Below, one piece after another: positions 1-64,000 of a stretch of 64,000 nucleotides of DNA (positions within the stretch are counted from its first letter, which is position 1; each line of letters opens with the position of its first letter). The notes beneath the pieces were generated by a model, which was given only the letters and a program-made list of their open reading frames with translations, did not search any database and was not told the DNA's origin. This stretch comes from Celeribacter sp. PS-C1 (GTDB lineage: Bacteria > Pseudomonadota > Alphaproteobacteria > Rhodobacterales > Rhodobacteraceae). The position numbers were made by a program, and so were the translations under genes. Location of the stretch: positions 1 to 64,000 of the forward strand of contig NZ_JAHXRW010000010.1 of assembly GCF_019429625.1 (NCBI RefSeq), given 5' to 3'.

Positions 1-184
1 GACCGAACCCGTCGACGCCTGCGTTGTTAGAGGCCACGGTCAGGTCCTTGACGCCGCTCTCGACGATGGCGTCGATCAACAGCTCAGGGATGCCGCAAAG
101 GCCGAAACCGCCCGCGGCGATCAGCATATTGTCAAACAGGAGGCCCTCAAGGGCCTCCTGAGCAGAAGAATAAACCTTGTTCAT
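1..184 (-). CDS. 3-oxoacid CoA-transferase subunit A, N-terminal part
   Basis: The gene is cut by the left window edge, so only about 61 N-terminal residues are visible. The reading frame starts MNKVYSSAQEAL and contains GGFGLCGIPE, the glycine-rich motif of the alpha subunit of succinyl-CoA:3-oxoacid (acetoacetate) CoA-transferases. The enzyme would transfer CoA from succinyl-CoA to acetoacetate. The start lies 7 bp after the stop of the MBL-fold gene, so it is the fourth gene of the hmgA-fahA-MBL operon. The context fits, because fumarylacetoacetase releases acetoacetate. A beta-subunit gene should follow outside the window. The CoA-transferase family is clear from the motif; substrate preference is inferred from position. 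Confidence 0.82.
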   Translation of the reverse strand, partial: MNKVYSSAQEALEGLLFDNMLIAAGGFGLCGIPELLIDAIVESGVKDLTVASNNAGVDGFG

Positions 185-191
185 CTGTGGC

Positions 192-1142
192 TTACCCCTG
201 AAGGGCCTCCCACATCTGCTGATCGCGCTCGGCGGTCCAGACCCGCGGTGTATCGATGCCACGGGCTTCGTCATAGGCACGCGCCACGTTAAACGGCAGG
301 CAATGCTCGTAGATCGCATAATCTGCGAATTTCGGATCGCATTCCGCGCGCACCGCATCCCATGCCTCTTTCAGAGAGCCGCCACGGGCGACGATGCGGG
401 CAACGGGTTTGTAGGTGCTCTCGACGAAATCAGCGGTGTTGGCGATGGCGGCTGCCACCATCTCTTCGCCCACAAGCGCGTCACCGCGACCCGGCGCGAT
501 GGATTTCGGCTCGAAGGCAGCGATGTTGGCGAGTGTCTCAGACCAATCGTTGAAGTGACCGTCACCACAGTAACAGGCAGAATGGTATTCGACGATATCG
601 CCCGTGAACATCACTTCCTGATCCGGCACCCAGATCACCGCATCACCGGCGGTATGCGCACGACCCAGCGTCATGATGTCAACGCGGCGCTTGCCGAGAT
701 AAACCGTCATACGGTCAGAGAACGTCGTCGTTGGGCGGGTCAGACCGGGGATTTCCTCATGGCCCTGGAACAGGCGCGGGAAACGACCGAATTCGCTGTC
801 CCAGTCTTCTTGCCCGCGCTCTTCAACCATAGCGGCGGCGGTGTCGGACATGATGATCTCGCGCGCACCGTAAGCGGAGGCGCCGAGCACGCGGACGGCG
901 TGATAGTGGGTCAGAACGACATGGGAAATCGGCTTGTCCGTCACGGAACGCACACATTCGATCACCTTGCGCGCCAGACGCGGGGTGGCCTGCGCCTCGA
1001 CGATCATCACGCTCTCGTCGCCGATGATCACGCCGGTGTTCGGGTCCCCCTCGGCGGTGAAGGCGTAAAGCCCCTCACCCACTTCGGTGAAGCTGATTTT
1101 CTTTTCTTCCATGTCGCCTTGCGATGCGAATGCTTTTGCCAT
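192..1142 (-). CDS. MBL-fold metallohydrolase-like protein with incomplete metal site
   Basis: A 316-residue metallo-beta-lactamase fold protein. The start is set at MAKAFASQGD because GGAGGAG lies just upstream, inside the end of fahA; a longer frame to 1166 lacks this spacing. The usual HxHxDH motif reads HYHAVR (residues 79-84), so the Asp and last His are Val and Arg. AHTAGD (His163) and TGDIVEYH (Asp182) are kept, but the usual PGHG is PGRG (Arg219). The Zn1 ligands are therefore present while three Zn2 ligands are lost. It sits between fahA and the CoA-transferase gene, 2 bp after the fahA stop, so it is cotranscribed. A role in homogentisate breakdown, perhaps as a thioesterase or lactonase, is inferred from position only. 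Confidence 0.8.
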   Translation of the reverse strand: MAKAFASQGDMEEKKISFTEVGEGLYAFTAEGDPNTGVIIGDESVMIVEAQATPRLARKVIECVRSVTDKPISHVVLTHYHAVRVLGASAYGAREIIMSDTAAAMVEERGQEDWDSEFGRFPRLFQGHEEIPGLTRPTTTFSDRMTVYLGKRRVDIMTLGRAHTAGDAVIWVPDQEVMFTGDIVEYHSACYCGDGHFNDWSETLANIAAFEPKSIAPGRGDALVGEEMVAAAIANTADFVESTYKPVARIVARGGSLKEAWDAVRAECDPKFADYAIYEHCLPFNVARAYDEARGIDTPRVWTAERDQQMWEALQG

Positions 1143-1144
1143 GA

Positions 1145-2413
1145 TTAGTTCTCCTCCTGTGCCCATGCGGGCAGATCAATTGCGGGCTGGATTTGCCCGG
1201 TGCAGTCCCCGAAACCGATGCGATAACCTTCGCCCTGTGCGGCACCGCGCAAGGTCAAAGTGTCTCCATCCGCGAGGAAGCTGCGCTGCTCACCTGTGTC
1301 GAGCGTGATCGGCTCCTTGCCGCCCCAGCTCATCTCCAGAAGCGAGCCACGGCTGTCTTTCGCCGTTCCCGATATGGTGCCGGAGCCCAACAAATCGCCC
1401 ACCCGCATTACGCAGCCAGAGCTGGTGTGGTGACAAAGCTGCTGAGCGGCAGAGTAGTACATCTGATCGTAGTTGGTGCGCGAGAGGACCGTTTCGGCCT
1501 TGCCTTCCGGGGCAATACTGACCTCAAAATCAATATCATAGAGCATCGGCCCCGGCTCTTTCAGATAGGGCAAGAGAGGGCGTTCACGCTCCGGCGTCGA
1601 GGTCCGGAAAGGCTCCAGTGCAGCCTTGGTGACGATCCACGGGCTGATCGTGGTCGCGGTCGCTTTGGACTGAAACGGGCCCAAGGGCTGGTATTCCCAA
1701 GCCTGGATATCGCGCGCCGACCAGTCGTTCAGAAGCACATATCCGAAGATCATGTCATCGGCTTCAGCGACCGAAACCATCCCCTTCGACGGCTGACCGA
1801 CAATGGCGCCGAATTCCAGTTCGAGATCGAAACGCTCAGAAGGCGCAAATCGCGGCAACGCAGCGTCTGGCGCTTTGAGCTGCCCCCAAGGGCGGGTGAC
1901 CGGCGTACCGGAAACGACGACGGACGAGGCGCGTCCGTTATACCCGATCGGGATCGACAGCCAGTTCGGCGGAAGCGCGTTTTCCGGATCGCGGAACATG
2001 CTGCCTACGTTGAAGGCATGGTTCTTCGCCGCATAGAAATCCGTGTATTCGGTCACGGCAAACGGCAGATGAAGCGTCGCATCTTTCATCGGAACGAGAT
2101 GCGGCTCAACTGCGGATTGCTCCGACGCCCCGTCCACAAGCAACTCGGTCAAGCGGGCACGCAGAGCGGTCCAGACGGAAGCGCCCGCCTCCATCACCGG
2201 GTTCCACACGCCGGATTGCAGCAAAGGCCCACCTTCGAGGGTGATTAGCCCAGCGGCTTCACAGGCGGCCGCATCAAGGATCATGTCCCCGATAGCCACA
2301 CCACAGCGCGGCGCAGAAGCGTTTATGGAGAACACGCCGTAGGGCAGGTTGTTCAGCGGGAAGTCGGTCGTCGCGCTGTTTGCGCTCGCGACCCAACTCG
2401 TCTTCAGGGTCAT
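1145..2413 (-). CDS. fahA: Fumarylacetoacetase
   Basis: A 422-residue protein of normal length for FAH, which hydrolyses 4-fumarylacetoacetate to fumarate and acetoacetate, the last step of tyrosine degradation. It starts MTLKTSWVASAN and contains the N-terminal segment LPYGVFS typical of long fumarylacetoacetases, then the FAH catalytic domain with YTDFYAAKNHAFNVG, DLELEFGAIVGQPSKG and LLNDWSARDIQAWEYQPLGP, which carry the metal-binding acidic residues. LLGSGTISG and a C-terminal DGDTLTLRG follow. It lies 83 bp downstream of hmgA and 2 bp upstream of the MBL gene, in one operon. Confidence 0.96.
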   Translation of the reverse strand: MTLKTSWVASANSATTDFPLNNLPYGVFSINASAPRCGVAIGDMILDAAACEAAGLITLEGGPLLQSGVWNPVMEAGASVWTALRARLTELLVDGASEQSAVEPHLVPMKDATLHLPFAVTEYTDFYAAKNHAFNVGSMFRDPENALPPNWLSIPIGYNGRASSVVVSGTPVTRPWGQLKAPDAALPRFAPSERFDLELEFGAIVGQPSKGMVSVAEADDMIFGYVLLNDWSARDIQAWEYQPLGPFQSKATATTISPWIVTKAALEPFRTSTPERERPLLPYLKEPGPMLYDIDFEVSIAPEGKAETVLSRTNYDQMYYSAAQQLCHHTSSGCVMRVGDLLGSGTISGTAKDSRGSLLEMSWGGKEPITLDTGEQRSFLADGDTLTLRGAAQGEGYRIGFGDCTGQIQPAIDLPAWAQEEN

Positions 2414-2496
2414 AGTAAATCCAATCCTGATTGTATGTGTCTGAGCGCGCCCAACAGGGCGACGCTCGATATCTGATCAGCCGAAACTCCGGACGA

Positions 2497-3879
2497 TCAC
2501 TTGTCCCATTTGCCTTCGGGCGTGCCATCGAAATGGCTTTCGAGGCTGTCCCAGCAATCGATGTATTCGTCCTGAATCGGCGCCTCATTGGCGGCAAAAC
2601 CGGTCAAATGCTGTGGGAAACGGGTCTCGAACATGAAGGACATGGTGTTGTCGAGTTTCTGGGGCGCCAGCTCGGAGAAAGTCGCCTTTTCAAACGCGTC
2701 ATTGTCCGGGCCATGCGGCAGCATCATGTTGTGAAGGCTCATTCCGCCCGGCACGAAGCCCTGCGGCTTGGCGTCATATTCGCCGTAAATGTTGCCCATC
2801 AGCTCGGACATCACGTTCTTGTGGTACCACGGCGGACGGAAGGTATCCTCCATCGTCATCCAGCGCTCGCGGAACAGCACAAAGTCGATGTTCGCAGTGC
2901 CCGGCACGCCCGACGGCGCGGTAAGAACGGTGAAGATCGACGGGTCCGGGTGATCGAAGAGGATCGCCCCGATCGGACAATAGTTGCGCAGGTCGTATTT
3001 CACCGGCGCGTAGTTGCCATGCCAAGCCACGACATCGAGCGGGCTGTGGTCGATAAAGGTCTCATGGAACTGACCCTGCCATTTGATCACCACGCGCGAG
3101 CGGGCGGTGCGATCTTCGAAAGCGGCGACGGGTGATTTGAAATCGCGGCTGTTGGCCATGCAGTTCGCGCCAATCGGGCCGCGGCCCGGCAGTTCGAATT
3201 TCTGGCCGTAGTTCTCACAGACGAATCCACGCGCCGGGCCATCGAGCAATTCGACACGGTAAACGAGACCGCGTGGCAGAATGGCGATTTCTTTCGGCTC
3301 AAGTTCGATCACACCGAGTTCAGTCGAAAAGCGCAGACGCCCCTCTTGCGGCACGACCAAAAGCTCACTGTCGGCAGAGTAGAAATACTCGTCTTCCATC
3401 GAGGTCGTCACAAGATAGACATGAGCCGCCATGCCGACCTGCGTGTAGACATCACCCGCCGTGGTCATTGTGCGCATACCGGTGACCCAAGTCAGGTCTT
3501 CCTCAGAATGCGGGATCGGGTCCCAGCGATACTGCCCAAGCGAGGCTACGTCCGGATCCACATGCGGGGCGGACTTCCAATAGGGCACATCGATTCGGGA
3601 GAATCGGCCCGTGTGCTTCACTGACGGGCGGATGCGGTAACACCAAGTGCGTTCGTTTTGATGCGCCGGCGCCGTGAAGGCGGTGCCCGAGAGCTGTTCG
3701 CCATAGAGGCCATAGGCGCATTTCTGCGGACTATTCATGCCTTGCGGCAGTGCGCCTGGCAGGGCTTCGGTTTCGAAATCATTGCCAAAACCGGGCATGT
3801 AGCCGGCATTCGGGTCATTGTGCAGCCCATGCAGACCGGCAGCACTTTTCAATCCATTCGGATGTTCGAACGTGCTCAT
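2497..3879 (-). CDS. hmgA: Homogentisate 1,2-dioxygenase
   Basis: A 460-residue iron(II) dioxygenase that opens the homogentisate ring to maleylacetoacetate. The start [10 protein letters not shown] is chosen because GGAGG lies 9 bases upstream; the frame stays open 30 codons further but without a ribosome site. Family marks are [20 protein letters not shown] near the N-terminus and the iron-ligand regions [18 protein letters not shown] (His and Glu) and MMLPHGPDN (His). It is the first gene of hmgA-fahA-MBL-CoA transferase. The promoter lies in the 137-bp spacer shared with divergent maiA, where inverted repeats suggest control by the nearby MarR protein. Confidence 0.97.
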
Positions 3880-3908
3880 GAGGTCGATCCTCCAACTGTG
3901 CGTTTTTA

Positions 3909-3977
3909 TTGCGTGCAGCAAAACATGAATTAGTTGCTGACGCAACGAAAAATGATAATCTGTTCGCAATTATCGAA
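3909..3977. promoter_or_regulatory. Divergent hmgA/maiA control region with inverted repeats
   Basis: The 137-bp AT-rich spacer between divergent hmgA and maiA carries three inverted repeats: TTGC-N5-GCAA at 3909-3921, GTTGC-N4-GCAAC at 3933-3946 and TTCG-N7-CGAA at 3963-3977. Short TTGC/GCAA palindromes are common in MarR-family operators, and a MarR gene follows maiA. That these are its binding sites is inferred. Confidence 0.45.
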
Positions 3978-4016
3978 TAAATATGCCGCACGACAGACAA
4001 AACGGAAGGGCACTGC

Positions 4017-4637
4017 ATGACCACGCTTTATGACTACTGGAGATCTTCAGCGAGCTATCGGGTGCGCATTGCCCTCGGAATCGCGGGGCTGCGCTGGGAC
4101 AGCGTGCCGATCAACCTTGTGGACGGACAACAACGCAGCGCAGAGCATCTTACGCGCAATCCGCAGGGCCTCGTCCCAGCACTTGAGATCGACGGGCTTA
4201 GCCTCACACAATCTCTCGCAATCATCGAATATCTCGACGAGACACGCGACTGCGGCTTTCTTCCGAAAGACCCCGTTGGTCGCGCGCGCGTCCGGGCGCT
4301 GGCCTACGCCATCGCCATGGAGGTGCATCCGGTGTGCAATCTGCGCGTCGCGAAACATGCCGTCACGGCCTCTGGCGGTGCGATCACGATGGAAGGCTGG
4401 ATGCAGCATTTCATCGAGGCCGGTCTGAGGGACTTCGAAGCGATGTTGGGCGAAGACACCTATTGCTTCGGCGACACCGTCACGCTCGCCGATCTGTGCC
4501 TTGTGCCGCAGGTGTACAATGCGCGGCGCTGGGGCATCGACCTGACCGCGTTCCCGCGCCTCTCTGGCATCATGGAGCGCCTCGAAGCCCTCCCCGCCGT
4601 TCAGGCCGCCCACCCGGATGCCACACCAAAAGACTGA
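4017..4637 (+). CDS. maiA: Maleylacetoacetate isomerase (zeta-class GST)
   Basis: A 206-residue zeta glutathione transferase that isomerises maleylacetoacetate to fumarylacetoacetate with glutathione. The N-terminal thioredoxin-like domain starts MTTLYDYWRSSASYRVRIAL, matching the zeta SSCxWRVRIAL motif except that the Cys is Ala, a change tolerated in bacterial members. QSLAIIEYLDE is the glutathione gamma-glutamyl site, and the C-terminal helical domain has VTLADLCLVPQVYNARRWGID. It diverges from hmgA and precedes a MarR gene, so the three enzymes of the lower tyrosine pathway are together. Confidence 0.95.
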   Translation: MTTLYDYWRSSASYRVRIALGIAGLRWDSVPINLVDGQQRSAEHLTRNPQGLVPALEIDGLSLTQSLAIIEYLDETRDCGFLPKDPVGRARVRALAYAIAMEVHPVCNLRVAKHAVTASGGAITMEGWMQHFIEAGLRDFEAMLGEDTYCFGDTVTLADLCLVPQVYNARRWGIDLTAFPRLSGIMERLEALPAVQAAHPDATPKD

Positions 4638-4720
4638 TCGCACATCAAATCACGCAGGCGGGATGACAACCGCCGCGCGTCTTGGCATTCTTCGCGCACC
4701 TCACAGTCACATCGAGCCCC

Positions 4721-5197
4721 ATGACCCAAACGCCCCCTTCCCCGCAGAGCGACAAGAGACCCGACGATTTCGATCTGGAGGATTTTCTGCCCTTTCTTCT
4801 CAACCAGACGGCGGAGGTGACCGGGAAAGCCTTTCAATCCATCTACCGCGCCCGCTACGGCTTGACCCGCACGCAATGGCGAGTTCTGGCGATCATCGGA
4901 CGCTATGGCGGGCTGACCGGGCGCGCGATCTGCGACATTGCGCATGAAGAAAAAACACGTGTGAGCCGGGCAGTGGCCGCGATGGAACAAGAGGGGCTTC
5001 TGTCCCGCGCTGAAAGTCCAGAGGACAAACGCGCGGAAATCCTGAGCCTGACCGAAAAAGGACAGACTGTGTTTGCAGACTTGGGACGGGAGGCCAACGC
5101 ATTCGACGCGCGCCTGAAGGCGGCACTCGGCCCCGAAAAAGATCGCCAGCTGCGTGCGATCATGGCCACGCTGCGCAATATCGAACCGGACCGCTAA
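4721..5197 (+). CDS. MarR-family transcriptional regulator
   Basis: A 158-residue winged-helix regulator. The start MTQTPPSPQSD is the first ATG in frame; a TTG at 4682 could extend it, and neither has a strong ribosome site. The MarR fold is seen in YGLTRTQWRVLAIIGRYGG, the recognition region HEEKTRVSRAVAAMEQEGLL, and the wing SPEDKRAEILSLTEKG. It lies 83 bp after maiA in the same direction, ahead of a strong terminator. By position it probably represses the homogentisate genes, as MarR/IclR-type regulators do in other proteobacteria. The ligand is unknown. Confidence 0.88.
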   Translation: MTQTPPSPQSDKRPDDFDLEDFLPFLLNQTAEVTGKAFQSIYRARYGLTRTQWRVLAIIGRYGGLTGRAICDIAHEEKTRVSRAVAAMEQEGLLSRAESPEDKRAEILSLTEKGQTVFADLGREANAFDARLKAALGPEKDRQLRAIMATLRNIEPDR

Positions 5198-5220
5198 TCA
5201 ACGACATACCGGCAAATGAA

Positions 5221-5249
5221 AAAGGGCGCCAAGAGCGCCCTTTCTTTTT
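5221..5249. terminator. Bidirectional rho-independent terminator
   Basis: Stem AAAGGGCGC / GCGCCCTTT with a 5-base loop, followed by CTTTTT on the plus strand and preceded by A residues. It sits between the convergent MarR and aldehyde dehydrogenase genes and can serve both. Confidence 0.9.
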
Positions 5250-5264
5250 GTGATCGTGACCAGA

Positions 5265-6773
5265 TCAGCCGAGCTTCATCGCGACCGTTTTCTGTTCGGT
5301 GTAGATATCCATCGCAGAGCGGCCCATTTCGCGGCCCCAACCGGATTGCTTGAAGCCACCCCAGCCCATAGACGGGTCGATCATGTTGTGAGCGTTGAGC
5401 CAAATCGTACCGGCGCGGATTTTCGCAGCCAGCTTATGCGCCAGCGGCAGATCCTTGGTCCAGATCGACGCGGCAAGACCGTATTCGGTGTTGTTCGCCT
5501 CGCGGGCCAGCTCGTCGATGTTGCGAGTGTTGAGCTTCATCGCGCTGATCACCGGGCCAAAGATTTCCTCTTTGTAGACCGTCATCTCGGGGGTCACATC
5601 GCGCAGAAGTGTCGGGCGTACAAAGTAGCCCTCCATGCCCGCGTCACCGCCGGCGACCATGCTCGCGCCTTGTTTGACGCCGGCTTCCAGCAGACCGTTC
5701 ACACGCTCATATTGCTTTTGCGAAATGATCGGCCCCATGTTGGTCGCCGGATCGAGGCCGTGGCCAAGTTTGAGACCTTCGGAATAGGCGGCAACGCCTT
5801 CGATCACGCGGTCATAGACATCCTCATGGATGTAAAGACGCGAGCCTGCGGAACAGGCTTGGCCGCTGTTCAGATACACCGCTTCGGCGACCTGCGGGAT
5901 CAGCCCGTCGATATCCGCATCGGGGAAGACGAAGACCGGGCTCTTGCCGCCAAGCTCGAGGCTGACACGCTTGAGGTTGCCGGAGGCGGCGCGCACGATG
6001 GCTTGGCCGGTTGCGGTGGAGCCGGTGAACCCGATTTTGTCGATGTCTCGGTGATCCACAAGGGCCGCACCGATTTTGCCGTCGCCGGTAACGATGTTCA
6101 CGACACCTTCCGGCACACCCGCTTCGCGGCAAATCTCAGCAAAGAGCATCGCCGACAGCGGTGTGTCTTCGGCCGGTTTCACGACGACAGTACAGCCTGC
6201 CGCCAGAGCCGGTGCGAGTTTCCAGGCCATCATCAGGAAGGGCACGTTCCACGGCAGAATTTGCCCCACAACACCCACGGGCTCGCGAGTGGTGTAGACA
6301 TGCCAATCGCCGGGCAGGCTGACCGGAAGCGTGTCGCCGGTGATCTTGTTGGCCCAGCCAGAGAAATAGCGGAAATGCTCGGCAGCACCTGCGATATAGC
6401 CGTTTTTCACGACGCCATAGGGAGACCCCTCATCGAGGGTGTCGAGTTCGGCCAGTTGCTCGGAATATTTGTCGATCAGCTCGCCGATGCGCCAAAGGAG
6501 TTTCACGCGCTCAAGCGGCTTCGTCTCGGCCCACACGCCGCCATCAAAGGCTTTGCGGGCTGCGGCCACGGCGCGGTTCACGTCCTCGGGGCTGGCGTCG
6601 GCGACATTGGCAATCACCTTGCCGGTTGCCGGATCGACCACATCGCGACGGGCGCCATCGACGGCGTCAACGGAGTCACCGCCAATGAACAGCTTGTGCT
6701 TCTGGCCAAGGAAAGCGCGCGTTTCGGCGCTGACAGAGGCGAGCGGGTCGGAAATTGTGAAGACTTTCGTCAT
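5265..6773 (-). CDS. NAD(P)-dependent aldehyde dehydrogenase
   Basis: A 502-residue class I/II-type aldehyde dehydrogenase oxidising an aldehyde to the acid. Catalytic residues are visible: Asn176 in ILPWNVPF, Glu273 in SLELGGKSP and Cys307 in NSGQACSAG; the cofactor loop is GFTGSTATG. It is the last gene of a GMC oxidoreductase, binding protein, aldehyde dehydrogenase unit on the minus strand, so it probably takes the aldehyde formed by the GMC enzyme. A 10-bp stem between the binding-protein gene and this gene may lower its expression relative to the binding protein. The natural substrate is not evident. Confidence 0.93.
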   Translation of the reverse strand: MTKVFTISDPLASVSAETRAFLGQKHKLFIGGDSVDAVDGARRDVVDPATGKVIANVADASPEDVNRAVAAARKAFDGGVWAETKPLERVKLLWRIGELIDKYSEQLAELDTLDEGSPYGVVKNGYIAGAAEHFRYFSGWANKITGDTLPVSLPGDWHVYTTREPVGVVGQILPWNVPFLMMAWKLAPALAAGCTVVVKPAEDTPLSAMLFAEICREAGVPEGVVNIVTGDGKIGAALVDHRDIDKIGFTGSTATGQAIVRAASGNLKRVSLELGGKSPVFVFPDADIDGLIPQVAEAVYLNSGQACSAGSRLYIHEDVYDRVIEGVAAYSEGLKLGHGLDPATNMGPIISQKQYERVNGLLEAGVKQGASMVAGGDAGMEGYFVRPTLLRDVTPEMTVYKEEIFGPVISAMKLNTRNIDELAREANNTEYGLAASIWTKDLPLAHKLAAKIRAGTIWLNAHNMIDPSMGWGGFKQSGWGREMGRSAMDIYTEQKTVAMKLG

Positions 6774-6800
6774 GTGTGCGCTCCAAAATTATCTGTGGAA

Positions 6801-6828
6801 AGACCGCGCCACCCATATGGCACGGTCT
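6801..6828 (-). terminator. Intra-operon hairpin between binding protein and ALDH genes
   Basis: AGACCGCGCC (6801-6810) pairs with GGCACGGTCT (6819-6828) with one mismatch and an 8-base loop. On the minus strand only a short TTT follows, so it looks like a partial terminator or an mRNA 3'-end stabiliser for the upstream binding-protein message. Confidence 0.5.
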
Positions 6829-6846
6829 GGTTTTGAGAGAACCGAC

Positions 6847-7941
6847 TTACTGCTGGAACAGGGCGTTCAGCTTTTCCTCGGGCAAAAGCGAGGACAGATC
6901 GGCATCCGGCGGAGCCGTGTCGGAACATTTCGGCACGATGCCGGAGGTGCTGTCGGCATAGATATAAGGAACCACGCCGAGCGGCTCGTCGAACTCAATG
7001 CCGTTATGGGCAGCAACGGCCTGACGCAGTGCAAAGCGAACATCTGCGGTCGATCCGTCAAGCGCCAGATAGGGCCACGCGTCACCGTTCTCGATAGCTT
7101 CGAGATACATACAGCTCATCTCGTTGCTGGTGGCGATGGTCGCCAGCGCAGGCACTTCGACGCCCGCCTGTTTAAAGGCTTTGATCGTTGCCAGCGTGGT
7201 CACACCGTAGTCGGACGCGATGCCATCAATGCTATCGCCATATTTGGCGATGAGACCCGCAGCCGCTTTTTGCGCATCCGCCGGGTTCCAGTTGGTGGCG
7301 ATGAAGTTCTCATCCATCAGAGTCAGCCCAGGATGCTCCGCCAGACCTTCTTTGAAACCATTCATAAAGTTGGTCGAGGAGGAGGCGCCTGCAGGGCCGC
7401 CCAGCATCAACACATTGCCTTCGCCGTCCAGAGCGTTGGCCATCCATTCGGCGTATTGTTTGCCGATGGCCACGGAGTCCTGATAGGGGTTCACCGCATA
7501 GTCAAAGCCCACGCGACCGGGGATCTGATTGAAATACGGCACCATCGTCGTGCCGTTGCCATTGGCCATACGGTAGGTCGGCAATGCCGCTTCGCCGAAG
7601 TCGGTGAAAGCGATGATGATCTCGTAGCCCTGCGTCGCGTAGCCGTTGATGGCCGCGCTGTAGGTCTGCTGATCTCCGCCTGCGTCGGAGTGATCCTCTG
7701 CCGTAATGTTCGGGCATTTCGAGGCTTCATCCTGAAGCTCGGCAAAGGTGATCTTGCGCCAGGTGTCACCACCCCAGCCATCGACAAGCGCCACGCGGAT
7801 CGGGTCGGACCCGCAAAGCTCCGTGATGTCCGCGCCCTGATCGACGCGCACGGTGTCCGCCATCGCGGCCGTTGCCGCCAAAGCCAGCGCAGCACCGCTT
7901 GCGCCAAGTTTTGCAGCCTTCTTCAAGTTAAGTCGTGTCAT
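6847..7941 (-). CDS. Periplasmic sugar-type ABC substrate-binding protein (paralog 1)
   Basis: A 364-residue precursor with a signal peptide (basic start, Ala-rich core, probable cut after ATAAMA near residue 28). The mature protein is a Peripla_BP_4/RbsB-like binding protein, with PIRVALVDGWGGDTWRKITF at the first strand and NGYATQGYEIIIAFTDFG, FIATNWNPADAQKAAAGLIA and GIASDYGVTTLATIKAF further on. It lies between a GMC oxidoreductase and an aldehyde dehydrogenase gene without its own permease or ATPase. Two further paralogs lie at 21501-22559 and 27128-28216, the latter closer in sequence. It probably feeds the ABC transporter encoded at 18.9-23.6 kb; that is inferred. Confidence 0.9.
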   Translation of the reverse strand: MTRLNLKKAAKLGASGAALALAATAAMADTVRVDQGADITELCGSDPIRVALVDGWGGDTWRKITFAELQDEASKCPNITAEDHSDAGGDQQTYSAAINGYATQGYEIIIAFTDFGEAALPTYRMANGNGTTMVPYFNQIPGRVGFDYAVNPYQDSVAIGKQYAEWMANALDGEGNVLMLGGPAGASSSTNFMNGFKEGLAEHPGLTLMDENFIATNWNPADAQKAAAGLIAKYGDSIDGIASDYGVTTLATIKAFKQAGVEVPALATIATSNEMSCMYLEAIENGDAWPYLALDGSTADVRFALRQAVAAHNGIEFDEPLGVVPYIYADSTSGIVPKCSDTAPPDADLSSLLPEEKLNALFQQ

Positions 7942-8032
7942 GGTCTCCTCCTCTGACCGATGAACGGGAGAGGGCCAAGCCCCCTTCCCTACAACGTTTT
8001 TTGTTCTTCTTATGCCTTGCGTCGCGCCACCC

Positions 8033-9619
8033 TCAGGCCGCAGCGCGCACCATATCGGCAGCCTTTTCGCCGATCATAATCGTCGGCGCATTGGTGTTGC
8101 CGCTCGTCAAGGTCGGCATCACGGATGCATCCACAACCCGCAGGCCATCCACACCGCGCACGCGCAGCTCGTCATCCACGACAGCCATCGTGTCATTGCC
8201 CATCTTACAGGTGCCAACCGGGTGATAGACGCTGTTGCAATCTTCCTTGATGTATTCATCAAGTTCGGCATCAGACAGAACGCCTTTGCCCGGCAGATAC
8301 TCGTCACCACGGATCGCATCAAAAGCCGGTTGCGCCAGAATTTCGCGCGTCATCTTCAACGCATCGCGCAGAACGCGAAGGTCATCTGGTACCGACAGGA
8401 AGTTCGGATCAAGCTCGGGCAGTTTGAACGGATCGTTCGAACGCGCCATCACCGTGCCTCGGCTTTGCGGACGGGAGATGTTGAAATAGGGCATGCAGCC
8501 TTCAACATTGATGATCTCGCGACCGTGATCCTTATACATGATGTTGTTAAAGTGCGTCTGCACATCCGGAGCGATCAGGTCGGGACGGGTCTTGATGAAG
8601 GACATGACCTCCACCCCGTGACCGGCGACCGGTCCGCTGCCGGTCGTGTAATACTGCAAGAGAGCAAGTGCGGCCGCGTAGGGTTTCGTCTGCCCCAAGA
8701 GCGACACCGGTTTCGACAGACCCTGTTTGACGGAGCTTGCGAGGTGGTCCTGAAGATTGCGGCCAACGCCCGGCAGGTCATGCACGACATCGACGTCAAT
8801 GCTGCGCAGATGCTCCGGATCACCGATGCCCGAGAGTTGCAGCAAATGCGGCGAGTTGAACGCACCACCGCAGAGCAGGACCTCTTTATCGGCCCAAACT
8901 GTCTTTTTCTGGCGGCCCTGAACGAATTCGACACCGACGGCACGTCCGTTCTTGACGATGATTTTGGAGGCCATCGCTTTGGTGTGCACGGTGAGGTTTT
9001 TGCGATGCTTGATCGGCGTGATGTAGCAACGCGAGACGCTCGAACGGATGCCGTCACGCACGGTGCCGTCACAGGGGCCGACGCCGTATTGGTCGCCACC
9101 GTTCAGGTCTTCGTTATAGGGAATACCCGCTTGGATGCAGGCGTCGCGATAGGCGACACAGGGTTCCGCCTCGATCGGGTTGCGGGTGGTTTTGAGCGGC
9201 CCGTCGAAACCGTGGACCTCCTCATCGCCGCCGCCGCCCCAGTTCTCCGCACGCTTCATATAGGGAAGGATGCTTTCGTAATCCCAGCCTTTATTACCGA
9301 GCTGCGCCCAGTGATCGTAATCCGTGCGGTGACCGCGCGTATAGATCATGCCGTTCACGGTCGTGCAGCCGCCGACGCTTTTCGCGCGCGGCACGAACAT
9401 GGTGCGGTTGTTCACGTGTTTCTGCGGGACTGTGTAATAGCCCCAGTCGAGCTTCAGCGTCTGCATCAGACGGAAATAGCCCATCGGCATGTGAATCCAC
9501 GGGCTGGTGTCCCAGCCGCCTGCCTCAATGACCTCAACCGTGACGTTGGGGTCTTCGCTCAATCTGTTGATAAGAACTGCTCCGCCGGAGCCTGCTCCGA
9601 CGATTACATAATCAGCCAT
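8033..9619 (-). CDS. GMC-family FAD-dependent alcohol oxidoreductase
   Basis: A 528-residue glucose-methanol-choline enzyme. The start MADYVIVGAGSGG is chosen for its GGGAGGA site and because the ADP-binding GxGxxG should be at the N-terminus. Other marks are the GMC signature region FVPRAKSVGGCTTVNGMIYT, GAFNSPHLLQLSGIGD, and the C-terminal YHPVGTCKMG (catalytic His) with GNTNAPTIMIGEKAAD. It resembles choline and alkyl-alcohol dehydrogenases. It is the first gene of a unit with a binding protein and an aldehyde dehydrogenase, suggesting alcohol to aldehyde to acid oxidation. Its promoter holds a perfect 8-bp palindrome and faces the tandem iclR genes. Confidence 0.92.
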   Translation of the reverse strand: MADYVIVGAGSGGAVLINRLSEDPNVTVEVIEAGGWDTSPWIHMPMGYFRLMQTLKLDWGYYTVPQKHVNNRTMFVPRAKSVGGCTTVNGMIYTRGHRTDYDHWAQLGNKGWDYESILPYMKRAENWGGGGDEEVHGFDGPLKTTRNPIEAEPCVAYRDACIQAGIPYNEDLNGGDQYGVGPCDGTVRDGIRSSVSRCYITPIKHRKNLTVHTKAMASKIIVKNGRAVGVEFVQGRQKKTVWADKEVLLCGGAFNSPHLLQLSGIGDPEHLRSIDVDVVHDLPGVGRNLQDHLASSVKQGLSKPVSLLGQTKPYAAALALLQYYTTGSGPVAGHGVEVMSFIKTRPDLIAPDVQTHFNNIMYKDHGREIINVEGCMPYFNISRPQSRGTVMARSNDPFKLPELDPNFLSVPDDLRVLRDALKMTREILAQPAFDAIRGDEYLPGKGVLSDAELDEYIKEDCNSVYHPVGTCKMGNDTMAVVDDELRVRGVDGLRVVDASVMPTLTSGNTNAPTIMIGEKAADMVRAAA

Positions 9620-9955
9620 AATGTCCTCCCTCGGGCCTTCTGTGCGTTCAGCCCACTCCTTGGCGTCGACGCGCTCCTCCAAGCCCTTTCGACTATTGCG
9701 CATTTGTTTGCCATAAACAAATTAATTGGTCAATGAATAACGTGAAGCCAATCTACGCATGTCCAGAATGTCGGGATATTGCACCCTAGATAGGGCATAA
9801 GCGAGGACGAATGGCCCCACAGTTTTGCAAAGCACGTTCTGCGACAATTTATTTTTTTGGAGACGGAACGAATCATTCTGTATATAGATAACAGACCAAA
9901 GTCAGCGCAGCGGGACAGGCGCTGCACCGGAAGAGTGCTAAGGTATAAAGGCGAA
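9620..9955. other. Divergent intergenic region between GMC gene and iclR pair
   Basis: A 336-bp non-coding spacer. It contains the GMC-side palindrome (listed separately) and, near the iclR side, an AT-rich stretch (9846-9900) with TGTATATAGATAAC that could hold the iclR promoter. No convincing small gene was seen. Confidence 0.6.
9702..9722. promoter_or_regulatory. Candidate IclR operator, GMC operon
   Basis: ATTTGTTT (9702-9709), spacer GCCAT, AAACAAAT (9715-9722): a perfect 8-bp inverted repeat 80-100 bp upstream of the GMC start. Its core TTTGCCATAAAC recurs with variation before five other units of this region. Assignment to an IclR regulator is inferred. Confidence 0.55.
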
Positions 9956-10765
9956 ATGGAACCCAAAAAAACAAAACCTCGCTCCGGCGCCCGCGGCATC
10001 CAGTCTATTGAAGTGAGCGGTCGCATCCTCAAAACACTGGTCAAAGCCGGCGCCCCGATGATGCTCAAAGACCTCGCACATGCCGCCGAACTGGCGCCTG
10101 CTCAGTGCCACGCCTATCTCACCAGCCTGCGCCACGTCGGCTTGGTCCATCAGGAATTCACCTCCGGCCTCTATAACATCGGCCCCATGGCCATGAGCCT
10201 CGGGTTTGGCTGGCTTAAAACCTCCCCGATCGCCTCGGCGTCCGTCGAGGCCCTCAAGGAACTGACCGAAGAACTGGGTCCAATGTCCGCCCTGATTTCC
10301 TGGAGCGACTTTGGACCGACGGTCGTCCACGTCAACACCGGCATGCGCCCCGCGACGGTAAACGTCAAACCGGGCACCTTGTTTTCCGTGACTGGCACCG
10401 CAACCGGGAGTATCTTTGCCGCCTTTGGGGATCCGGACGCCGTTGAAAGGCAGATCGCGATTGAACTGTCTCGAAAGACGTCGCGCGCCTCGCTCGGGCT
10501 CGAACCCATCCATGGCGACTACGCCGACAATCTGGAGAAAGTGCGCCGCGATGGATGTGCCACGGCAGAGGGTGCGCCGATCCCCGGCATCAACGCCATC
10601 GCACACCCCATCTTCGACAAAGACGGCAAGCTGGCGCTGGTCGCCACTTTGATCGGCCCCGCCGGTGAATTTGATGTCAGCGAAACATCTCACGCCATGA
10701 CCCGCCTCAAGGCGGTCGCACAAGGTCTGTCCGCAGGCGCTCAAGCCTCGGCAGCAGCCGAATAA
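9956..10765 (+). CDS. IclR-family transcriptional regulator (first of tandem pair)
   Basis: A 269-residue IclR protein. The start MEPKKTKPRSG follows AAAGG; the frame is open 33 codons further upstream without a site. The N-terminal winged helix is APMMLKDLAHAAELAPAQCH through LYNIGPMAMSLG, followed by the IclR effector domain (SDFGPTVVHVNTG, GTLFSVTGTATGSIFAAFG, PIPGINAIAHPIFDKDGKLA). It is followed 17 bp later by a second iclR gene and is divergent from the GMC operon, the classic layout for local control. The effector is unknown. Confidence 0.92.
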   Translation: MEPKKTKPRSGARGIQSIEVSGRILKTLVKAGAPMMLKDLAHAAELAPAQCHAYLTSLRHVGLVHQEFTSGLYNIGPMAMSLGFGWLKTSPIASASVEALKELTEELGPMSALISWSDFGPTVVHVNTGMRPATVNVKPGTLFSVTGTATGSIFAAFGDPDAVERQIAIELSRKTSRASLGLEPIHGDYADNLEKVRRDGCATAEGAPIPGINAIAHPIFDKDGKLALVATLIGPAGEFDVSETSHAMTRLKAVAQGLSAGAQASAAAE

Positions 10766-10782
10766 CAGGAGGGGTTATCAGT

Positions 10783-11598
10783 ATGGACACAGCATCCCCC
10801 ATCGCCCGCACAAAAGAAACCAAAAGCGAAGGTCGCGGCGTCCAGTCGATCGAACAGGGCGCCAAACTTCTGGCCGCCCTGGCGGACGAAGCCGAACCCA
10901 TGATGCTCAAAGACCTCGCGAAAGTCGCGGGGTTTGCTCCGGCTCAGGCGCATGCCTATCTGGTCAGCTACCGCAAGATCGGCATGATCGAGCAGGACGA
11001 AGACACAGGTCGCTATCGCCTCGGGCATTTTGCCATTGATCTGGGCATGACCCGCATGCGCGCCTCAGATCCCATCGAGATGGCCTGCGACGCGGCCAAA
11101 GAGCTGTCAAAGAGCACCTCTCTAAACGTCGCGCTGGTGGTTTGGGGATCGTTCGGGCCAACCGTCATTCACGTCTATGAAAGCGGCAGCCAGATCAACA
11201 TGAACACCCGCCCCGGCACCGTCTATTCGATGACTGGCACCGCCAGCGGCCAGATTTTTACGGCCTTTCTTCCGGAGACCGCCGTCAAGGAAGCGATCAA
11301 CAAGGAAAAACGCGAAGGCGCCTTGAGCGGTCGTGTTGGACAGGCACGCTTTGTGTCCAAAAAGGAATTGGATCAAATCCGCGATGCAGGCTTTGCCACG
11401 GTCGAAGACCCGCCCGTACCCGGCATTTCAGCCTTTTCCGCACCGATTTTCGACTACTCCGGCCAGATCATTCTGGCGATGACGATCATCGGAGAGGACC
11501 AGTATATCAACAGCGCGCTTGAAGACACTTTTATCCCCGCGCTTCTGGCGACGACGCAGAGACTCTCTGCTGAGCTGGGACACCGCGCTTCTCATTGA
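10783..11598 (+). CDS. IclR-family transcriptional regulator (second of tandem pair)
   Basis: A 271-residue IclR paralog of the preceding gene, with AGGAGGGG before its ATG. The helix-turn-helix region is EPMMLKDLAKVAGFAPAQAH with the wing ending GRYRLGHFAIDLG. The effector domain includes SFGPTVIHVYESG, GTVYSMTGTASGQIFTAF and VPGISAFSAPIFDYSGQI. The two proteins share the MMLKDLA-APAQ-HAYL recognition segment, so they may bind the same site or form mixed oligomers; this is inferred. A strong terminator follows, so the pair forms one bicistronic unit. Confidence 0.92.
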   Translation: MDTASPIARTKETKSEGRGVQSIEQGAKLLAALADEAEPMMLKDLAKVAGFAPAQAHAYLVSYRKIGMIEQDEDTGRYRLGHFAIDLGMTRMRASDPIEMACDAAKELSKSTSLNVALVVWGSFGPTVIHVYESGSQINMNTRPGTVYSMTGTASGQIFTAFLPETAVKEAINKEKREGALSGRVGQARFVSKKELDQIRDAGFATVEDPPVPGISAFSAPIFDYSGQIILAMTIIGEDQYINSALEDTFIPALLATTQRLSAELGHRASH

Positions 11599-11647
11599 CA
11601 GCATTCTGACCAACTCGGGCCAGCGCATCGCGAAGCCCAAATTACAA

Positions 11648-11672
11648 AGAGGGGCAAGCGCCCCTCTTTTTT
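11648..11672. terminator. Rho-independent terminator after iclR pair
   Basis: AGAGGGGC / GCCCCTCT stem with a 4-base loop and a T-run (TTTTTT) on the plus strand, located between the convergent iclR and ene-reductase genes. Confidence 0.9.
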
Positions 11673-11706
11673 GCTGCTATATCACATAGACGTGTCGCGC
11701 CCGACC

Positions 11707-12876
11707 TCAGTCAGCGGACGCGTCGCGCTCCGCCTTGAGTTTGCGCAGCACGGGCTCGCGTTTTTCCAACCATGCGCCATGGCGCTCATGCCAGCCCTCA
11801 AAGGACAGGCCAGACTCAAGTTCGCGCTGCGCCAGCGCTGGCCAGTAGGGATTTTCAAGCGCTGCGCGACCGATGGCGACCAAATCCGCCCGGCCGTTGG
11901 CGATGATGTCCTCGGCCTGCTGAGGCTCCACGATCAAACCGACCGCCTGTGTCTTCACATCGACTTCGCGGCGGACGCGTTCGGAAAAAGGCACCTGAAA
12001 GCCAAAGCCACGCGGCACATTCGAACGCCGCGTCTCCTCGGACAGACCACCGGACGAACAGTCTATCACATCGCCCCCAACGGCTTTGAGGCGCTCCGCG
12101 AGCACGACTGTCTCATCCATACCCCAGCCGCCTTCTGCACCGTCGACACACGAGAGGCGCGCGAAAAGCGGTTTCTCCTCCGGCCAAACGGCCCGCACGG
12201 CTTCGGCAATCTCGACCGCGATGCGCATGCGGTTGTCCAGACTGCCGCCATACTGATCCTCACGCTGGTTCGCCAAGGGCGACAGAAAGCTCGCCACGAG
12301 GTAGCCATGCCCGTAGTGCAATTCGACAACATCCATACCCGCAGCATCCGCTCGTCGGGCCGCATCGACATGCTGCTCGACAATCCGAGCGATCTCCTCG
12401 GCGGTCAAAGCCTCAGGCGTGCTCCATTCCGTGCTGGCCGGGATGGCACTCGGCCCCACTCGACGCCATGGCACATCTGCCGCATCAATTTCTTCCGGAC
12501 GCATCGCCTGCCCGCCATGCCAAAGCGGCTGCGAGAACGCTTTGCGACCGGAATGCGCCAGCTGAACGCCCATCAACGCCCCATTGTCATGGGCGAAATC
12601 GGCAAGACGTTTGAGGCCGGGGATATGATCGTCCGACCAGATGCCAAGGTCATCGACACCGACCCGACTGTCCGATGCGACCGCCGTGCTTTCTGTCAGC
12701 ACGAGCGCCGCACCGCCCAGAACGAATTTGCCGTAATGCACCACATGCCAGTCGGTCACATAGCCGTCCGATCCCGCGTGCTGACACATCGGAGAAATGG
12801 TCACACGGTTTTTGAATGTCCGCCCTCGAATGGTCAGGGGCTGGAATAGATGAGAAGATTGGCGTTCGAGGGTCAT
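11707..12876 (-). CDS. Old Yellow Enzyme, YqjM/XenA class ene-reductase
   Basis: A 389-residue FMN oxidoreductase that would reduce activated C=C bonds with NAD(P)H. The start MTLERQSSHLF is chosen over the longer frame for family fit and an AAAGG site. The class is read from ISPMCQHAGSDGYVTDWH (the flavin-tuning Cys of YqjM-type enzymes), VQLAHSGRKA and the substrate pair in VVELHYGHGYL, with SLDNRMRIAVEI typical of the barrel. It follows a TRAP transporter operon by 40 bp and probably acts on the imported compound. A second, different OYE (NemA class) is encoded at 16893-18020. Confidence 0.9.
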   Translation of the reverse strand: MTLERQSSHLFQPLTIRGRTFKNRVTISPMCQHAGSDGYVTDWHVVHYGKFVLGGAALVLTESTAVASDSRVGVDDLGIWSDDHIPGLKRLADFAHDNGALMGVQLAHSGRKAFSQPLWHGGQAMRPEEIDAADVPWRRVGPSAIPASTEWSTPEALTAEEIARIVEQHVDAARRADAAGMDVVELHYGHGYLVASFLSPLANQREDQYGGSLDNRMRIAVEIAEAVRAVWPEEKPLFARLSCVDGAEGGWGMDETVVLAERLKAVGGDVIDCSSGGLSEETRRSNVPRGFGFQVPFSERVRREVDVKTQAVGLIVEPQQAEDIIANGRADLVAIGRAALENPYWPALAQRELESGLSFEGWHERHGAWLEKREPVLRKLKAERDASAD

Positions 12877-12916
12877 AACGTGACCTTTCTTTTCGACGGT
12901 CGTTTCGGCTTTCGCC

Positions 12917-14254
12917 CTAGCGCAAGGAAAGCGGCAGTGAGAGCACCAGCTGTGGCATGGCAAGAATGAGGATGAGTGCCGAGATTTGGATCAACACAAA
13001 GGGCATCACGCCTTTGTAGATCGTGCTGATCGGTATCGAGCGGTCCACACCCCGCAGATAGAACAGGGCATATCCAAAGGGCGGCGTCAGGAACGAGGTC
13101 TGGAGATTGACCGCCAAAGCAATTGCGAACCAAAGGATCACGTCGCTGCTCGGCAAGCCGAAATCAAGACCACCGACGATGGGCGCCACGATCGGGATGA
13201 CCACGAGAGAAATCTCGACCCAATCCAGAAAGAACCCCAGAATAAAGATCAGGAACATGATCGCACCGAGTGTGACATAGGGGCTGACATCGCCGAAGGA
13301 GAAGAGATCCGCCACCATCGCGTCCCCACCCAAGCGGCGAAACACGAGGCTAAAGACGGTCGCCCCGATCATCACGAAGGCAATCATCGCCGTGGTTTTC
13401 GTGGTCTCAAACACAGCACGCTTGAGCGTGTTAAAGGACAGGCCCCCTGTGAACATCGCAAGCAAGGTCGCCCCGACCGCTCCGATTGCCGCGGATTCCG
13501 TTGGCGTCGCGACCCCTGTAATGATCGTCCCAAGAACCGCGAGGATCAGGACCATCGGCGCCAGAAGGTCTTTGATCAGCGCGAAAAACGCCTTACCCAA
13601 AGGCACCCCGTCGCGTCGCTCGGGAGCAGGCATCCGGTGCGGCGAAAAGATCGCCACGAGCAGGATGTAGGCAAAATAGAGCCCGGCGAGGATCAGCCCC
13701 GGATAGATCGCGCCCATGAAGAGATCGCCAATCGGCACACGCAGCTGATCGCCCAGAATGATCAACATGATCGAGGGCGGGATCAGAATGCCAAGCGTCC
13801 CCGAAGCGGCGACAACACCTGTTGCGAGCCGCATGTCATAGCCGGCCGCTTTCATCGCCGGCAAAGACATCATCCCCATCAGAACGACAGAGGCGCCAAT
13901 GATCCCCGTCGAGGCCGCCATCACCACGCCGATCACGACGACCGCAACGGCATAGCCACCTGGCAGCCCCCCTGCGAGTGCGGCCAGCGACCGCATCAGG
14001 CGCTCAGCGATGCCAGAGCTTTCCAGCATAAGCCCCATGAACACGAACAGAGGAATCGCGGCCAGCAACCAATTAGTCAGTGTGCCCGAATAGATGCGCT
14101 GCACCCCCATCGACAGGAAGACCATCGGCACATCCGCGATGACAGCGAAAAGGATACCGACACCCGCCAAAACAAACGCCACGGCAAACCCGCTGAAGAG
14201 CAGAGCAACCAGCGAGCAAAGCATCAAAATGGGCCATAGATACTCAGCGATCAT
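12917..14254 (-). CDS. TRAP transporter large permease (DctM)
   Basis: A 445-residue, highly hydrophobic protein of the DctM/SiaM family with about 12 membrane segments. Family features include LAAIPLFVFMGLMLESSGIA, ASGTLGILIPPSIMLIILG and TPTESAAIGAVGA. It forms the ion-coupled channel of a tripartite ATP-independent periplasmic importer in the inner membrane. Its start follows the dctQ stop by 2 bp, and dctP lies just upstream. An ene-reductase gene follows, so the solute may be an alpha,beta-unsaturated acid or its precursor; the ligand cannot be named from sequence. Confidence 0.95.
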   Translation of the reverse strand: MIAEYLWPILMLCSLVALLFSGFAVAFVLAGVGILFAVIADVPMVFLSMGVQRIYSGTLTNWLLAAIPLFVFMGLMLESSGIAERLMRSLAALAGGLPGGYAVAVVVIGVVMAASTGIIGASVVLMGMMSLPAMKAAGYDMRLATGVVAASGTLGILIPPSIMLIILGDQLRVPIGDLFMGAIYPGLILAGLYFAYILLVAIFSPHRMPAPERRDGVPLGKAFFALIKDLLAPMVLILAVLGTIITGVATPTESAAIGAVGATLLAMFTGGLSFNTLKRAVFETTKTTAMIAFVMIGATVFSLVFRRLGGDAMVADLFSFGDVSPYVTLGAIMFLIFILGFFLDWVEISLVVIPIVAPIVGGLDFGLPSSDVILWFAIALAVNLQTSFLTPPFGYALFYLRGVDRSIPISTIYKGVMPFVLIQISALILILAMPQLVLSLPLSLR

Positions 14255-14256
14255 GA

Positions 14257-14841
14257 TCAGTCTCCGGTGGTATGCGTGGCGTCATAGGTGTCGCCATATT
14301 GTTTTGTGATGAGCTGGCGCAGAGCCTGCGCGGCCCGGAGCAAAGCAGCGACACCCAACAGACCAAAGGACACCGGCAGCGCCCCTTTGATCAGCCAATG
14401 CGCGGTCAGGCCGCCCTGAATGGAGCCCTCTCCCGTTGCAAAGGCCGTCATCGCGAATTTCGATCCGAACCACATGACGAGCAGGCACAAGGGCAGCAGC
14501 AAAAAGAGATTTCCGAACAGCGAGATCATCGTTCGCAGGCGTGGGGAAAACCCGAGCGCCACAAAGTCGACCGTCACATGGCGATCTTCAAGATGCGCCC
14601 AGATCCCGCCAAAGAGGACGATGGCTGAGAAGATATACCATTGCAGATCGACGAGACTGTTGACGGTCAACGCCTCGCCAAACAAGGGCACGGAGCCCTC
14701 CCAATCGATCAGCACCGACCAGCCCTGACGCGCCGCAATGACAGACAGGACAATCGACAGGGCCAGCGGGATCACCAGCCACGACACGATTTTACCAGGG
14801 AAACACAGGAATTTTTGCACCACGGATGTCGGCTTGGTCAT
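14257..14841 (-). CDS. TRAP transporter small permease (DctQ)
   Basis: A 194-residue membrane protein with four predicted transmembrane segments, including SWLVIPLALSIVLSVIAA near the N-terminus. WAHLEDRHVTVDFVALGFSP is typical of DctQ proteins. It pairs with DctM to form the membrane part of the TRAP importer. It sits between dctP (90 bp upstream) and dctM (2 bp downstream). An ATG with GGAGGGGGCG upstream supports the start. Confidence 0.93.
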   Translation of the reverse strand: MTKPTSVVQKFLCFPGKIVSWLVIPLALSIVLSVIAARQGWSVLIDWEGSVPLFGEALTVNSLVDLQWYIFSAIVLFGGIWAHLEDRHVTVDFVALGFSPRLRTMISLFGNLFLLLPLCLLVMWFGSKFAMTAFATGEGSIQGGLTAHWLIKGALPVSFGLLGVAALLRAAQALRQLITKQYGDTYDATHTTGD

Positions 14842-14931
14842 CGCCCCCTCCTTTCGGTGTTATCATAATGGTCAGACGAAACCGCGACAGCGGCGACCAC
14901 GGTCGCCGCGTCACATGTCAGTCTGTCCGAT

Positions 14932-15963
14932 TTATTCGGCCGCCGGAAGGACCTGAAGCGCGGTCCATTCGCCAACGCCGTCCATATAGGCGCGCAGGGA
15001 GGCGAGCGCCTCGGCGAAGATCGGATCTTTCTCGGCTTGCTCGTCCAGAACCACATTGGCGGTTTCGCGCAGGCCAGCCAGAACCTCATCCGGGAAGCGG
15101 CGGATTTCCGTTCCAGCTTCGCGGATTTGAGCGATCGCCGGCCCTTGGGCGTTGATCTGATCCGCGAGGTTGAAGGTGATGTTGGCACGGCAGGCATCTT
15201 CGATAATGCTCTGGTTTTCTTCGCCCAGCTTCTCCCAAACCGCCTTGTTCACGATGATCGAGTCCCAGGACATCGGCTGATGCCAGCCCGGGAAGTAGTA
15301 GTACTCGGAGACCCGCTGGAACCCCATGCCCACGTCAAGCGAAGGGGCGGAGAATTCGGCCGCATCGAGGCGCCCGGTTTCGAGGCTCAGATAGATCTCG
15401 CCTGCGGGAACGGTCTGGGTGTTTGCGCCCAGTTTGGCCAGCGTCAGCCCGCCGAGACCCGCGATGCGCATGTTCAGGCCCTGGAAATCTTCGACCGAGT
15501 TGATCTCCTTGTTGAACCAGCCACCGGCCTCAGACACCACGAGGTGGCAGGGCACGAATTGGACATTAAAGGGATCATAGGCCTTTTGAATGATCTCTTT
15601 GCCGCCACCGTGGAACATCCAACCCATAGCCACTTCGGGAGAGGGACCGAAAGGCATCGATCCGACGAGGTTTGCGACGGGGATTTGCTGGCTCCAGTAA
15701 CCCGCCCAATCGAAACCCATGTCGAGCGCGCCAGAGCTGACGGCGCCGAACACTTCATAGGGCGGTACGAAATCGCCCGCGCCATGCACGTTGATTTCGA
15801 CCTCACCTCCGGTCATTTCCGAAACCATGCGCGCGAAATTCTTCGGGCTTTCACCCAGCGACGGTACGTTCAAACCAAACGTGCTCTGAAGCTCATAGGC
15901 GTTGGCCGGCGTGGTTACTGCGAATGCGGCCGTTGCCGCAGCAATCATTGCGAAGTGTTTCAT
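14932..15963 (-). CDS. TRAP transporter periplasmic solute-binding protein (DctP)
   Basis: A 343-residue precursor with a signal peptide (MKHFAMIAAATAAFAVTTPA, cut near ANA/YE). The mature part is a DctP/TakP-type binding protein, shown by SLGESPKNFARMVSEMTGG, GAVSSGALDMGFDWAGYWSQ, GLNMRIAGLGGLTLAKLGAN and LSLETGRLDAAEFSAPSLD. The last contains the family's conserved region following the ligand-binding Arg (MRIAG). The gene is first in dctP-dctQ-dctM-ene reductase and has GAGGAGG before its start. The TakP-like pattern suggests a carboxylate ligand, but which one is not decidable here. Confidence 0.94.
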   Translation of the reverse strand: MKHFAMIAAATAAFAVTTPANAYELQSTFGLNVPSLGESPKNFARMVSEMTGGEVEINVHGAGDFVPPYEVFGAVSSGALDMGFDWAGYWSQQIPVANLVGSMPFGPSPEVAMGWMFHGGGKEIIQKAYDPFNVQFVPCHLVVSEAGGWFNKEINSVEDFQGLNMRIAGLGGLTLAKLGANTQTVPAGEIYLSLETGRLDAAEFSAPSLDVGMGFQRVSEYYYFPGWHQPMSWDSIIVNKAVWEKLGEENQSIIEDACRANITFNLADQINAQGPAIAQIREAGTEIRRFPDEVLAGLRETANVVLDEQAEKDPIFAEALASLRAYMDGVGEWTALQVLPAAE

Positions 15964-16051
15964 CTCTGGTCTCCTCCTCCTAGAGAACGGGCGGCGTTGT
16001 CGTGTGCGTTTCTTCCACTAGGCCCGCGACCTCCCAGTGTAGTTGTATTAT

Positions 16052-16077
16052 TGCAAATTGATTATCCATAAACCAAT
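16052..16077. promoter_or_regulatory. Candidate IclR operator, dctPQM operon
   Basis: TGCAAATTGATTATCC (from 16052) continuing ATAAACCAAT. It differs from the 28283-28310 site by a single-base gap and four or five substitutions, and it shares CCATAAAC with the GMC site. It lies about 90 bp upstream of dctP. Function is inferred from recurrence. Confidence 0.5.
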
Positions 16078-16258
16078 ATTTCGTCAAGAATATAGTTTCA
16101 ACCGCAACCATAAACACACCCCAAAGAGCCACAGAACATCCCAGAAAGACCAAGCAAGGCCCGACATCACTGAGGCAAAAATGGCTTTGAAACATAGTGT
16201 TGCGGCGTCACCCACGAGATCGACGGGCGTGAAGCAGAGCGAAAAGCTCTCCCCCCAA

Positions 16259-16309
16259 AAAATCTTCCCAATAAGATGCCCGCCGTCGTGGAGGACACGG
16301 ACGGCGGGC
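16259..16309 (-). terminator. Terminator of the ABC/ene-reductase operon
   Basis: On the minus strand, a 10-bp stem (GCCCGCCGTC at 16278-16287 with GACGGCGGGC at 16300-16309) is followed by a small ATCTT/AAGAT hairpin and a TTTTTT run. It lies downstream of the SnoaL-like gene. Confidence 0.8.
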
Positions 16310-16364
16310 CAAGACAGGCCTCCGGAGTTTCGCGGCTAGGACGCCTGCCTTAACAGAACCGCCC

Positions 16365-16823
16365 TTAGCGGAACTTTTGCTTCACCCAGCCCTGATCCCA
16401 GTTCGAGACCTGATGGGTGCTGCCACGCAGCTCTTTGAAGAACCACTTGCCATCCTGTTTCACGAATTGATTGGTGTAGTTCAACGTCAGCACCACGGCA
16501 TCCTCTCCGATGGTGCAGAAGCACAGCAGATAGGAATGCGAGGTGGCGCTTTTGCCATCCTCATGCACATCGATGCGCATGTTGGTCACAATGTGGATCG
16601 CCCAAGAGATGTGCTGTGACAGCTGACGGAAATGCTCGCGGATTTCCTCGCGACCATTGTTGGAGCCGCCTTCGCCATCCACGACCCAGACGCCATCTTC
16701 CGTGAAACAGTTGGCGATTCCGTCGGGGTTGTAGTTGTCGTCACAATACGCCGCATATTGGAATGTCAGCTTCTCGATTTCCTGAATGTCCTCTAGGCGC
16801 TGAATGCGTTGTTCAATATCCAT
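16365..16823 (-). CDS. SnoaL-like / NTF2-fold protein
   Basis: A 152-residue protein of the SnoaL-like superfamily: N-terminal helices (LEDIQEIEKLTFQYAAYCDD), then CFTEDGVWVVDGEGG and WAIHIVTNMRIDV, which form the cone-shaped NTF2 fold. Members include isomerases, dehydratases such as scytalone dehydratase, and small hydroxylase subunits; the reaction cannot be chosen from sequence. It is the last gene of the six-gene operon starting at 23579, 69 bp after the NemA-class ene-reductase gene. A role on an intermediate of the same pathway, such as isomerising or dehydrating a cyclic compound, is a reasonable inference. Confidence 0.82.
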   Translation of the reverse strand: MDIEQRIQRLEDIQEIEKLTFQYAAYCDDNYNPDGIANCFTEDGVWVVDGEGGSNNGREEIREHFRQLSQHISWAIHIVTNMRIDVHEDGKSATSHSYLLCFCTIGEDAVVLTLNYTNQFVKQDGKWFFKELRGSTHQVSNWDQGWVKQKFR

Positions 16824-16892
16824 GATTTTCTCCTCCGATTTCTATGGAATTCTGTGGCGGACGCGCGGCTCCCGCGCGCCCGATCCGGTCGC

Positions 16893-18020
16893 TCAGGCTT
16901 CGGGATAATCGATGTAGCCCGCGCGGCCCGGGATATAGAGCGTGTCGCGATTGAGCGGCGCCAGTTCAGTGCCCGCTTTCATCCGCGAAATCAGGTCGGG
17001 GTTCGACACGAAGGGCCGCCCGAAGGCCACAATATCCGCACGTCCCGATGCGATCTCCTGCTCGGCGGTTTCGCGCGTATATTGACCAGCCGCGATGATG
17101 ACGCCGGAATAGAGATCGCGCGCCACACCGATCACGTCGGCATGATCGAAGGCCTCTTGCACATCATTGTCGCCCGTAACTTCAGGACGGATGACATGGA
17201 CATAGCCCACGCCGGAGGCCTCGGCTTGTTTCACCTGTGCCGTAAAGAGCGCAAGCGGGTCCTCTTCATGAACATCGTTGAAAGTGCCGTAGGGAGAGAA
17301 GCGCACGCCGATGTTGCCCTTGTCGTAGACGGTCGCAATGGCCTCGATGATCTCGCGCAGGAAGCGCAGACGGTTCTCGTAGGACCCACCGTATTCATCG
17401 GTGCGCTTGTTGATGTTCGAGGCGCAGAACTGGTCGATCAGATAGCCATTGGCGCCGTGAATCTCGATCCCGTCGAACCCTGCCGCTTTGGCGTTGCGCG
17501 CGGCTTCGGCATACATGTCCACGACATACTGGATGTCATCCTTGGTCATTTCGCGCGGCGTGGGGATCTCCACCATGCCGTGTTCATCAGTGATCATCTC
17601 GGTCACGGGCTTGACCGGAGACGGCCCCATCGGATGCGGATTGTCCGTCGGACGGTTGTAAGCATGGGAAATGCGCCCGGTGTGCCAAAGTTGAATGACC
17701 GCCTTGGCGCCGCCCGCGTGGATCGCGTCAACGATCCCTTTCCAGACCTCGGTCTGCTCGGCATTGTAAATCCCAGGCGAGCGCGGATAGCCGACGGCGT
17801 CCGGCGACATCTGCGTCGCTTCGGTGATCAGCATGCCGCAGGTGTTGCGCTGGCCGTAATATTCGGCGGTGTAGTCCGCAGGCACCCAGGTTTTTGCGTC
17901 AGCCCGAAAGCGGGACATCGGCGCCATGGCCACCCGGTTGGTCAGGTCCCAGGCGCCCAGTTGGGCGGGCTCGAACAGCGTGCTTGTCTTGGTCTCTTGA
18001 TTTGCTACTGCAACAGTCAT
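16893..18020 (-). CDS. Old Yellow Enzyme, NemA class ene-reductase
   Basis: A 375-residue alkene reductase of the classical OYE/N-ethylmaleimide reductase class. It carries RVAMAPMSRFRAD (the usual flavin-site Thr is Ser), QLWHTGRISH, the substrate His/Asn pair in EIHGANGYLIDQF, NKRTDEYGGSYENRLRFLRE, and a C-terminal IVAFGRPFVSNPDL. It reduces C=C bonds conjugated to a carbonyl or nitro group with NADPH. It lies between an SDR gene and the SnoaL-like gene in the ABC operon, suggesting ring or side-chain reduction of the imported substrate. Confidence 0.93.
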   Translation of the reverse strand: MTVAVANQETKTSTLFEPAQLGAWDLTNRVAMAPMSRFRADAKTWVPADYTAEYYGQRNTCGMLITEATQMSPDAVGYPRSPGIYNAEQTEVWKGIVDAIHAGGAKAVIQLWHTGRISHAYNRPTDNPHPMGPSPVKPVTEMITDEHGMVEIPTPREMTKDDIQYVVDMYAEAARNAKAAGFDGIEIHGANGYLIDQFCASNINKRTDEYGGSYENRLRFLREIIEAIATVYDKGNIGVRFSPYGTFNDVHEEDPLALFTAQVKQAEASGVGYVHVIRPEVTGDNDVQEAFDHADVIGVARDLYSGVIIAAGQYTRETAEQEIASGRADIVAFGRPFVSNPDLISRMKAGTELAPLNRDTLYIPGRAGYIDYPEA

Positions 18021-18075
18021 GGTTTCCTCCTGTTTTGACTGTGGTTTTCGAAATCTGCGAAAGGCGGCGTGGCGC

Positions 18076-18840
18076 TCAGGCCGGTCGATAGCCCCCGTCC
18101 ACGGAAAGGGTTGTGGCGGTCACGCCGCTGGCCAGATCGGACAGCAGAAACGCAACGCCGTTGGCGATTTCCGCCGGCTCCAAAAGGCGCGCGATCGGAA
18201 CCTGCGACAGCCAATTGGCCATCATCTCCGGATCGTTCTCTTGCGCCTTTTTCAGAATTTGCGTGGCGGTATAGCCGGGGGCCAAGGCATTCACACGGAT
18301 GCCGTGCGGCGCCCATTCCACCCCCAAAAGAGAGGCGAGATGCGCCACTGCGGCTTTACTTGTGCCGTAAGCGGCGTGACGCTCCGGTTTGACGACGCGA
18401 AAGCCCGCAATCGACGAAATCATCACGATGCTGCCGGGCCGACCCGCAGCCTTCATGCGCTTGGCAAAGCTCTGCGCGGTGAAGAAGACGCCATCGACAT
18501 TGACCCCCATAGTGCGGCGCCAGGACTGCGCATCGTAGTCGAACGCATCGGTCGGCGGCGCGATGCCGGCGTTCGCAACGACACCGTCAATGGGACCGAG
18601 ACGCTCCTCGGCTTCGGCGGCGGCGCGTTCCACGTCATCTGCATCGGAGACATCCATCGCGACGAAAATGGCGCGCCCCTTGTCTTGGGGCAGAGCGGCA
18701 AGTGCGCCCGCCCCATCGGCCCCCGGCAGGTCCGCCAGCACGACATTCGCACCCGACGTCATCAGCCGTTCAGCGATGGCGAACCCAAGCCCGCCCGTGC
18801 CGCCGGTGATCACGATGTTTTTGCCGTCGAGAGTATCCAA
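18076..18840 (-). CDS. Short-chain dehydrogenase/reductase
   Basis: A 254-residue classical SDR. TTG at 18838-18840 is preferred as start because GAGGAGG lies 8 bases upstream, giving MDTLDGKNIVITGGTGGLG; a GTG at 18876 would overlap the previous stop and put the ribosome site inside the gene. The cofactor loop is TGGTGGLG (13-20), then ANAG, with catalytic Ser143, Tyr158 and Lys162 (YGTSK). It probably interconverts an alcohol and a ketone with NAD(P)H. It follows the RbsA-RbsC fusion gene and precedes the NemA-class gene in one operon. Confidence 0.9.
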   Translation of the reverse strand: MDTLDGKNIVITGGTGGLGFAIAERLMTSGANVVLADLPGADGAGALAALPQDKGRAIFVAMDVSDADDVERAAAEAEERLGPIDGVVANAGIAPPTDAFDYDAQSWRRTMGVNVDGVFFTAQSFAKRMKAAGRPGSIVMISSIAGFRVVKPERHAAYGTSKAAVAHLASLLGVEWAPHGIRVNALAPGYTATQILKKAQENDPEMMANWLSQVPIARLLEPAEIANGVAFLLSDLASGVTATTLSVDGGYRPA

Positions 18841-18872
18841 AGTTTTTCCTCCTCTTAAACTTTGCTGAGCGT

Positions 18873-21413
18873 TCACGCCTGAGGCCGTCCGCGCAGGGTG
18901 GTGTAGATCACCGCCGCGAATACGATCAGCGCGCCTTGAAAGACGTATTGATAGGTTTGCGAGAGCCCCAAGAAGGCGATGGCGGTGAAGATTTCCGTCA
19001 ACAGAACCGCACCAAGCGCCGTGCCGATAAAGGTGCCGCGTCCACCGCGCAGGGACGTACCGCCCAGAACCACTGCAGTGATACTTGCGAGCGTGTAGCT
19101 GGTGCCTTGCTGCGGATCGCCAACGCCGATCTGCGCCATGAGCATCAGCGCACCGACGAAGACGAACAGCGCTGTGGCGACATAGCCCAGAATGTTGAGG
19201 CGATTGACGTTCAGCCCGATCCGGCGTGCGGCCTCCTCATCGGAGCCAACGGCCCGGATTTGCCAGCCAATGCGGGTTTTACGCAGCACATATTCCCCGA
19301 CGATCACGCAGACGATGAGTGCGACGAAGGCCCAGGGCAGCGGCCCGATCTGTGCGCCGAGGATCGCGGTGACATCGTAGCTGATGTAGCCGCCCGGCCC
19401 CTCGCGCATCAAAAAGCTGATGCCCTGAAGCCCCATATACATGGCCAGCGTGGCAGCAATCGGCGTGAATTTGGCGTAGCGCACGAGACTGCCGTTGGCG
19501 AGGCCGACGACAACCGCCACGGCCAGCATAAGCCCGAACCCCGTCAGCATCGTCGGCAGGGACGCGCCATCATTGACAAAGAAAGACGCGATCACCACCG
19601 ACAACCCGGCCAGTGGCCCAACGGAGAGATCCACGCCGCGCAACATCAAGACGATGGTTTGCCCCATCGAGATAAAGCACAGCGTCGTGGCCAGCATCAG
19701 AGTGTTGTAGACATTGAACGACGACAGGAAGTTGGCGTTCTGGCTATAGCCATAGAGCGCAAGGCCGACCATGATCGCCAACAACGGAACAACCGGTGCA
19801 TTGTCCGATTGCAGGAAATGGCGCAGCGCGCCGCCCCGCGATTGATCAGCCCGGCGCTCTGCGCCTGTCTCTGCATGATGATCCGCGCCGACGGCTGCCG
19901 CCACGATCTTGGCCTCGACCACATCCTCGCCGGTCAGCGTGGCGACCACCCTGCCCTTCGACAGCACGATCACGCGGTCGCACAGCCCCTCAAGCTCAGC
20001 GGCATCCGACGAATTGACGACCACCGGCGTCCCTGCACCGCTGATCTCGCGCAGGATGCGATACATTTCAAATCGCGCGCCAACATCGACGCCCTGCGTC
20101 GGCTCATCGGCCACAATCAGCCCCGGCTGTTCCAAAAGCGCCCGAGCCAGAACGACCTTCTGTTGGTTGCCGCCCGAAAGCGCCGTGATCTTGGCCTCAA
20201 GCCCAGGTGTTTTCACCGACAGCTCGCGGAATGTATCAACGACGGACGCATGTTCCTTGCGACGGCTCATGAACCCGAAAGAGGCAAATTTCTCCAAGGC
20301 GCCCAACGCCGCGTTTTCCCGCACTGAGAAGGACTTGGCGACCCCTTCGACCAGACGGTCGGCAGGCATGAAGGCCGCAGCGTGGATCAGATCTTTATGG
20401 CTGAGACGTTGCCCGGCCAGTTTCAACTCGCCATGCGCTGCATCAAGCCCCGCAAGCGCGCGCATCAACTCGGTCTGGCCGTTGCCTGCAACGCCCGCGA
20501 TACCCACGATCTCGCCTGGCCGCGCCTCGAAAGAGACATCGGAAAACCCGTGTCCGCCCAAACCTTTAACGGTCAGATTGGCCTGACCCAGCATCGGCTT
20601 GGCCTTCGGAGGGAAGGTGGAGTCGAGCTTGCGCCCAACGATCATATCCAAAAGCTCACTGTCGGAGAGATCGCGTACCAGACCCGAGCCCGCCACATGA
20701 CCATCGCGCAAAACGGTGACGCGATGCCCGATCTGCCGAATTTCGGCCAAACGGTGGGTGATATAGATCACCGCCGTGCCACGGGCTGCCGCCGCACGCA
20801 CACGCTCGAACAGCATGTCCGAGGCGTCTTTGTCCAGAGAGGCCGTCGGCTCGTCGAGGATCAGCACTTTCGGCTTTGTGGCCAGCGCCTTGGCGATTTC
20901 AAGCAAGAGTTTCTGGCCAATGGTCAGCCCCTCTGCCCGCATATTGAGCGGCACGTCCAGCCCCACGGCGGACATGACCTCGCGCGCAACCTCTTGAGCC
21001 TTCCGGCCCTCGAACAACGCGGGCGGCAAAGACACCTGTAGATTTTCCAGGACCGAAAGGTCTTCAACGATTGCAGGGTGCTGATAAGAAATCGCAATGC
21101 CCAGCTCCGCCGCCTTTTCGGGCGTCAAGGGCGAGGCCGAACGCCCCTCAAAAGTGATCTCGCCGCGATCTGGCTGAAGCACGCCAGAGATGATGCTCAT
21201 GAGCGTCGATTTGCCCGCGCCATTCTCCCCCAGAACGGCATGGACCTCGCCGGCACGAAACGCGACCGTCACATCGGTCAGCGCATAAACGCCGGAAAAA
21301 GATTTTGTAATGCCCGCCATCCCGATGGTGATGGGCGCCTCTGCCAAAGAATGCACGTTGGTCTCCATATGCGACCCTGTGCGTGCCGCGTCGATATTGC
21401 TTGCGATAGACAT
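18873..21413 (-). CDS. Fused sugar-type ABC ATPase and permease (RbsA-RbsC fusion)
   Basis: An 846-residue protein joining two normally separate subunits. Residues 25-508 form an RbsA/MglA-type double ATPase: Walker A GENGAGKST (62-70), Walker B VLILDEPTASLD (183-194), second domain with LSGGNQQKVVLARALL (412-427) and IVADEPTQGVDVG. After a charged linker (509-538), residues 540-846 are an RbsC-type permease with GQTIVLMLRGVDLSVGPLAG and TAVVLGGTSLRGGRGTFIGT. It starts at an ATG after GGAGGAGGGG. Together with the separate permease at 22602-23579 it would supply two ATPase and two membrane domains of one inner-membrane importer. RbsA and RbsC are usually separate genes. Confidence 0.95.
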   Translation of the reverse strand: MSIASNIDAARTGSHMETNVHSLAEAPITIGMAGITKSFSGVYALTDVTVAFRAGEVHAVLGENGAGKSTLMSIISGVLQPDRGEITFEGRSASPLTPEKAAELGIAISYQHPAIVEDLSVLENLQVSLPPALFEGRKAQEVAREVMSAVGLDVPLNMRAEGLTIGQKLLLEIAKALATKPKVLILDEPTASLDKDASDMLFERVRAAAARGTAVIYITHRLAEIRQIGHRVTVLRDGHVAGSGLVRDLSDSELLDMIVGRKLDSTFPPKAKPMLGQANLTVKGLGGHGFSDVSFEARPGEIVGIAGVAGNGQTELMRALAGLDAAHGELKLAGQRLSHKDLIHAAAFMPADRLVEGVAKSFSVRENAALGALEKFASFGFMSRRKEHASVVDTFRELSVKTPGLEAKITALSGGNQQKVVLARALLEQPGLIVADEPTQGVDVGARFEMYRILREISGAGTPVVVNSSDAAELEGLCDRVIVLSKGRVVATLTGEDVVEAKIVAAAVGADHHAETGAERRADQSRGGALRHFLQSDNAPVVPLLAIMVGLALYGYSQNANFLSSFNVYNTLMLATTLCFISMGQTIVLMLRGVDLSVGPLAGLSVVIASFFVNDGASLPTMLTGFGLMLAVAVVVGLANGSLVRYAKFTPIAATLAMYMGLQGISFLMREGPGGYISYDVTAILGAQIGPLPWAFVALIVCVIVGEYVLRKTRIGWQIRAVGSDEEAARRIGLNVNRLNILGYVATALFVFVGALMLMAQIGVGDPQQGTSYTLASITAVVLGGTSLRGGRGTFIGTALGAVLLTEIFTAIAFLGLSQTYQYVFQGALIVFAAVIYTTLRGRPQA

Positions 21414-21500
21414 GACCTACCCCCTCCTCCAGAGCAGTTGGACAATGCGTTTGTGTCCCCGGACCCCGGCCGCGATGACGACCGGGATCGCGGGCGTGTC

Positions 21501-22559
21501 TTATTGGTTGATCGCCTCGAGTTGCTTCTCCGGGCTCAGTTTTGCCGAGAGGTAAATCTCACCTGGCAAATCGCGACGGCATTGCACCTCGCTCGGGTCA
21601 CCCGTGACGGAGTCCTCGAAAATCTCAGAGGTGTAGACGCTGGTCTCGGGCGGCGTGCCACCAGTGGCCAGTGCGATCGCCCATTGTGCGGCCAAGCGCC
21701 CGTTCTCATTGCCGCCGCCACGGGTCAGCAATTTAAAGTCCGGGTTGTTGGCCTGTTTGTCCTGCCAGAAGCAGCCCAGAAGATTGACGGATTCTGTGGT
21801 GATCGCGGGGATAGACCGCCCGTTGCGCTCAAAGGCAGGCAGACCACCGATCAGAGACGCGCCGTAGTCGGAGATGATCACATCGATCTGCGGGTGTTTC
21901 GCGATCTCGGCGGTCAGCACCTGTTGCGTCAGCGCCGGATCCCAGTTGGTCACATGGAAAGGCGCGGGGTTGAGGTATTCGTAGCGCTCATCGAGTACAG
22001 AATTCAGCCCTTCGAGCATCTCAAGCCCGACGCTGTTGCCCGCCGGTCCGCTGAGGAACAGCATTTTCGCGCCATCAGGGAATTCGCGCTTGATGAAGTT
22101 GCCGAAATTCACGCCATCGCTCACGAAGGAGGCCGATACGAATTTGGCGTAGTTCACCCCCTCTTCGCCGCCGACCTGTTGACGATAGGGCACGACCGTC
22201 ACACCTGCGCGATGCGCCGCGGTGAGCGCCGGAAGCACAGCAGGACCGGCATCGCCAAAGACCACCATGGCGTCGACCCCACGAGCCGCAAAGCTCTTGA
22301 TGTCGGAAATGGATTTCTGCGTGTCGCCCTGGCCGTCGGCGTAGAAGAAATCGGTAATGCTCGGGCACTTCTCAGCCTCTTCGCGCGCAGAGGCGCTGGT
22401 GATCTGGCGCCAGCTGTTGCCGCCGCTGCCGTCGAGCAAGGCCAGCGTTGCGCTCTCCGGCCCGCACCAGGGCGGGACGTCCTCTGCAAAGGCCGCGGTG
22501 GCGGCAAGGGTCAGGGCCGTTGTGGCCGCGAAAGCAATCTTTCTGGATGTAAGTGTCAC
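21501..22559 (-). CDS. Periplasmic sugar-type ABC substrate-binding protein (paralog 2)
   Basis: A 352-residue precursor with a signal peptide (MTLTSRKIAFAATTALTLAA, cut near AFA/ED). It is RbsB-like, with SATLALLDGSGGNSWRQITS, GVDAMVVFGDAGPAVLPAL and FHVTNWDPALTQQVL. The pattern matches paralogs at 6847 and 27128 (NPADAQKA in those becomes DPALTQQV here), though this copy is more distant. It is placed between the permease gene and the ATPase-permease fusion gene, so it is the cognate binding protein of this importer. Confidence 0.92.
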   Translation of the reverse strand: MTLTSRKIAFAATTALTLAATAAFAEDVPPWCGPESATLALLDGSGGNSWRQITSASAREEAEKCPSITDFFYADGQGDTQKSISDIKSFAARGVDAMVVFGDAGPAVLPALTAAHRAGVTVVPYRQQVGGEEGVNYAKFVSASFVSDGVNFGNFIKREFPDGAKMLFLSGPAGNSVGLEMLEGLNSVLDERYEYLNPAPFHVTNWDPALTQQVLTAEIAKHPQIDVIISDYGASLIGGLPAFERNGRSIPAITTESVNLLGCFWQDKQANNPDFKLLTRGGGNENGRLAAQWAIALATGGTPPETSVYTSEIFEDSVTGDPSEVQCRRDLPGEIYLSAKLSPEKQLEAINQ

Positions 22560-22601
22560 GGTGTCTCCTCCTCTAAAGTCCGTGTCGGTGAAAATCGGGG
22601 A

Positions 22602-23579
22602 TCAGTTGCGGCGGAACGAATAGATCGCGATGCCAAGACCCAGCGCGAGCGCTTGGATGATGGTCTGGGCCGAGAACGGCACGCCGATGGTGATCGAGAA
22701 CTGGCCCAGTTGGGTCAGGAAGAATGCTGCCAGCGCCGTCGGTACGGGAAAGCCCCGTCCGCCCATCAAGGATGTCCCACCGAGCACGACAATCGCCACG
22801 GAGGGCAGCAGGTAGCTGTTGCCGAGAAAGGCGGTCGGCTGGCTCGTCAGACCAGCCAGCAGAATCCCGGCCAGGCAGTAGAGCAGCTGCGCGCTGACGT
22901 AAGCGGAAATTTCGTAGGAACGAACGCGCAGACCCACGGTACGTGCCATCGCCGGATTGGCACCAATGCCCTCGTACCGGCGGCCTGCGACAGTCTTTTT
23001 GAGCACGATCGACACCAAGAGAACGATGGCGAGCGCGTACCAAACCGTATAGCCAAGCCCCAGAAACTCACCGCCTGCGATGCGCGACAAAAGCGGCGTA
23101 GTCGTGCGCGGCACACCTCCGGAAATCGCGATAACACCGCCGTAAAGCAGCGCGTTCGTGCCAATGGTGGCCACGATAGCGTTGAGACGCACGACACCGA
23201 TCAAGATGCCGTTGAACAGACCTGCGCCAAGCGCGAAGGTCAGCGCCAGCAAGACGGCGGGCAAGAGTTCCGCGTCATTGCCCGCAGGGTAATGTGTCGA
23301 GATCACAACCGCGAGGCTGATGGCGCCGGGAACAGACAGGTCGAAACCACCCTGCTGAACCACAAGCATCTGCCCAAGACTGACGATCACCGCCACGGCC
23401 GCGAAGGGCAGACTTCCCGCAAGCGCGCCCGAGGTGATGCTCGAGGGCGCGAAGATCATGCACAGCACGATCAGCGCCAGCGTCGACAGCAACACGGTCC
23501 CAAGCTCGAACGACAGCCGATCACGGCTGAACAGGCTGGGCGGCATTGTGCCATAGGGTGCATTGTTTGCAGTTTTCAT
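22602..23579 (-). CDS. Sugar-type ABC transporter permease (RbsC-like)
   Basis: A 325-residue inner-membrane permease of the BPD_transp_2 family with about 8-10 membrane segments. The start MKTANNAPYG is chosen for GGAGGACGC upstream; the frame continues another 25 codons without such a site. Family signatures are VVQQGGFDLSVPGAISLAVV, the cytoplasmic EAA-like region GANPAMARTVGLRVRSYEIS, and AIVVLGGTSLMGGRGFPVPT. It is the first conventional gene of the six-gene operon and likely pairs with the membrane half of the fusion protein at 18873-21413 as a heterodimer. Confidence 0.93.
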   Translation of the reverse strand: MKTANNAPYGTMPPSLFSRDRLSFELGTVLLSTLALIVLCMIFAPSSITSGALAGSLPFAAVAVIVSLGQMLVVQQGGFDLSVPGAISLAVVISTHYPAGNDAELLPAVLLALTFALGAGLFNGILIGVVRLNAIVATIGTNALLYGGVIAISGGVPRTTTPLLSRIAGGEFLGLGYTVWYALAIVLLVSIVLKKTVAGRRYEGIGANPAMARTVGLRVRSYEISAYVSAQLLYCLAGILLAGLTSQPTAFLGNSYLLPSVAIVVLGGTSLMGGRGFPVPTALAAFFLTQLGQFSITIGVPFSAQTIIQALALGLGIAIYSFRRN

Positions 23580-23592
23580 CACGCGTCCTCCC

Positions 23593-23694
23593 TCAGATAC
23601 ACGCAAAGACCGGCGACGCATCTGCCAGCCATAGGCCAGCAGAATTCGGGGCACGGCCCGCGCTTGCGGACCACGCCAGGCGGTCTGTCGCCAT
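23593..23694 (-). CDS. Possible 33-residue leader peptide
   Basis: A short frame starting MATDRLAWSASAGRAPNSAG and ending ...VFACI, preceded by GGGAGGAAATCAGACC and closed 13 bp before the permease start, in a different frame. A GAGGGG-N6-CCCCTC hairpin (23714-23731) lies just before its ribosome site. Nothing in the peptide is recognised. It could be a real leader ORF controlling the ABC operon, or chance; no homolog evidence is available here. Confidence 0.3.
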   Translation of the reverse strand: MATDRLAWSASAGRAPNSAGLWLADASPVFACI

Positions 23695-23760
23695 GGTCTG
23701 ATTTCCTCCCTTTGAGGGGTGTGCGCCCCTCACATCATGGGTAGCACACTATTTGTAATG

Positions 23761-23786
23761 CGCAAATAAATTTGCCATTATCGTAT
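23761..23786. promoter_or_regulatory. Candidate IclR operator, ABC operon
   Basis: CGCAAATAAATTTGCCATTA (from 23761) with GCAAA-N4-TTTGC as an internal inverted repeat. TTTGCCAT is shared with the GMC site at 9702, and a GCGCA lies upstream of the core in both. It lies 67 bp before the possible leader ORF. Function is inferred. Confidence 0.5.
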
Positions 23787-24157
23787 AATTTTTTAAATTT
23801 TCGGATTTCAGGACCTGCAGGGCGGGAGAAGACGCATGGATTAAAAGCCCCTCAGAGCGCTACGGAAACGCGCTAAATTTGGCCATTCCGAAGACGCTTC
23901 AACGCAACCAAAATGCGACAAATGAAATTATATAATATTATTTAAAACAAATGCTTAACTAAAAATAGGACACCCAATCCACCGACAAATCCAACCACCC
24001 ACACACCACACAAATGGCGCGTCACCCCTCATGCGAAACGAACCCATCACATGAATTCTGGCGCCAAAAATGCACGGCCTGAAAAATTATATGAGATCGT
24101 AGAATTGATGTTCTAATGCCTAATTTTTGCATCCACTCTCATGCGCAACCCCCAAAA
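23787..24157. other. AT-rich non-coding stretch
   Basis: About 370 bp, clearly poorer in GC than the neighbouring genes, with runs such as TATATAATATTATTT near 23929. No gene, tRNA or repeat could be supported. It may hold upstream promoter elements of the ABC operon or be a remnant of recombination. Confidence 0.5.
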
Positions 24158-24187
24158 TTAAAAATGGCGCCCGGTATCCCGGACGCC
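24158..24187 (-). terminator. Terminator of the EthD gene
   Basis: Minus-strand stem GGCGTCCGG / CCGGGCGCC (24166-24187, one mismatch, 4-base loop) followed by ATTTTTAATTTT, 60 bp after the EthD stop. Confidence 0.8.
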
Positions 24188-24249
24188 AGAATTATCGATT
24201 CAGCTATATCGAATAACAGACATCACGAATCACGGAGCGATTCGCATGA

Positions 24250-24945
24250 TCAAACGATCTGACGGCTCTCCACAAAGTAGGGCGTGATCGTATCAAGAAA
24301 GACCTTCGCGTGTTCCTGCGTTTCCGTCACGATGTCTTTGGCGTAGAGCTCTGCAGCAGCTTCTTTGTCCCGAAACCAGAACTCAACGATCCCATCGACT
24401 GGCACCTCATCATGACTTGCCTGCTCAGTGCGCGACCCATGATATCGACCCACCACAAGATTTTGATGATACCCCAACACACCCGGCCAACGGCGCACGA
24501 AATTTGCATGGGTCTCAAGCCACTCCTGACGAAAGCGCTCGGGGCTTACCCCCGGCAACCGCTTCAAAAGCGTCATTCTCTTGATGTAAGGGCCATCATC
24601 CAAGTCCATTTCGACAACCTTGTGCTTTTCACAAGCGACAATCTTAACATCTTGCAGAAAATCAGTTTCATCTGACAAAGCCGGCGCAAAAGAGTCATCA
24701 TTCACCGCACTGATCATCGCGTCTTCATCATCGAAATAAAGCTCCGAGAACCCGTCCAGATCCCAATCCATTCCCCGCGCATGGCTGATGCCGAATTGTT
24801 CCTTGTCGGTCACCGCATGCTGCCAATACCCGCGCAAGCCAGAAAATCTGGAGGCCATCGGCCCATGAACACCCTCCCAATGCTGATTGAAATCCTGTGA
24901 CGGCATTCCCTGCTTTTTCGTCAGCAGACCAAACCTTGTCATCAT
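24250..24945 (-). CDS. Tandem EthD-domain protein
   Basis: A 231-residue protein made of two EthD-like (dimeric alpha-beta barrel) repeats. Repeat 1 (about 3-105) has KKQGMPSQDFNQHWEGVHGP and GLRGYWQHAV. Repeat 2 (about 121-228) has LPGVSPERFRQEWLETHANF and GVLGYHQNLV. The start MMTRFGLL is set by GGAGGAG seven bases upstream; the frame extends 32 codons further. EthD proteins take part in ether or alkyl-cleaving and related catabolic systems, and many have no known reaction. It is a single-gene unit with its own operator-like palindrome and a terminator. A fused pair would fold as an internal dimer. Substrate unknown. Confidence 0.85.
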   Translation of the reverse strand: MMTRFGLLTKKQGMPSQDFNQHWEGVHGPMASRFSGLRGYWQHAVTDKEQFGISHARGMDWDLDGFSELYFDDEDAMISAVNDDSFAPALSDETDFLQDVKIVACEKHKVVEMDLDDGPYIKRMTLLKRLPGVSPERFRQEWLETHANFVRRWPGVLGYHQNLVVGRYHGSRTEQASHDEVPVDGIVEFWFRDKEAAAELYAKDIVTETQEHAKVFLDTITPYFVESRQIV

Positions 24946-25276
24946 GTGCGAACTCCTCCTCGTAAGTTCAGAAAGTTTAAAAACGGGCTCATCACCCAGC
25001 CCTCCGCTCAGACGCAGATCTGCACTCATGTCGAGAAACACACCCCTCCAAATAGCTCCAATCGGTCAGCCCGAGAACCTTCAGAAACGCCTCAATTCAG
25101 CGGCGGGCAATTATGATATTTGCAAATTACTTTGCTTAAAGCAAATTATTTAGAAATGACTGGCGCTCTTTCTCCCTGCCCGAAAGCGTTTCAGGCAGCC
25201 GCAATCCGCACCTGACTGTCACCAGATGGAAATGAGGAAGAAAATTGGGAGATAGGACAGGAGCCCGAGCGCATCC
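24946..25276. other. 331-bp spacer upstream of the EthD gene
   Basis: Non-coding stretch between the double-IclR stop and the EthD start. It contains the palindromic operator candidate at 25121-25146. No gene was seen; no clear terminator for the IclR gene was found. Confidence 0.55.
25121..25146. promoter_or_regulatory. Candidate IclR operator, EthD gene
   Basis: TGCAAATTACTTTGCTTAAA followed by GCAAAT. It contains TTTGCTT-A-AAGCAAA, a perfect 7-bp palindrome at 25131-25145, and shares TGCAAATT with the dctP site. It lies about 180 bp upstream of the EthD start. Confidence 0.5.
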
Positions 25277-26902
25277 TTACTTGGGCACAGCATATCCCAA
25301 ATCGGCAGAGATCGCCGCAACGCCCGACAGAAGTTGCTCTAGCAAAGCATCCTCCTCGGCGCGCACCCGGTCTATTGCGCCCGTCAAGGTCACCGCAAAC
25401 CACATCTCTCCCACATGGTTGCGCACCGGCGCCACCAGAGAGCGAAGCCCCACAACGGGGCCGGTCTCGAACGTCGCATATCCCGTCTGCCGGATCTCTT
25501 CCAGCATCACCGAAAGATCCTCCGGACTGGGCGCGCGCGCTCTCAACTGCGGATAAACTGCCATCTCGGCGGCCACCGCTGGGGCCAAGACCTGTTGACT
25601 GAGATTGGCCTGGAACAAACGCCCGGTGCCAGAGCTACTTAGCGGCATGCCGCGGCCCAGATAGATATCGGAATGGCGCGCCATCTGGCCACGTTCGATA
25701 TGCACGACGACCGGGCCATAACTGCCCCACGTTGTTAGAAAACACATCAAACCCGTTTGCCGCGACAAGCGCCGCACAAGGGCACGCGCCGCAGCAAAAG
25801 CATCATAGCTGTGTAAACGCACAAGCAACATCTCGGCCGTCAACGGCCCAAGGCGATATTGCGTCGAGCCGGGCGCCTTTTCCACCAGACCCGCATGACG
25901 CAGGCTGACCATGTAGCTATGCGCCTTGCCAGCGGCCAGCCCAGCCTGATCACAGATTTCCTTGAGCCTCATCGGCCCCGCCCGCCCCGTCATCGCGCGC
26001 AAAATCTGGACCGCAGTCTCTGCCGAGCCAACCCCGCGCCGCTCATCCGCGGCGGCATCGACCGGCTCAAAAAGCTCTTTGCGCACCGGATCGATCCGCG
26101 TCACCTCTGGCGCCGAAATCGTAGATGGCTTGGCCGCAATCCGCTCCGCCAGTTCGGTTCGAATGCGCTCCGCGAGACGACGCGCAATCTCCTTTGGAAA
26201 CACCTTTGCGGTCCCGGACACAACGATTGCGCAGACCAGTTCCCCGTCCTCATCCATGACCGGAACGGCCATGCCATTGTACCCTGGGAAATAAGCGTCG
26301 CGAATGAAGCAGTATCCATCCCGGCGCACCTCCTCCACAGCCTCCGTGAAATCTTCATCCTCACGCAGTTCACCAACCCCGCGCGGACAGGCCGTGCCTG
26401 CCAGCTCTGCTTCTGCACGCGCCGCCACGCGCGGATCGGAGGAAAATGCCATGAACACCCGTCCCGATGCGGTGCCGGTAACACTGTAGACTGTGCCGGG
26501 CATCACATTGTTGTCGGAGGCCATTCGGGACGGGATCACACTAGCCACGGTTGGCCCAATCCCAGCCCAAAACACAACACCCGCGAAAAGGTCGCGTTCT
26601 CGCGCAATACCACGCGCCGCATCCAGAAAACCGTAGCGCCGCGCCAGCGCCTCGATACGCCGTTGACCAAGCAAGGCGGCCAGTGGACCAAAGGAATATT
26701 GCCGGGACATCGGATCATAAACCCCGAGACCGGTCCGCTGAAGACTGTTCAAATAGGGCCGCACCTTCGCGGTCGATAGCCCGGACGCATCCGCCACGCC
26801 ATCAAGAGAGGTCCGCTCACCCGCATGAATCATCCCGGACAGGATATCTCCGAACACCTCGACGGATTTGATGCCCCGAACTGCGCCGTTTTCCTTTGTC
26901 AT
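25277..26902 (-). CDS. Double-length IclR-type regulator (two fused IclR units)
   Basis: A 541-residue protein, twice the normal IclR length. Unit 1 (1-255) has a winged helix (TSLDGVADASGLSTAKVRPY, residues 31-50) and an effector domain (PGTVYSVTGTASGRVFMAFS). After a linker (about 255-290), unit 2 (290-541) repeats the plan: MRLKEICDQAGLAAGKAHSY (311-330) then SYGPVVVHIERGQ, LSSSGTGRLFQANL and LRSLVAPVRNHVGEMWFAV. IclR proteins normally act as dimers or tetramers of single units, so this could be a built-in heterodimer reading two half-sites or two ligands. It sits between the EthD gene and the third binding-protein gene. I see no stop or frame change between the halves. Confidence 0.9.
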   Translation of the reverse strand: MTKENGAVRGIKSVEVFGDILSGMIHAGERTSLDGVADASGLSTAKVRPYLNSLQRTGLGVYDPMSRQYSFGPLAALLGQRRIEALARRYGFLDAARGIARERDLFAGVVFWAGIGPTVASVIPSRMASDNNVMPGTVYSVTGTASGRVFMAFSSDPRVAARAEAELAGTACPRGVGELREDEDFTEAVEEVRRDGYCFIRDAYFPGYNGMAVPVMDEDGELVCAIVVSGTAKVFPKEIARRLAERIRTELAERIAAKPSTISAPEVTRIDPVRKELFEPVDAAADERRGVGSAETAVQILRAMTGRAGPMRLKEICDQAGLAAGKAHSYMVSLRHAGLVEKAPGSTQYRLGPLTAEMLLVRLHSYDAFAAARALVRRLSRQTGLMCFLTTWGSYGPVVVHIERGQMARHSDIYLGRGMPLSSSGTGRLFQANLSQQVLAPAVAAEMAVYPQLRARAPSPEDLSVMLEEIRQTGYATFETGPVVGLRSLVAPVRNHVGEMWFAVTLTGAIDRVRAEEDALLEQLLSGVAAISADLGYAVPK

Positions 26903-27072
26903 CTCGTGGTGCCACCCAAGTTCCAGCTCTTCGTTGATGTCATTCGACCATACTCCACGGAACGGTCAAGAACATATCCCGCACGTAGGTTCCCCTTTGG
27001 TAACAGCTTTGTCCGCCGCGTGACATCGGCAGAACATGCAAATCGAAACACGTGTTTCACCGAAACAGAAAA

Positions 27073-27099
27073 CCGGATCGCCCGTAAAAGGCGATCCGG
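27073..27099 (-). terminator. Terminator of binding protein 3
   Basis: Perfect 10-bp stem CCGGATCGCC / GGCGATCCGG with a 7-base loop, followed on the minus strand by TTTT, 29 bp after the binding-protein stop. Confidence 0.85.
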
Positions 27100-27127
27100 C
27101 GATGTCAGAGCGTCAGGTCATGCGGCC

Positions 27128-28216
27128 TCACTGCTCAAAAAGCGCCACCATTTTGTCCATCGGCAAAGACGAGGACAGATCTGCATCCGGCGGCAGCTCT
27201 GGGTCGCAGAGCGGATCGACACCGGCCGCGCTGTCAGCAAACGGGAAGGCAACCAGCGCCCTCGGCTCCGGAGCCTCAAGCCCATTGCGCGCCGCCAGAC
27301 CCGCCCGCAAAGCAAACCGAACATCAGCGGTGGTTCCGCTCAGCGCGAGTTGCGGCCAGACATCTCCGCTCTCTTTGGCCTCCATCCATTTGCAGCTGTA
27401 TTCATTGTTGGTCGCAATGAACGCCATCGCCGGCACGGGCAAACCTGCAGCCTGATAGGCTTTGACGGCCGCAAGACTGGTCACCCCGTAATCCGTCGCA
27501 ATCGCGTCAATCTCGGGATATTTCGCAATCAAACCCGCCACCGCTTTTTGCGCATCTGCAGGGTTCCAGTTCGTGACGATGAAATTGTCATCCAAAAGCT
27601 CGACCTCGGGATAGGCTTTCAGGCCCTCTTTATAGCCTTCGAGGAAGGTCACCGACGAGGCAGATCCAGCCAGACCACCGAGGAAGACCGTCTTGCCCTC
27701 GCCGATGGTCTCCCCAACCCACTCGCCAAAGATTGATCCGGCGCGGAACGCATCCTCAAACGGGTTCGCAGCATAATCGACCCCAACCTGACCGCTCAGA
27801 TCCGAGAAATACGGCACCATCGTCGTCCCGGCCATCTGGGCGGACCGATAGGCCGGGATCGCCGCATCGCCAAAGTCCGTATAGGCCACGATGATTTCAT
27901 AGCCTTGGGCGACGAACCCGTTGATCGCGGCGCTATAGGCCTGCAAATCCCCTCCGGCTTCGGCGTAGGTCACCTCGACGATATTCTCGCATTTCGAGGC
28001 CTCGTCCTCGATTTCGGCAAAGGCCGTTCGGCGCCACGAATTGCCGCCATAGCCATCGACCAGAGCGACACGGATCGGCTCCTCCCCGCACAACGGCGTA
28101 ATGTCGACATGTTCGTTCACATAGACGAAGTCCTCCGCAAGCGCGCCTTGCGCCCAAAGGGTCGCAACCGTGGCCGCGGCAATTCCGAGACCGGTCGCCC
28201 GATACGTTTTGTGCAT
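27128..28216 (-). CDS. Periplasmic sugar-type ABC substrate-binding protein (paralog 3)
   Basis: A 362-residue precursor. The start MHKTYRATGLG is set by GGGAGGA upstream. A signal peptide ends near GALA/ED. The mature protein closely resembles paralog 1: PIRVALVDGYGGNSWRRTAF, GYEIIVAYTDFGDAAIPAYR, NFIVTNWNPADAQKAVAGLI and ATDYGVTSLAAVKAYQAAGL, and even the C-terminal PPDADLSSSLP. It is a monocistronic unit with its own operator candidate and terminator and no linked permease. It probably shares the transporter at 18.9-23.6 kb, widening its ligand range; that is inferred. Confidence 0.92.
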   Translation of the reverse strand: MHKTYRATGLGIAAATVATLWAQGALAEDFVYVNEHVDITPLCGEEPIRVALVDGYGGNSWRRTAFAEIEDEASKCENIVEVTYAEAGGDLQAYSAAINGFVAQGYEIIVAYTDFGDAAIPAYRSAQMAGTTMVPYFSDLSGQVGVDYAANPFEDAFRAGSIFGEWVGETIGEGKTVFLGGLAGSASSVTFLEGYKEGLKAYPEVELLDDNFIVTNWNPADAQKAVAGLIAKYPEIDAIATDYGVTSLAAVKAYQAAGLPVPAMAFIATNNEYSCKWMEAKESGDVWPQLALSGTTADVRFALRAGLAARNGLEAPEPRALVAFPFADSAAGVDPLCDPELPPDADLSSSLPMDKMVALFEQ

Positions 28217-28282
28217 TTCTCTTTCCTCCCTTGATGAAGGCCACGGCGCCGCTCCTCTTTCAGCACCGAACCCTTTGATGAA

Positions 28283-28310
28283 TGGCAAATTGATTTTGCC
28301 ATTAACTAAT
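28283..28310. promoter_or_regulatory. Candidate IclR operator, binding protein 3
   Basis: TGGCAAATTGATTTTGCCA (28283-28301) is an inverted repeat (TGGCAAA / TTTGCCA, 5-base spacer) followed by TTAACTAAT. It is nearly the dctP site (GCAAATTGATT shared) and keeps TTTGCCAT of the GMC and ABC sites. It lies 67 bp upstream of the start. Confidence 0.58.
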
Positions 28311-28341
28311 GACTTAATGAGAATAACCTTCCAGCGCAGGC

Positions 28342-29079
28342 TTAGAACAAATTCGGCATGCCGCTGGTTTCCCCACCATCCGCAACAAATTCGGCGCCGG
28401 TGGAGAACGAGCTGTCATCGCTGGCCAGGAACATCACCAGCTTGCTGATCTCGCCGGGCTCGCCCACACGGTTCATCGGAACATGCCGATAATCTGCGTA
28501 GAGCCCATCAACCATGTCTGTGTTGATGTTTCCGGGATGGACCGAATTCACCCGAATGCCCTTTGACGCAAGCTCGACAGCTGCCGCCTTCGTCAAGCCG
28601 CGAATGCCGAATTTCGACGCGATATAGGCCGGAACGCCGGAAAACCCTTTGAGCCCGGACGTCGAAGAGATGTTGACGATAGACCCGCCGCCGCCATCCT
28701 CCATGAGCGGCGTAACTGCACGTATACCTTTGAAAGTGCCGCTAAGATTGATGCCGATCACCTGCTCCCACTCATCATCCGAACAGCTGACAATATCAGA
28801 AAACCGCAGAATCCCGGCATTGTTCACAAGCACGTCGATACGCCCAAATTGGGCCTTCGCCGCGGCCACTGCCGCCTGCCAATCTTCAGATTTTGTAACA
28901 TCGAGACGCACCGCAATCGCAACATCCTCTCCCAACTCGGCCGCCAGAGCCTGCACCTCATCCTCAAGAACATCACCCAATACGAGCTTTGCTCCTGCCG
29001 CCGCGAAGTCTCGCGCCTCGGTCGCGCCCATGCCTCGAGCCGCCCCACTGATCAAGACGACCTTGCCAGCAACATTCAT
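28342..29079 (-). CDS. Short-chain dehydrogenase/reductase
   Basis: A 245-residue classical SDR. The start MNVAGKVVLISG is fixed by GGAGAG upstream and by the cofactor motif position; the open frame runs 65 codons further. The cofactor loop is SGAARGMG (11-18), then NNAG, with catalytic Ser138/139, Tyr152 and Lys156 (YIASK). It resembles 3-alpha/20-beta-hydroxysteroid and cyclic alcohol dehydrogenases, so it may oxidise a cyclic alcohol; this is a family-level guess. It is monocistronic, with a weaker operator-like match upstream. Confidence 0.92.
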   Translation of the reverse strand: MNVAGKVVLISGAARGMGATEARDFAAAGAKLVLGDVLEDEVQALAAELGEDVAIAVRLDVTKSEDWQAAVAAAKAQFGRIDVLVNNAGILRFSDIVSCSDDEWEQVIGINLSGTFKGIRAVTPLMEDGGGGSIVNISSTSGLKGFSGVPAYIASKFGIRGLTKAAAVELASKGIRVNSVHPGNINTDMVDGLYADYRHVPMNRVGEPGEISKLVMFLASDDSSFSTGAEFVADGGETSGMPNLF

Positions 29080-29198
29080 GATCTCTCCTCCTAAAAAATC
29101 TTCACCGCAAGACCACGCCTCCAAACGCAATCTGCGATGCGGATGTGCCTCCTCACAGCGGACCTCTCGCCCGACATCATCCAGAATCATTTTTAACA

Positions 29199-29227
29199 TT
29201 GGAAAATTGAATAGCAAATGTTTAATT
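29199..29227. promoter_or_regulatory. Candidate IclR operator, SDR gene
   Basis: TTGGAAAATTGAATAGCAAA then TGTTTAAT. This is a weaker match to the 28283 site (AAATTGA and GCAAAT kept), about 120 bp upstream of the SDR start. Confidence 0.35.
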
Positions 29228-29357
29228 ATTTTAGGGCAACTTTTAGATAGATACTCGCGAAGCGCAGGACGCATTTAAGCGCGCGCCACTGACGACGTCG
29301 CGCCCCCAAGCCGAAGGCCCTCGGCAGACCTCGCCAAACCATCGCAAGACAAACGAA

Positions 29358-29394
29358 ATAAAAAACCACCGAAAGCCTCAGCTTCCGGTGGTTT
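29358..29394 (-). terminator. Terminator of nrdJ
   Basis: CCACCG-AAGC / GCTT-CGGTGG hairpin with a CTCA loop. On the minus strand it ends in a TTTTTT run, about 75 bp after the nrdJ stop. Confidence 0.85.
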
Positions 29395-29467
29395 TGTCAA
29401 CTTAGTCGGAGTGGCCAAAACACTCCGTAAACAGTTACCTATGGGCGGGCCTCACATCCCCCGCAAC

Positions 29468-31732
29468 TCACCCGCATTTCGAATGACCACAAGACCCGCA
29501 AGTCATGCAGCCTTCGACCATGCGCATGTCGTATTGGCCGCACGATGGACAAGCCTTGCCGCGCGGGCGTTCGCCGACGGCCACGACCTCTGCTTGCGGG
29601 TCGGTTTTGAGGCCCATGCCTTCGCCTTCGATAAAGCCGGTTTCGATCAGATGTGTTTCGATGACACCGCCGATGGCCGCGAGAATGGACGGGATATATT
29701 TGCCCTTCATCCACGCGCCGCCGCGCGGGTCGAACACGGCCTTGAGTTCCTCGACCACGAAAGACACATCGCCGCCGCGCCGGAACACGGCCGAAATCAT
29801 CCGGGTCAGCGCCACGGTCCAGGCGAAATGCTCCATGTTCTTCGAGTTGATGAAAATCTCAAACGGGCGACGATGCCCGCCGACGACGATATCGTTGATG
29901 GTGATGTAGAGCGCGTGTTCGCTGTCCGGCCATTTGACCTTATAGGTGTTGCCCTCAAGCTGTTGCGGACGATCGAGCGGCTCGGAGAGATAGACGACTT
30001 CGGCACCGACCTCTTGCTCCGGCGCTTTCTCGGAACTCTCGGAGACCGATAGAACGGAGCCTGTCACATCGTTCGGGCGATAGGTCGTGCAACCTTTGCA
30101 GCCGCTGTCCCAGGCCTCCATATAGACCTCTTTGAAGTCCTCAAAGGCAATGTCTTCGGGGCAGTTGATCGTCTTGGAGATCGAGCTGTCGACCCATTTC
30201 TGCGCCGCCGCCTGCATGCGGACGTGATCCAGCGGTGCAAGCGTCTGCGCGTTGACGAAATACTCGGGCAGCTCCGCATCACCGAATTTGTCGCGGAAGA
30301 GTTTGACCGCGTAATCGACAACTTCTTCTTCCGTGCGCGAGCCGTCCTTTTGCAGCACCTTACGGGTGTAGGCATAGGCAAACACCGGCTCGATCCCCGA
30401 GGACACATTGCCCGCATAGAGCGAAATGGTGCCGGTCGGCGCGATGGAGGTCAAAAGCGCATTTCGAATGCCATTTTGACGAATGGCCTCTTTGACGTCC
30501 TGATCCATATGCTCAAGCGACCCAGAGGCCAGATATTTGTCGGCTTCGAACAGCGGGAAAGCGCCCTTTTCTTTCGCCAACTCAGCGGAGGCGAGGTAGG
30601 AAGCGCGCGCGATCATCTTGAGCCATTTCTCACAGGTCGCGGCGGCTTCTTCAGAGCCATAACGCTGACCGATCATCAGCAAAGCATCTGCCAGCCCGGT
30701 GACACCAAGCCCGATGCGACGTTTCGCCTGTGCTTCCTGTGCCTGCTGTTCCAGCGGGAACCGCGAGGCATCGACCACATTGTCCATCATCCGCACGGCG
30801 GTCGCGACCAGATCGGACAGCGCCGCCTCGTCCATCTCTGCGCCCTTTTCAAAAGGCGTTTTGACCAGACGCGCAAGGTTGATCGAGCCCAAGAGGCAAG
30901 CGCCATAAGGCGGCAGAGGTTGCTCTCCACAGGGGTTGGTCGCCGCGATGGTTTCGACATAGGACAGGTTGTTCATCTTGTTGATCCGGTCGATGAAAAT
31001 CACCCCGGGCTCAGCATAGTCATAGGTGCCCTTCATGATCTTGTTCCAAAGATCACGCGCCTCGACGGTGTGATAGACCTTGCCGCCGAACTTCAATTCC
31101 CAAGGACCGTCGGCCTTCACCGCTTCCATGAAGTCGTCGGTCACCAGCACCGAGAGGTTGAACATCCGCAGTCGTGCTGCGTCCTGTTTCGCCTCAATGA
31201 AACGCTCGATATCCGGGTGATCGCAGCGCATGGTCGCCATCATCGCACCTCGACGTGAGCCCGCCGACATAATCGTCCGACACATCGCGTCCCAGACATC
31301 CATAAAGGACAAAGGCCCGGAGGCATCCGCCGCCACGCCCATCACATCCGCGCCTTTCGGGCGAATGGTGGAGAAATCGTAGCCGATCCCGCCGCCCTGC
31401 TGCATAGTGAGCGCGGCCTCTTTGAGCATATCGAAAATGCCCGACATGCTGTCCGGAATCGTCCCCATGACGAAACAGTTGAACAGCGTCACCGCGCGGC
31501 CCGTGCCAGCGCCCGCGAGAATGCGCCCCGCCGGCAGGAATTTGAAATCTTCGAGCGCGTGGTAGAATTTCTCTTCCCACGCGGCGCTGTCTTTTTCTAC
31601 AGACGCCAAGGACCGCGCCACACGGCGCCAGCTGTCCTCCACGGAGAGGTCCAACGCCGTGCCATCGGCCTCTTTCAGGCGGTATTTCATATCCCAAATC
31701 TGTTCGGCGATGGGGGCGGCAAAGCGGGTCAT
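29468..31732 (-). CDS. nrdJ: Vitamin B12-dependent (class II) ribonucleotide reductase
   Basis: A 754-residue adenosylcobalamin-dependent reductase making deoxyribonucleotides. N-terminal part: PAGRILAGAGTGRAVTLFNC (substrate-reducing Cys), MQQGGGIGYDFSTIRPKGAD and AGSRRGAMMATMRCDHPDI. Centre: ATNPCGEQPLPPYGACLLGS, with the catalytic Cys and Glu. Then IAPTGTISLYAGNVSSGIEP. The C-terminus has CPSCG...CMTCGSCGHSKCG, a cysteine-rich tail used for thiol re-reduction. Length and order match alphaproteobacterial NrdJ. It is a single gene with its own terminator. I looked for a B12 riboswitch upstream and saw none. Confidence 0.97.
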   Translation of the reverse strand: MTRFAAPIAEQIWDMKYRLKEADGTALDLSVEDSWRRVARSLASVEKDSAAWEEKFYHALEDFKFLPAGRILAGAGTGRAVTLFNCFVMGTIPDSMSGIFDMLKEAALTMQQGGGIGYDFSTIRPKGADVMGVAADASGPLSFMDVWDAMCRTIMSAGSRRGAMMATMRCDHPDIERFIEAKQDAARLRMFNLSVLVTDDFMEAVKADGPWELKFGGKVYHTVEARDLWNKIMKGTYDYAEPGVIFIDRINKMNNLSYVETIAATNPCGEQPLPPYGACLLGSINLARLVKTPFEKGAEMDEAALSDLVATAVRMMDNVVDASRFPLEQQAQEAQAKRRIGLGVTGLADALLMIGQRYGSEEAAATCEKWLKMIARASYLASAELAKEKGAFPLFEADKYLASGSLEHMDQDVKEAIRQNGIRNALLTSIAPTGTISLYAGNVSSGIEPVFAYAYTRKVLQKDGSRTEEEVVDYAVKLFRDKFGDAELPEYFVNAQTLAPLDHVRMQAAAQKWVDSSISKTINCPEDIAFEDFKEVYMEAWDSGCKGCTTYRPNDVTGSVLSVSESSEKAPEQEVGAEVVYLSEPLDRPQQLEGNTYKVKWPDSEHALYITINDIVVGGHRRPFEIFINSKNMEHFAWTVALTRMISAVFRRGGDVSFVVEELKAVFDPRGGAWMKGKYIPSILAAIGGVIETHLIETGFIEGEGMGLKTDPQAEVVAVGERPRGKACPSCGQYDMRMVEGCMTCGSCGHSKCG

Positions 31733-31872
31733 GGCAGTCTTTTCCGGTCTTGATGGGTCATAGAGAGGGCGTCGGTCTTAATGCCGTGTGATCAAAGGCG
31801 CAACCACGCAGGGGAACGGCTTGTCGAATCAATCTTCCGACCTATGATCTATACCACACTTAGAGCAATCTG

Positions 31873-32292
31873 ATGGCTGACTACATAAATCTCGTAAAAC
31901 TCTGCGTGGGCATCGACACATTCGAAGAGCTCAACGCCTATATCGAAGCCACCCCGGGCGCGAGCCGCGGGCATGTGACACGCATGTGGCCGAAGCAGGA
32001 AGAGAAACTGCTGAACGGAGGCTCACTCTATTGGGTGATCAAAGGCGTGATTCAGGCGCGTCAGACCATCGTCGGACTGCATGAGGTGATCGGCCATGAC
32101 GGCGTGCGCCGCTGTCGCATCGAGCTGGCGAAACCGCTGATCCGCACCCAAAACGCCCAACGCCGCCCGTTTCAGGGCTGGCGCTACCTCAAACCCGAAG
32201 ACGCCCCCGCCGATCTGCCGCAGGGTCGCAAGAGCGAACCTGAGCTGCCTGCGGAATTGGCACAGACATTGGCCGAGATCGGGATCGTTTAA
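31873..32292 (+). CDS. DUF1489 family protein
   Basis: A 139-residue cytosolic protein of the DUF1489 family, which is widespread in alphaproteobacteria. It is recognised from INLVKLCVGIDTFEELNAYI near the start, HVTRMWPKQEEKLLNGGSLY, WVIKGVIQARQTIVGLHEV and RPFQGWRYLKPEDAPADLP. Its function is not known. It diverges from nrdJ and precedes the signal-peptidase-like gene by 11 bp, so the two may be cotranscribed. Confidence 0.85.
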   Translation: MADYINLVKLCVGIDTFEELNAYIEATPGASRGHVTRMWPKQEEKLLNGGSLYWVIKGVIQARQTIVGLHEVIGHDGVRRCRIELAKPLIRTQNAQRRPFQGWRYLKPEDAPADLPQGRKSEPELPAELAQTLAEIGIV

Positions 32293-32303
32293 AGGCTTTC
32301 AAA

Positions 32304-32927
32304 GTGTTGCGTTTCCTGACGGTTCTTTTTTTCACATCCCTTTTCACCTCCCCCGCCAGTGCAGCCTGCATCTGCTTAAAATGCGCTTTTGGCGAACATC
32401 ACATGTTTCAAACAAGCTCCAGTGCCATGTTGCCGACCTTCGCGCCGGGAGACTGTCCAATCGCGCGTCTCTACAACGACACTTTGAAGCCACAGCGCGG
32501 CCAGTCCATTGCATTCGCGGAAAACGGTCTGGTCTTTCTGTTCCGCATCATTGGCCTGGCGGGAGATCAGATCCAGCTGATCGAGGGCGAGGTCTTTTTG
32601 AATGGCACGGCTTTGAAACGTGAAAGAGGACAGAGCTTTCGCCTCACCGGAAAAGATGACATGCGGATCGCCCAAGATGCCTGCGACGGTCAAACAGAAT
32701 GTGACGTCTCTCTCACGCGCGAAACACTGCCGGACGGGACAAGTTATGAAGTTCTGGATGTGAGCGACACGCGGCTCGACACGGCAGCCCTTTTTACCGT
32801 GCCAAAGGGCCACGTCTTTGTCCTTGGCGACAATCGCGACAATGCTGCGGACAGTCGCCTCCCAAGTCCGATGGGACGCGGTTTTATCGCGTTGAACAGT
32901 TTGATCGGCGTGTTCGAAGAGGAATGA
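32304..32927 (+). CDS. Secreted S26 signal-peptidase-like protein lacking catalytic Ser/Lys
   Basis: A 207-residue protein with a GTG start. It has a cleavable-looking signal peptide (cut near ASA/AC, residue 20) rather than the usual membrane anchors. The S26 fold is shown by SSSAMLPTFAPGD (38-50), RIIGLAGDQIQLIEGEVFLN (81 on) and VPKGHVFVLGDNRDNAADSR near the C-terminus. In active enzymes the first box is SMxPT and the second KR; here the nucleophile position is Ala41 and the lysine position Phe80. It is therefore probably not a signal peptidase, unless adjacent Ser40 serves. It follows the DUF1489 gene. Its role is unknown; a periplasmic binding or scaffold function is possible. Confidence 0.8.
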   Translation: MLRFLTVLFFTSLFTSPASAACICLKCAFGEHHMFQTSSSAMLPTFAPGDCPIARLYNDTLKPQRGQSIAFAENGLVFLFRIIGLAGDQIQLIEGEVFLNGTALKRERGQSFRLTGKDDMRIAQDACDGQTECDVSLTRETLPDGTSYEVLDVSDTRLDTAALFTVPKGHVFVLGDNRDNAADSRLPSPMGRGFIALNSLIGVFEEE

Positions 32928-32958
32928 ACTGGGCGACGCTCGCCGTCAGTTCTAATCC

Positions 32959-33660
32959 TCAGTCCCCCAGCCCCAACATATCCTTAAGCGTCACCAGCGT
33001 CGCGCGGGTGTCATCCGTCCAATGCGCCATGCGGGATTTGAACAGCGTGGCCTGAGAACAATGCACCGGGTCGCCGCTCAGGATTTTGAGGTGGTTGGCG
33101 CGCAGGGTCTCGCCCGTCGAAGTAATGTCGGCGATGGCCTCGGCGGTGAGGTTTTTCACCGTGCCTTCAGTCGCGCCCTGGCTGTCGACGAGTTGGTAAT
33201 CCGCCACGCCGTTCTGTTTCAGAAACTCGCGGATCAGGTGGTGATATTTCGTCGCAATGCGCAGGCGGAACCCGTGACGCGCGCGAAAAGCGGCGGCGGC
33301 GGCATCGAGATCGTCCAGCGTATCGACATCGACCCAGGCCTTCGGCACGGCGATGATCAGGTCCGCATGGCCAAAGCCCATCGGCGCCATTTCGATCACC
33401 TTGCTGTCCCAACTCGCAAGTTTGTCGCGCACCAGATCGGAACCGGTGACACCCATGTGGATTCGGCCCGCCGCCAGTTCACGCGGAATCTCGGAGGCCG
33501 AGAGAAGCACAAGCTCAACGCCCTCAATGCCCTCGACCGCACCGGAATATTCCCGCTCGCTTCCGGCCCGCGACAACATCACGCCGCGCTCGGAAAACCA
33601 TTCAAAGGTCTTTTCCATCAACCGGCCCTTGGAGGGCACGCCCAGTTTGACCACCATCAT
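32959..33660 (-). CDS. hisG: ATP phosphoribosyltransferase, short form catalytic subunit
   Basis: A 233-residue short-form HisG that condenses ATP with PRPP, the first step of histidine synthesis. Marks are KLGVPSKGRLMEKT at the start, the HMGVTGSDLVRDK loop, and LVDSQGATEGTVKNLTAEAI (PRPP site). The short form needs the HisZ regulatory subunit, encoded just upstream with a stop/start overlap. Two adjacent ATGs (33660 and 33657) are possible starts; AGGAGG spacing slightly favours the second. Confidence 0.96.
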   Translation of the reverse strand: MMVVKLGVPSKGRLMEKTFEWFSERGVMLSRAGSEREYSGAVEGIEGVELVLLSASEIPRELAAGRIHMGVTGSDLVRDKLASWDSKVIEMAPMGFGHADLIIAVPKAWVDVDTLDDLDAAAAAFRARHGFRLRIATKYHHLIREFLKQNGVADYQLVDSQGATEGTVKNLTAEAIADITSTGETLRANHLKILSGDPVHCSQATLFKSRMAHWTDDTRATLVTLKDMLGLGD

Positions 33661-34754
33661 GCGCCTCCTTTCAGGCTCAGAAGCACATTCGGGCGGATCA
33701 CGCCGCCCACGGCCGGAATGGACCGCCCCTGCCCCAAGACCGCAGTCAACGCGTCATAGCGCCCGCCGGTCGCCACGGGTGGCAGGTCCGGGCGTCCTTC
33801 GGCGTAGAAACCAAAGACGAAGCCGTCGTAATATTCCATCGAGGTGCGGCCATAGGAGGCCTCGAAATCGAGGCTGTCGACATCGACACCACGCTTCGCC
33901 AAAGCATCCGTACGACGGCTAAGAAGGCTGACGGCATCGGAAATGGCCGGCAGGTCCACGGTGATGTCACGCAGTTGAGACAGCACATGCGGCAGGGTTT
34001 CCTTGAGCGACAGGATGTCGTCCAAAAGTTCAATCTCACCTGCGGAAATCGGCGGCTCGGCGGCGTCCTCTTCGAGCGCCTTGATCCGCGTGTCGATCTC
34101 CGTCTGCGTGCGCAGACCGATAAAAGGCGCCTCAGGTTGGGCCAGATTGGCACGCACGCGCTCAAGGTTTTGCAGGCGGAGCGTGGTGCCCGCCTCGGAA
34201 AACCGCGTCATCAGCGCGCGGAACCGGCGCGGACGCCAGATGTGGCGCAGCAAAGCGGCACGGCGGCGTTCTGTGGTTTTCAGCCCCGCAACGGCGGCTT
34301 TCAGAATGCCGATATCCCCGGTCGCGGCGCGCAAGCCACTGTCGGACAGCACATTGGCGAAATTCGCGAAAACCTCGGCATCGGCAGCCGCCGGATCGGA
34401 GCCATCGAAGACTTCATAGCCGACCTGAAAATATTCATTGGCGCGCGTGGGCATGTCTTCTTGCTTGCGGAACACTTCGCCCGCGTAGGTGTAGCGCGCG
34501 GGTTCGGCGCCGTTCGACATATGCTCCTGCACCACCGGCACGGTGAAGTCCGGGCGCAGCATCATTTCGCCGCGCTCGGGGTCTTGGGTCATATAGGCGC
34601 GGGCGCGGATGTCCTCGCCGTAAAGGTCCAAAAGCACCTCGGCAGGCAGAAGAATGTCCATCTCGACGGGCAAAGCGCCCTCCGCCTCGAAGAAGGCTTT
34701 GAGGCGCGCGGCCTCGGCCTTGATGGCGGCTTTGGTGATTTCGACGCGAGCCAT
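33657..34754 (-). CDS. hisZ: ATP phosphoribosyltransferase regulatory subunit
   Basis: A 365-residue HisRS-like paralog without tRNA synthetase activity, which activates short-form HisG. The start [12 protein letters not shown] overlaps the hisS stop by one base (TGATG), so an extended upstream frame is rejected. Class II-type core motifs are present: MLRPDFTVPVVQEHM, YTYAGEVFRKQ and ANEYFQVGYEVF, with a C-terminal ATGGRYDALTAVLGQGRSIP. It lies between hisS and hisG, and all three genes are translationally close. Confidence 0.93.
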   Translation of the reverse strand: MARVEITKAAIKAEAARLKAFFEAEGALPVEMDILLPAEVLLDLYGEDIRARAYMTQDPERGEMMLRPDFTVPVVQEHMSNGAEPARYTYAGEVFRKQEDMPTRANEYFQVGYEVFDGSDPAAADAEVFANFANVLSDSGLRAATGDIGILKAAVAGLKTTERRRAALLRHIWRPRRFRALMTRFSEAGTTLRLQNLERVRANLAQPEAPFIGLRTQTEIDTRIKALEEDAAEPPISAGEIELLDDILSLKETLPHVLSQLRDITVDLPAISDAVSLLSRRTDALAKRGVDVDSLDFEASYGRTSMEYYDGFVFGFYAEGRPDLPPVATGGRYDALTAVLGQGRSIPAVGGVIRPNVLLSLKGGA

Positions 34755-36238
34755 CAGGAATAGCTCTCGATGATCTCGCGCACCTTCGCGACCATGTCTG
34801 TGCGCGGCACTTCGTATTGGTTCGGGCGGTCTTTCCACTCTTCGACAGAGGCGCTTTCCGCCAGCTTCGTGCCGAGGATCAGGTCCTTGATCTGAACGAC
34901 CCCGCGCTCGGCTTCGTCACCGCCTTGGATAATCGCCACCGGGCTTTCGCGCTTGTCGGCGTATTTGAGTTGGTTGCCGAAGTTCTTCGGGTTGCCGAGG
35001 TAGACCTCGGCGCGAATGCCCGCCTGACGCAGTTCGGAGACCATCGCCATATAGTCGCCCATGCGGTCGCGGTCCATCACTGTGACTACGACAGGGCCTT
35101 GCGCTTTGGAGCCGATCCGGCCTGTGGCACGCAGCGCTGCCAAGAGACGGTCGACCCCGATGGAGGCGCCCGTTGCAGGCACGGCCTGGCCGGTAAAGCG
35201 TTTGACCAGATCGTCATAGCGCCCGCCGCCCGCGACAGAGCCAAACTCGCGCACACGGCCTTTCTCGTCGGTGACCTCAAAGGTCAGCTCGGCCTCATAA
35301 ACCGGGCCGGTGTAATAGCCCAGGCCCCGCACCACGGCGGGGTCGATGACGATGCGGTCGGGGCCGTAGCCTTGGCCTTCGAGCAGCTCCGCGATTTCGC
35401 GCAGTTCGGCGACGCCCTCTTGGCCGGTTTTGGCCTCGCCGACCAATTCGCCCAAGCGATCCAACGTGGTGGCATTGCTGTCCTGGCGTCCGTTGACGAA
35501 GCCGAGGATCAGATCGACCTGCGCCGTGGCGAGACCTGCGCCCTTGGTGAAATCGCCGCTCTCGTCTTTGCGCCCTTCGGTCAGCAAAGCCATGACGCCA
35601 GCGTCGCCGAATTTGTCGTGTTTGTCGATGGTCCGCAAAACGATTCCACGCGTGGCGGCGAACTCTTCGGTGTCCGGCAGGCCCGCGCTTTCCAGAACGC
35701 CATCCAGCACTTTGCGGTTGTTCACCCGCACAATGTAATCGCCGCGCGGAATGCCGACTTTCTCAAGGCAATCCGAGAGCATCGCGCAGATTTCTGCGTC
35801 GGCGGCCACCGAGGGCGCCCCCACGGTGTCGGCATCACACTGGTAGAATTGGCGGAAACGGCCCGGACCGGGCTTTTCGTTGCGCCACACCGGCCCCATC
35901 GCAAAGCGACGATAGGGGGACGGCAGGTCCTGACGATATTGCGCCGCCACACGGGCCAGAGGCGCGGTCATGTCGTAACGCAGAGCGACCCAGTCGGAAT
36001 CATCCTCTTGCCAAGCAAAGACACCCTCGTTCGGGCGGTCCACATCCGGCAGGAATTTGCCCAGCGCCTCGACGGTTTCCACCGCAGAGGTCTCAAGCGC
36101 CTCGAACCCGTAATGGTGATAGACTTCAGCGATTTGATCGAGCATATGTTTGCGCTCGCTCACCTCTGTGCCGAAGTAATCACGAAAGCCCTTGGGCGTC
36201 TCTGCCTTGGGGCGCGGGGTTTTCTTGGGCTTGGCCAT
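34754..36238 (-). CDS. hisS: Histidyl-tRNA synthetase
   Basis: A 494-residue class II synthetase charging tRNA-His. Motif 1 region [10 protein letters not shown]; motif 2 [20 protein letters not shown]; HisA loop [12 protein letters not shown]; motif 3 [17 protein letters not shown]-terminal anticodon-binding domain with [20 protein letters not shown]. The length fits the alphaproteobacterial type, with an inserted central region. It is the first gene of hisS-hisZ-hisG. Confidence 0.96.
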
Positions 36239-36381
36239 GGCCGGTCCTTTTGCTCACTGTCGCGGGCGGCATATCGCACGGGCGGCTCAGGGGCAAGGCG
36301 CGACGCCGGTGGACGGCATGAAATCCTTATGACATAGGCTTATCTGTGCCATTCCCGGCTCCAAAAGAGAGAGATCCCGCC

Positions 36382-36594
36382 ATGTCAGACGAGACCCGCA
36401 TCACCGCCTTGGAAGAACAGATCGCCTATCTTACCAAGACCGTCGAGGAACTGTCCGACATCGTGGCGCAGCAGGAAGGTATTCTGGAGAAGGCCGAGCG
36501 GCGTCTTGGGATGTTGATGGAGGCCGAAGCGCTGCGTCAGTCGGAGAGCGAGGGCACCGTGCCTCTGGCCGATCAACGCCCGCCGCACTGGTGA
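36382..36594 (+). CDS. slyX: SlyX family protein
   Basis: A 70-residue coiled-coil protein. The start MSDETRITALEEQ is chosen after AGAGAGAG; an open frame of 12 more codons is unlikely to be used. It has the SlyX pattern LEEQIAYLTKTVEELSDIV followed by LEKAERRLGML and the C-terminal DQRPPHW, typical of the family end (PPHY/W). The biochemical role is unknown. It diverges from hisS and is followed by two tandem hairpins. Confidence 0.88.
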   Translation: MSDETRITALEEQIAYLTKTVEELSDIVAQQEGILEKAERRLGMLMEAEALRQSESEGTVPLADQRPPHW

Positions 36595-36595
36595 G

Positions 36596-36669
36596 GTTAC
36601 AGTTTGCCTCGCAAACTGTAACGACAAGGGCATTCGAGGCAGCGTTTGCTCGCAAACGCGTTCGAATGC
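36596..36669. repeat. Two tandem perfect hairpins with GTTTGC/GCAAAC stems
   Basis: Hairpin 1: a 12-bp perfect inverted repeat GTTACAGTTTGC (36596-36607), loop CTC, GCAAACTGTAAC (36611-36622). Hairpin 2: GCGTTTGC (36642-36649), loop TC, GCAAACGC (36652-36659), with an outer stem GCATTCGA / TCGAATGC (36630-36637 and 36662-36669). Both carry GTTTGC/GCAAAC with 2-3-base loops and no T-run. They lie between the convergent slyX and lipoprotein genes, so they may end transcription or belong to a dispersed palindromic repeat family. Confidence 0.7.
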
Positions 36670-36697
36670 GTCCGCAAATTCTGGCACTCATGATCCC

Positions 36698-37675
36698 TCA
36701 CCGCATTTCCTCGCTCATCACCTGACCGTCATGAAGCAAGAGCTCCAACCAGTCCTCCTCCGCCCCGAAATAAGGATAAACGGAGACGAAGGCGACCTGA
36801 CGCTCCAGCGCATCGAGGCTTTCCGCCGGGCAATATTTGCCACGACCAACACCACAGGTCTGGCGCTTGATCCGCTCATAGGTCTTGTCCGCCCGCGACC
36901 AATCGCGCTCGGAATGATCAGAATAGCGCAAAACCTCATGCAGCCCCGCCGCGCCGAACATTGTTAAAGCCGCCGTGACCTGACGGGCGCAGCCGTCGGC
37001 GAACCCTGTGATATATTGGCTGCGCGGTTCGGTGCTTGTGGGGTCGCTGTCGTAGAGCTGCCAAACAGGGCGGCCCTCACGCGGGAACTGATCGACTTTC
37101 CGGCCCATAGCACGGGGTCGGATCTCGCAATTGATGCCGACATCTCCAAAGGGCAGGACCTCGCCGGAATTGACGGTCGAGGACGGGCCATCACCAGACT
37201 TGGGTTTCAGAAATCCAAAGAGAGGTTTGGGGGCTGCGAGTTCGGATGGCTCCGCAACAGAGGGTGCAACACCATGGGTCTCCGGACGCGCCTCGAACCC
37301 CTCTTCCACCGGAAGCGCCACCTCTTCGACCGGCGCCGCAACGTGTTTCGGTTTCAGAAAAGCGAACATGCCGCCAAGCCCCGCGCGGCGCACCTCAGTG
37401 GTTTCGGCGAGGATTCGGTCGGCCTCTGCGACGATCTCCGCCGAAAGTGGGTCCGGCGTCTCTTCGAGGAGCTTCACATCCGCGCGCTCCCCACCCTCAA
37501 ACGCATCCTCCTCAGCATCGGCATCTTCGGAGGTCAGAACGTCAGACGTCTCGCTTGCAGTCGCCACATTCGCGACAGGCGCGTCGACCTCGGTCGGCGG
37601 CGCGAGAAACGCGGGTGTTTTGATCTGACAGGCCGAAAGCCCCAGCGCACAAGAGACCAACACTAGAGTGCGCAT
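36698..37675 (-). CDS. Uncharacterised lipoprotein
   Basis: A 325-residue predicted lipoprotein with an N-terminal signal and lipobox LSAC (MRTLVLVSCALGLSACQIKT). The middle (about 25-170) is acidic and low in complexity, with two similar short segments, GMFAFLKPKHV and LFGFLKPKSGD. The C-terminal part (about 175-325) is ordered, with Cys residues in INCEIRPRAMGRKVDQFP, ITGFADGCARQV and KRQTCGVGRGKYCPAE. I do not recognise a named family. Its ATG overlaps the dnaE stop (TGATG), so it is translationally coupled to DNA polymerase III alpha. Confidence 0.78.
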   Translation of the reverse strand: MRTLVLVSCALGLSACQIKTPAFLAPPTEVDAPVANVATASETSDVLTSEDADAEEDAFEGGERADVKLLEETPDPLSAEIVAEADRILAETTEVRRAGLGGMFAFLKPKHVAAPVEEVALPVEEGFEARPETHGVAPSVAEPSELAAPKPLFGFLKPKSGDGPSSTVNSGEVLPFGDVGINCEIRPRAMGRKVDQFPREGRPVWQLYDSDPTSTEPRSQYITGFADGCARQVTAALTMFGAAGLHEVLRYSDHSERDWSRADKTYERIKRQTCGVGRGKYCPAESLDALERQVAFVSVYPYFGAEEDWLELLLHDGQVMSEEMR

Positions 37676-40600
37676 CACATGTCCTCGACCATGATCACGC
37701 CGTCAAAGGATTTGATCGCGCCCTTCACCTCTGGTGTGATGACAAAGGGCTGCGGCACGTCGATGTCCACCTCGTTGGGATAATCCGGCGCCATGATGCA
37801 GAACGAAATCGCACCTTTTGGCGGCTGTTTCGCCTCCTGCGTCACGCGGGTCAGCAATTCGCCGACCTGAATGACCGCGCTGGTGTCTTCGCAGTAGATC
37901 TTCAGCCCCGCACCACCGGCATCCGCGACAATCGCATCCATCGGCGCGACGGAGCGGATCATCGGATCAAACTGGCCGTCGTTGAAGCGGCCTTCGAGCG
38001 TCATCACCAGCTTATCGTGTTTCTCGAAAATCTCGTAGGACGGCTCATATTCGCCCTTTTTCGGGAACATCGCGATGCCCGCCAATTGGCCGGTGCTGTC
38101 CGAGATATTCATGCGGAAATAGCGCGTGCCCTTGCCGGATTTCATAGGACGGAACCCCGACACCAAGACGCCCACTTTCATGATCGCGCCGCCTTCGGCC
38201 TCTGCCTTGGCCTGCACCTCGGCAATCGTGCCGATTTTCTTGCGTTTCAAGGCACTTGCGTAGTCGTCGAGCGGGTGGCCGGAGAGGTAAAACCCGATGG
38301 CTTTATGCTCCTCCATCAACCGCTCTGACGCGACCCAATCGCCCACGGGCGAGAGGCGCGGTTCGGGCAGGTCCTCACCCGCATCGCCAAAGAGCGACAC
38401 TTGGCTCGAGGCCTTTTGCTCATGGATCGCGGCGGAATATTGCACGAGCTGCTCAAGGCTGTCGAAGACCCGGCGGCGGTTGCTGTCGAGCTGATCGAAT
38501 GCGCCTGCACGGGCGAGCATTTCCAAGGGCCGCTTGCCGACTTTCTTGAGATCGACGCGCCGGGCAAAATCATAGAGCGTGACAAACGGTTTGCCGCCCT
38601 CAACACGCGCCCGCACGATCAATTGCATCGCCTCGGAGCCCACGTTTTTCAGCGCGCCCAGCGCGTAGACCAGTTTCTGATCCACCACGTCAAAAGACGC
38701 CAAAGAGCGGTTCACACAGGGAGGCACGATCTCGATTTCAAGCCCGCGTTTCACCTCTTCGGCATAAATCGCCAGCTTATCGGTAAGGTGAATATCGCAG
38801 TTCATGACACCGGCCATGAACTCCACCGGGTGGTTCGCCTTGAGCCAGCCGGTCTGATAGGACACCACAGCATAGGCCGCCGCGTGGGATTTGTTGAACC
38901 CGTAGTTGGCGAATTTTTCGAGAAGGTCGAAAACCTCGGAGGCCTTCTTTTTATCAACGCCGTTCTTCGCCGCGCCTTCCTCGAATTTCGGGCGCTCGGC
39001 GTCCATCGCCTCTTTGATCTTTTTGCCCATCGCGCGACGCAAAAGGTCCGCGCCGCCAAGCGAATAGCCCGCCATGACCTGCGCGATCTGCATCACCTGT
39101 TCCTGATAAACGATGATGCCCTGCGTCTCGGCGAGGATGTGATCGATGGTCGGGTGGACGGATTCCAATTCCTTGCGCCCGTGTTTTACGTCGCAATAGG
39201 TCGGGATGTTTTCCATCGGCCCCGGACGATAGAGCGCCACAAGCGCCACAATGTCCTCGATACAGGTCGGCTTCATCTGACGAAGCGCCTGCATCATGCC
39301 CGAGCTCTCGACTTGGAACACAGCGACCGTTTTCGCATCCGAGTAGAGCCTATAGGTCGCCGCATCATCCAGCGGGATGAGGTTGATCTGGTTCTCCCCG
39401 CCCTCTGGCGGCTCGTAGAGCTCGGTGCCATCTGCGGCAACATGCAGGGGCCGCCCGGATTTGAAGATCAGGTCCATTGCGGACTGAATGACGGTCAGGG
39501 TCTTCAGACCCAGAAAGTCGAATTTCACCAGACCGGCCTGCTCGACCCATTTCATGTTGAACTGGGTGGCCGGCATGTCGGAGCGCGGGTCTTGGTACAA
39601 AGGCACCAACTCGTCGGTTGGACGGTCCGCGATCACAACACCCGCGGCGTGGGTGGAGGCGTTTCTGAGCAAACCCTCGACCTGTTGGCCATAGGTCAAA
39701 AGCCGGTCCACGACCTCTTCGTTGCGGGCCTCTTCGCGCAGTTTCGGCTCGTCTTCGAGCGCTTGTTTGATCGACACGGGCTTGACGCCCTCGACCGGGA
39801 TCAGTTTCGACAGGCGGTCCACCTGCCCGTAAGGCATCTGAAGCACCCGACCAATGTCGCGCACTGCGGCCTTGGACAAAAGCGCACCGAAGGTGATGAT
39901 CTGCCCCACCTTGTCGCGCCCGTATTTCTCCTGCACGTAGCGGATGGTTTCCTCGCGCCGGTCCATGCAAAAGTCGATGTCGAAGTCGGGCATCGACACA
40001 CGTTCCGGGTTCAAAAACCGTTCGAAAAGAAGCGAATAGCGCAGCGGGTCCAAGTCGGTGATGGTCAACACATAGGCAACGAGAGAGCCAGCTCCCGAAC
40101 CCCGCCCCGGCCCGACCGGGATGTTGTTGTCCTTCGACCATTTGATGAAGTCGGCCACGATCAAAAAGTAGCCCGGGAACCCCATCTGTTCGATGATCCC
40201 CAGCTCGAATTTGAGCCGTTCTTCATACTCTTCGCGCGGCACCGCCGCTTCGATCACGGCAAGGCGTCTGTCCAGACCTTCCCAGGCCTGTTTGCGTAGT
40301 TCCTCAACCTCGTCATCCGCGAATTTCGGCAGGATCGGGTCGCGTTTGTAGGCTTTGAAGGCGCAGCGTTTCGCGATCTCGACGGTGTTCTCAAGCGCCT
40401 CCGGCAGATCAGCAAAAAGCGTCGCCATCTCCGCGGGCGATTTGAAATAGTGCTGCGGCGTCAAGCGTCTACGCGGCTCGACCTGATCGACATAAGCGCC
40501 CTCGGCAATACAGATCAGCGCATCATGCGCCTCATACATATCGCTTTTCGGGAAATAGACGTCATTCGTGGCCACCAAAGGCAGCCCCAGATCATAGGCC

Positions 40601-41193
40601 CATTCGACAAAGGGCCGCTCAGTCAGGCGCTCGGCCTCAGTCGACCCGCCATCCTCACCCGGATGACGCTGCAACTCTACGTAAAGCCGGTTCGGATAGA
40701 TCGCCTTCAAACGCTCCAACAGAGCGCGAGCCTGATCCTCATGGTTCTCGCGGATCATCCGCCCCACCGGCCCGTCCGAACCGCCTGTCAGACAGATCAG
40801 CCCGCCAGAGTAGCGCTCCAACTCCTCGATGGTGACCTGCGGAATGCCCTCGTGTTTGTCCACGTAGAGACAGGAATTGAGCTTCATCAGATGCTCATAG
40901 CCCGTCTCGTTTTGCGCCAAAAGCACCACCGGCGCGGGCAATTTCTGACGCTCACCGGGGGCGGCCTCGTGATAGGCGACATCGACCTGACAGCCGATGA
41001 TCGGCTGCACACCTGCGCCTTTGGCATATTCGGAAAATTCCAACGCACAGAAAAGGTTATTGGTGTCCGTGACGGCGACGGCGGGCATGTTCATATCCGT
41101 CACCATGCCGCTCAATTTCTTGAGCCGCATCGCCCCTTCGAGAAGGGAATATTCGGTGTGAACGCGGAGGTGGATGAAGGTCGGACTGCTCAT
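37675..41193 (-). CDS. dnaE: DNA polymerase III alpha subunit
   Basis: A 1172-residue replicative polymerase. The N-terminal PHP domain starts FIHLRVHTEYSLLEGAMRLK; the palm carries GPGRGSGAGSLVAYVL and the catalytic aspartates PDFDIDFCMDRREETIRYV. Then come FNKSHAAAYAVVSYQTGWLK, a helix-hairpin-helix region, and a C-terminal OB fold ending in a tau-binding tail. The length equals normal DnaE1. It is the main chromosomal polymerase and its stop overlaps the start of a lipoprotein gene. Confidence 0.98.
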   Translation of the reverse strand: MSSPTFIHLRVHTEYSLLEGAMRLKKLSGMVTDMNMPAVAVTDTNNLFCALEFSEYAKGAGVQPIIGCQVDVAYHEAAPGERQKLPAPVVLLAQNETGYEHLMKLNSCLYVDKHEGIPQVTIEELERYSGGLICLTGGSDGPVGRMIRENHEDQARALLERLKAIYPNRLYVELQRHPGEDGGSTEAERLTERPFVEWAYDLGLPLVATNDVYFPKSDMYEAHDALICIAEGAYVDQVEPRRRLTPQHYFKSPAEMATLFADLPEALENTVEIAKRCAFKAYKRDPILPKFADDEVEELRKQAWEGLDRRLAVIEAAVPREEYEERLKFELGIIEQMGFPGYFLIVADFIKWSKDNNIPVGPGRGSGAGSLVAYVLTITDLDPLRYSLLFERFLNPERVSMPDFDIDFCMDRREETIRYVQEKYGRDKVGQIITFGALLSKAAVRDIGRVLQMPYGQVDRLSKLIPVEGVKPVSIKQALEDEPKLREEARNEEVVDRLLTYGQQVEGLLRNASTHAAGVVIADRPTDELVPLYQDPRSDMPATQFNMKWVEQAGLVKFDFLGLKTLTVIQSAMDLIFKSGRPLHVAADGTELYEPPEGGENQINLIPLDDAATYRLYSDAKTVAVFQVESSGMMQALRQMKPTCIEDIVALVALYRPGPMENIPTYCDVKHGRKELESVHPTIDHILAETQGIIVYQEQVMQIAQVMAGYSLGGADLLRRAMGKKIKEAMDAERPKFEEGAAKNGVDKKKASEVFDLLEKFANYGFNKSHAAAYAVVSYQTGWLKANHPVEFMAGVMNCDIHLTDKLAIYAEEVKRGLEIEIVPPCVNRSLASFDVVDQKLVYALGALKNVGSEAMQLIVRARVEGGKPFVTLYDFARRVDLKKVGKRPLEMLARAGAFDQLDSNRRRVFDSLEQLVQYSAAIHEQKASSQVSLFGDAGEDLPEPRLSPVGDWVASERLMEEHKAIGFYLSGHPLDDYASALKRKKIGTIAEVQAKAEAEGGAIMKVGVLVSGFRPMKSGKGTRYFRMNISDSTGQLAGIAMFPKKGEYEPSYEIFEKHDKLVMTLEGRFNDGQFDPMIRSVAPMDAIVADAGGAGLKIYCEDTSAVIQVGELLTRVTQEAKQPPKGAISFCIMAPDYPNEVDIDVPQPFVITPEVKGAIKSFDGVIMVEDM

Positions 41194-41431
41194 TTGCGGC
41201 CCAAGCTAACGCATGGCGACGAGCCTCGCCAAGAGCAAAACGTGTCTTTTCCACAGCTCGTTTCGCGCGCCGCAGCCTCGCATATATTTTGATCAAAAGA
41301 ACAAAATCTACGCGACCGGGCGCGAGAATCCCTTGCATAATCTGCCTCGGAACGGTTTTCTTTTGGCAATCACCCGCGCTTTCCGCCGCATCGGGCGCGT
41401 GTTTTGAACAAGAAAGCGGCTGGTCTGACGT

Positions 41432-42793
41432 ATGGAGATCACTTTTCGGCTAAACGGCACGCTTGTCACGGCAAGCGACGCACCGACCCGAACCCTCCTC
41501 GATTATCTGCGCGACACCCGCGGCCTCACCGGCACGAAAGAAGGGTGTAACGAGGGCGATTGCGGCGCCTGCACTGTGATGGTGGAGGACGAGAGCGGCA
41601 AAAAACCTCTGAACGCCTGCATCCTGTTTCTGCCGCAGCTTCACGGCAAATCGGTCACCACGGTGGAGGGTCTGTCGAAAGGCGACACGCTGCACCCGGT
41701 GCAAAGCGCGATGATCCAAGAACACGGCAGCCAATGCGGCTTTTGCACCCCCGGCATCGTCATGTCGCTGGCGACCGCACATGCACGCGGCGAGACCGAT
41801 CACGAGGATATTCTGGCCGGAAACCTCTGTCGCTGCACCGGCTACGCGCCCATTCTGCGCGCCGCGAAAAAGGCCGAAACCGCACCCATTCCGGAAGAGT
41901 TAGAGCACATCCCCTTCCCCGCGCCCGCCATTGTCGAACGCCCTGAGAGCGCCGACGAATTGGCCGCGATCTACGCGCTGCGCCCTGACGCGACGCTCAT
42001 TGCGGGGGCCACGGATGTGGGCCTTTGGGTCACCAAACAAATGCGCGATCTGGATGAGGTGATTTTCCTGAACGGGGTCGAAGACCTCAGGGGCATCACC
42101 GAGACGGATGAGGCGTTTGAAATCCGCGCGATGACCCCGATTGCCGATCTGATCGCGCTGTTCAAACCCTATTCGCCCTCTCTGTCGGAGATGTATCGCC
42201 GCTTTGCCTCCACCCAAGTGCGCGCCGCCGCGACGCTTGGCGGCAACATCGCCAACGGCTCCCCGATTGGCGACAGCCCGCCACCGCTGATTGCCGCGAA
42301 TGCATCGCTCACCCTGCGCAAAGGAGAGGAGCGGCGGAGCATTGCGCTTGAGGAGTTCTTCATCGCTTACGGCAAACAGGATCGCGGCACGTCCGAGTTC
42401 GTCGAAAGCATCACGGTGCCGAAATCCGGCCTCACGGACCTCAAGGTTTATAAACTGTCGAAACGCTTCGATCAGGACATTTCCGCCGTCTGTGGCGCCT
42501 TCAACATGACGGTCTCGGAGGGCAAAATCACCGCCGCGCGCATCGCCTTTGGCGGCATGGCCGGAACGCCCGCGCGCGCGAAAGAGGTGGAGGACGCGTT
42601 GATTGGCCAACCGTGGAGCATGGACACGATCGAGTCCGCCCTGCCCGCATTTGCCACGGATTACACGCCGATGAGCGACATGCGCGCCTCCGCCGCCTAT
42701 CGCCTCACCGCCGCGCAAAACATGCTCAAACGTTATTTCGCCGAAAGCCAGGGCCTCACCACCTCGGTTCTTGATGTGAAGGAGGGCGCATAA
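41432..42793 (+). CDS. xdhA: Xanthine dehydrogenase small subunit (Fe-S/FAD)
   Basis: A 453-residue subunit of molybdenum xanthine dehydrogenase. First [2Fe-2S] cluster Cys39, Cys44, Cys47 ([14 protein letters not shown]) and Cys63; second cluster Cys102, Cys105 ([13 protein letters not shown]), Cys133 and Cys135 ([10 protein letters not shown]). The FAD domain has [20 protein letters not shown] and [20 protein letters not shown]. It passes electrons from the Mo site in XdhB to NAD. It is the first gene of a seven-gene unit, and the stop overlaps the xdhB start (TAATG). Confidence 0.97.
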
Positions 42794-45195
42794 TGTCTGT
42801 TGGCTCCCCTCTTCCGCATGACGCCGCGAAACTCCATGTGACGGGTCAGGCGCGGTATATCGACGACATCCCCTTGCCCGCCGGTGCACTGCATCTGGCC
42901 TTTGGTCTCTCGACTGTGGCGCATGGTGAGATCACCGCGATGGATTTGTCCGCCGTGCGCGCCGCCCCCGGCGTGGTGCGTGTCTACACCGCCGAAGATT
43001 TCGGCGATCATGTGCCGGATTGTTCGCCCTCTCTGGGGGATGAGCCGCTTTTGACCTCCGGTGAGGTGCAATTCATCGGCCAGCCAATTTTCCTCGTCGT
43101 CGCCACCTCGCATCAGGCCGCACGCAAGGCCGCCAAACTGGGCCAGATCGAGTATAAGGAACTCCCCGCGCTCTTGGATTACGACAGCGCGATGGAGGCC
43201 GACAGCCGCTTCGAAGACGGCCCGCGCATCTATGGCTGCGGTGACGCTGCGACAGCCATCGCCGAAGCGCCGCATAGAATCGAAGGCACCATCGAGATCG
43301 GTGGGCAGGAGCATTTCTACCTCGAAGGCCAAGCCGCCGCCGCCGTGCCGCAAGAGGGCGGCGATATGCTGGTGCATTCCTCGACTCAGCACCCCTCTGA
43401 AATTCAGCACAAAGTTGCGCATGCGCTACATGTGCCGATGCATGCCGTGCGAGTCGAAACCCGGCGCATGGGCGGCGGCTTTGGCGGCAAGGAGAGCCAG
43501 GGCAACTGGCTCGCCATTGCCTGTGCCATCGCGGCGCGTGACACCGGCAAGCCGTGTAAAATGCGTTACGACCGCGACGACGATATGGTGATCACCGGCA
43601 AGCGCCACGATTTCCGCATCTCCTATACCTGCGGCTTTGACGACGAGGGCCGCATCCTCGGCATTGATTTCCTGCAAATCACTCGTGGCGGCTGGTCGAT
43701 GGACCTGACGCTGCCGGTCGCCGACCGGGCGATGTTGCACGCCGACAATGCCTATTTCCTACCGAACGCGCGGATCGAGAGTCATCGCCTTAAGATGAAC
43801 ACGCAGTCCAACACTGCCTATCGCGGCTTTGGCGGGCCGCAGGGTGTTTTGGGCATCGAACGCGTGGTCGATCACATCGCGCATGAGCTTGGCAAAGACC
43901 CCATTGAGGTGCGCAAGCTCAACTATTACGACGAGATGGTCACGCCCACGGCGGGCGATGGTGTACCGGAGGATCATGTGCTGTCGCTTGAGGGCGAACC
44001 GACCTCCGAGGGCAGCGTCGAACATCTGGACGCCCATCCGCAACACGCAGGCGGGCAAGTCACGCCGCGCGGCAAGCTGACGCCCTATGGTCAAGAGGTC
44101 GAGGACTTTATCCTGCACGGCATGACCGAGGAACTCTTGAAGACCTCCGACTATGCCGCACGCAAAAAGGCCGTCGAAAAATGGAACGCTGAGAGCCCGA
44201 TCATCAAAAAAGGATTGGGTGTTTCGCCTGTTAAATTCGGCATCTCCTTCACGCTCACCCACCTCAATCAGGCAGGCGCGCTGGTTCATATCTACAACGA
44301 CGGCTCGATCCACCTGAACCACGGCGGCACGGAAATGGGGCAAGGCCTGTTCCAGAAGGTCGCGCAAGTCGCCGCCACGGAATTCGGCGTCTCTTTGGAC
44401 AAGGTCAAGATCACCGCGACGGACACCGCCAAAGTGCCCAACACATCGGCCACCGCCGCCTCTTCGGGCACCGACCTCAATGGCATGGCCGTCAAGAACG
44501 CCTGCGACCGCATCCGCACCCGGCTTGAAGTCTTTATCCTCGACCGATTTGGGGAAAGCGATGTGACTTGGGCCAAGGGCAAGGTTCATTTCGGCGTCCA
44601 TGAGATGGATTTCGACGAGCTGCTCAGCCTCGCCTATATGAACCGCGTCTCGCTCTCCGCGACCGGGTTCTACAAGACGCCGAAGATCGAATGGGACCGG
44701 ATTGCGGGCAAGGGTCGCCCGTTCTTCTACTTCGCACACGGCATCGCGATCACTGAAGTCGCGCTCGACACGCTGACAGGCGAAAACCGTATCCTGCGGG
44801 CGGATATTTTGCATGATGCTGGCGCCTCGCTGAACCCGGCGATTGATAAGGGCCAGATCGAAGGCGGCTATGTTCAGGGCGCGGGCTGGCTCACCACCGA
44901 GGAGCTTGTGTGGGACGACAAAGGCGTGCTCAAAACCCACGCCCCCTCGACCTATAAAATCCCCGCCTGTTCCGACGCTCCAGATGTGCTCAACGTCGAT
45001 CTGTGGGACGGTCGCAACCGCGAAGAGACGATCTATCGCTCCAAAGCGGTGGGCGAGCCGCCGTTTATGTTGGGGATTTCCGCCTTCTTGGCACTCTCCG
45101 ACGCCTGCGCGGCTTGCGGCCCGAACTACCCGGCGCTCAATGCCCCCGCGACGCCCGAGGAATGCCTCGCCGCGATTGAAAGGGCAAAAGCGTGA
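42793..45195 (+). CDS. xdhB: Xanthine dehydrogenase molybdenum-binding subunit
   Basis: An 800-residue Mo-cofactor subunit that oxidises hypoxanthine to xanthine to urate. Marks are GGQEHFYLEGQAAAAVPQEG, RRMGGGFGGKESQGNWLAIA, NTAYRGFGGPQGVLGIERVV (substrate Arg), HLNHGGTEMGQGLFQKVAQV, and the catalytic Glu755 in VGEPPFML. It is slightly longer than the Rhodobacter capsulatus enzyme because of an extra acidic/His-rich stretch at about residues 380-428, just before LTPYGQEVEDF. It needs XdhC for cofactor insertion. Confidence 0.97.
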   Translation: MSVGSPLPHDAAKLHVTGQARYIDDIPLPAGALHLAFGLSTVAHGEITAMDLSAVRAAPGVVRVYTAEDFGDHVPDCSPSLGDEPLLTSGEVQFIGQPIFLVVATSHQAARKAAKLGQIEYKELPALLDYDSAMEADSRFEDGPRIYGCGDAATAIAEAPHRIEGTIEIGGQEHFYLEGQAAAAVPQEGGDMLVHSSTQHPSEIQHKVAHALHVPMHAVRVETRRMGGGFGGKESQGNWLAIACAIAARDTGKPCKMRYDRDDDMVITGKRHDFRISYTCGFDDEGRILGIDFLQITRGGWSMDLTLPVADRAMLHADNAYFLPNARIESHRLKMNTQSNTAYRGFGGPQGVLGIERVVDHIAHELGKDPIEVRKLNYYDEMVTPTAGDGVPEDHVLSLEGEPTSEGSVEHLDAHPQHAGGQVTPRGKLTPYGQEVEDFILHGMTEELLKTSDYAARKKAVEKWNAESPIIKKGLGVSPVKFGISFTLTHLNQAGALVHIYNDGSIHLNHGGTEMGQGLFQKVAQVAATEFGVSLDKVKITATDTAKVPNTSATAASSGTDLNGMAVKNACDRIRTRLEVFILDRFGESDVTWAKGKVHFGVHEMDFDELLSLAYMNRVSLSATGFYKTPKIEWDRIAGKGRPFFYFAHGIAITEVALDTLTGENRILRADILHDAGASLNPAIDKGQIEGGYVQGAGWLTTEELVWDDKGVLKTHAPSTYKIPACSDAPDVLNVDLWDGRNREETIYRSKAVGEPPFMLGISAFLALSDACAACGPNYPALNAPATPEECLAAIERAKA

Positions 45196-46115
45196 GCTTT
45201 GATCGCGATGCCCTGAGCGCAGCACTCGCCAAACACAACCGCGTCGCCCGCGTGGTTGTGGCCGAGGTGCAGGGATCTGCACCGCGCGAAGTCGGCGCCT
45301 CCATGTTGGTGTGGCAAGCGCGGCAGGGATTTGGCCAGTCCGGCACCATTGGCGGCGGCACCTTGGAATATGAGGCGGCGAAACACGCGTTTTCCGCGCC
45401 GCGTCTGCAACGCCTGCCACTTGGCCCCGCGATGGGGCAATGCTGCGGCGGGGCGGTGACGCTTTTGACAGAGGTGTTCGAAAATCTGGCCGCCGTCCCG
45501 GAGGATGTTTTCGCGCGCGGCCCCGGCACCATGCCTTTCGCGGTCAAGAAAGCCCTCGCCGAGGCCCGCGCGCAGGGTCATGTGACGCCGAAGCTTCACG
45601 GCGACTGGATGGTCGAGCCGATCACCCGCGCCACGCGGCCCCTTTGGGTCTGGGGCGCGGGACATGTCGGGCGGGCCATCGTCGCAACACTCGCGCCCCT
45701 GCCCGATCTGGCGATCACTTGGATCGACACCGCCGCCAATCGCTTCCCCGACGTGATCCCTGAAGGCGTGACGCAACTAGTGTCCGAGCACCCGGAAGCG
45801 CTCATGACCTATGCGCCGCCAGAGGCCGAACACCTGATCCTAACCTATTCCCATGCGCTCGATCTGGAGCTGTGCCACCGAGCGCTGACACATGGCTTTG
45901 CCTTCGCCGGGCTAATCGGGTCGCACACAAAATGGGCGCGCTTTCGCAACCGCCTGCGCGATCTTGGCCATGCGGACGCCCAAATCGCACGCATTTGCTG
46001 TCCGATTGGGCAACCTGACCTTGGGAAACATCCCCAAGCCATTGCGGTTGGGGTCGCGGCCCAAGTAATCTCGGGGCGAGAGATCACAGAATCTTACGGG
46101 GAACGGACAGGGTGA
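45192..46115 (+). CDS. xdhC: Xanthine dehydrogenase accessory protein
   Basis: A 307-residue XdhC chaperone that binds molybdopterin cofactor, helps its sulfuration and inserts it into XdhB. The start is GTG overlapping the xdhB stop. Features are VQGSAPREVGASMLV, GTIGGGTLEYEAAK and GQCCGGAVTLL in the N-terminal domain, and a Rossmann domain with WGAGHVGRAIVATLAPLP and FAGLIGSHTKWARFRNRL. The stop overlaps the GTG start of the ABC ATPase gene. Confidence 0.95.
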   Translation: MSFDRDALSAALAKHNRVARVVVAEVQGSAPREVGASMLVWQARQGFGQSGTIGGGTLEYEAAKHAFSAPRLQRLPLGPAMGQCCGGAVTLLTEVFENLAAVPEDVFARGPGTMPFAVKKALAEARAQGHVTPKLHGDWMVEPITRATRPLWVWGAGHVGRAIVATLAPLPDLAITWIDTAANRFPDVIPEGVTQLVSEHPEALMTYAPPEAEHLILTYSHALDLELCHRALTHGFAFAGLIGSHTKWARFRNRLRDLGHADAQIARICCPIGQPDLGKHPQAIAVGVAAQVISGREITESYGERTG

Positions 46116-47626
46116 CGGAGCTTTTGAAAGTCGTGGGTTTGACCCGCGAATATCCCGGCGTGCGCGCCAATGACGATGTCAGTTTTTCCATCGGCACCGG
46201 CGAAGTCCATGCCCTTTTGGGCGAGAACGGCGCGGGAAAATCGACGCTTGTGAAAATGATTTACGGGCTGGAAAAGCCGGACGCAGGCACGATGCAACTG
46301 CACGGCAGCTCCTATGCGCCGCAGAACCCGCAGGCCGCCCGCGCCGCAGGCGTTGCCATGGTGTTTCAGCATTTCTCGCTGTTCGAGGCGCTGAACGTGG
46401 CCGAAAACGTCGCGCTTGGCATGGAAAATCCGCCGAAAATGCGCGAGTTGGCCGCCTCCATTCGCGAGGTTTCGGAAAACTACGGCTTGCCTTTGGACCC
46501 CGATCGGATTGTTGGCGACCTGTCGGCGGGCGAGCGGCAACGGGTCGAGATCATCCGCTGTTTGCTGCAGGACCCGAAGCTTTTGATCATGGACGAACCA
46601 ACCTCGGTGCTCACTCCGCAAGAGGTCGAGATTCTGTTCAAGACCCTGCGCAAACTGCAATCCGAGGGCACTTCGATCCTCTATATCTCGCACAAGCTCG
46701 AAGAAATCCGCGCGCTTTGCGATGGGGCTACGATCCTGCGCCTCGGCAAAGTGGTTGGCGAATGCGATCCAAAGGTCACCACAGCGCGCAGCATGGCGGA
46801 GATGATGGTGGGACAGACGCTGCATGTGCCGTCGCGCGAAGGCGGCGAGACGGGCAATGTGTTGTTGGAGGTCAAGGGCCTCGACTTCGCGCCCGCGAAC
46901 CCCTTTGGCACAAAGCTCAAGAACGTCTCTCTGACGCTGCGGGCCGGCGAGGTTCTGGGCATCGGCGGTGTGGCAGGCAACGGTCAGGACGAATTGCTGT
47001 CGGTGCTGTCGGGCGAGGCCCGCACTGGCAAGGGTGCCGTCATGTTTGAAGGTCAGGATGTGAGCCATCTGGGCCCGAATGCGCGGCGCAAGATCGGCAT
47101 TTTGGCCGCCCCCGAAGAACGCCTTGGCCATGCCGCGGCCCCCAACATGAGCCTGACGGAAAACGCGGCACTGACCGCTACGATCCGCAAAAAGCTCAGC
47201 AAAAACAATTTCCTGAACTGGAAAAAGACCGAAGACTTTGCCCGAGAAATTATCAAAGCCTTTGACGTGCGCACCCCCGGCCCAGGCTCGGCAGCGCGGT
47301 CTTTGTCCGGCGGCAATTTGCAGAAGTTCGTCATCGGACGCGAAGTGCTTCAGGAACCGAAAATTTTGGTGGTGAACCAGCCGACCTGGGGCGTCGATGC
47401 CTCCGCGGCGGCGGACATCCGGCAGGCGCTCCTTGATCTGGCAGCACGCGGCGCGGGCCTCGTGGTGATCTCGCAGGACTTGGATGAGTTGATGGAAATC
47501 TCCGACCATTTCGCAGCCCTGAACGAGGGCACATTGACCGCCCCGCGCCCCGCCAAAGGCCTCACCGTCGATGAAATCGGCCTGATGATGGGCGGCGCGC
47601 ATGATATGGAGGTGGCGGAGCTATGA
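46112..47626 (+). CDS. BMP-type (nucleoside/purine) ABC transporter ATP-binding protein
   Basis: A 504-residue double ATPase of the YufO/RbsA-like group. Domain 1 has Walker A GENGAGKST, MVFQHFSLFEALNVAENVAL, signature LSAGERQRVEIIRCLLQDPK and Walker B LLIMDEPTSVLTP. Domain 2 has GVAGNGQDELLSVLSGE, AAPEERLGHAAAPNMSLTEN and SLSGGNLQKFVIGREVLQEP. GTG start overlapping xdhC. With the next three genes it encodes an importer whose binding protein is of the BMP/purine nucleoside type. Linkage to xdhABC points to purine bases or nucleosides as cargo. Confidence 0.95.
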   Translation: MTELLKVVGLTREYPGVRANDDVSFSIGTGEVHALLGENGAGKSTLVKMIYGLEKPDAGTMQLHGSSYAPQNPQAARAAGVAMVFQHFSLFEALNVAENVALGMENPPKMRELAASIREVSENYGLPLDPDRIVGDLSAGERQRVEIIRCLLQDPKLLIMDEPTSVLTPQEVEILFKTLRKLQSEGTSILYISHKLEEIRALCDGATILRLGKVVGECDPKVTTARSMAEMMVGQTLHVPSREGGETGNVLLEVKGLDFAPANPFGTKLKNVSLTLRAGEVLGIGGVAGNGQDELLSVLSGEARTGKGAVMFEGQDVSHLGPNARRKIGILAAPEERLGHAAAPNMSLTENAALTATIRKKLSKNNFLNWKKTEDFAREIIKAFDVRTPGPGSAARSLSGGNLQKFVIGREVLQEPKILVVNQPTWGVDASAAADIRQALLDLAARGAGLVVISQDLDELMEISDHFAALNEGTLTAPRPAKGLTVDEIGLMMGGAHDMEVAEL

Positions 47627-48708
47627 TTACATTCGTCAAACGTCCCGAACCCTCTAAAATCTGGACCATCGCCACCCCGATCTTGGCGGTCGTTTTGACG
47701 ATGATCCTTGGCGGATTGCTGTTTGCCGCCATGGGCAAGGACCCGGTCGCGGCCATTCGCACGATCTTTTGGGATCCGCTCTTCAATGAGCAATTCGCCG
47801 GATATTCACGCCCGCAATTGCTGGTCAAAGCCGGACCGCTGATCCTGATCGCCATCGGCCTGTCTCTGGGCTTCAAGGCTGGCATTTGGAACATCGGCGC
47901 TGAGGGGCAGTATATCATGGGCGCGCTCACCGGTGCTGCCGTGGGCTTAGCGCTTTATCCGCTCGACGCGTGGTGGATTTTCCCGCTGATGGTGATCGCG
48001 GGCGCCTTCGGCGGGTTTCTCTGGGCGATGATCCCGGCGCTGTTGAAGACAAAATTCAACACCAATGAAATCCTCGTCTCCCTGATGCTGGTCTATGTGG
48101 CGGAACAGATTTTGGCCTCCGCCGCGCTCGGGTTCCTGCGCAACCCGGAGGGCAACGGCTTTCCCGGTTCGCGCAACCTGAGCCAGATCCCCGCAATGTC
48201 GAACCCGGAGCTGATCACAGGCACAGGCGCGCATTGGGGGGTGGTCGCGGCCTTTGCCTCCGTTGTGGCGGCCTATGTGTTGATCAACAAACATATGCTC
48301 GGCTTCCAAATCCGCCTGACCGGCGAAAGCCCCCGCGCGGCGCGGTTTGCAGGCGTCAAAGACAAGCTGTTGGTCGTCTTTTGCCTCGGCACGGCGGGCG
48401 CGCTGGCCGGTCTGGCCGGCCTGTTCGAAGTGACGGGTCCCGCAGGTCAAATCTCCATCGACTTTGGCGCAGGCTACGGCTTTACCGCCATCATCGTTGC
48501 ATTCCTCGGCCGACTAAACCCGATCGGCATCCTGCTGGCCGGCTTGCTCCTCGCACTCACCTTTATTGGCGGCGAATTGGCACAGTTCATGCTGGGTCTG
48601 CCCTCGGCGGCAATCCAGGTGTTCCAGGGCATGTTGTTGATGATCCTTCTCGCCATGGACATCCTAGTGAACTACCGCGTGATGATCGTCAAAAAGGAGA
48701 GCGCGTAA
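47623..48708 (+). CDS. BMP-type ABC transporter permease 1 (YufP-like)
   Basis: A 361-residue inner-membrane permease. Its ATG overlaps the ATPase stop (ATGA). About nine membrane segments; ALSLGFKAGIWNIGAEGQY-type motif seen as LSLGFKAGIWNIGAEGQYIM, plus FNTNEILVSLMLVYVAEQIL, GESPRAARFAGVKDKLLVV and GYGFTAIIVAFLGRLNPIGI. These are characteristic of nucleoside-type permeases of the BMP family. Its partner is the next gene. Confidence 0.94.
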   Translation: MITFVKRPEPSKIWTIATPILAVVLTMILGGLLFAAMGKDPVAAIRTIFWDPLFNEQFAGYSRPQLLVKAGPLILIAIGLSLGFKAGIWNIGAEGQYIMGALTGAAVGLALYPLDAWWIFPLMVIAGAFGGFLWAMIPALLKTKFNTNEILVSLMLVYVAEQILASAALGFLRNPEGNGFPGSRNLSQIPAMSNPELITGTGAHWGVVAAFASVVAAYVLINKHMLGFQIRLTGESPRAARFAGVKDKLLVVFCLGTAGALAGLAGLFEVTGPAGQISIDFGAGYGFTAIIVAFLGRLNPIGILLAGLLLALTFIGGELAQFMLGLPSAAIQVFQGMLLMILLAMDILVNYRVMIVKKESA

Positions 48709-49634
48709 TGGACTTTGGTGGCATCAATCCCGTCATCCTTCTGGCCTCTCTCATGGTCGCCTCGACCCCGATCCTTTTGGCCGCTCTGGGTGAAATGGTG
48801 ACGGAAAAATCCGGCGTGCTGAACCTCGGCGTCGAGGGCATGATGATCACCGGCGCAGTCTGCGGCTTTATCGCGGCGGTCGAAACCGGGTCTCCGACGT
48901 TGGGCTTTGTCGCGGCAGCTTTGGGCGGCATGGCTTTGTCGATGCTCTTCGCGATCCTGACCCAGATTTTCCTCACCACACAGGTGCCTGCGGGTCTGGC
49001 GTTGACACTCATGGGGCTCGGGCTCGCTTCACTCTTGGGCCAGAATTATGTGGGCATCAAACCGCCCTCGTTGCCGGATTTGCATGTGCCTTTGTTGCAG
49101 GACATTCCTTTCCTTGGGCCGATCCTGTTCCAGCATGACGCCGTGGTGTACCTGAGCCTTCTCTCAGTGGTGGCAATCTGGGCCTTTCTCAAATTCACCC
49201 GCGCGGGGCTTGTCCTGCGGGCCGTCGGTGAAAACCACGCTGCCGCGCACGCGTTGGGTTATAAGGTCAAGCTGGTGCGTTTTGCTGCCATCGGGTTCGG
49301 GGGCGCCATGGCGGGGCTTGGTGGCGCCTACATCAGCCTCGTGCGCGTGCCGCAGTGGACAGATGGGATCACCGCCGGCATCGGCTGGATCGCGCTGGCC
49401 ATCGTGGTCTTTGCAAGCTGGCGCGCAGGGCGCGTGCTGATCGGCGCATACCTCTTTGGCGGCATCACCGTGTTGCAGCTCAACCTTCAGGCGGCGGGCG
49501 CAAAAGTCCCCGTCGAGCTTTTGTCGATGTCGCCATTCCTTGCGACAATTCTGGTGCTTGTCGTCATTTCCGCGCGACGCCATGGTGCCTCCAACGCGCC
49601 GGCGATGCTCGGGCGCATTTTTCACAGCTCGTAA
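48708..49634 (+). CDS. BMP-type ABC transporter permease 2 (YufQ-like)
   Basis: A 308-residue permease. The start MDFGGINPVILLASLM overlaps the previous stop (TAATG); a longer frame upstream is a shadow inside permease 1. It has TPILLAALGEMVTEKSGVLN followed by LGVEGMMITGAVCGFI, and RAVGENHAAAHALGYKVKLV as the ATPase-contact loop, with FGGAMAGLGGAYISLVRVP. It forms the heterodimeric channel with permease 1. Confidence 0.94.
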   Translation: MDFGGINPVILLASLMVASTPILLAALGEMVTEKSGVLNLGVEGMMITGAVCGFIAAVETGSPTLGFVAAALGGMALSMLFAILTQIFLTTQVPAGLALTLMGLGLASLLGQNYVGIKPPSLPDLHVPLLQDIPFLGPILFQHDAVVYLSLLSVVAIWAFLKFTRAGLVLRAVGENHAAAHALGYKVKLVRFAAIGFGGAMAGLGGAYISLVRVPQWTDGITAGIGWIALAIVVFASWRAGRVLIGAYLFGGITVLQLNLQAAGAKVPVELLSMSPFLATILVLVVISARRHGASNAPAMLGRIFHSS

Positions 49635-49677
49635 TTTCGCGAGCCTTATTCATCACACAACAGGGGAGATGATTTCC

Positions 49678-50763
49678 ATGAAACGTAGAACGTTGCTGAC
49701 CGCTGCCGCCGCAGCTTCCGCCCTTACGCTGGGCTTGGCTGCGCCGAGCTTCGCGCAGGACAAGACCAAGGTCGGCTTTATCTATGTCGGTCCCGTCGGC
49801 GACGGTGGTTGGACCTATGAGCACAACCAGGGCCGTCTGGCCGTCGAAGAGCATTTCGGCGATGCGGTCGAGACCATCTACCAGGAAAACGTGCCCGAAG
49901 GCGCCGATGCCGAACGTGCGATCACCCAGATGGCGCTGTCCGGCGCGGACCTGATTTTCACCACCTCCTTCGGCTACATGGACCCGACTATCAATGTCGC
50001 CTCCAAATTTCCGGACGTGAAATTCGAGCATGCCACTGGCTATAAAACCGCCGACAACGTGGGCGTCTATTCTGCGCGCTTCTACGAAGGCCGCGCCGTT
50101 CAAGGCACCATCGCAGGCATGATGACCAAGTCGAACAAAATCGGCTACATCGGCTCCTTCCCGATCCCCGAAGTGATCCGCGGCATCAACTCCGCTTACC
50201 TGCACGCCAAAAAAGTGAACCCGGACGTCGAATTCTCCGTGGTCTGGGCCTACACATGGTTTGATCCGGCGAAAGAAGCGGACGCTGCACAGGCCCTGAT
50301 CGACCAAGGCGCCGATGTGATCCTTCAGCACACCGATTCCACCGCACCGCAGGCCGCAGCCCAGAAGGCTGGCAATGTGATCACCTTTGGTCAGGCCTCC
50401 GACATGGGTGAATACGCCCCGCTGCCGCGCGTCTCCTCGATCATCGACAACTGGGCCCCCTATTACATCGCACGCACTCAGGCCGTCATCGACGGCACCT
50501 GGGAAAGCGACAACACCTGGGACGGCATCGGCGCGGGCATGGTCGGCATCGGTGAGATTTCCGACGCAGTTCCGGAAGACGTGAAAGCCGCCGCACTTGA
50601 AGTCATGAACTCGATCGCCGACGGCTCCTATCAGCCGTTCACCGGCCCGATCAACAAGCAGGACGGCTCTGTCTGGCTGGCCGAGGGCGAGACCGCAGAT
50701 GACGGCACGCTGGCTGGCATGAACTTCTACGTCGAAGGTCTGACCGGCGAGATCCCGCAATAA
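49678..50763 (+). CDS. BMP family ABC transporter substrate-binding protein
   Basis: A 361-residue BMP/PnrA-type binding protein. The start MKRRTLLTAAAAAS is set by GGGGAG at suitable spacing, and the signal peptide ends near SFA/QD. It contains GFIYVGPVGDGGWTYEHNQG, ALSGADLIFTTSFGYMDPTI and HATGYKTADNVGVYSARFYE. No lipobox Cys is visible, so it is likely free in the periplasm. PnrA-like proteins bind purine nucleosides; together with xdhABC this suggests purine salvage as a nitrogen or carbon source. A terminator follows. Confidence 0.94.
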   Translation: MKRRTLLTAAAAASALTLGLAAPSFAQDKTKVGFIYVGPVGDGGWTYEHNQGRLAVEEHFGDAVETIYQENVPEGADAERAITQMALSGADLIFTTSFGYMDPTINVASKFPDVKFEHATGYKTADNVGVYSARFYEGRAVQGTIAGMMTKSNKIGYIGSFPIPEVIRGINSAYLHAKKVNPDVEFSVVWAYTWFDPAKEADAAQALIDQGADVILQHTDSTAPQAAAQKAGNVITFGQASDMGEYAPLPRVSSIIDNWAPYYIARTQAVIDGTWESDNTWDGIGAGMVGIGEISDAVPEDVKAAALEVMNSIADGSYQPFTGPINKQDGSVWLAEGETADDGTLAGMNFYVEGLTGEIPQ

Positions 50764-50787
50764 GCGCGGCCAAATATCGCAATCCTG

Positions 50788-50815
50788 AAAGGCCCGCCAA
50801 CTGTGCGGGCCTTTT
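50788..50815 (+). terminator. Terminator of the xdh-BMP operon
   Basis: AAAGGCCCGC / GCGGGCCTTT stem (10 bp) with a 7-base loop and TTTTT, 24 bp after the binding-protein stop. Confidence 0.92.
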
Positions 50816-50938
50816 TCATATGCATTTGGCTCCTAAAGATATTTTTACATCGGAATATGTTTTGACCCGGATCAAAGCCGCGCCATGCTGCATATGCGAA
50901 GCACGGCCTGATGAAGAACAGCGAACAAGGAGAACCCC

Positions 50939-51289
50939 ATGTCTTGGGTCGAAAAGAACGAAAGCATGCGCACAGCCTTGCGCGCCCTGAACAAAGCCAA
51001 CCCGAACATTCCGGAGGGCTTCGGAGCCATGTCAAAGGCTGCACTTGCGGGCGATGTGCTGGATCATAAAACCAAGGAATTGCTGGCGCTGGCCATGGCC
51101 ATTTCCGTGCGCTGCGACCCCTGCGTGGGCTTTCACGTCGAAGCCCTGATGAAACACGGCGGCACGCGGGAGGAATTGCTCGAGATGCTGGCCATGAACA
51201 TCCAGATGGGCGGCGGACCGGTGTTGATGTATGCGGCCAAAGCGTTGGAATGCTGGGACGAGATGGCCGCTTTGAAAGAGGGCGCCTAA
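50939..51289 (+). CDS. Carboxymuconolactone decarboxylase family (AhpD-like) protein
   Basis: A 116-residue protein of the CMD/AhpD fold. It contains LAMAISVRCDPCVGFHVEAL, with the CxxC pair and following His of AhpD-type peroxidase or disulfide reductases. An antioxidant role is more likely than true carboxymuconolactone decarboxylation, because the redox CxxC is present. Monocistronic, with AAGGAGAACCCC before the start and a terminator after it. Confidence 0.9.
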   Translation: MSWVEKNESMRTALRALNKANPNIPEGFGAMSKAALAGDVLDHKTKELLALAMAISVRCDPCVGFHVEALMKHGGTREELLEMLAMNIQMGGGPVLMYAAKALECWDEMAALKEGA

Positions 51290-51297
51290 GGCAAAAG

Positions 51298-51328
51298 AAA
51301 AAGGCAGCCTCAAACGGGGCCGCCTTTT
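51298..51328. terminator. Bidirectional terminator
   Basis: AAAAGGC-GCC / GGC-GCCTTTT interrupted hairpin between the AhpD-like gene and the convergent small membrane-protein gene, with A/T runs on both sides. Confidence 0.8.
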
Positions 51329-51373
51329 CAATCGCATCGGGATGAGCATCCTTTTCGCAGATTGATTACGTCG

Positions 51374-51826
51374 TTATTTGCGCACGACGGAGCAGACCTT
51401 GCCCCCATCACGCTTCACTTTGCACTCCATGTGAACCTTCTCTTCGCGTTCACCAAAGAGCCATGCGCTCACACGTTCAAAATAATACATCGCCTTTTCG
51501 CTCAGTGTGGCGTCCTCGGGCAGCCCCTGAACTTCGGCGACAGCGGCCTCACCCGCGCCGTCTTCAAGATCCGCCACATCGTCGATAATTTCGATCTCGA
51601 AGCTGCGCGCTTCGGAACCGTTTTTCGGCGCTGCTACCCGTTCTGTGGTGAGCTTCGGCAGATCATCATTCGAGGAACCGTTGAAGAAAGAAGGGCCTTG
51701 AAAACTGTCCACCAAGGCGGTCTGAACCCCTTTTTGAGTTTTCGAAATTTCTGCATAGACCAGAACGGAGATCACCATCCCCACCACAGCCCCAATAATG
51801 CTGAGCGTTTTTCCAAAGGTGCCCAT
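51374..51826 (-). CDS. Small single-pass membrane protein, unknown function
   Basis: A 150-residue protein with one N-terminal membrane segment (LSIIGAVVGMVISVLVYAEI), then an acidic region and a C-terminal part with KAMYYFERVSAWLFGEREEK and two Cys (HMECKVKRDGGKVCSVVRK) that could form a disulfide. I do not recognise the family. The gene is monocistronic, divergent from panC across about 200 bp. Confidence 0.7.
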   Translation of the reverse strand: MGTFGKTLSIIGAVVGMVISVLVYAEISKTQKGVQTALVDSFQGPSFFNGSSNDDLPKLTTERVAAPKNGSEARSFEIEIIDDVADLEDGAGEAAVAEVQGLPEDATLSEKAMYYFERVSAWLFGEREEKVHMECKVKRDGGKVCSVVRK

Positions 51827-52025
51827 AGGAATTAATCCCCCGATTTAACATTTACCGTCGCCAAATTCTCAACAAATCGTGTCAAGAATGCGGAAATCAG
51901 GCGAATATTCCGTGGTAAAAGGTTAAAGCCGCAGATCTCTTGCTACGGGCCTCCGCTGATCGGCTTGCCGCCCCGTCCTGCAATTTGTAGTCTCCGCCCG
52001 AATGCAGGCTTCGGGAGGGCTGACA

Positions 52026-52874
52026 TTGAAGATCTGTCGCACGAAACAGGACATCCGCGAGGCCGTCAGGGGCTTTCAGACAGCGGGTGAAACCGTCGCT
52101 TTGGTGCCCACCATGGGCTATCTTCACGAGGGCCACATGACGCTGGTGCGCGAGGCAAAGGCCAACGCTGACCGTGTCATCGCCTCAATCTTCGTCAATC
52201 CTACGCAATTCGGCGAGGCCGCCGATCTTGACGCCTACCCGCGCGATGAGCCTCGCGATTTTTCGATGCTTGAGGCCGAAGGCGTCGATGCGGTCTTCTG
52301 CCCATCCGTCGAGGAAATGTATCATCCGCTGAAACAGACCACCGTACTGACCGAAGATCTGGATAAAGTGCTGATGGGCGCGCTGCGTCCCGGCCATTTC
52401 AAAGGCGTCTGCACCGTGGTGACGAAATTGTTCAACACCACCGGCGCAGATAAGGCGTTTTTCGGCGAGAAAGATTACCAGCAGCTTCAGGTCATCAAGA
52501 CCATGGTCCGCGATCTGGATATGCCGATCGAGATCACCGGCGTGCCGACCGTGCGCGAGGTGGACGGGCTGGCGATGTCGTCGCGCAACGTGCGCCTGAC
52601 GCCCGAAGATCGACAAGCCGCACTGATACTGAACAAAGCACTGGCTTTTGCCGATTACGAGGTCTCCGATGGGCGCTCCGGGCCCGATCTGGAACAAGAA
52701 ATCCGCGACTTCATCGCCCGCGAACCGCGCGCCAAACTGGAAAGCGTCGATGTACGCGATGCCGAGACACTTGCCGAAGTGCCGGGCGCGATCACCCGTC
52801 CCGTGGTGATCCTTCTGGCCGCCCGCTTTGGCGATGTGCTACTGATCGACCAAAGGGTCGCGCACCCGATGTAA
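52026..52874 (+). CDS. panC: Pantothenate synthetase
   Basis: A 282-residue enzyme joining pantoate and beta-alanine with ATP. The TTG start at 52026 (MKICRTKQDIREAV) is preferred because GGGAGGG lies 6 bases before it; an ATG at 52002 has no site and would add eight residues. Motifs are VPTMGYLHEGHMTLVREAK (ATP HxGH), SIFVNPTQFGEAADLDAYPR, FFGEKDYQQLQVI, and VREVDGLAMSSRNVRLTPED. It is followed 37 bp later by panB. Confidence 0.95.
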   Translation: MKICRTKQDIREAVRGFQTAGETVALVPTMGYLHEGHMTLVREAKANADRVIASIFVNPTQFGEAADLDAYPRDEPRDFSMLEAEGVDAVFCPSVEEMYHPLKQTTVLTEDLDKVLMGALRPGHFKGVCTVVTKLFNTTGADKAFFGEKDYQQLQVIKTMVRDLDMPIEITGVPTVREVDGLAMSSRNVRLTPEDRQAALILNKALAFADYEVSDGRSGPDLEQEIRDFIAREPRAKLESVDVRDAETLAEVPGAITRPVVILLAARFGDVLLIDQRVAHPM

Positions 52875-52911
52875 ACAAAGGGTCGACGACCCTGCGTGAG
52901 GAGGAAACGCC

Positions 52912-53733
52912 ATGTCATCTCAAACCGAAACCATCCGCCGTGTGACCGTGCCGCAACTGCGCGCACGGAAAGGCGCCGATCCCATCGTGTCGCTGACCGC
53001 CTACCACGCGCACACCGCTGCGATTGCCGAAAAATACTGTGATTTCCTGCTGGTGGGCGACAGCCTCGGCATGGTGATGCACGGTATGGAGAGCACCGTG
53101 GGCGTGTCTCTCGAACTGATGATCATGCACGGCAAAGCGGTGGTGCGTGGCACAAAACGCGCTCTGGTCGTCGTCGACATGCCCTTTGGCACCTACGAAG
53201 AAAGCCCGTCGCAGGCCTTCCGCAACGCTGCGAAAATCATGAAGGAAACCCAGTGTCAGGCCGTCAAACTCGAGGGTGGTGCGCGCATGGCTGAGACGAT
53301 CAAATTCCTCACCGAGCGCGGCATTCCGGTGATGGCCCACATCGGCCTGACGCCGCAATCCACCAACATTATGGGCGGCTTCAAAACCCAGGGCCGCGAT
53401 GAAGACGAGTGGCAATTCCATATCGACGACGCAGTGGCCGTCGCGGAAGCTGGCGCCTTTGCTGTGGTGGTCGAAGGCGTGGTCGAACCGCTCGCGGAGA
53501 AAATCACACAAGCCATTACCGTGCCGACCATCGGGATCGGCGCCTCGAAAACCTGTGACGGACAGATTTTGGTGATGGAAGACATGCTGGGCCTGAACGA
53601 CTGGGTGCCGAAATTCGTCAAGAAATTTGGCGCGGTCGGCGAGGCCATTGAGGACGCCATCGCCTCCTATGCCGAAGACGTCAAATCCCGCGCTTTCCCG
53701 ACGCAGGACAACGTCTACGGTTCAAAGAAATAA
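52912..53733 (+). CDS. panB: 3-methyl-2-oxobutanoate hydroxymethyltransferase
   Basis: A 273-residue ketopantoate hydroxymethyltransferase. It uses methylene-tetrahydrofolate to make ketopantoate, the step before PanE/PanC. Features are [56 protein letters not shown], and [27 protein letters not shown] precedes the ATG. With panC it forms a pantothenate (CoA precursor) operon closed by a terminator. Confidence 0.96.
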
Positions 53734-53738
53734 GATTG

Positions 53739-53759
53739 AGCGCCCTTCGGGGCGCTTTT
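53739..53759 (+). terminator. Terminator of panC-panB
   Basis: AGCGCCC-TTCG-GGGCGCT stem with a UUCG tetraloop, followed by TTTTC. Confidence 0.92.
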
Positions 53760-54067
53760 CTTTGAGTATTTGGGCCGCAATGAAGACCCGTTAGCCGCGC
53801 GTTAAGGTTCATATGTGACAAAAGGGGACGGTACAGGCTGGAGAGCAGATGACCGTCTGCGATGAAGACGCCCCGGCCCGTGGGCCGAAACCCTTCCGGA
53901 GACGCCACTGCGCTATGAACTGGCGGTCGGGGCGCACCTCTTCATTGCAGGTAAAATACTCATTCGACGCCTTTCTGCGCGCCTCCGCACAAAACCCGTT
54001 CGCACAAAGCCGTTTACGCACACACCCAAATGCCCACATGATGAGACAAACATAGAGGAGTCTCACC
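53760..54067. other. 308-bp spacer upstream of the pirin gene
   Basis: Begins with TTTGAGTATTTGGGCC, a short motif that recurs in altered form at 60365 (TTGAGTATTTAAGCC), both placed just after a gene end. The rest should hold the pirin promoter. A 68-codon frame (53849-54055) has GGAGAG before its ATG, but its basic, Arg-rich composition is not persuasive. Confidence 0.5.
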
Positions 54068-54985
54068 ATGACATTCCGTCCCGTTAAATCGACCTCTGAA
54101 GGTCAATACACGCTCGAAGGTGCGGGCGTGCATCTCTATCGCGCCTTCGGCTTTCACAAGCCGCGCGAGTTCGATCCGTTTCTGTTGTTCGACGATTTCC
54201 GCAACGATGATCCCAAGAAGTTCGAAAAGGGCTTCCCCTGGCATCCGCATCGCGGCATCGAAACGATCACCTATGTCTTGGACGGCGAGGTTGAACATGG
54301 CGACAGCCTTGGCAACCGGGGCGTTTTGGGCAAAGGGTCCGTGCAATGGATGACGGCCGGCTCCGGCATCATGCATCAGGAAATGCCGCGCGGGAATGCC
54401 ACTGGGCAGATGCACGGATTTCAGCTTTGGGCGAACCTGCCCTCTTCGCTCAAGATGACCGCGCCGCGCTATCAGGACATCCAAGGCAGCGACATCCCCG
54501 AGATCATCGACGACGATGGCACCAAGGTGAAGATCGTTACGGGATCGTTCTGGGGCAAGCGCGGGCCGGTCGATGGTATCGCCGCCGATCCGCTCTATCT
54601 TGATGTGTCTGTGCCCCCGAACACGCGCAAGACCTTGCCTGTCGATACCTATGCCAACACCTTCGCCTATATCTTCGCCGGAAGCGCGAGTTTCCGCGAT
54701 GCCTCGCAGCCCTACGGCGTGCGGGTCGAAAAAGAGGTGAATGGCGAAGAGGTCAACATCCGCGACATGTCAGGAAACCGGACGCTGGTGAATTTCGACA
54801 CGGGCAATGAGATCGTGGTAAACAGCGGGCCAGAGGGCGTGCGGTTCCTGTTGATTTCCGGTCAGCCGATCAAAGAGCCGGTGGCGTGGCACGGCCCGAT
54901 TGTGATGAACACGCGTGAGGAGTTGATACAGGCGTTCGAGGAATTGAACAACGGCACCTTCATTCGCGATCAGCGCGATCACTGA
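54068..54985 (+). CDS. Pirin family protein
   Basis: A 305-residue bicupin of the pirin family. The N-terminal cupin has FPWHPHRGIETITYVLDGEV with the iron-binding His residues, EHGDSLGNRGVLGKGSVQWM and GSGIMHQEMPRG (further His and Glu), and FQLWANLPSSLKMTAPRYQD. Bacterial pirins include quercetin 2,3-dioxygenases and redox-sensing regulators; the exact role here is open. AGGAG precedes the ATG. A convergent terminator separates it from the PNPOx-like gene. Confidence 0.93.
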   Translation: MTFRPVKSTSEGQYTLEGAGVHLYRAFGFHKPREFDPFLLFDDFRNDDPKKFEKGFPWHPHRGIETITYVLDGEVEHGDSLGNRGVLGKGSVQWMTAGSGIMHQEMPRGNATGQMHGFQLWANLPSSLKMTAPRYQDIQGSDIPEIIDDDGTKVKIVTGSFWGKRGPVDGIAADPLYLDVSVPPNTRKTLPVDTYANTFAYIFAGSASFRDASQPYGVRVEKEVNGEEVNIRDMSGNRTLVNFDTGNEIVVNSGPEGVRFLLISGQPIKEPVAWHGPIVMNTREELIQAFEELNNGTFIRDQRDH

Positions 54986-54992
54986 GATAAAA

Positions 54993-55019
54993 CAAGCGCG
55001 CCAGAGGATGGCGCGCTTG
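54993..55019. terminator. Bidirectional terminator
   Basis: Perfect 10-bp stem CAAGCGCGCC / GGCGCGCTTG with a 7-base loop, flanked by AAAA and CTTTC, between the convergent pirin and PNPOx-like genes. Confidence 0.88.
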
Positions 55020-55035
55020 CTTTCAATCTTGTCGG

Positions 55036-55548
55036 TTAGGCCGCGTGCGGGAATGCGATCACGACGTGTTCGCCCACCTGCGGTATCGTGTCCGTGGCCA
55101 CATTGGCCTTGAGCATCTCGAACCCCACCGCAAGCGGATTTCCGGTCGCCGCCCAAAGCGCAGCCTCCGACAGCGTCATCTCCAACAGGCAGACATGCGG
55201 GTTGTCACGCCCACCCTCGAACCAAGCAGCCGCCGCGGGCGACCAAAGCTCATCAAGTTTCTCATTGTCCGTGCTTTGGCGGATCGCCCCTGTCAGGCAG
55301 GCGAAAAACGATTGGTCCTGCGAGGTGACGCAGAACTGCGCCTGATCGCCGGTGCCAACGTGGCGCACCAGATCGGTCTCATCCGAGGTGATGAACCAGA
55401 GCTTGCCAGCGGCCGCATCCGGGAAATGGCTCATCGGCTGCATGGCGTCCTGCGCGCTTGCGATGCCGAGCATCCCGGCGCGCAGATCGCCAAGCTCTTG
55501 CCAGAGCATATGAGCGGGGTTTTCGCGGAATTCGTCCAGACGCGACAT
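55036..55548 (-). CDS. General stress protein 26-like (PNPOx fold) flavin-binding protein
   Basis: A 170-residue protein of the pyridoxamine-phosphate-oxidase-like group related to general stress protein 26. It carries QPMSHFPDAAAGKLWFITSD, HVGTGDQAQFCVTSQDQSFF and LDELWSPAAAAWFEGGRDNP, then CLLEMTLSEAALWAATGNPL, all usual for this group. It likely binds FMN or FAD; no reaction is known. It lies 3 bp downstream of the csbD-like gene and shares its EcfG-type promoter, which fits a stress role. Confidence 0.88.
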   Translation of the reverse strand: MSRLDEFRENPAHMLWQELGDLRAGMLGIASAQDAMQPMSHFPDAAAGKLWFITSDETDLVRHVGTGDQAQFCVTSQDQSFFACLTGAIRQSTDNEKLDELWSPAAAAWFEGGRDNPHVCLLEMTLSEAALWAATGNPLAVGFEMLKANVATDTIPQVGEHVVIAFPHAA

Positions 55549-55551
55549 GGC

Positions 55552-55749
55552 TTACACCTTCGCTAGGAAATCGTCGACAGCCTTGCGCGCCTCTTCCTTC
55601 GTCTTGCCGTAGCGCTGCTGAAGCTTGCCTTCAAGCTGTTCGCGATTGCCTTGCGCCTCGGAAAGATCGTCGTCGGTCAATTGGCCCCATTCCTCACGAA
55701 CGCGGCCTTGCATTTCTTTCCACTTGCCTTCGATTTGGTCCCAATTCAT
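55552..55749 (-). CDS. CsbD family stress protein
   Basis: A 65-residue hydrophilic protein of the CsbD family: MNWDQIEGKWKEMQGRVREE at the start, then WGQLTDDDLSEAQGNREQLE and a helical tail. CsbD proteins accumulate under general stress; their molecular role is unclear. The gene has AAAGGAGG before its ATG and a close match to the EcfG promoter consensus about 30-55 bp upstream, so it is probably controlled by the general stress sigma factor. Confidence 0.95.
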   Translation of the reverse strand: MNWDQIEGKWKEMQGRVREEWGQLTDDDLSEAQGNREQLEGKLQQRYGKTKEEARKAVDDFLAKV

Positions 55750-55780
55750 TTGAGAGCCTCCTTTCTCTGTCTGGGAATAA

Positions 55781-55806
55781 AACGTCTGCGCCCCGACGAG
55801 AGTTCC
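55781..55806 (-). promoter_or_regulatory. EcfG-type general stress promoter
   Basis: On the minus strand GGAAC (55802-55806), a 17-base spacer, and CGTT (55781-55784). This is an exact match to the alphaproteobacterial EcfG consensus GGAAC-N16/17-CGTT, placed to transcribe the csbD-like and PNPOx-like genes. Confidence 0.75.
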
Positions 55807-56160
55807 GACCTAATCGCAGAGACTATCTTGAGACGGTCAGGTCAGAAGCCTCGCAAACTTTGCGTGTCCGGCTGTTCTTATAGAATCAACAATCAGACAC
55901 ATGAGGTCGGATTGACTTATTTTCGTGCAAAATCTCGAAGATGGGCTGCGATGATGCGCTCTGCCCCCTTCTGCACCGCAGAAAAGACCCACGAATTCTC
56001 CACCATAGCTACCGAAATCTCCCAATTTCGTGTAAGCTGGTTCTTAGGCCAAACTCTCTTTTTGGCCAGAAAGTCCTTTGAAAGACCTGCGCGGATGACC
56101 TCTGAGGTCGCCGCATAATTCACTGAAATATCAATTCACTGAATCCTTTCGAGGTGCGAA
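55807..56160. other. Spacer of about 350 bp with no clear gene
   Basis: Short minus-strand frames exist, the longest 68 codons from a GTG at 56123, but none has a ribosome site or recognisable sequence. The 3' part should hold the promoter of the plus-strand periplasmic protein gene. Confidence 0.45.
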
Positions 56161-56652
56161 ATGACTATTCACGTCCCCAGACAGGTGGCTCATGTCTGCG
56201 TGTCAACAGCCGCATTTTTCATGAGTGTCACCACGCCCCCCGCGTGGGCCAACACGCCTCCACATGCGGCGGATGAAAACACACTGATCGTCCGCAATGA
56301 CCCCGGAGGCAGCGTCAGAAAGCGGTTCGAACAGATCAAGCAGTTGCAGGCAGAGGGGACGAAAATCGAAATACGCGAGGGGTTCTGCCTCTCTTCTTGC
56401 ACGATGTATCTCGGACTGGAAAACACTTGCGTCGTCGGAGACGCGCGTTTTGGCTTTCACGGCCCGCAACGCTTTGCGGGCAAGCTCACAAGAGAGCAGT
56501 TCAAGGAATGGAGCATCTTCATTGCTCAGTTCTATCCGGCCCCGATCAAGGAGTGGTATCTCGAACAGGGCCACACCAAGGTGAACGGCTATTACAAGAT
56601 CAGCGGCGCGGAATTAATCCGGCTTGGTGTTCAGTCCTGTGACGAACCGTAG
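56161..56652 (+). CDS. Periplasmic ClpP-like-fold protein (COG3904 type)
   Basis: A 163-residue protein with a signal peptide (cut near AWA/NT). The pattern VRNDPGGSVRKRFEQIKQLQ, then EGFCLSSCTMYLGLENTCVV and ARFGFHGPQRF matches secreted ClpP/crotonase-fold proteins of the COG3904 type. There the Gly-Gly motif, a Ser in C-x-S-x-C, and a downstream His lie in protease-like order. Two Cys flank the Ser and may form a disulfide. It is short for the group. Activity has not been shown for most members, so protease function is tentative. Monocistronic. Confidence 0.7.
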   Translation: MTIHVPRQVAHVCVSTAAFFMSVTTPPAWANTPPHAADENTLIVRNDPGGSVRKRFEQIKQLQAEGTKIEIREGFCLSSCTMYLGLENTCVVGDARFGFHGPQRFAGKLTREQFKEWSIFIAQFYPAPIKEWYLEQGHTKVNGYYKISGAELIRLGVQSCDEP

Positions 56653-56675
56653 GCCCCTGATCGCCCATCAGCACA

Positions 56676-57662
56676 TTACAACATGGCGGGCACGACCATA
56701 TCCGGAGGGCGATGGCCGTCGGAGAAGGTGCGGATGTTGAGCATCACCTTTTCGCCCATCTCAATCCGTCCCTCAAGCGTGGCCGAGCCCATATGCGGCA
56801 GCAACACCACATTGGGAAGTTCGCGCAGACGCGGGTTAATCTGATGCCCGTGCTCGAACACATCGAGACCCGCGCCTCCGATTTCGCCCGCCCGCAAGCC
56901 ACGGGTCAGGGCGTTTTCGTCGATCACCTCGCCACGCGAGGTGTTAACGATCACTGCGGTCGGTTTCATCAGCTTAAGGCGCCGCGCGTTGATCTGGTGA
57001 TAAGTCGCAGGCGTGTGCGGGCAGTTGATCGACAGGATGTCAACGCGAGACAGCATCTGGTCGAGACTGTCCCACCAGGTCGCCTCAAAAGCCGCTTCGG
57101 TCTCTGGTCGCAGCCGGGTGCGATTGTGGTAATGCACCGACAAACCAAAGGCCCGCGCGCGAAGTGCCAAGGCCCGACCGATCCGCCCCATGCCCAGAAT
57201 GCCAAGCCGCTTGCCCGTCAGCCTTTGTCCCAAAAAGGCGGTCGGAGCCCATCCTTCCCAGACACCGGATTGCATCGCCGCCTGACCTTCGGGGATGCGG
57301 CGCGTCACGGCAAGCATGAGGGCCATCGCCATATCCGCTGTGTCCTCGGTCACCACATCGGGCGTGTTCGATACCAGAATGCCCCGGTTCTGAGCCGTGA
57401 TGACATCGAGATGATCGACACCCGCCCCATAGTTGGCGATCAGTTTCAGGCGCTCCCCCGCCTGTCCCAACATGCCCGCATCGATCCGATCCGTCACACA
57501 GGGGACCAGAACATCGGCCCGCTGCATCGCCTTAACCAGCGCCGCTTTGTCCAACTTTTCGTCCGTGTGATTGAGCTCGACATCAAAGAGCTCTTTCATC
57601 CGAGTTTCGACCTGTTCCGGCAATGCCCGTGTCACCACAACCTTCAGACGTCCCTTGGCCAT
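56676..57662 (-). CDS. D-2-hydroxyacid dehydrogenase (glyoxylate/hydroxypyruvate reductase type)
   Basis: A 328-residue NAD(P)-dependent dehydrogenase. It has IANYGAGVDHLDVITAQNRG, the cofactor motif LGILGMGRIGRALALRARAF with HYHNRTRL after the second strand, and the catalytic Arg in VNTSRGEVIDENAL, Glu near GAGLDVFEHG, and His in LLPHMGSATLEGR. The HNRTRL sequence is usual in NADPH-preferring glyoxylate or hydroxypyruvate reductases. It acts in the cytosol on small 2-oxoacids. It diverges from the SH3-domain gene. Confidence 0.93.
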   Translation of the reverse strand: MAKGRLKVVVTRALPEQVETRMKELFDVELNHTDEKLDKAALVKAMQRADVLVPCVTDRIDAGMLGQAGERLKLIANYGAGVDHLDVITAQNRGILVSNTPDVVTEDTADMAMALMLAVTRRIPEGQAAMQSGVWEGWAPTAFLGQRLTGKRLGILGMGRIGRALALRARAFGLSVHYHNRTRLRPETEAAFEATWWDSLDQMLSRVDILSINCPHTPATYHQINARRLKLMKPTAVIVNTSRGEVIDENALTRGLRAGEIGGAGLDVFEHGHQINPRLRELPNVVLLPHMGSATLEGRIEMGEKVMLNIRTFSDGHRPPDMVVPAML

Positions 57663-57849
57663 GACCGCAACCTCCCTCTTTCTTTTTCACCCCCATACTG
57701 GCAAACTCGATTGCATCCCGGCAAGGCGTAAGGATAAGAACCGGGGTAGAAAAACTGTATAAAAGACCGGGGGGATCATGCCCCTGACACAGCGCAGGCA
57801 GATTGCCAACAGTTTCGGGCAGGCGATGAGCAGATCAGGCAGAGTAACG

Positions 57850-58395
57850 ATGAAAACGGGGCGATATTCCGGCAAGGGCGCGCTTTCGCGCATGATCCTG
57901 GCTTGCCTTCTCGCGCTTAGTCTTTTGGCGACGACGCCGACGCTCGGCTGGGCCCAAAGCGGTCCCACACGCGGATCTGTCACCAACCTGCCGCTTCCGC
58001 GGTTCGTGTCCCTCAAAAGTGACAAGGCCAACGTACGGCGCGGGCCGTCGTTGTCGCATCGCATCGACTGGGTCTTTGTACGTCGGGGCTATCCGCTCGA
58101 GGTCATCGCGGAATACGGCCATTGGCGTCGCGTGCGCGATCTCGAGGGTGCCACCGGCTGGCTGCATTATTCATTGATTTCAGGGGTCCGAACAGCGCTC
58201 GTCACCGATGAGAATATCGATCTCTATTCCCGCGCGGACCCAAGCTCGCGGCTTAATGCGCAGGCAGAGAAAAATGTCATTCTGCGCCTTCAGGAATGCA
58301 ATGTGTCCTGGTGCAGAGTCACCGCCGGCGGGCAAAAAGGATGGGTCCTGAAGTCCGGGATCTGGGGCGTGCGTCCGGACGAAATTCTAGAGTAA
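57850..58395 (+). CDS. Secreted protein with bacterial SH3-like domains
   Basis: From ATG 57850 the protein has 181 residues with a signal peptide (core MILACLLALSLLATTPTLGW, cut near WAQ/SG). Other in-frame starts at 57778 (after GGGGGG, too close for good spacing) and 57826 are possible. Two SH3-like repeats follow: one with ANVRRGPSLSHRIDWVFVRR and EVIAEYGHWRRVRDLEGATG, and one with NIDLYSRADPSSRLNAQAEK and WCRVTAGGQKGWVLKSGIWG. Such domains usually bind peptidoglycan or other envelope ligands. It is six bases upstream of the capsule-type gene, so the two are probably cotranscribed. Confidence 0.85.
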   Translation: MKTGRYSGKGALSRMILACLLALSLLATTPTLGWAQSGPTRGSVTNLPLPRFVSLKSDKANVRRGPSLSHRIDWVFVRRGYPLEVIAEYGHWRRVRDLEGATGWLHYSLISGVRTALVTDENIDLYSRADPSSRLNAQAEKNVILRLQECNVSWCRVTAGGQKGWVLKSGIWGVRPDEILE

Positions 58396-58401
58396 CTGCG
58401 T

Positions 58402-59391
58402 ATGGATCAGATCAAATCTCCTCTGGCGGCGCGCAACATCCCGGCCGGTCTCAAATCCTGTGTGATTCATGGTTACGGCAGCTGGCATGAGGCCATCTCG
58501 CAGGGACGACACGACTTCTTCACTCGACTGGCGCCCAAGCTAAAAGAAAAAGGCTTTTCAACCTATCTGGTCGAAGGCGGCTCGCGCAGCGGGCGGGCGT
58601 TGCTGGCCGAAGATCATTTCCATATCATCGTCGGCGGCCCCGCACTCTATGGCCCGACGATCCTGCACGCTTATCCCTCCTATCTCTGGGGCTTTTGGTA
58701 TTTCGATGAGCTGGGCTTTGGCCACAACAGCTCGCTGCGGTTCTCCCGCTATTATCCAGAGTCTGACGCGCGCGAGGCGGCCGAGTATTTCTTCAACGGC
58801 GTCACGGGATATATGCTGCGGGAAAACATCTCGAAACACACCCAAGAGCCGCGGATGGATGCGCCATTGCGCCCCTCGACCGCGACAATTCTGTGCCAGC
58901 CCGCGGAAACAGCAGCCCCAAGTGCGCGCTACCTGAGTACCGAACAGATGATTGCCACGGCGGCAGATTACGACCGCGAAGCACTGGTCTATGTCAAACC
59001 GCATCCGCATCAAAGCAAACAGGGCCGCAGGCGCATCCTCGAGATTTGCGAGAACCATCCCAATGTCAAACTCAGCGATGCCTCGATCCACGACCTGATC
59101 GAAGCCGCGCGCGTGGTGATCACACAGAACTCCTCGGCGGGCTTTGAGGCCTTGATGCAGAAAAAGCCGGTGATCACCTGCGGCAAAACCGATTACTGGC
59201 ACGCCACTTTGACCCCGCGCACGGTTCCCGACCTCAAAGCCGCGATTGAGTTTGGCCCGGAAACCATGGCGGATTTTGATTACGAGGGCTATTTCCACTG
59301 GTTCCTCGAACGTCAGTGTTTGGAGCCCGCGAAGGACAATTTTGCGGCGCGCGCCTGGGCTCGGATCAAAGACAAATTGATGCTGAATTAA
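58402..59391 (+). CDS. Capsule polysaccharide biosynthesis/export-like protein
   Basis: A 329-residue protein similar to the KpsC/KpsS-type capsule glycosyltransferase family. It carries ALVYVKPHPHQSKQGRRRIL (KPHP motif), then LSDASIHDLIEAARVVITQN and SSAGFEALMQKKPVITCGKT, the usual sugar-nucleotide-site order, with ARAWARIKDKL at the end. The N-terminal half is less typical and may carry an acceptor site. It is a lone gene after an SH3-domain gene, not part of a visible capsule locus. A role in surface polysaccharide linkage is inferred. Confidence 0.78.
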   Translation: MDQIKSPLAARNIPAGLKSCVIHGYGSWHEAISQGRHDFFTRLAPKLKEKGFSTYLVEGGSRSGRALLAEDHFHIIVGGPALYGPTILHAYPSYLWGFWYFDELGFGHNSSLRFSRYYPESDAREAAEYFFNGVTGYMLRENISKHTQEPRMDAPLRPSTATILCQPAETAAPSARYLSTEQMIATAADYDREALVYVKPHPHQSKQGRRRILEICENHPNVKLSDASIHDLIEAARVVITQNSSAGFEALMQKKPVITCGKTDYWHATLTPRTVPDLKAAIEFGPETMADFDYEGYFHWFLERQCLEPAKDNFAARAWARIKDKLMLN

Positions 59392-59474
59392 GACCTAAAA
59401 TCTGCGCCCGTGGCCTTACCCTCGGGCGGGAATGGACTATAACCCCCCTAAGTGCTTCAAACGGGAATGACGAC

Positions 59475-60353
59475 ATGCCAGACCTCCGCCTGAACCTATC
59501 AGCCGGCATAGCCTCCGTGACGGTCGCGACCATTCTCGTTCTGGCCAAGCTTTGGGCCCTAAGCCTCACCGGGTCGCTGTCGATTGCCGCCTCCATGGCG
59601 GACAGCGCGATGGATTTCCTAATTGCAGCTGGGGGCTTGCTCGCGATTTACTACGCCGCGCGCCCGCCGGACAACGATCACACCTTTGGCCACACTTCCG
59701 CCGAAGACCTCGCGGCGCTTGCGCAATCGGTGTTCATTCTGGTCTCGGCGGGCGTCATCGGCGTGACCTCCGTGCGCCGTCTCTTGTCGCCCGCGCCGAA
59801 AGAAATGATGGCGGAGGGCGCTGGCATCGCCGTGATGATCTTGTCCATCGTGCTGACCATCGCGCTTGTCTTGTGGCAACGCCACGTCGCGCGCAAAACC
59901 GGCTCCAAAGTCGTCTCTGCCGACAGCCTGCATTATGTGGGTGACCTGATCCCCAATATCGGCGCAATTTTTGCCCTTCTGGCCTCTTCGATGTTTGGAT
60001 TTCACCAACTCGATAGCGTGGTGGCGCTGGGTGCCGCTGCGATTTTAGTCGTGGGCGCGCTCAACATCGGCAAATCCGCCTGGGACGCCCTGATGGACCG
60101 TGCAGCCCCGCCGGAAATGATCGAAGCGGTTGAAAACATGGCGAAAGAGATGCCCGGCATCTACGCCTATCACGACCTGAAAACCCGCATGGCGGGCTCA
60201 AAGCCTTTCGTGAACATCCATATCGAGGTGGACGGCGACCAGACCCTGCGAGAGGCGCATGCAATCTCTGCCGATCTCAAACGTCAGATTCTGGACGCCT
60301 ATCCCAATGCCGATGTAATCGTGCATAAGGATGTGGCGGGCGAGGCGGATTGA
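59475..60353 (+). CDS. Cation diffusion facilitator (FieF-type) metal transporter
   Basis: A 292-residue CDF exporter of divalent metals (Zn, Fe or Mn) in exchange for protons. The start MPDLRLNLSAGIAS is chosen for family fit; the frame opens 53 codons earlier inside the previous gene. Metal-site residues are in MADSAMDFL (Asp43, Asp47), PDNDHTFGHTSAEDL, and VSADSLHYVGDLIPNIGAI. The C-terminal cytosolic domain has AYHDLKTRMAGSKPFVNIHI. It lies in the inner membrane. Confidence 0.93.
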   Translation: MPDLRLNLSAGIASVTVATILVLAKLWALSLTGSLSIAASMADSAMDFLIAAGGLLAIYYAARPPDNDHTFGHTSAEDLAALAQSVFILVSAGVIGVTSVRRLLSPAPKEMMAEGAGIAVMILSIVLTIALVLWQRHVARKTGSKVVSADSLHYVGDLIPNIGAIFALLASSMFGFHQLDSVVALGAAAILVVGALNIGKSAWDALMDRAAPPEMIEAVENMAKEMPGIYAYHDLKTRMAGSKPFVNIHIEVDGDQTLREAHAISADLKRQILDAYPNADVIVHKDVAGEAD

Positions 60354-60391
60354 CCGCCTCGCAATTGAGTATTTAAGCCTTCAGAGAAGAC

Positions 60392-62416
60392 TCATTCGGC
60401 GGCCAGAAGGCCGCGTCCTTTGAGCAGCGCCTCGACACCCGGCATCCGGCCCCGGAACGCAGTGTAGAGCGCCTCGGCATCTTCAGAACCGCCTTTCGAG
60501 AGGATGTTCTCCTCAAGCCGTTTTGCCATCGCCGGATCGAAGGGCGAGGTTTCCTCGAAGGCCTCGAAAGCGTCCGCATCCATCACTTCGGACCACATAT
60601 AGCTGTAATAGCCGGAACTGTAGCCATCGCCGGAAAACACATGCGCGAAATGCGGTGTCGCGTGGCGCATGGTGATGGCTTTCGGCATGCCAATTTTCGC
60701 CAGTGTCTCGGTCTGTGCCGCCATCGGGTCTTTCGGTGCGGGACCATCGTGAAAATCGAGGTCCACCAGGGCGGAGGCAACATATTCGACCGTGGCAAAG
60801 CCCTGATCATAGGTCTGCGCTGCAAGGAGGCGTTCCAGCATATCACGCGGCATCGGTTCGCCGGTTTTCGCATGGGTCGCAAACTCTTCGAGCACCTCAG
60901 GCACTTCGAGCCAGTGCTCATAAAGCTGGCTCGGCAGTTCAACGAAATCGCGCGCCACGGACGTGCCGGAAATCGACTCATATGTCACGTCAGAGAGCAT
61001 TTGATGCAGCGCATGACCGAACTCGTGGAAGAGCGTGCGCGCATCATCATAAGACAGCAAAGCCGCCTCGCCTTTCGACGGTTTGGCAAAATTGCACACG
61101 TTGAGGACGATGGGACGAATGTCAGCGTCGAGCTTTTGTTGGCTACGCATCGCAGTGCACCAAGCGCCCGAACGTTTCGAGCCACGCGCGAAATAATCGC
61201 CGATAAAGACTGCGATATGTTCGCCGTTCCGCGTCACATTCCATGCCCGTGCATCGGCGTGATAGACCTGCATATCGAGCGGCTCGAAGTCCAACCCGAA
61301 GAGACGATTGGCACAGGTGAACGACGCCTCGATCATCCGCTCAAGTTGCAGATACGGCTTAAGCTCCGCCTCATCGAGATCATGCTCCGCCTTGCGCCGG
61401 ATCGAGGAATAATAGCGCCAGTCCCAAGGCTCCAGATCGCCATTCACCCCATCCTCGGCCATCATCTCGGACAGGATCGCGGCATCTCGTTCGGCGGCCT
61501 CTTTCGCCGGGCCCCAAACCCGCATCAACAGATCACGCACATGCTCCGGCGTCTTGGCCATTTCGGTCTCAAGCTTGTAAGCCGCGAAGCTTTCATAGCC
61601 CAACAATTTGGCGCGCTCTTCGCGCAGCTCCAAAATCTCTTTCGCAATCTCACGGTTGTCATTGGCATTGCCATTCTCACCGCGCGCGGCCCAGGCACGG
61701 AACGCCTTTTCGCGCAGGTCTCGACGCGGCGAAAATTGTAGAAACGGCACAATAAGCGAGCGCGAAAGAGTCACAACAGGGCCTTGGGAGCCCTTTTCCT
61801 CTCCCGCCGAGCGCGCGGCGTCGATGACGAATTGTGGCAGGCCCTCAAGGTCCTCTTCCGCCAGCTCCATGAACCACTCCCGTTCATCGGCCAAAAGGTT
61901 CTGGGTGAACTGGGTGCCAAGCGTGGCCAGCCGCGATTTGATCGCCGCCATACGGTCTTTCTCCGCGCCTTCGAGTTTCGCACCTGAGCGCACAAAAGAG
62001 CGACGAGTCAGCATTAGCACACGCTGTTGTTCTTCGGTCAGTTCAAGGGCGTCGCGCCCCTGCCATAGCGTCTCGATCCGATTGAACAGCGCCTCATTGG
62101 CTGTGATTTCGGAACTATAAGCAGACAAAAGCGGCGACAGATCACGCATCAACCCATCGCGCACATCGTTGGTGTCAGCCCCAGCCATGCCGTAAAATGC
62201 ACCCAGCACTTTCGACAGCGTGGCATCCGCCTTTTCCAGCGCCTCAATGGTGTTGGCAAAGGTCGGCGCCTCGGGGTTCTCCGCGATGGACTTGATCGCC
62301 GCGCGCCCCTCTGCAAGCGCGGCATCGACCGCAGGTTTGACATCCGCGTCCGTCAAATCGGCGAAAGGCGGCAGGTGAAAGGGCGTATTCCACTCGGACA
62401 GGTAAGCGTTGGTCAT
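60392..62416 (-). CDS. M3 family oligopeptidase (Dcp/PrlC type)
   Basis: A 674-residue zinc metallopeptidase of the thimet oligopeptidase family. The zinc motif is TLFHEFGHALHQMLS, with the downstream Glu in SVARDFVELPSQLYEHW, and GYSSGYYSYMWSEVMDADAF near the C-terminus forms the substrate Tyr region. It degrades short peptides in the cytosol. The length fits dipeptidyl carboxypeptidase or oligopeptidase A; substrate range cannot be told apart here. Monocistronic; a GGAGACATGC site precedes the start. Confidence 0.95.
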   Translation of the reverse strand: MTNAYLSEWNTPFHLPPFADLTDADVKPAVDAALAEGRAAIKSIAENPEAPTFANTIEALEKADATLSKVLGAFYGMAGADTNDVRDGLMRDLSPLLSAYSSEITANEALFNRIETLWQGRDALELTEEQQRVLMLTRRSFVRSGAKLEGAEKDRMAAIKSRLATLGTQFTQNLLADEREWFMELAEEDLEGLPQFVIDAARSAGEEKGSQGPVVTLSRSLIVPFLQFSPRRDLREKAFRAWAARGENGNANDNREIAKEILELREERAKLLGYESFAAYKLETEMAKTPEHVRDLLMRVWGPAKEAAERDAAILSEMMAEDGVNGDLEPWDWRYYSSIRRKAEHDLDEAELKPYLQLERMIEASFTCANRLFGLDFEPLDMQVYHADARAWNVTRNGEHIAVFIGDYFARGSKRSGAWCTAMRSQQKLDADIRPIVLNVCNFAKPSKGEAALLSYDDARTLFHEFGHALHQMLSDVTYESISGTSVARDFVELPSQLYEHWLEVPEVLEEFATHAKTGEPMPRDMLERLLAAQTYDQGFATVEYVASALVDLDFHDGPAPKDPMAAQTETLAKIGMPKAITMRHATPHFAHVFSGDGYSSGYYSYMWSEVMDADAFEAFEETSPFDPAMAKRLEENILSKGGSEDAEALYTAFRGRMPGVEALLKGRGLLAAE

Positions 62417-62468
62417 GCATGTCTCCTTTGGCGCTCAAGCTAAGCCTCGAAAGCGGCAAGGAAAAGGG

Positions 62469-63506
62469 TCAGCCACCGCAAATCGGGCAGTCGGGCCGCT
62501 TTTTCACGGTAATGTTCCGCGTCTCGGCATAAAGCGCATCGTGAATGACCAAGCGGCCCATCAGCCCCTGCCCTGCACCGGTGATTTCTTTCACCGCTTC
62601 CATCGCCATCATGGTCCCCAAAACGCCTGGCAAAGGGGCCGCGACCCCGGCCTCGGCACAACTCGGCACCATGCCGTCAGCAGGGCTCTCAGGGAACACA
62701 CATTGATAACAAGGGCCATTTTCATGGGGTTTATAGGTGCTAATTTGACCTTCCCATTGGGTGATCGCCGCTGCGATCAGCGGCTTACGATGGATCACAC
62801 AGGCGCGGTTGACCAGATAACGCGTTTCAAAATTATCAGTCCCGTCGAGCACCAGATCGTACTCGGCCACCAACTCCATGGAGCCTTCGTCAAACGCCCG
62901 ATGATAGGGCCGCACTTCGATAAACGGGTTCTGCGCCCGCATGGCCTCTGCGGCGGAAAACACTTTCGGTACGCCCAATTGCGCATCCGTGTGAATCACC
63001 TGCCGTTGCAGGTTCGAGGCCTCGACCACATCCGGATCAATCACACCGATGACACCGACGCCCGAGGCCGCGAGATATTCCAGAACCGGCGCGCCAAGCC
63101 CCCCTGCGCCGATTACCAGAACCTTTGCCTCTTTCAGCTTTTTCTGCCCCGGCCCGCCGATTTCCCGCAGCAGGATATGGCGCATGTAGCGGTCCAGTTC
63201 GGCGGGGCGGAAGGTGCCTTCGCTTTGCTGCTCTGCTGTATGAGGCTCCGGCTGCGCCTTGTTGCGCAGCGCGGCAAGGCCCGCGCGGTAGGCGATGATG
63301 ATCACCGCCCCGAAACCGATCAAGAGCCATTCTCCCAAGGAGCCACCAAGGCCCACACGCAAAGCATGCCCTTCGGGCAGCATCAAAAGTACTATCGAAA
63401 CAGCGAGATACAGCACCCCGATCATCGCCCAGCGCGCCCGTGTCGGCGCGCCGGTCAACCAGCCGATGCCCCAAAGCACGGCGGCGATGATCAGGAAAAA
63501 TGTCAT
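62469..63506 (-). CDS. ThiF/MoeB-family adenylyltransferase with N-terminal membrane region
   Basis: A 345-residue protein. Residues 1-80 contain about three hydrophobic segments (for example [15 protein letters not shown] and [13 protein letters not shown]). Residues 95-345 are an E1-like ThiF/MoeB domain: [34 protein letters not shown] (ATP loop near 131), [22 protein letters not shown], and the zinc Cys pairs CYQC and CPICGG. It would adenylate the C-terminus of a ubiquitin-like sulfur carrier such as MoaD or ThiS. The membrane anchor is not part of standard MoeB or ThiF. Its start overlaps the dut stop by three bases. Confidence 0.9.
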
Positions 63507-63970
63507 GTGCGCCCGGTCGACCCAAACCCGCCCGCGCCACGCGCGGTGTCACTGAGACTATCGACCACACGGTAGGCAGCCTGCACCACAGGCGCGACGA
63601 TCATCTGACCGATGCGCTCGCCATGGGGGACGTGAAACGGTTCCTGCCCAAGGTTGATCAGAATGATGCCAACCGGGCCACGGTAATCCGCGTCAATTGT
63701 GCCCGGCGTATTGACCAGAGAAATTCCGTGCTTGAGCGCAAGACCCGAGCGCGGTCGGACCTGCACCTCATAGCCCGGCTCGATCTCCATCGCGAAGCCC
63801 GTGGGGATCAACGCCCGCGCGCCCGGTTCCAGAACGACACCTTGCTCGCGCATTTCCGGCGGAAAATTCGCGCGCACATCGCCCCCCGCCGCGTGCGCAG
63901 TTTCGTAAGACGGCAGTTTGATGTCGGTATCAGCTCCGTCGAGCCATTGGATTTTGATCTCTACGCTCAT
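63503..63970 (-). CDS. dut: dUTP diphosphatase
   Basis: A 155-residue trimeric dUTPase that hydrolyses dUTP to dUMP and keeps uracil out of DNA. Motifs in order: [11 protein letters not shown] (motif 1), [13 protein letters not shown] (2), [20 protein letters not shown] (3), [12 protein letters not shown] (4) and GAGGFGSTG (5). The C-terminal motif is complete. It is linked by overlap to the ThiF-like gene. The 30 bases upstream could hold the tail of another minus-strand gene (a frame ending KLNI then TAA), but this is too short to judge. Confidence 0.96.
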
Positions 63971-64000
63971 GTCTTTTCCGTGAATTAGATATTCAGTTTG

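Follow-up and report, generated by a model that had tools for sequence, protein, structure and literature searches.

Alternating-box arrays upstream of six transport and oxidation units are predicted operators for IclR-family proteins encoded in the same roseobacter gene block

The window, by which we mean the whole 64-kb stretch of DNA analysed, comes from a Celeribacter-type bacterium and carries six minus-strand units for uptake and oxidation together with genes for IclR-family regulators (Table 1). Homogentisate genes adjoin this block. The GMC gene was taken to start at 9619 and not at 9703, as two orthologs begin at that residue and judging from the ATG position; the site before it is therefore upstream and has no contact with the gene. 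The start of the EthD gene was likewise corrected to near 24945, and those of the binding protein 3 (BP3) and SDR genes to 28216 and 29079, respectively.

Table 1 Regulator genes, target units and operator-like arrays in the window
Feature	Coordinates	Strand	Basis or remarks
GMC oxidoreductase - periplasmic binding protein - aldehyde dehydrogenase unit	5265..9619	-	Pfam
Operator-like array before GMC operon	9705..9742		four alternating boxes: 9705, 9715, 9724, 9734
Possible degenerate autoregulatory site before iclA	9866..9893	+	8.3 bits only
IclR-A, first gene of conserved tandem pair	9956..10744	+	PF01614, PF09339
IclR-B, second gene of pair	10783..11598	+	PF01614, PF09339
dctP-dctQ-dctM TRAP transporter and OYE-family oxidoreductase	11707..15963	-	Pfam
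Operator-like array before dctP (TRAP dctPQM-OYE unit)	16051..16086		boxes 16051, 16060, further one 16078
ABC permease, binding protein, fused ABC ATPase-permease, SDR, OYE, SnoaL unit	16365..23654	-	Pfam
Operator-like three-box array before sugar-type ABC operon	23750..23777		PWM, chain model, conservation
EthD / MmlI-like protein	24250..24945	-	Pfam; start from orthologs
Operator-like array before EthD gene	25110..25156		boxes 25120, 25139, 25148
Fused double IclR regulator F, 541 aa, halves FN and FC	25277..26902	-	two IclR_C domains
Periplasmic binding protein 3	27128..28216	-	Pfam; start from ATG position
Operator-like three-box array before BP3	28283..28311		boxes 28283, 28293, 28303
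SDR oxidoreductase	28342..29079	-	Pfam; start from ATG position
Operator-like array before SDR gene, weakest	29190..29227		PWM 21.4, rank 3

The original prediction counted three IclR-type proteins. There are indeed three genes, but they encode four IclR modules, because the gene for F encodes a double IclR. The IclR_C domain scored 44.3 bits in A, 58.5 in B and 108.7 in F (cut-off 24), in F over two stretches. The Pfam HTH_IclR domain was matched in A, B and FC; FN has no match of its own, so its winged HTH rests on the predicted model (helices 12-27, 33-40 and 44-57; strands 60-63 and 68-71). The AF2 model of F comprises two wHTH and effector halves (pLDDT 80.7, pTM 0.76). Its top PDB fold match is 5w1e (19% identity over the fold alignment, TMq 0.53), a single chain of 526 residues (500 in the model) that aligned with F over 544 columns and that we take to be PobR of Streptomyces coelicolor. 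Like F, it joins two IclR modules in one chain, and it is one known structure of such double length. PobR is reportedly an apparent fusion of two IclR proteins. It differs from F in belonging to a different phylum and in targeting 4-hydroxybenzoate genes (effector 4-hydroxybenzoate, target pobA); none of the Pfam-scanned genes of the window is named as a 4-hydroxybenzoate gene. The closest solved sequence to B (3e-30) and to F, where the match lies in the C-terminal half (2.7e-20), is Pseudomonas aeruginosa HmgR (PDB 5y6i), which, unlike F, is a single IclR and shares 29% identity with F in the fold alignment.

FN groups with other A proteins (support 99/98, and 99/97 in a second tree that omits three long or distant rows). 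The B clade has support of 100/99, while the A clade without FN is weak (90/29 and 84/57). FC falls outside B in both trees, and a grouping of B with FC was not rejected (p-AU 0.098). With the weak A support and this position of FC, F is likely, but not certain, to have arisen from a complete A-B pair. A separate A-B fusion occurs on contig C7 of genome G001; its A half is a long branch, placed less surely than the B half. A and B have diverged, and the conserved tandem pair and the double protein F are the less ordinary part of the system. A literature search on paired or fused IclR proteins found no work on the subject beyond citations of the PobR paper.

AT-rich palindromic sites had been proposed before all six units, and a check of the sequence found each of them in its place. 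The repeats ATTTGTTT-N5-AAACAAAT (9702-9722, before the GMC operon), TTTGCTT-A-AAGCAAA (25131-25145, before EthD) and TGGCAAA-N5-TTTGCCA (28283-28301, before BP3) are present letter for letter. Both proposed shared cores also occur at the sites, GCAAATTGATT at 16053 and 28285 and TTTGCCAT at 9707, 23771 and 28295, but the latter is not site-specific: further copies within the first 32 kb, at 1135, 11029 and 16551, indicate that this short core is not special by itself. Nor is the common feature a single palindrome. The repeat unit is a 9-bp box, about TGACAAATC, which alternates in direction every 9-10 bp; the GMC array built from it overlaps the palindrome at 9702-9722.

A motif was derived de novo from 16 upstream regions of other genomes, with none taken from this genome or from Aquimixticola, its closest syntenic relative. 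It reached 497 bits against 274-290 in six resampled sets, a gap that is somewhat flattering as each null set was searched from fewer starting points (3 seeds x 150 sweeps, where the real set had 10 x 300). One of the 16, the iclA site of G197, was excluded before matrix construction. The box layout and the IUPAC pattern were chosen after the window sites were known, whereas the matrices were built from outside sites only. The matrix contains two dyads 9.5 bp apart, of 7.9 and 7.8 bits (99% null: best 7.2, second best 2.9), and a 19-bp direct repeat of 3.9 bits (99% null 2.2).

Seventeen of the best 19 window matches of this outside-trained motif fell on the six sites, and the other two on one place before hgmA. 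At a threshold of 14 bits there were 13 matches against 0.2 expected, 11 of them on the six sites and 2 at hgmA, and the highest score in 30 random 64-kb windows was 16.9. A three-box chain model, also built from outside sites, gave six peaks of at least 17 bits in the 64 kb against 0.075 expected by chance; these were the hgmA place and all sites except that before SDR, which had been called the weakest and was the only one to fail here. An IUPAC pattern scan of the whole genome (3.87 Mb, up to 3 mismatches) found four matches, which fall on four of the six sites, and none with the reversed pattern, which argues against the motif being equally frequent before unrelated genes. Other search patterns were set aside: GCAAA-N4/5-TTTGC was too loose (22 places in the genome, 10 for its reversed control), exact TGGCAAA-N3-6-TTTGCCA too strict (one place), and the regular expression GCAA-N5-7-TTGC matched just 2 of the 16 regions tried. 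The pattern was also rejected for ranking genomes across the family, since at 3 mismatches at least 207 of 394 genomes held one or more matches, which is its background.

The array before the ABC operon ranked first in the window (PWM 30.6 bits, chain model 27.1); it has no mismatch to the pattern and is kept in both other genomes aligned. The GMC array ranked second (28.5 and 25.3), and a related element lies upstream of the GMC gene in Aquimixticola, G014, G003, G001 and G197. The SDR array is a conserved block in three genomes. The EthD array (rank 6; 18.9 and 21.5) is nearly the same in Aquimixticola (21.3 bits) and has diverged further in G001 (18.5 bits). The TRAP array (rank 7; 18.8 and 20.5) has identical letters in Aquimixticola, and G014, G003 and G001 each carry a motif site at the equivalent position. 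Individual boxes stay under the threshold at SDR, at TRAP (the third in-register box, near 16070) and at EthD (between 25120 and 25139). The BP3 array has a box spacing of 10/10 against 10/9 in the fixed-spacing matrix. With 11.7 bits it was the sole site of the six within the range of random windows, and with free spacing it became the top peak of the window (29.4 bits). Its letters are not kept in Aquimixticola, and G001 has a different site at the same place (23.7 bits, outside the training set). The possible site before iclA aligns with pre-iclA sites of G014, G003 and G001 (26.1, 20.8 and 24.9 bits, none in the training set).

In cross-genome alignments the sites form conserved blocks inside otherwise diverged upstream DNA. 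The element accompanies A/B-related IclR genes in other genera, amid a rearranged or different set of neighbours, and it also precedes iclA itself (in G197, G014, G003 and G001). In five genomes (G266, G539, G278, G136 and G619) it lies near a single B-like IclR, in stretches that hold no homolog of the GMC, hgmA or MarR genes of the window at E 1e-15. Loci collected merely for some other IclR gene had a match of at least 15 bits in only 3 of 64 cases. DctP homologs gave a one-sided comparison: seven of the eight close orthologs (at least 66% identity besides the query), all but the window's own, had trained the matrix, so the positive side is circular and only the negative side counts, namely three homologs (52-54% identity) in genomes without a B-like IclR at E 1e-15 and with no site nearby. 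As in a local IclR regulon, the sites cluster around the regulator gene and are conserved together with it. The exception is formed by TRAP loci adjoining a B-like IclR in G516 and G460, where no site was found; the G516 protein (E 1.5e-55) matches B almost as well as that of G266 does.

Three-box IclR sites with alternating directions have already been predicted (Suvorova and Gelfand 2021, PMC8222616). In that prediction, one pair of boxes is of group 1 (GKTYCRYW3-4RYGRAMC) and the other of group 2 (TGRAACAN1-2TGTTYCA), and the regulogs include DctPQM and AraH-MglA-RbsB transporters. The matrix and the window boxes agree with this type in having three alternating boxes with one group-1-like and one group-2-like pair. 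They differ from that description in their TGCAAAT-like boxes (TGRAACA there), in the four boxes at GMC and in the regulator pair or double IclR. According to the same paper, operators of PcaU, PobR and HmgR likewise have a third box beside a palindrome, but the boxes there are of GTNCG type and the extra one is given as a direct repeat (PMC8222616). The kind of operator is already known; it is the regulators that are unusual, by their conserved pair and fused double protein.

On the computed evidence, namely sequence, conservation, architecture, clustering in one part of the genome and co-occurrence with A/B-related IclR genes in different genera, we consider it very probable that the IclR-family proteins of the block have their operators at these six sites. 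The original reading of the sites as IclR operators is thus upheld by their concentration, co-occurrence and three-box layout, and what we infer are binding, effector and sign of regulation.

The elements might instead mainly reflect a shared promoter type, with sigma-70 -35 and -10 boxes around an AT-rich spacer. The outer boxes at GMC and dctP coincide with TTGAC or TTGCAA and with TAAC- or TAAT-like hexamers separated by about 17 nt, so promoter function may account for some of the conservation; moreover, every one of the 16 outside sites has the same strand as its gene, and 14 of them are found 88-167 nt upstream of the start codon. A general promoter would, however, be expected across the genome, and the pattern occurs only four times in 3.87 Mb, always here. 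The box in the spacer (TTTG) is conserved too, the boxes alternate in direction at helical spacing, and the best-scoring window match follows the orientation of the gene at ABC, GMC and SDR, whereas at EthD and TRAP it lies on the opposite strand. We regard a promoter as the main explanation as unlikely.

There is a similarly small chance that the sites serve a regulator other than A, B or F. Candidates would be the MarR protein encoded at 4682-5197, whose gene is 4.5 kb away from the closest site, or an IclR from another locus, the genome having 12 IclR_C matches in 11 proteins. Against this stand the element's presence before the iclA genes themselves and its occurrence beside a single B-like IclR in the five genomes mentioned, where the stretches compared gave no GMC, hgmA or MarR homolog at E 1e-15; the region before hgmA, two genes from MarR, carries a different palindrome that appears to suit MarR better. 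Chance palindromes in AT-rich intergenic DNA can be practically dismissed. The six intergenic stretches, as first delimited, are 38-57% G+C in a window of 59%, but none of 300 resamplings of 2,835 bp at intergenic composition had more than one peak reaching 17 bits (mean 0.08, highest score 26.0), and the sites are conserved between diverged flanks.

Each site consists of some three 9-bp boxes (about TnrCAAAtn), or four at GMC, which alternate every 9-10 bp and so form two overlapping dyads one helical turn apart. If the sites are IclR operators, IclR dimers or tetramers, either A with B or the single-chain F, may bind these boxes where they overlap or adjoin the promoter, and would keep import (TRAP, ABC, binding proteins) and oxidation (GMC, ALDH, OYE, SDR, EthD) repressed until a substrate or intermediate occupies the effector domain. 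In G001 the A/B pair and the fused regulator belong to two modules on separate contigs, so what was first proposed as one response may in this window be two related ones whose operators are similar. These modules probably started as separate A/B and F regulons and now stand side by side with a nearly identical operator, so cross-regulation between A/B and F is predicted to be likely. A bolder model, which we put forward tentatively and rather doubt, is that A and B form an obligate hetero-pair that splits neighbouring boxes of a three- or four-box operator, that its fusion into one chain happened at least twice (F and the G001 fusion), and that this strain carries the two-gene and one-chain versions on nearly the same operators, one DNA code reading two related effector signals.

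These results assign a likely operator, regulator and gene set to a roseobacter uptake-and-oxidation block, the gene families of which do not reveal the substrate. Since operators of one type lie beside a two-gene pair and beside fused doubles with a fixed subunit order, there is also a natural system here for testing the published prediction that IclR proteins sit on alternating boxes in two dimerisation modes.

The original prediction placed IclR operators before six separate units between positions 9702 and 29227, and a site is indeed present at each of the six positions. Comparison of their sequences strongly supports these sites as putative IclR operators. The window is the beginning of contig C2 in a 3.87-Mb genome, and its catabolic block is made up of two modules. 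Relatives of module 1 occur in Aquimixticola (the closest syntenic relative), G014, G003 and G001 (contig C2), and those of module 2 in Aquimixticola and G001 (contig C1), the two modules of G001 being split over separate contigs. F, the fused double IclR protein, shares 93% identity with its counterpart in Aquimixticola soesokkakensis and 87% with that of G001, a Celeribacter relative.

Features of the window and of related loci, with box starts from the single-box model and peak scores from the three-box chain model; scores not marked as peaks are from the matrix
Feature	Location	Details
Module 1	about 5-16 kb	ALDH, binding protein 1, GMC oxidoreductase; iclA-iclB tandem pair on plus strand; OYE/dctMQP
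Module 2	about 16-29 kb	SnoaL/OYE/SDR/sugar-type ABC, EthD, double IclR, binding protein 3, SDR
GMC site	9702-9722	alternating boxes 9705/9715/9724/9734; peak 25.3 bits
dctP (TRAP) site	16052-16077	boxes over threshold 16051, 16060, one in-register box under threshold; peak 20.5 bits
ABC site	23761-23786	alternating boxes 23750/23760/23769; peak 27.1 bits
EthD site	25121-25146	boxes over threshold 25120, 25139, 25148, one in-register box under threshold; peak 21.5 bits
Binding protein 3 site	28283-28310	alternating boxes 28283/28293/28303; peak 29.4 bits
SDR site	29199-29227	
Place before hgmA	3952-3988	three-box-like; boxes CGAA, not CAAA; peak 19.0 bits
Palindrome GTTGC-N4-GCAAC	3933-3946	between the three-box-like place and hgmA
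MarR-type gene	4682-5197	
F	25277-26902	fused double IclR
Sugar-type ABC protein	18873-21413	846 aa; permease domain fused to two ATPase domains
EthD protein	24250-24945	EthD domain, then MmlI-like (methylmuconolactone isomerase) stretch, MmlI slightly under cut-off
Metallo-beta-lactamase-fold protein	192-1166	window edge
G001 fused A-B pair	contig C7, L052 9591-11822	one open frame, 743 aa; EthD and GMC homologs adjoin
G003 site before SDR gene	L105 1501 (C14:94467)	21.9 bits
G001 site before ABC ATPase gene	L111 1501 (C3:220036)	21.0 bits
Locus L061, fetched for an IclR gene		22.6 bits; adjoins B-like IclR, G276
Locus L024, fetched for an IclR gene	1298	20.2 bits; directly before IclR gene, G033 (more distant relative)
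Locus L021, fetched for an IclR gene		15.1 bits

A motif was derived from 16 upstream regions of other genomes, this genome and Aquimixticola being excluded; each region was picked because a homolog of dctP, GMC, EthD or iclA adjoins it, and several had been inspected by eye beforehand. A Gibbs sampler of width 28, with both strands allowed, found TTGCAAATnnATTTGnnnATnACTAACA in all 16, always on the strand of the gene, with a score of 497 bits vs 274-290 bits in six resampled sets that were given fewer restarts. When the window was searched with a matrix built from fifteen of these sites, 17 of the best 19 matches fell on the six predicted sites and the remaining two at a single position upstream of hgmA. 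Matches of at least 14 bits numbered 13, vs 0.2 expected. Sites before iclA that were not used in training scored 26.1 (G014), 20.8 (G003) and 24.9 bits (G001). Among 64 loci fetched solely for holding some IclR gene (about 1.5 kb on each side, A/B pairs and F excluded), three had a match of at least 15 bits, and the one in G033 is possibly the same operator type with a different regulator.

Two strong registers of 7.9 and 7.8 bits, 9.5 bp apart, appear when the matrix is compared with its own reverse complement, and the matrix also includes a 19-bp direct repeat of 3.9 bits; the 99th percentiles in column-shuffled matrices, the null for registers and repeat, were 7.2, 2.9 and 2.2. The element therefore consists of three boxes of alternating direction. 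Models of a single 9-bp box and of chains of boxes at 9- or 10-bp steps, likewise built from outside sites, gave six three-box peaks of at least 17 bits in the window, and none at the SDR site. Random windows had a mean of 0.075 such peaks (highest 19.3; 40 windows), and 300 runs of intergenic-composition resampling gave at most one peak per run, with a top score of 26.0.

Five of the six sites are conspicuous within upstream DNA that is otherwise diverged: the GMC site across five genomes, the ABC, EthD and SDR sites across three each (the G001 copy of the EthD site is more diverged), and the dctP site across five, with one version in the window and Aquimixticola and another in G014, G003 and G001. 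At the binding protein 3 site the Aquimixticola sequence is not conserved; in G001 the same position carries a high-scoring site (23.7 bits).

When at most three mismatches are allowed, the pattern TNGCAAATNNATTTGNNNATNACNAA occurs genome-wide at four places, all within the block (GMC, ABC, EthD and binding protein 3), and its reversed control had zero matches in all five genomes scanned. The block holds two of three matches in Aquimixticola (the other is beside flgI) and the only one in G014, while five of six in G001 lie in two blocks (three places, two matched on both strands). The sixth G001 match precedes a sugar-type ABC ATPase gene and the single G003 match an SDR gene, 4.5 kb off the fetched block stretch; both are candidate additional targets in these relatives. 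At least one match was found in 207 of 394 genomes family-wide, and thus the pattern by itself is not diagnostic; the bare core GCAAA-N4/5-TTTGC is common. No site was found in the 4-kb loci of G406, G654 and G673 (best 5.9 bits), whose DctP homologs are 52-54% identical, and a search for IclR-B at E 1e-15 gave no match in these genomes and a match in G266. G516 and G460 are counter-examples: a B-like IclR adjoins a TRAP operon (DctP 33-34% identity), yet there is no 15-bit site.

The metallo-beta-lactamase-fold protein is 91% identical (residues 6-324) to a G266 homolog (L095 16049-17329) that adjoins a TRAP operon. This is far above the DctP identity between both genomes (73-74%), and the gene may have been transferred recently.

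The tandem pair A-B was found in the window, Aquimixticola, G014, G003, G001, G197 and G182. The fused pair of G001 probably begins around residue 194 of its open frame; its B half is placed within group B and its A half, as a long branch, within group A. F is a separate fusion. Its N-terminal half, FN, groups with A (support 99/98 in one tree, 99/97 in another), and its C-terminal half, FC, is a long branch of uncertain placement (p-AU 0.098 when held with B). These trees indicate two fusion events, if F derives from such an A-B pair. In the window, G014, G197 and G182, A and B are nearly identical in the recognition-helix region (PAQ-x-HAYL), where divergence is greatest in FN. AlphaFold models F as two wHTH-effector halves with a linker of low confidence (260-287). 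The best fold match of this model is a single chain, 5w1e (PobR with 4-hydroxybenzoate; 544 columns aligned). This PobR was reportedly described in 2018 as itself a fusion of two IclR proteins, in agreement with chain length and alignment.

Suvorova and Gelfand (PMC8222616) distinguish motif groups 1 and 2 for IclR regulators and predict three-box sites of alternating direction for 32 ortholog groups. The window sites share that layout, with other box letters, and therefore belong to a kind already known. The conserved IclR pair and the repeated fusions are less familiar; a literature search, with most subscription journals outside its reach, found no paper on either.

The place before hgmA scored 19.7 bits with the matrix in the window, 23.4 in Aquimixticola, 21.1 in G014, 15.5 in G001 and below 15 in G003. 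Either A/B or an HmgR-like IclR whose gene lies elsewhere may use it as an operator. The adjacent palindrome, kept in five aligned genomes with one base changed in G014, is a possible operator of the nearby MarR-type gene.

From the IclR family we infer repression, the regulator at each site and an effector. Most likely, A+B and F would occupy the alternating boxes near the promoters, and the uptake and oxidation genes would be held off until the effector binds. As a guess only, the substrate may be an unsaturated alcohol-type or alicyclic compound destined for catabolism, because the gene roles are alcohol/aldehyde oxidation, enone reduction and transport.
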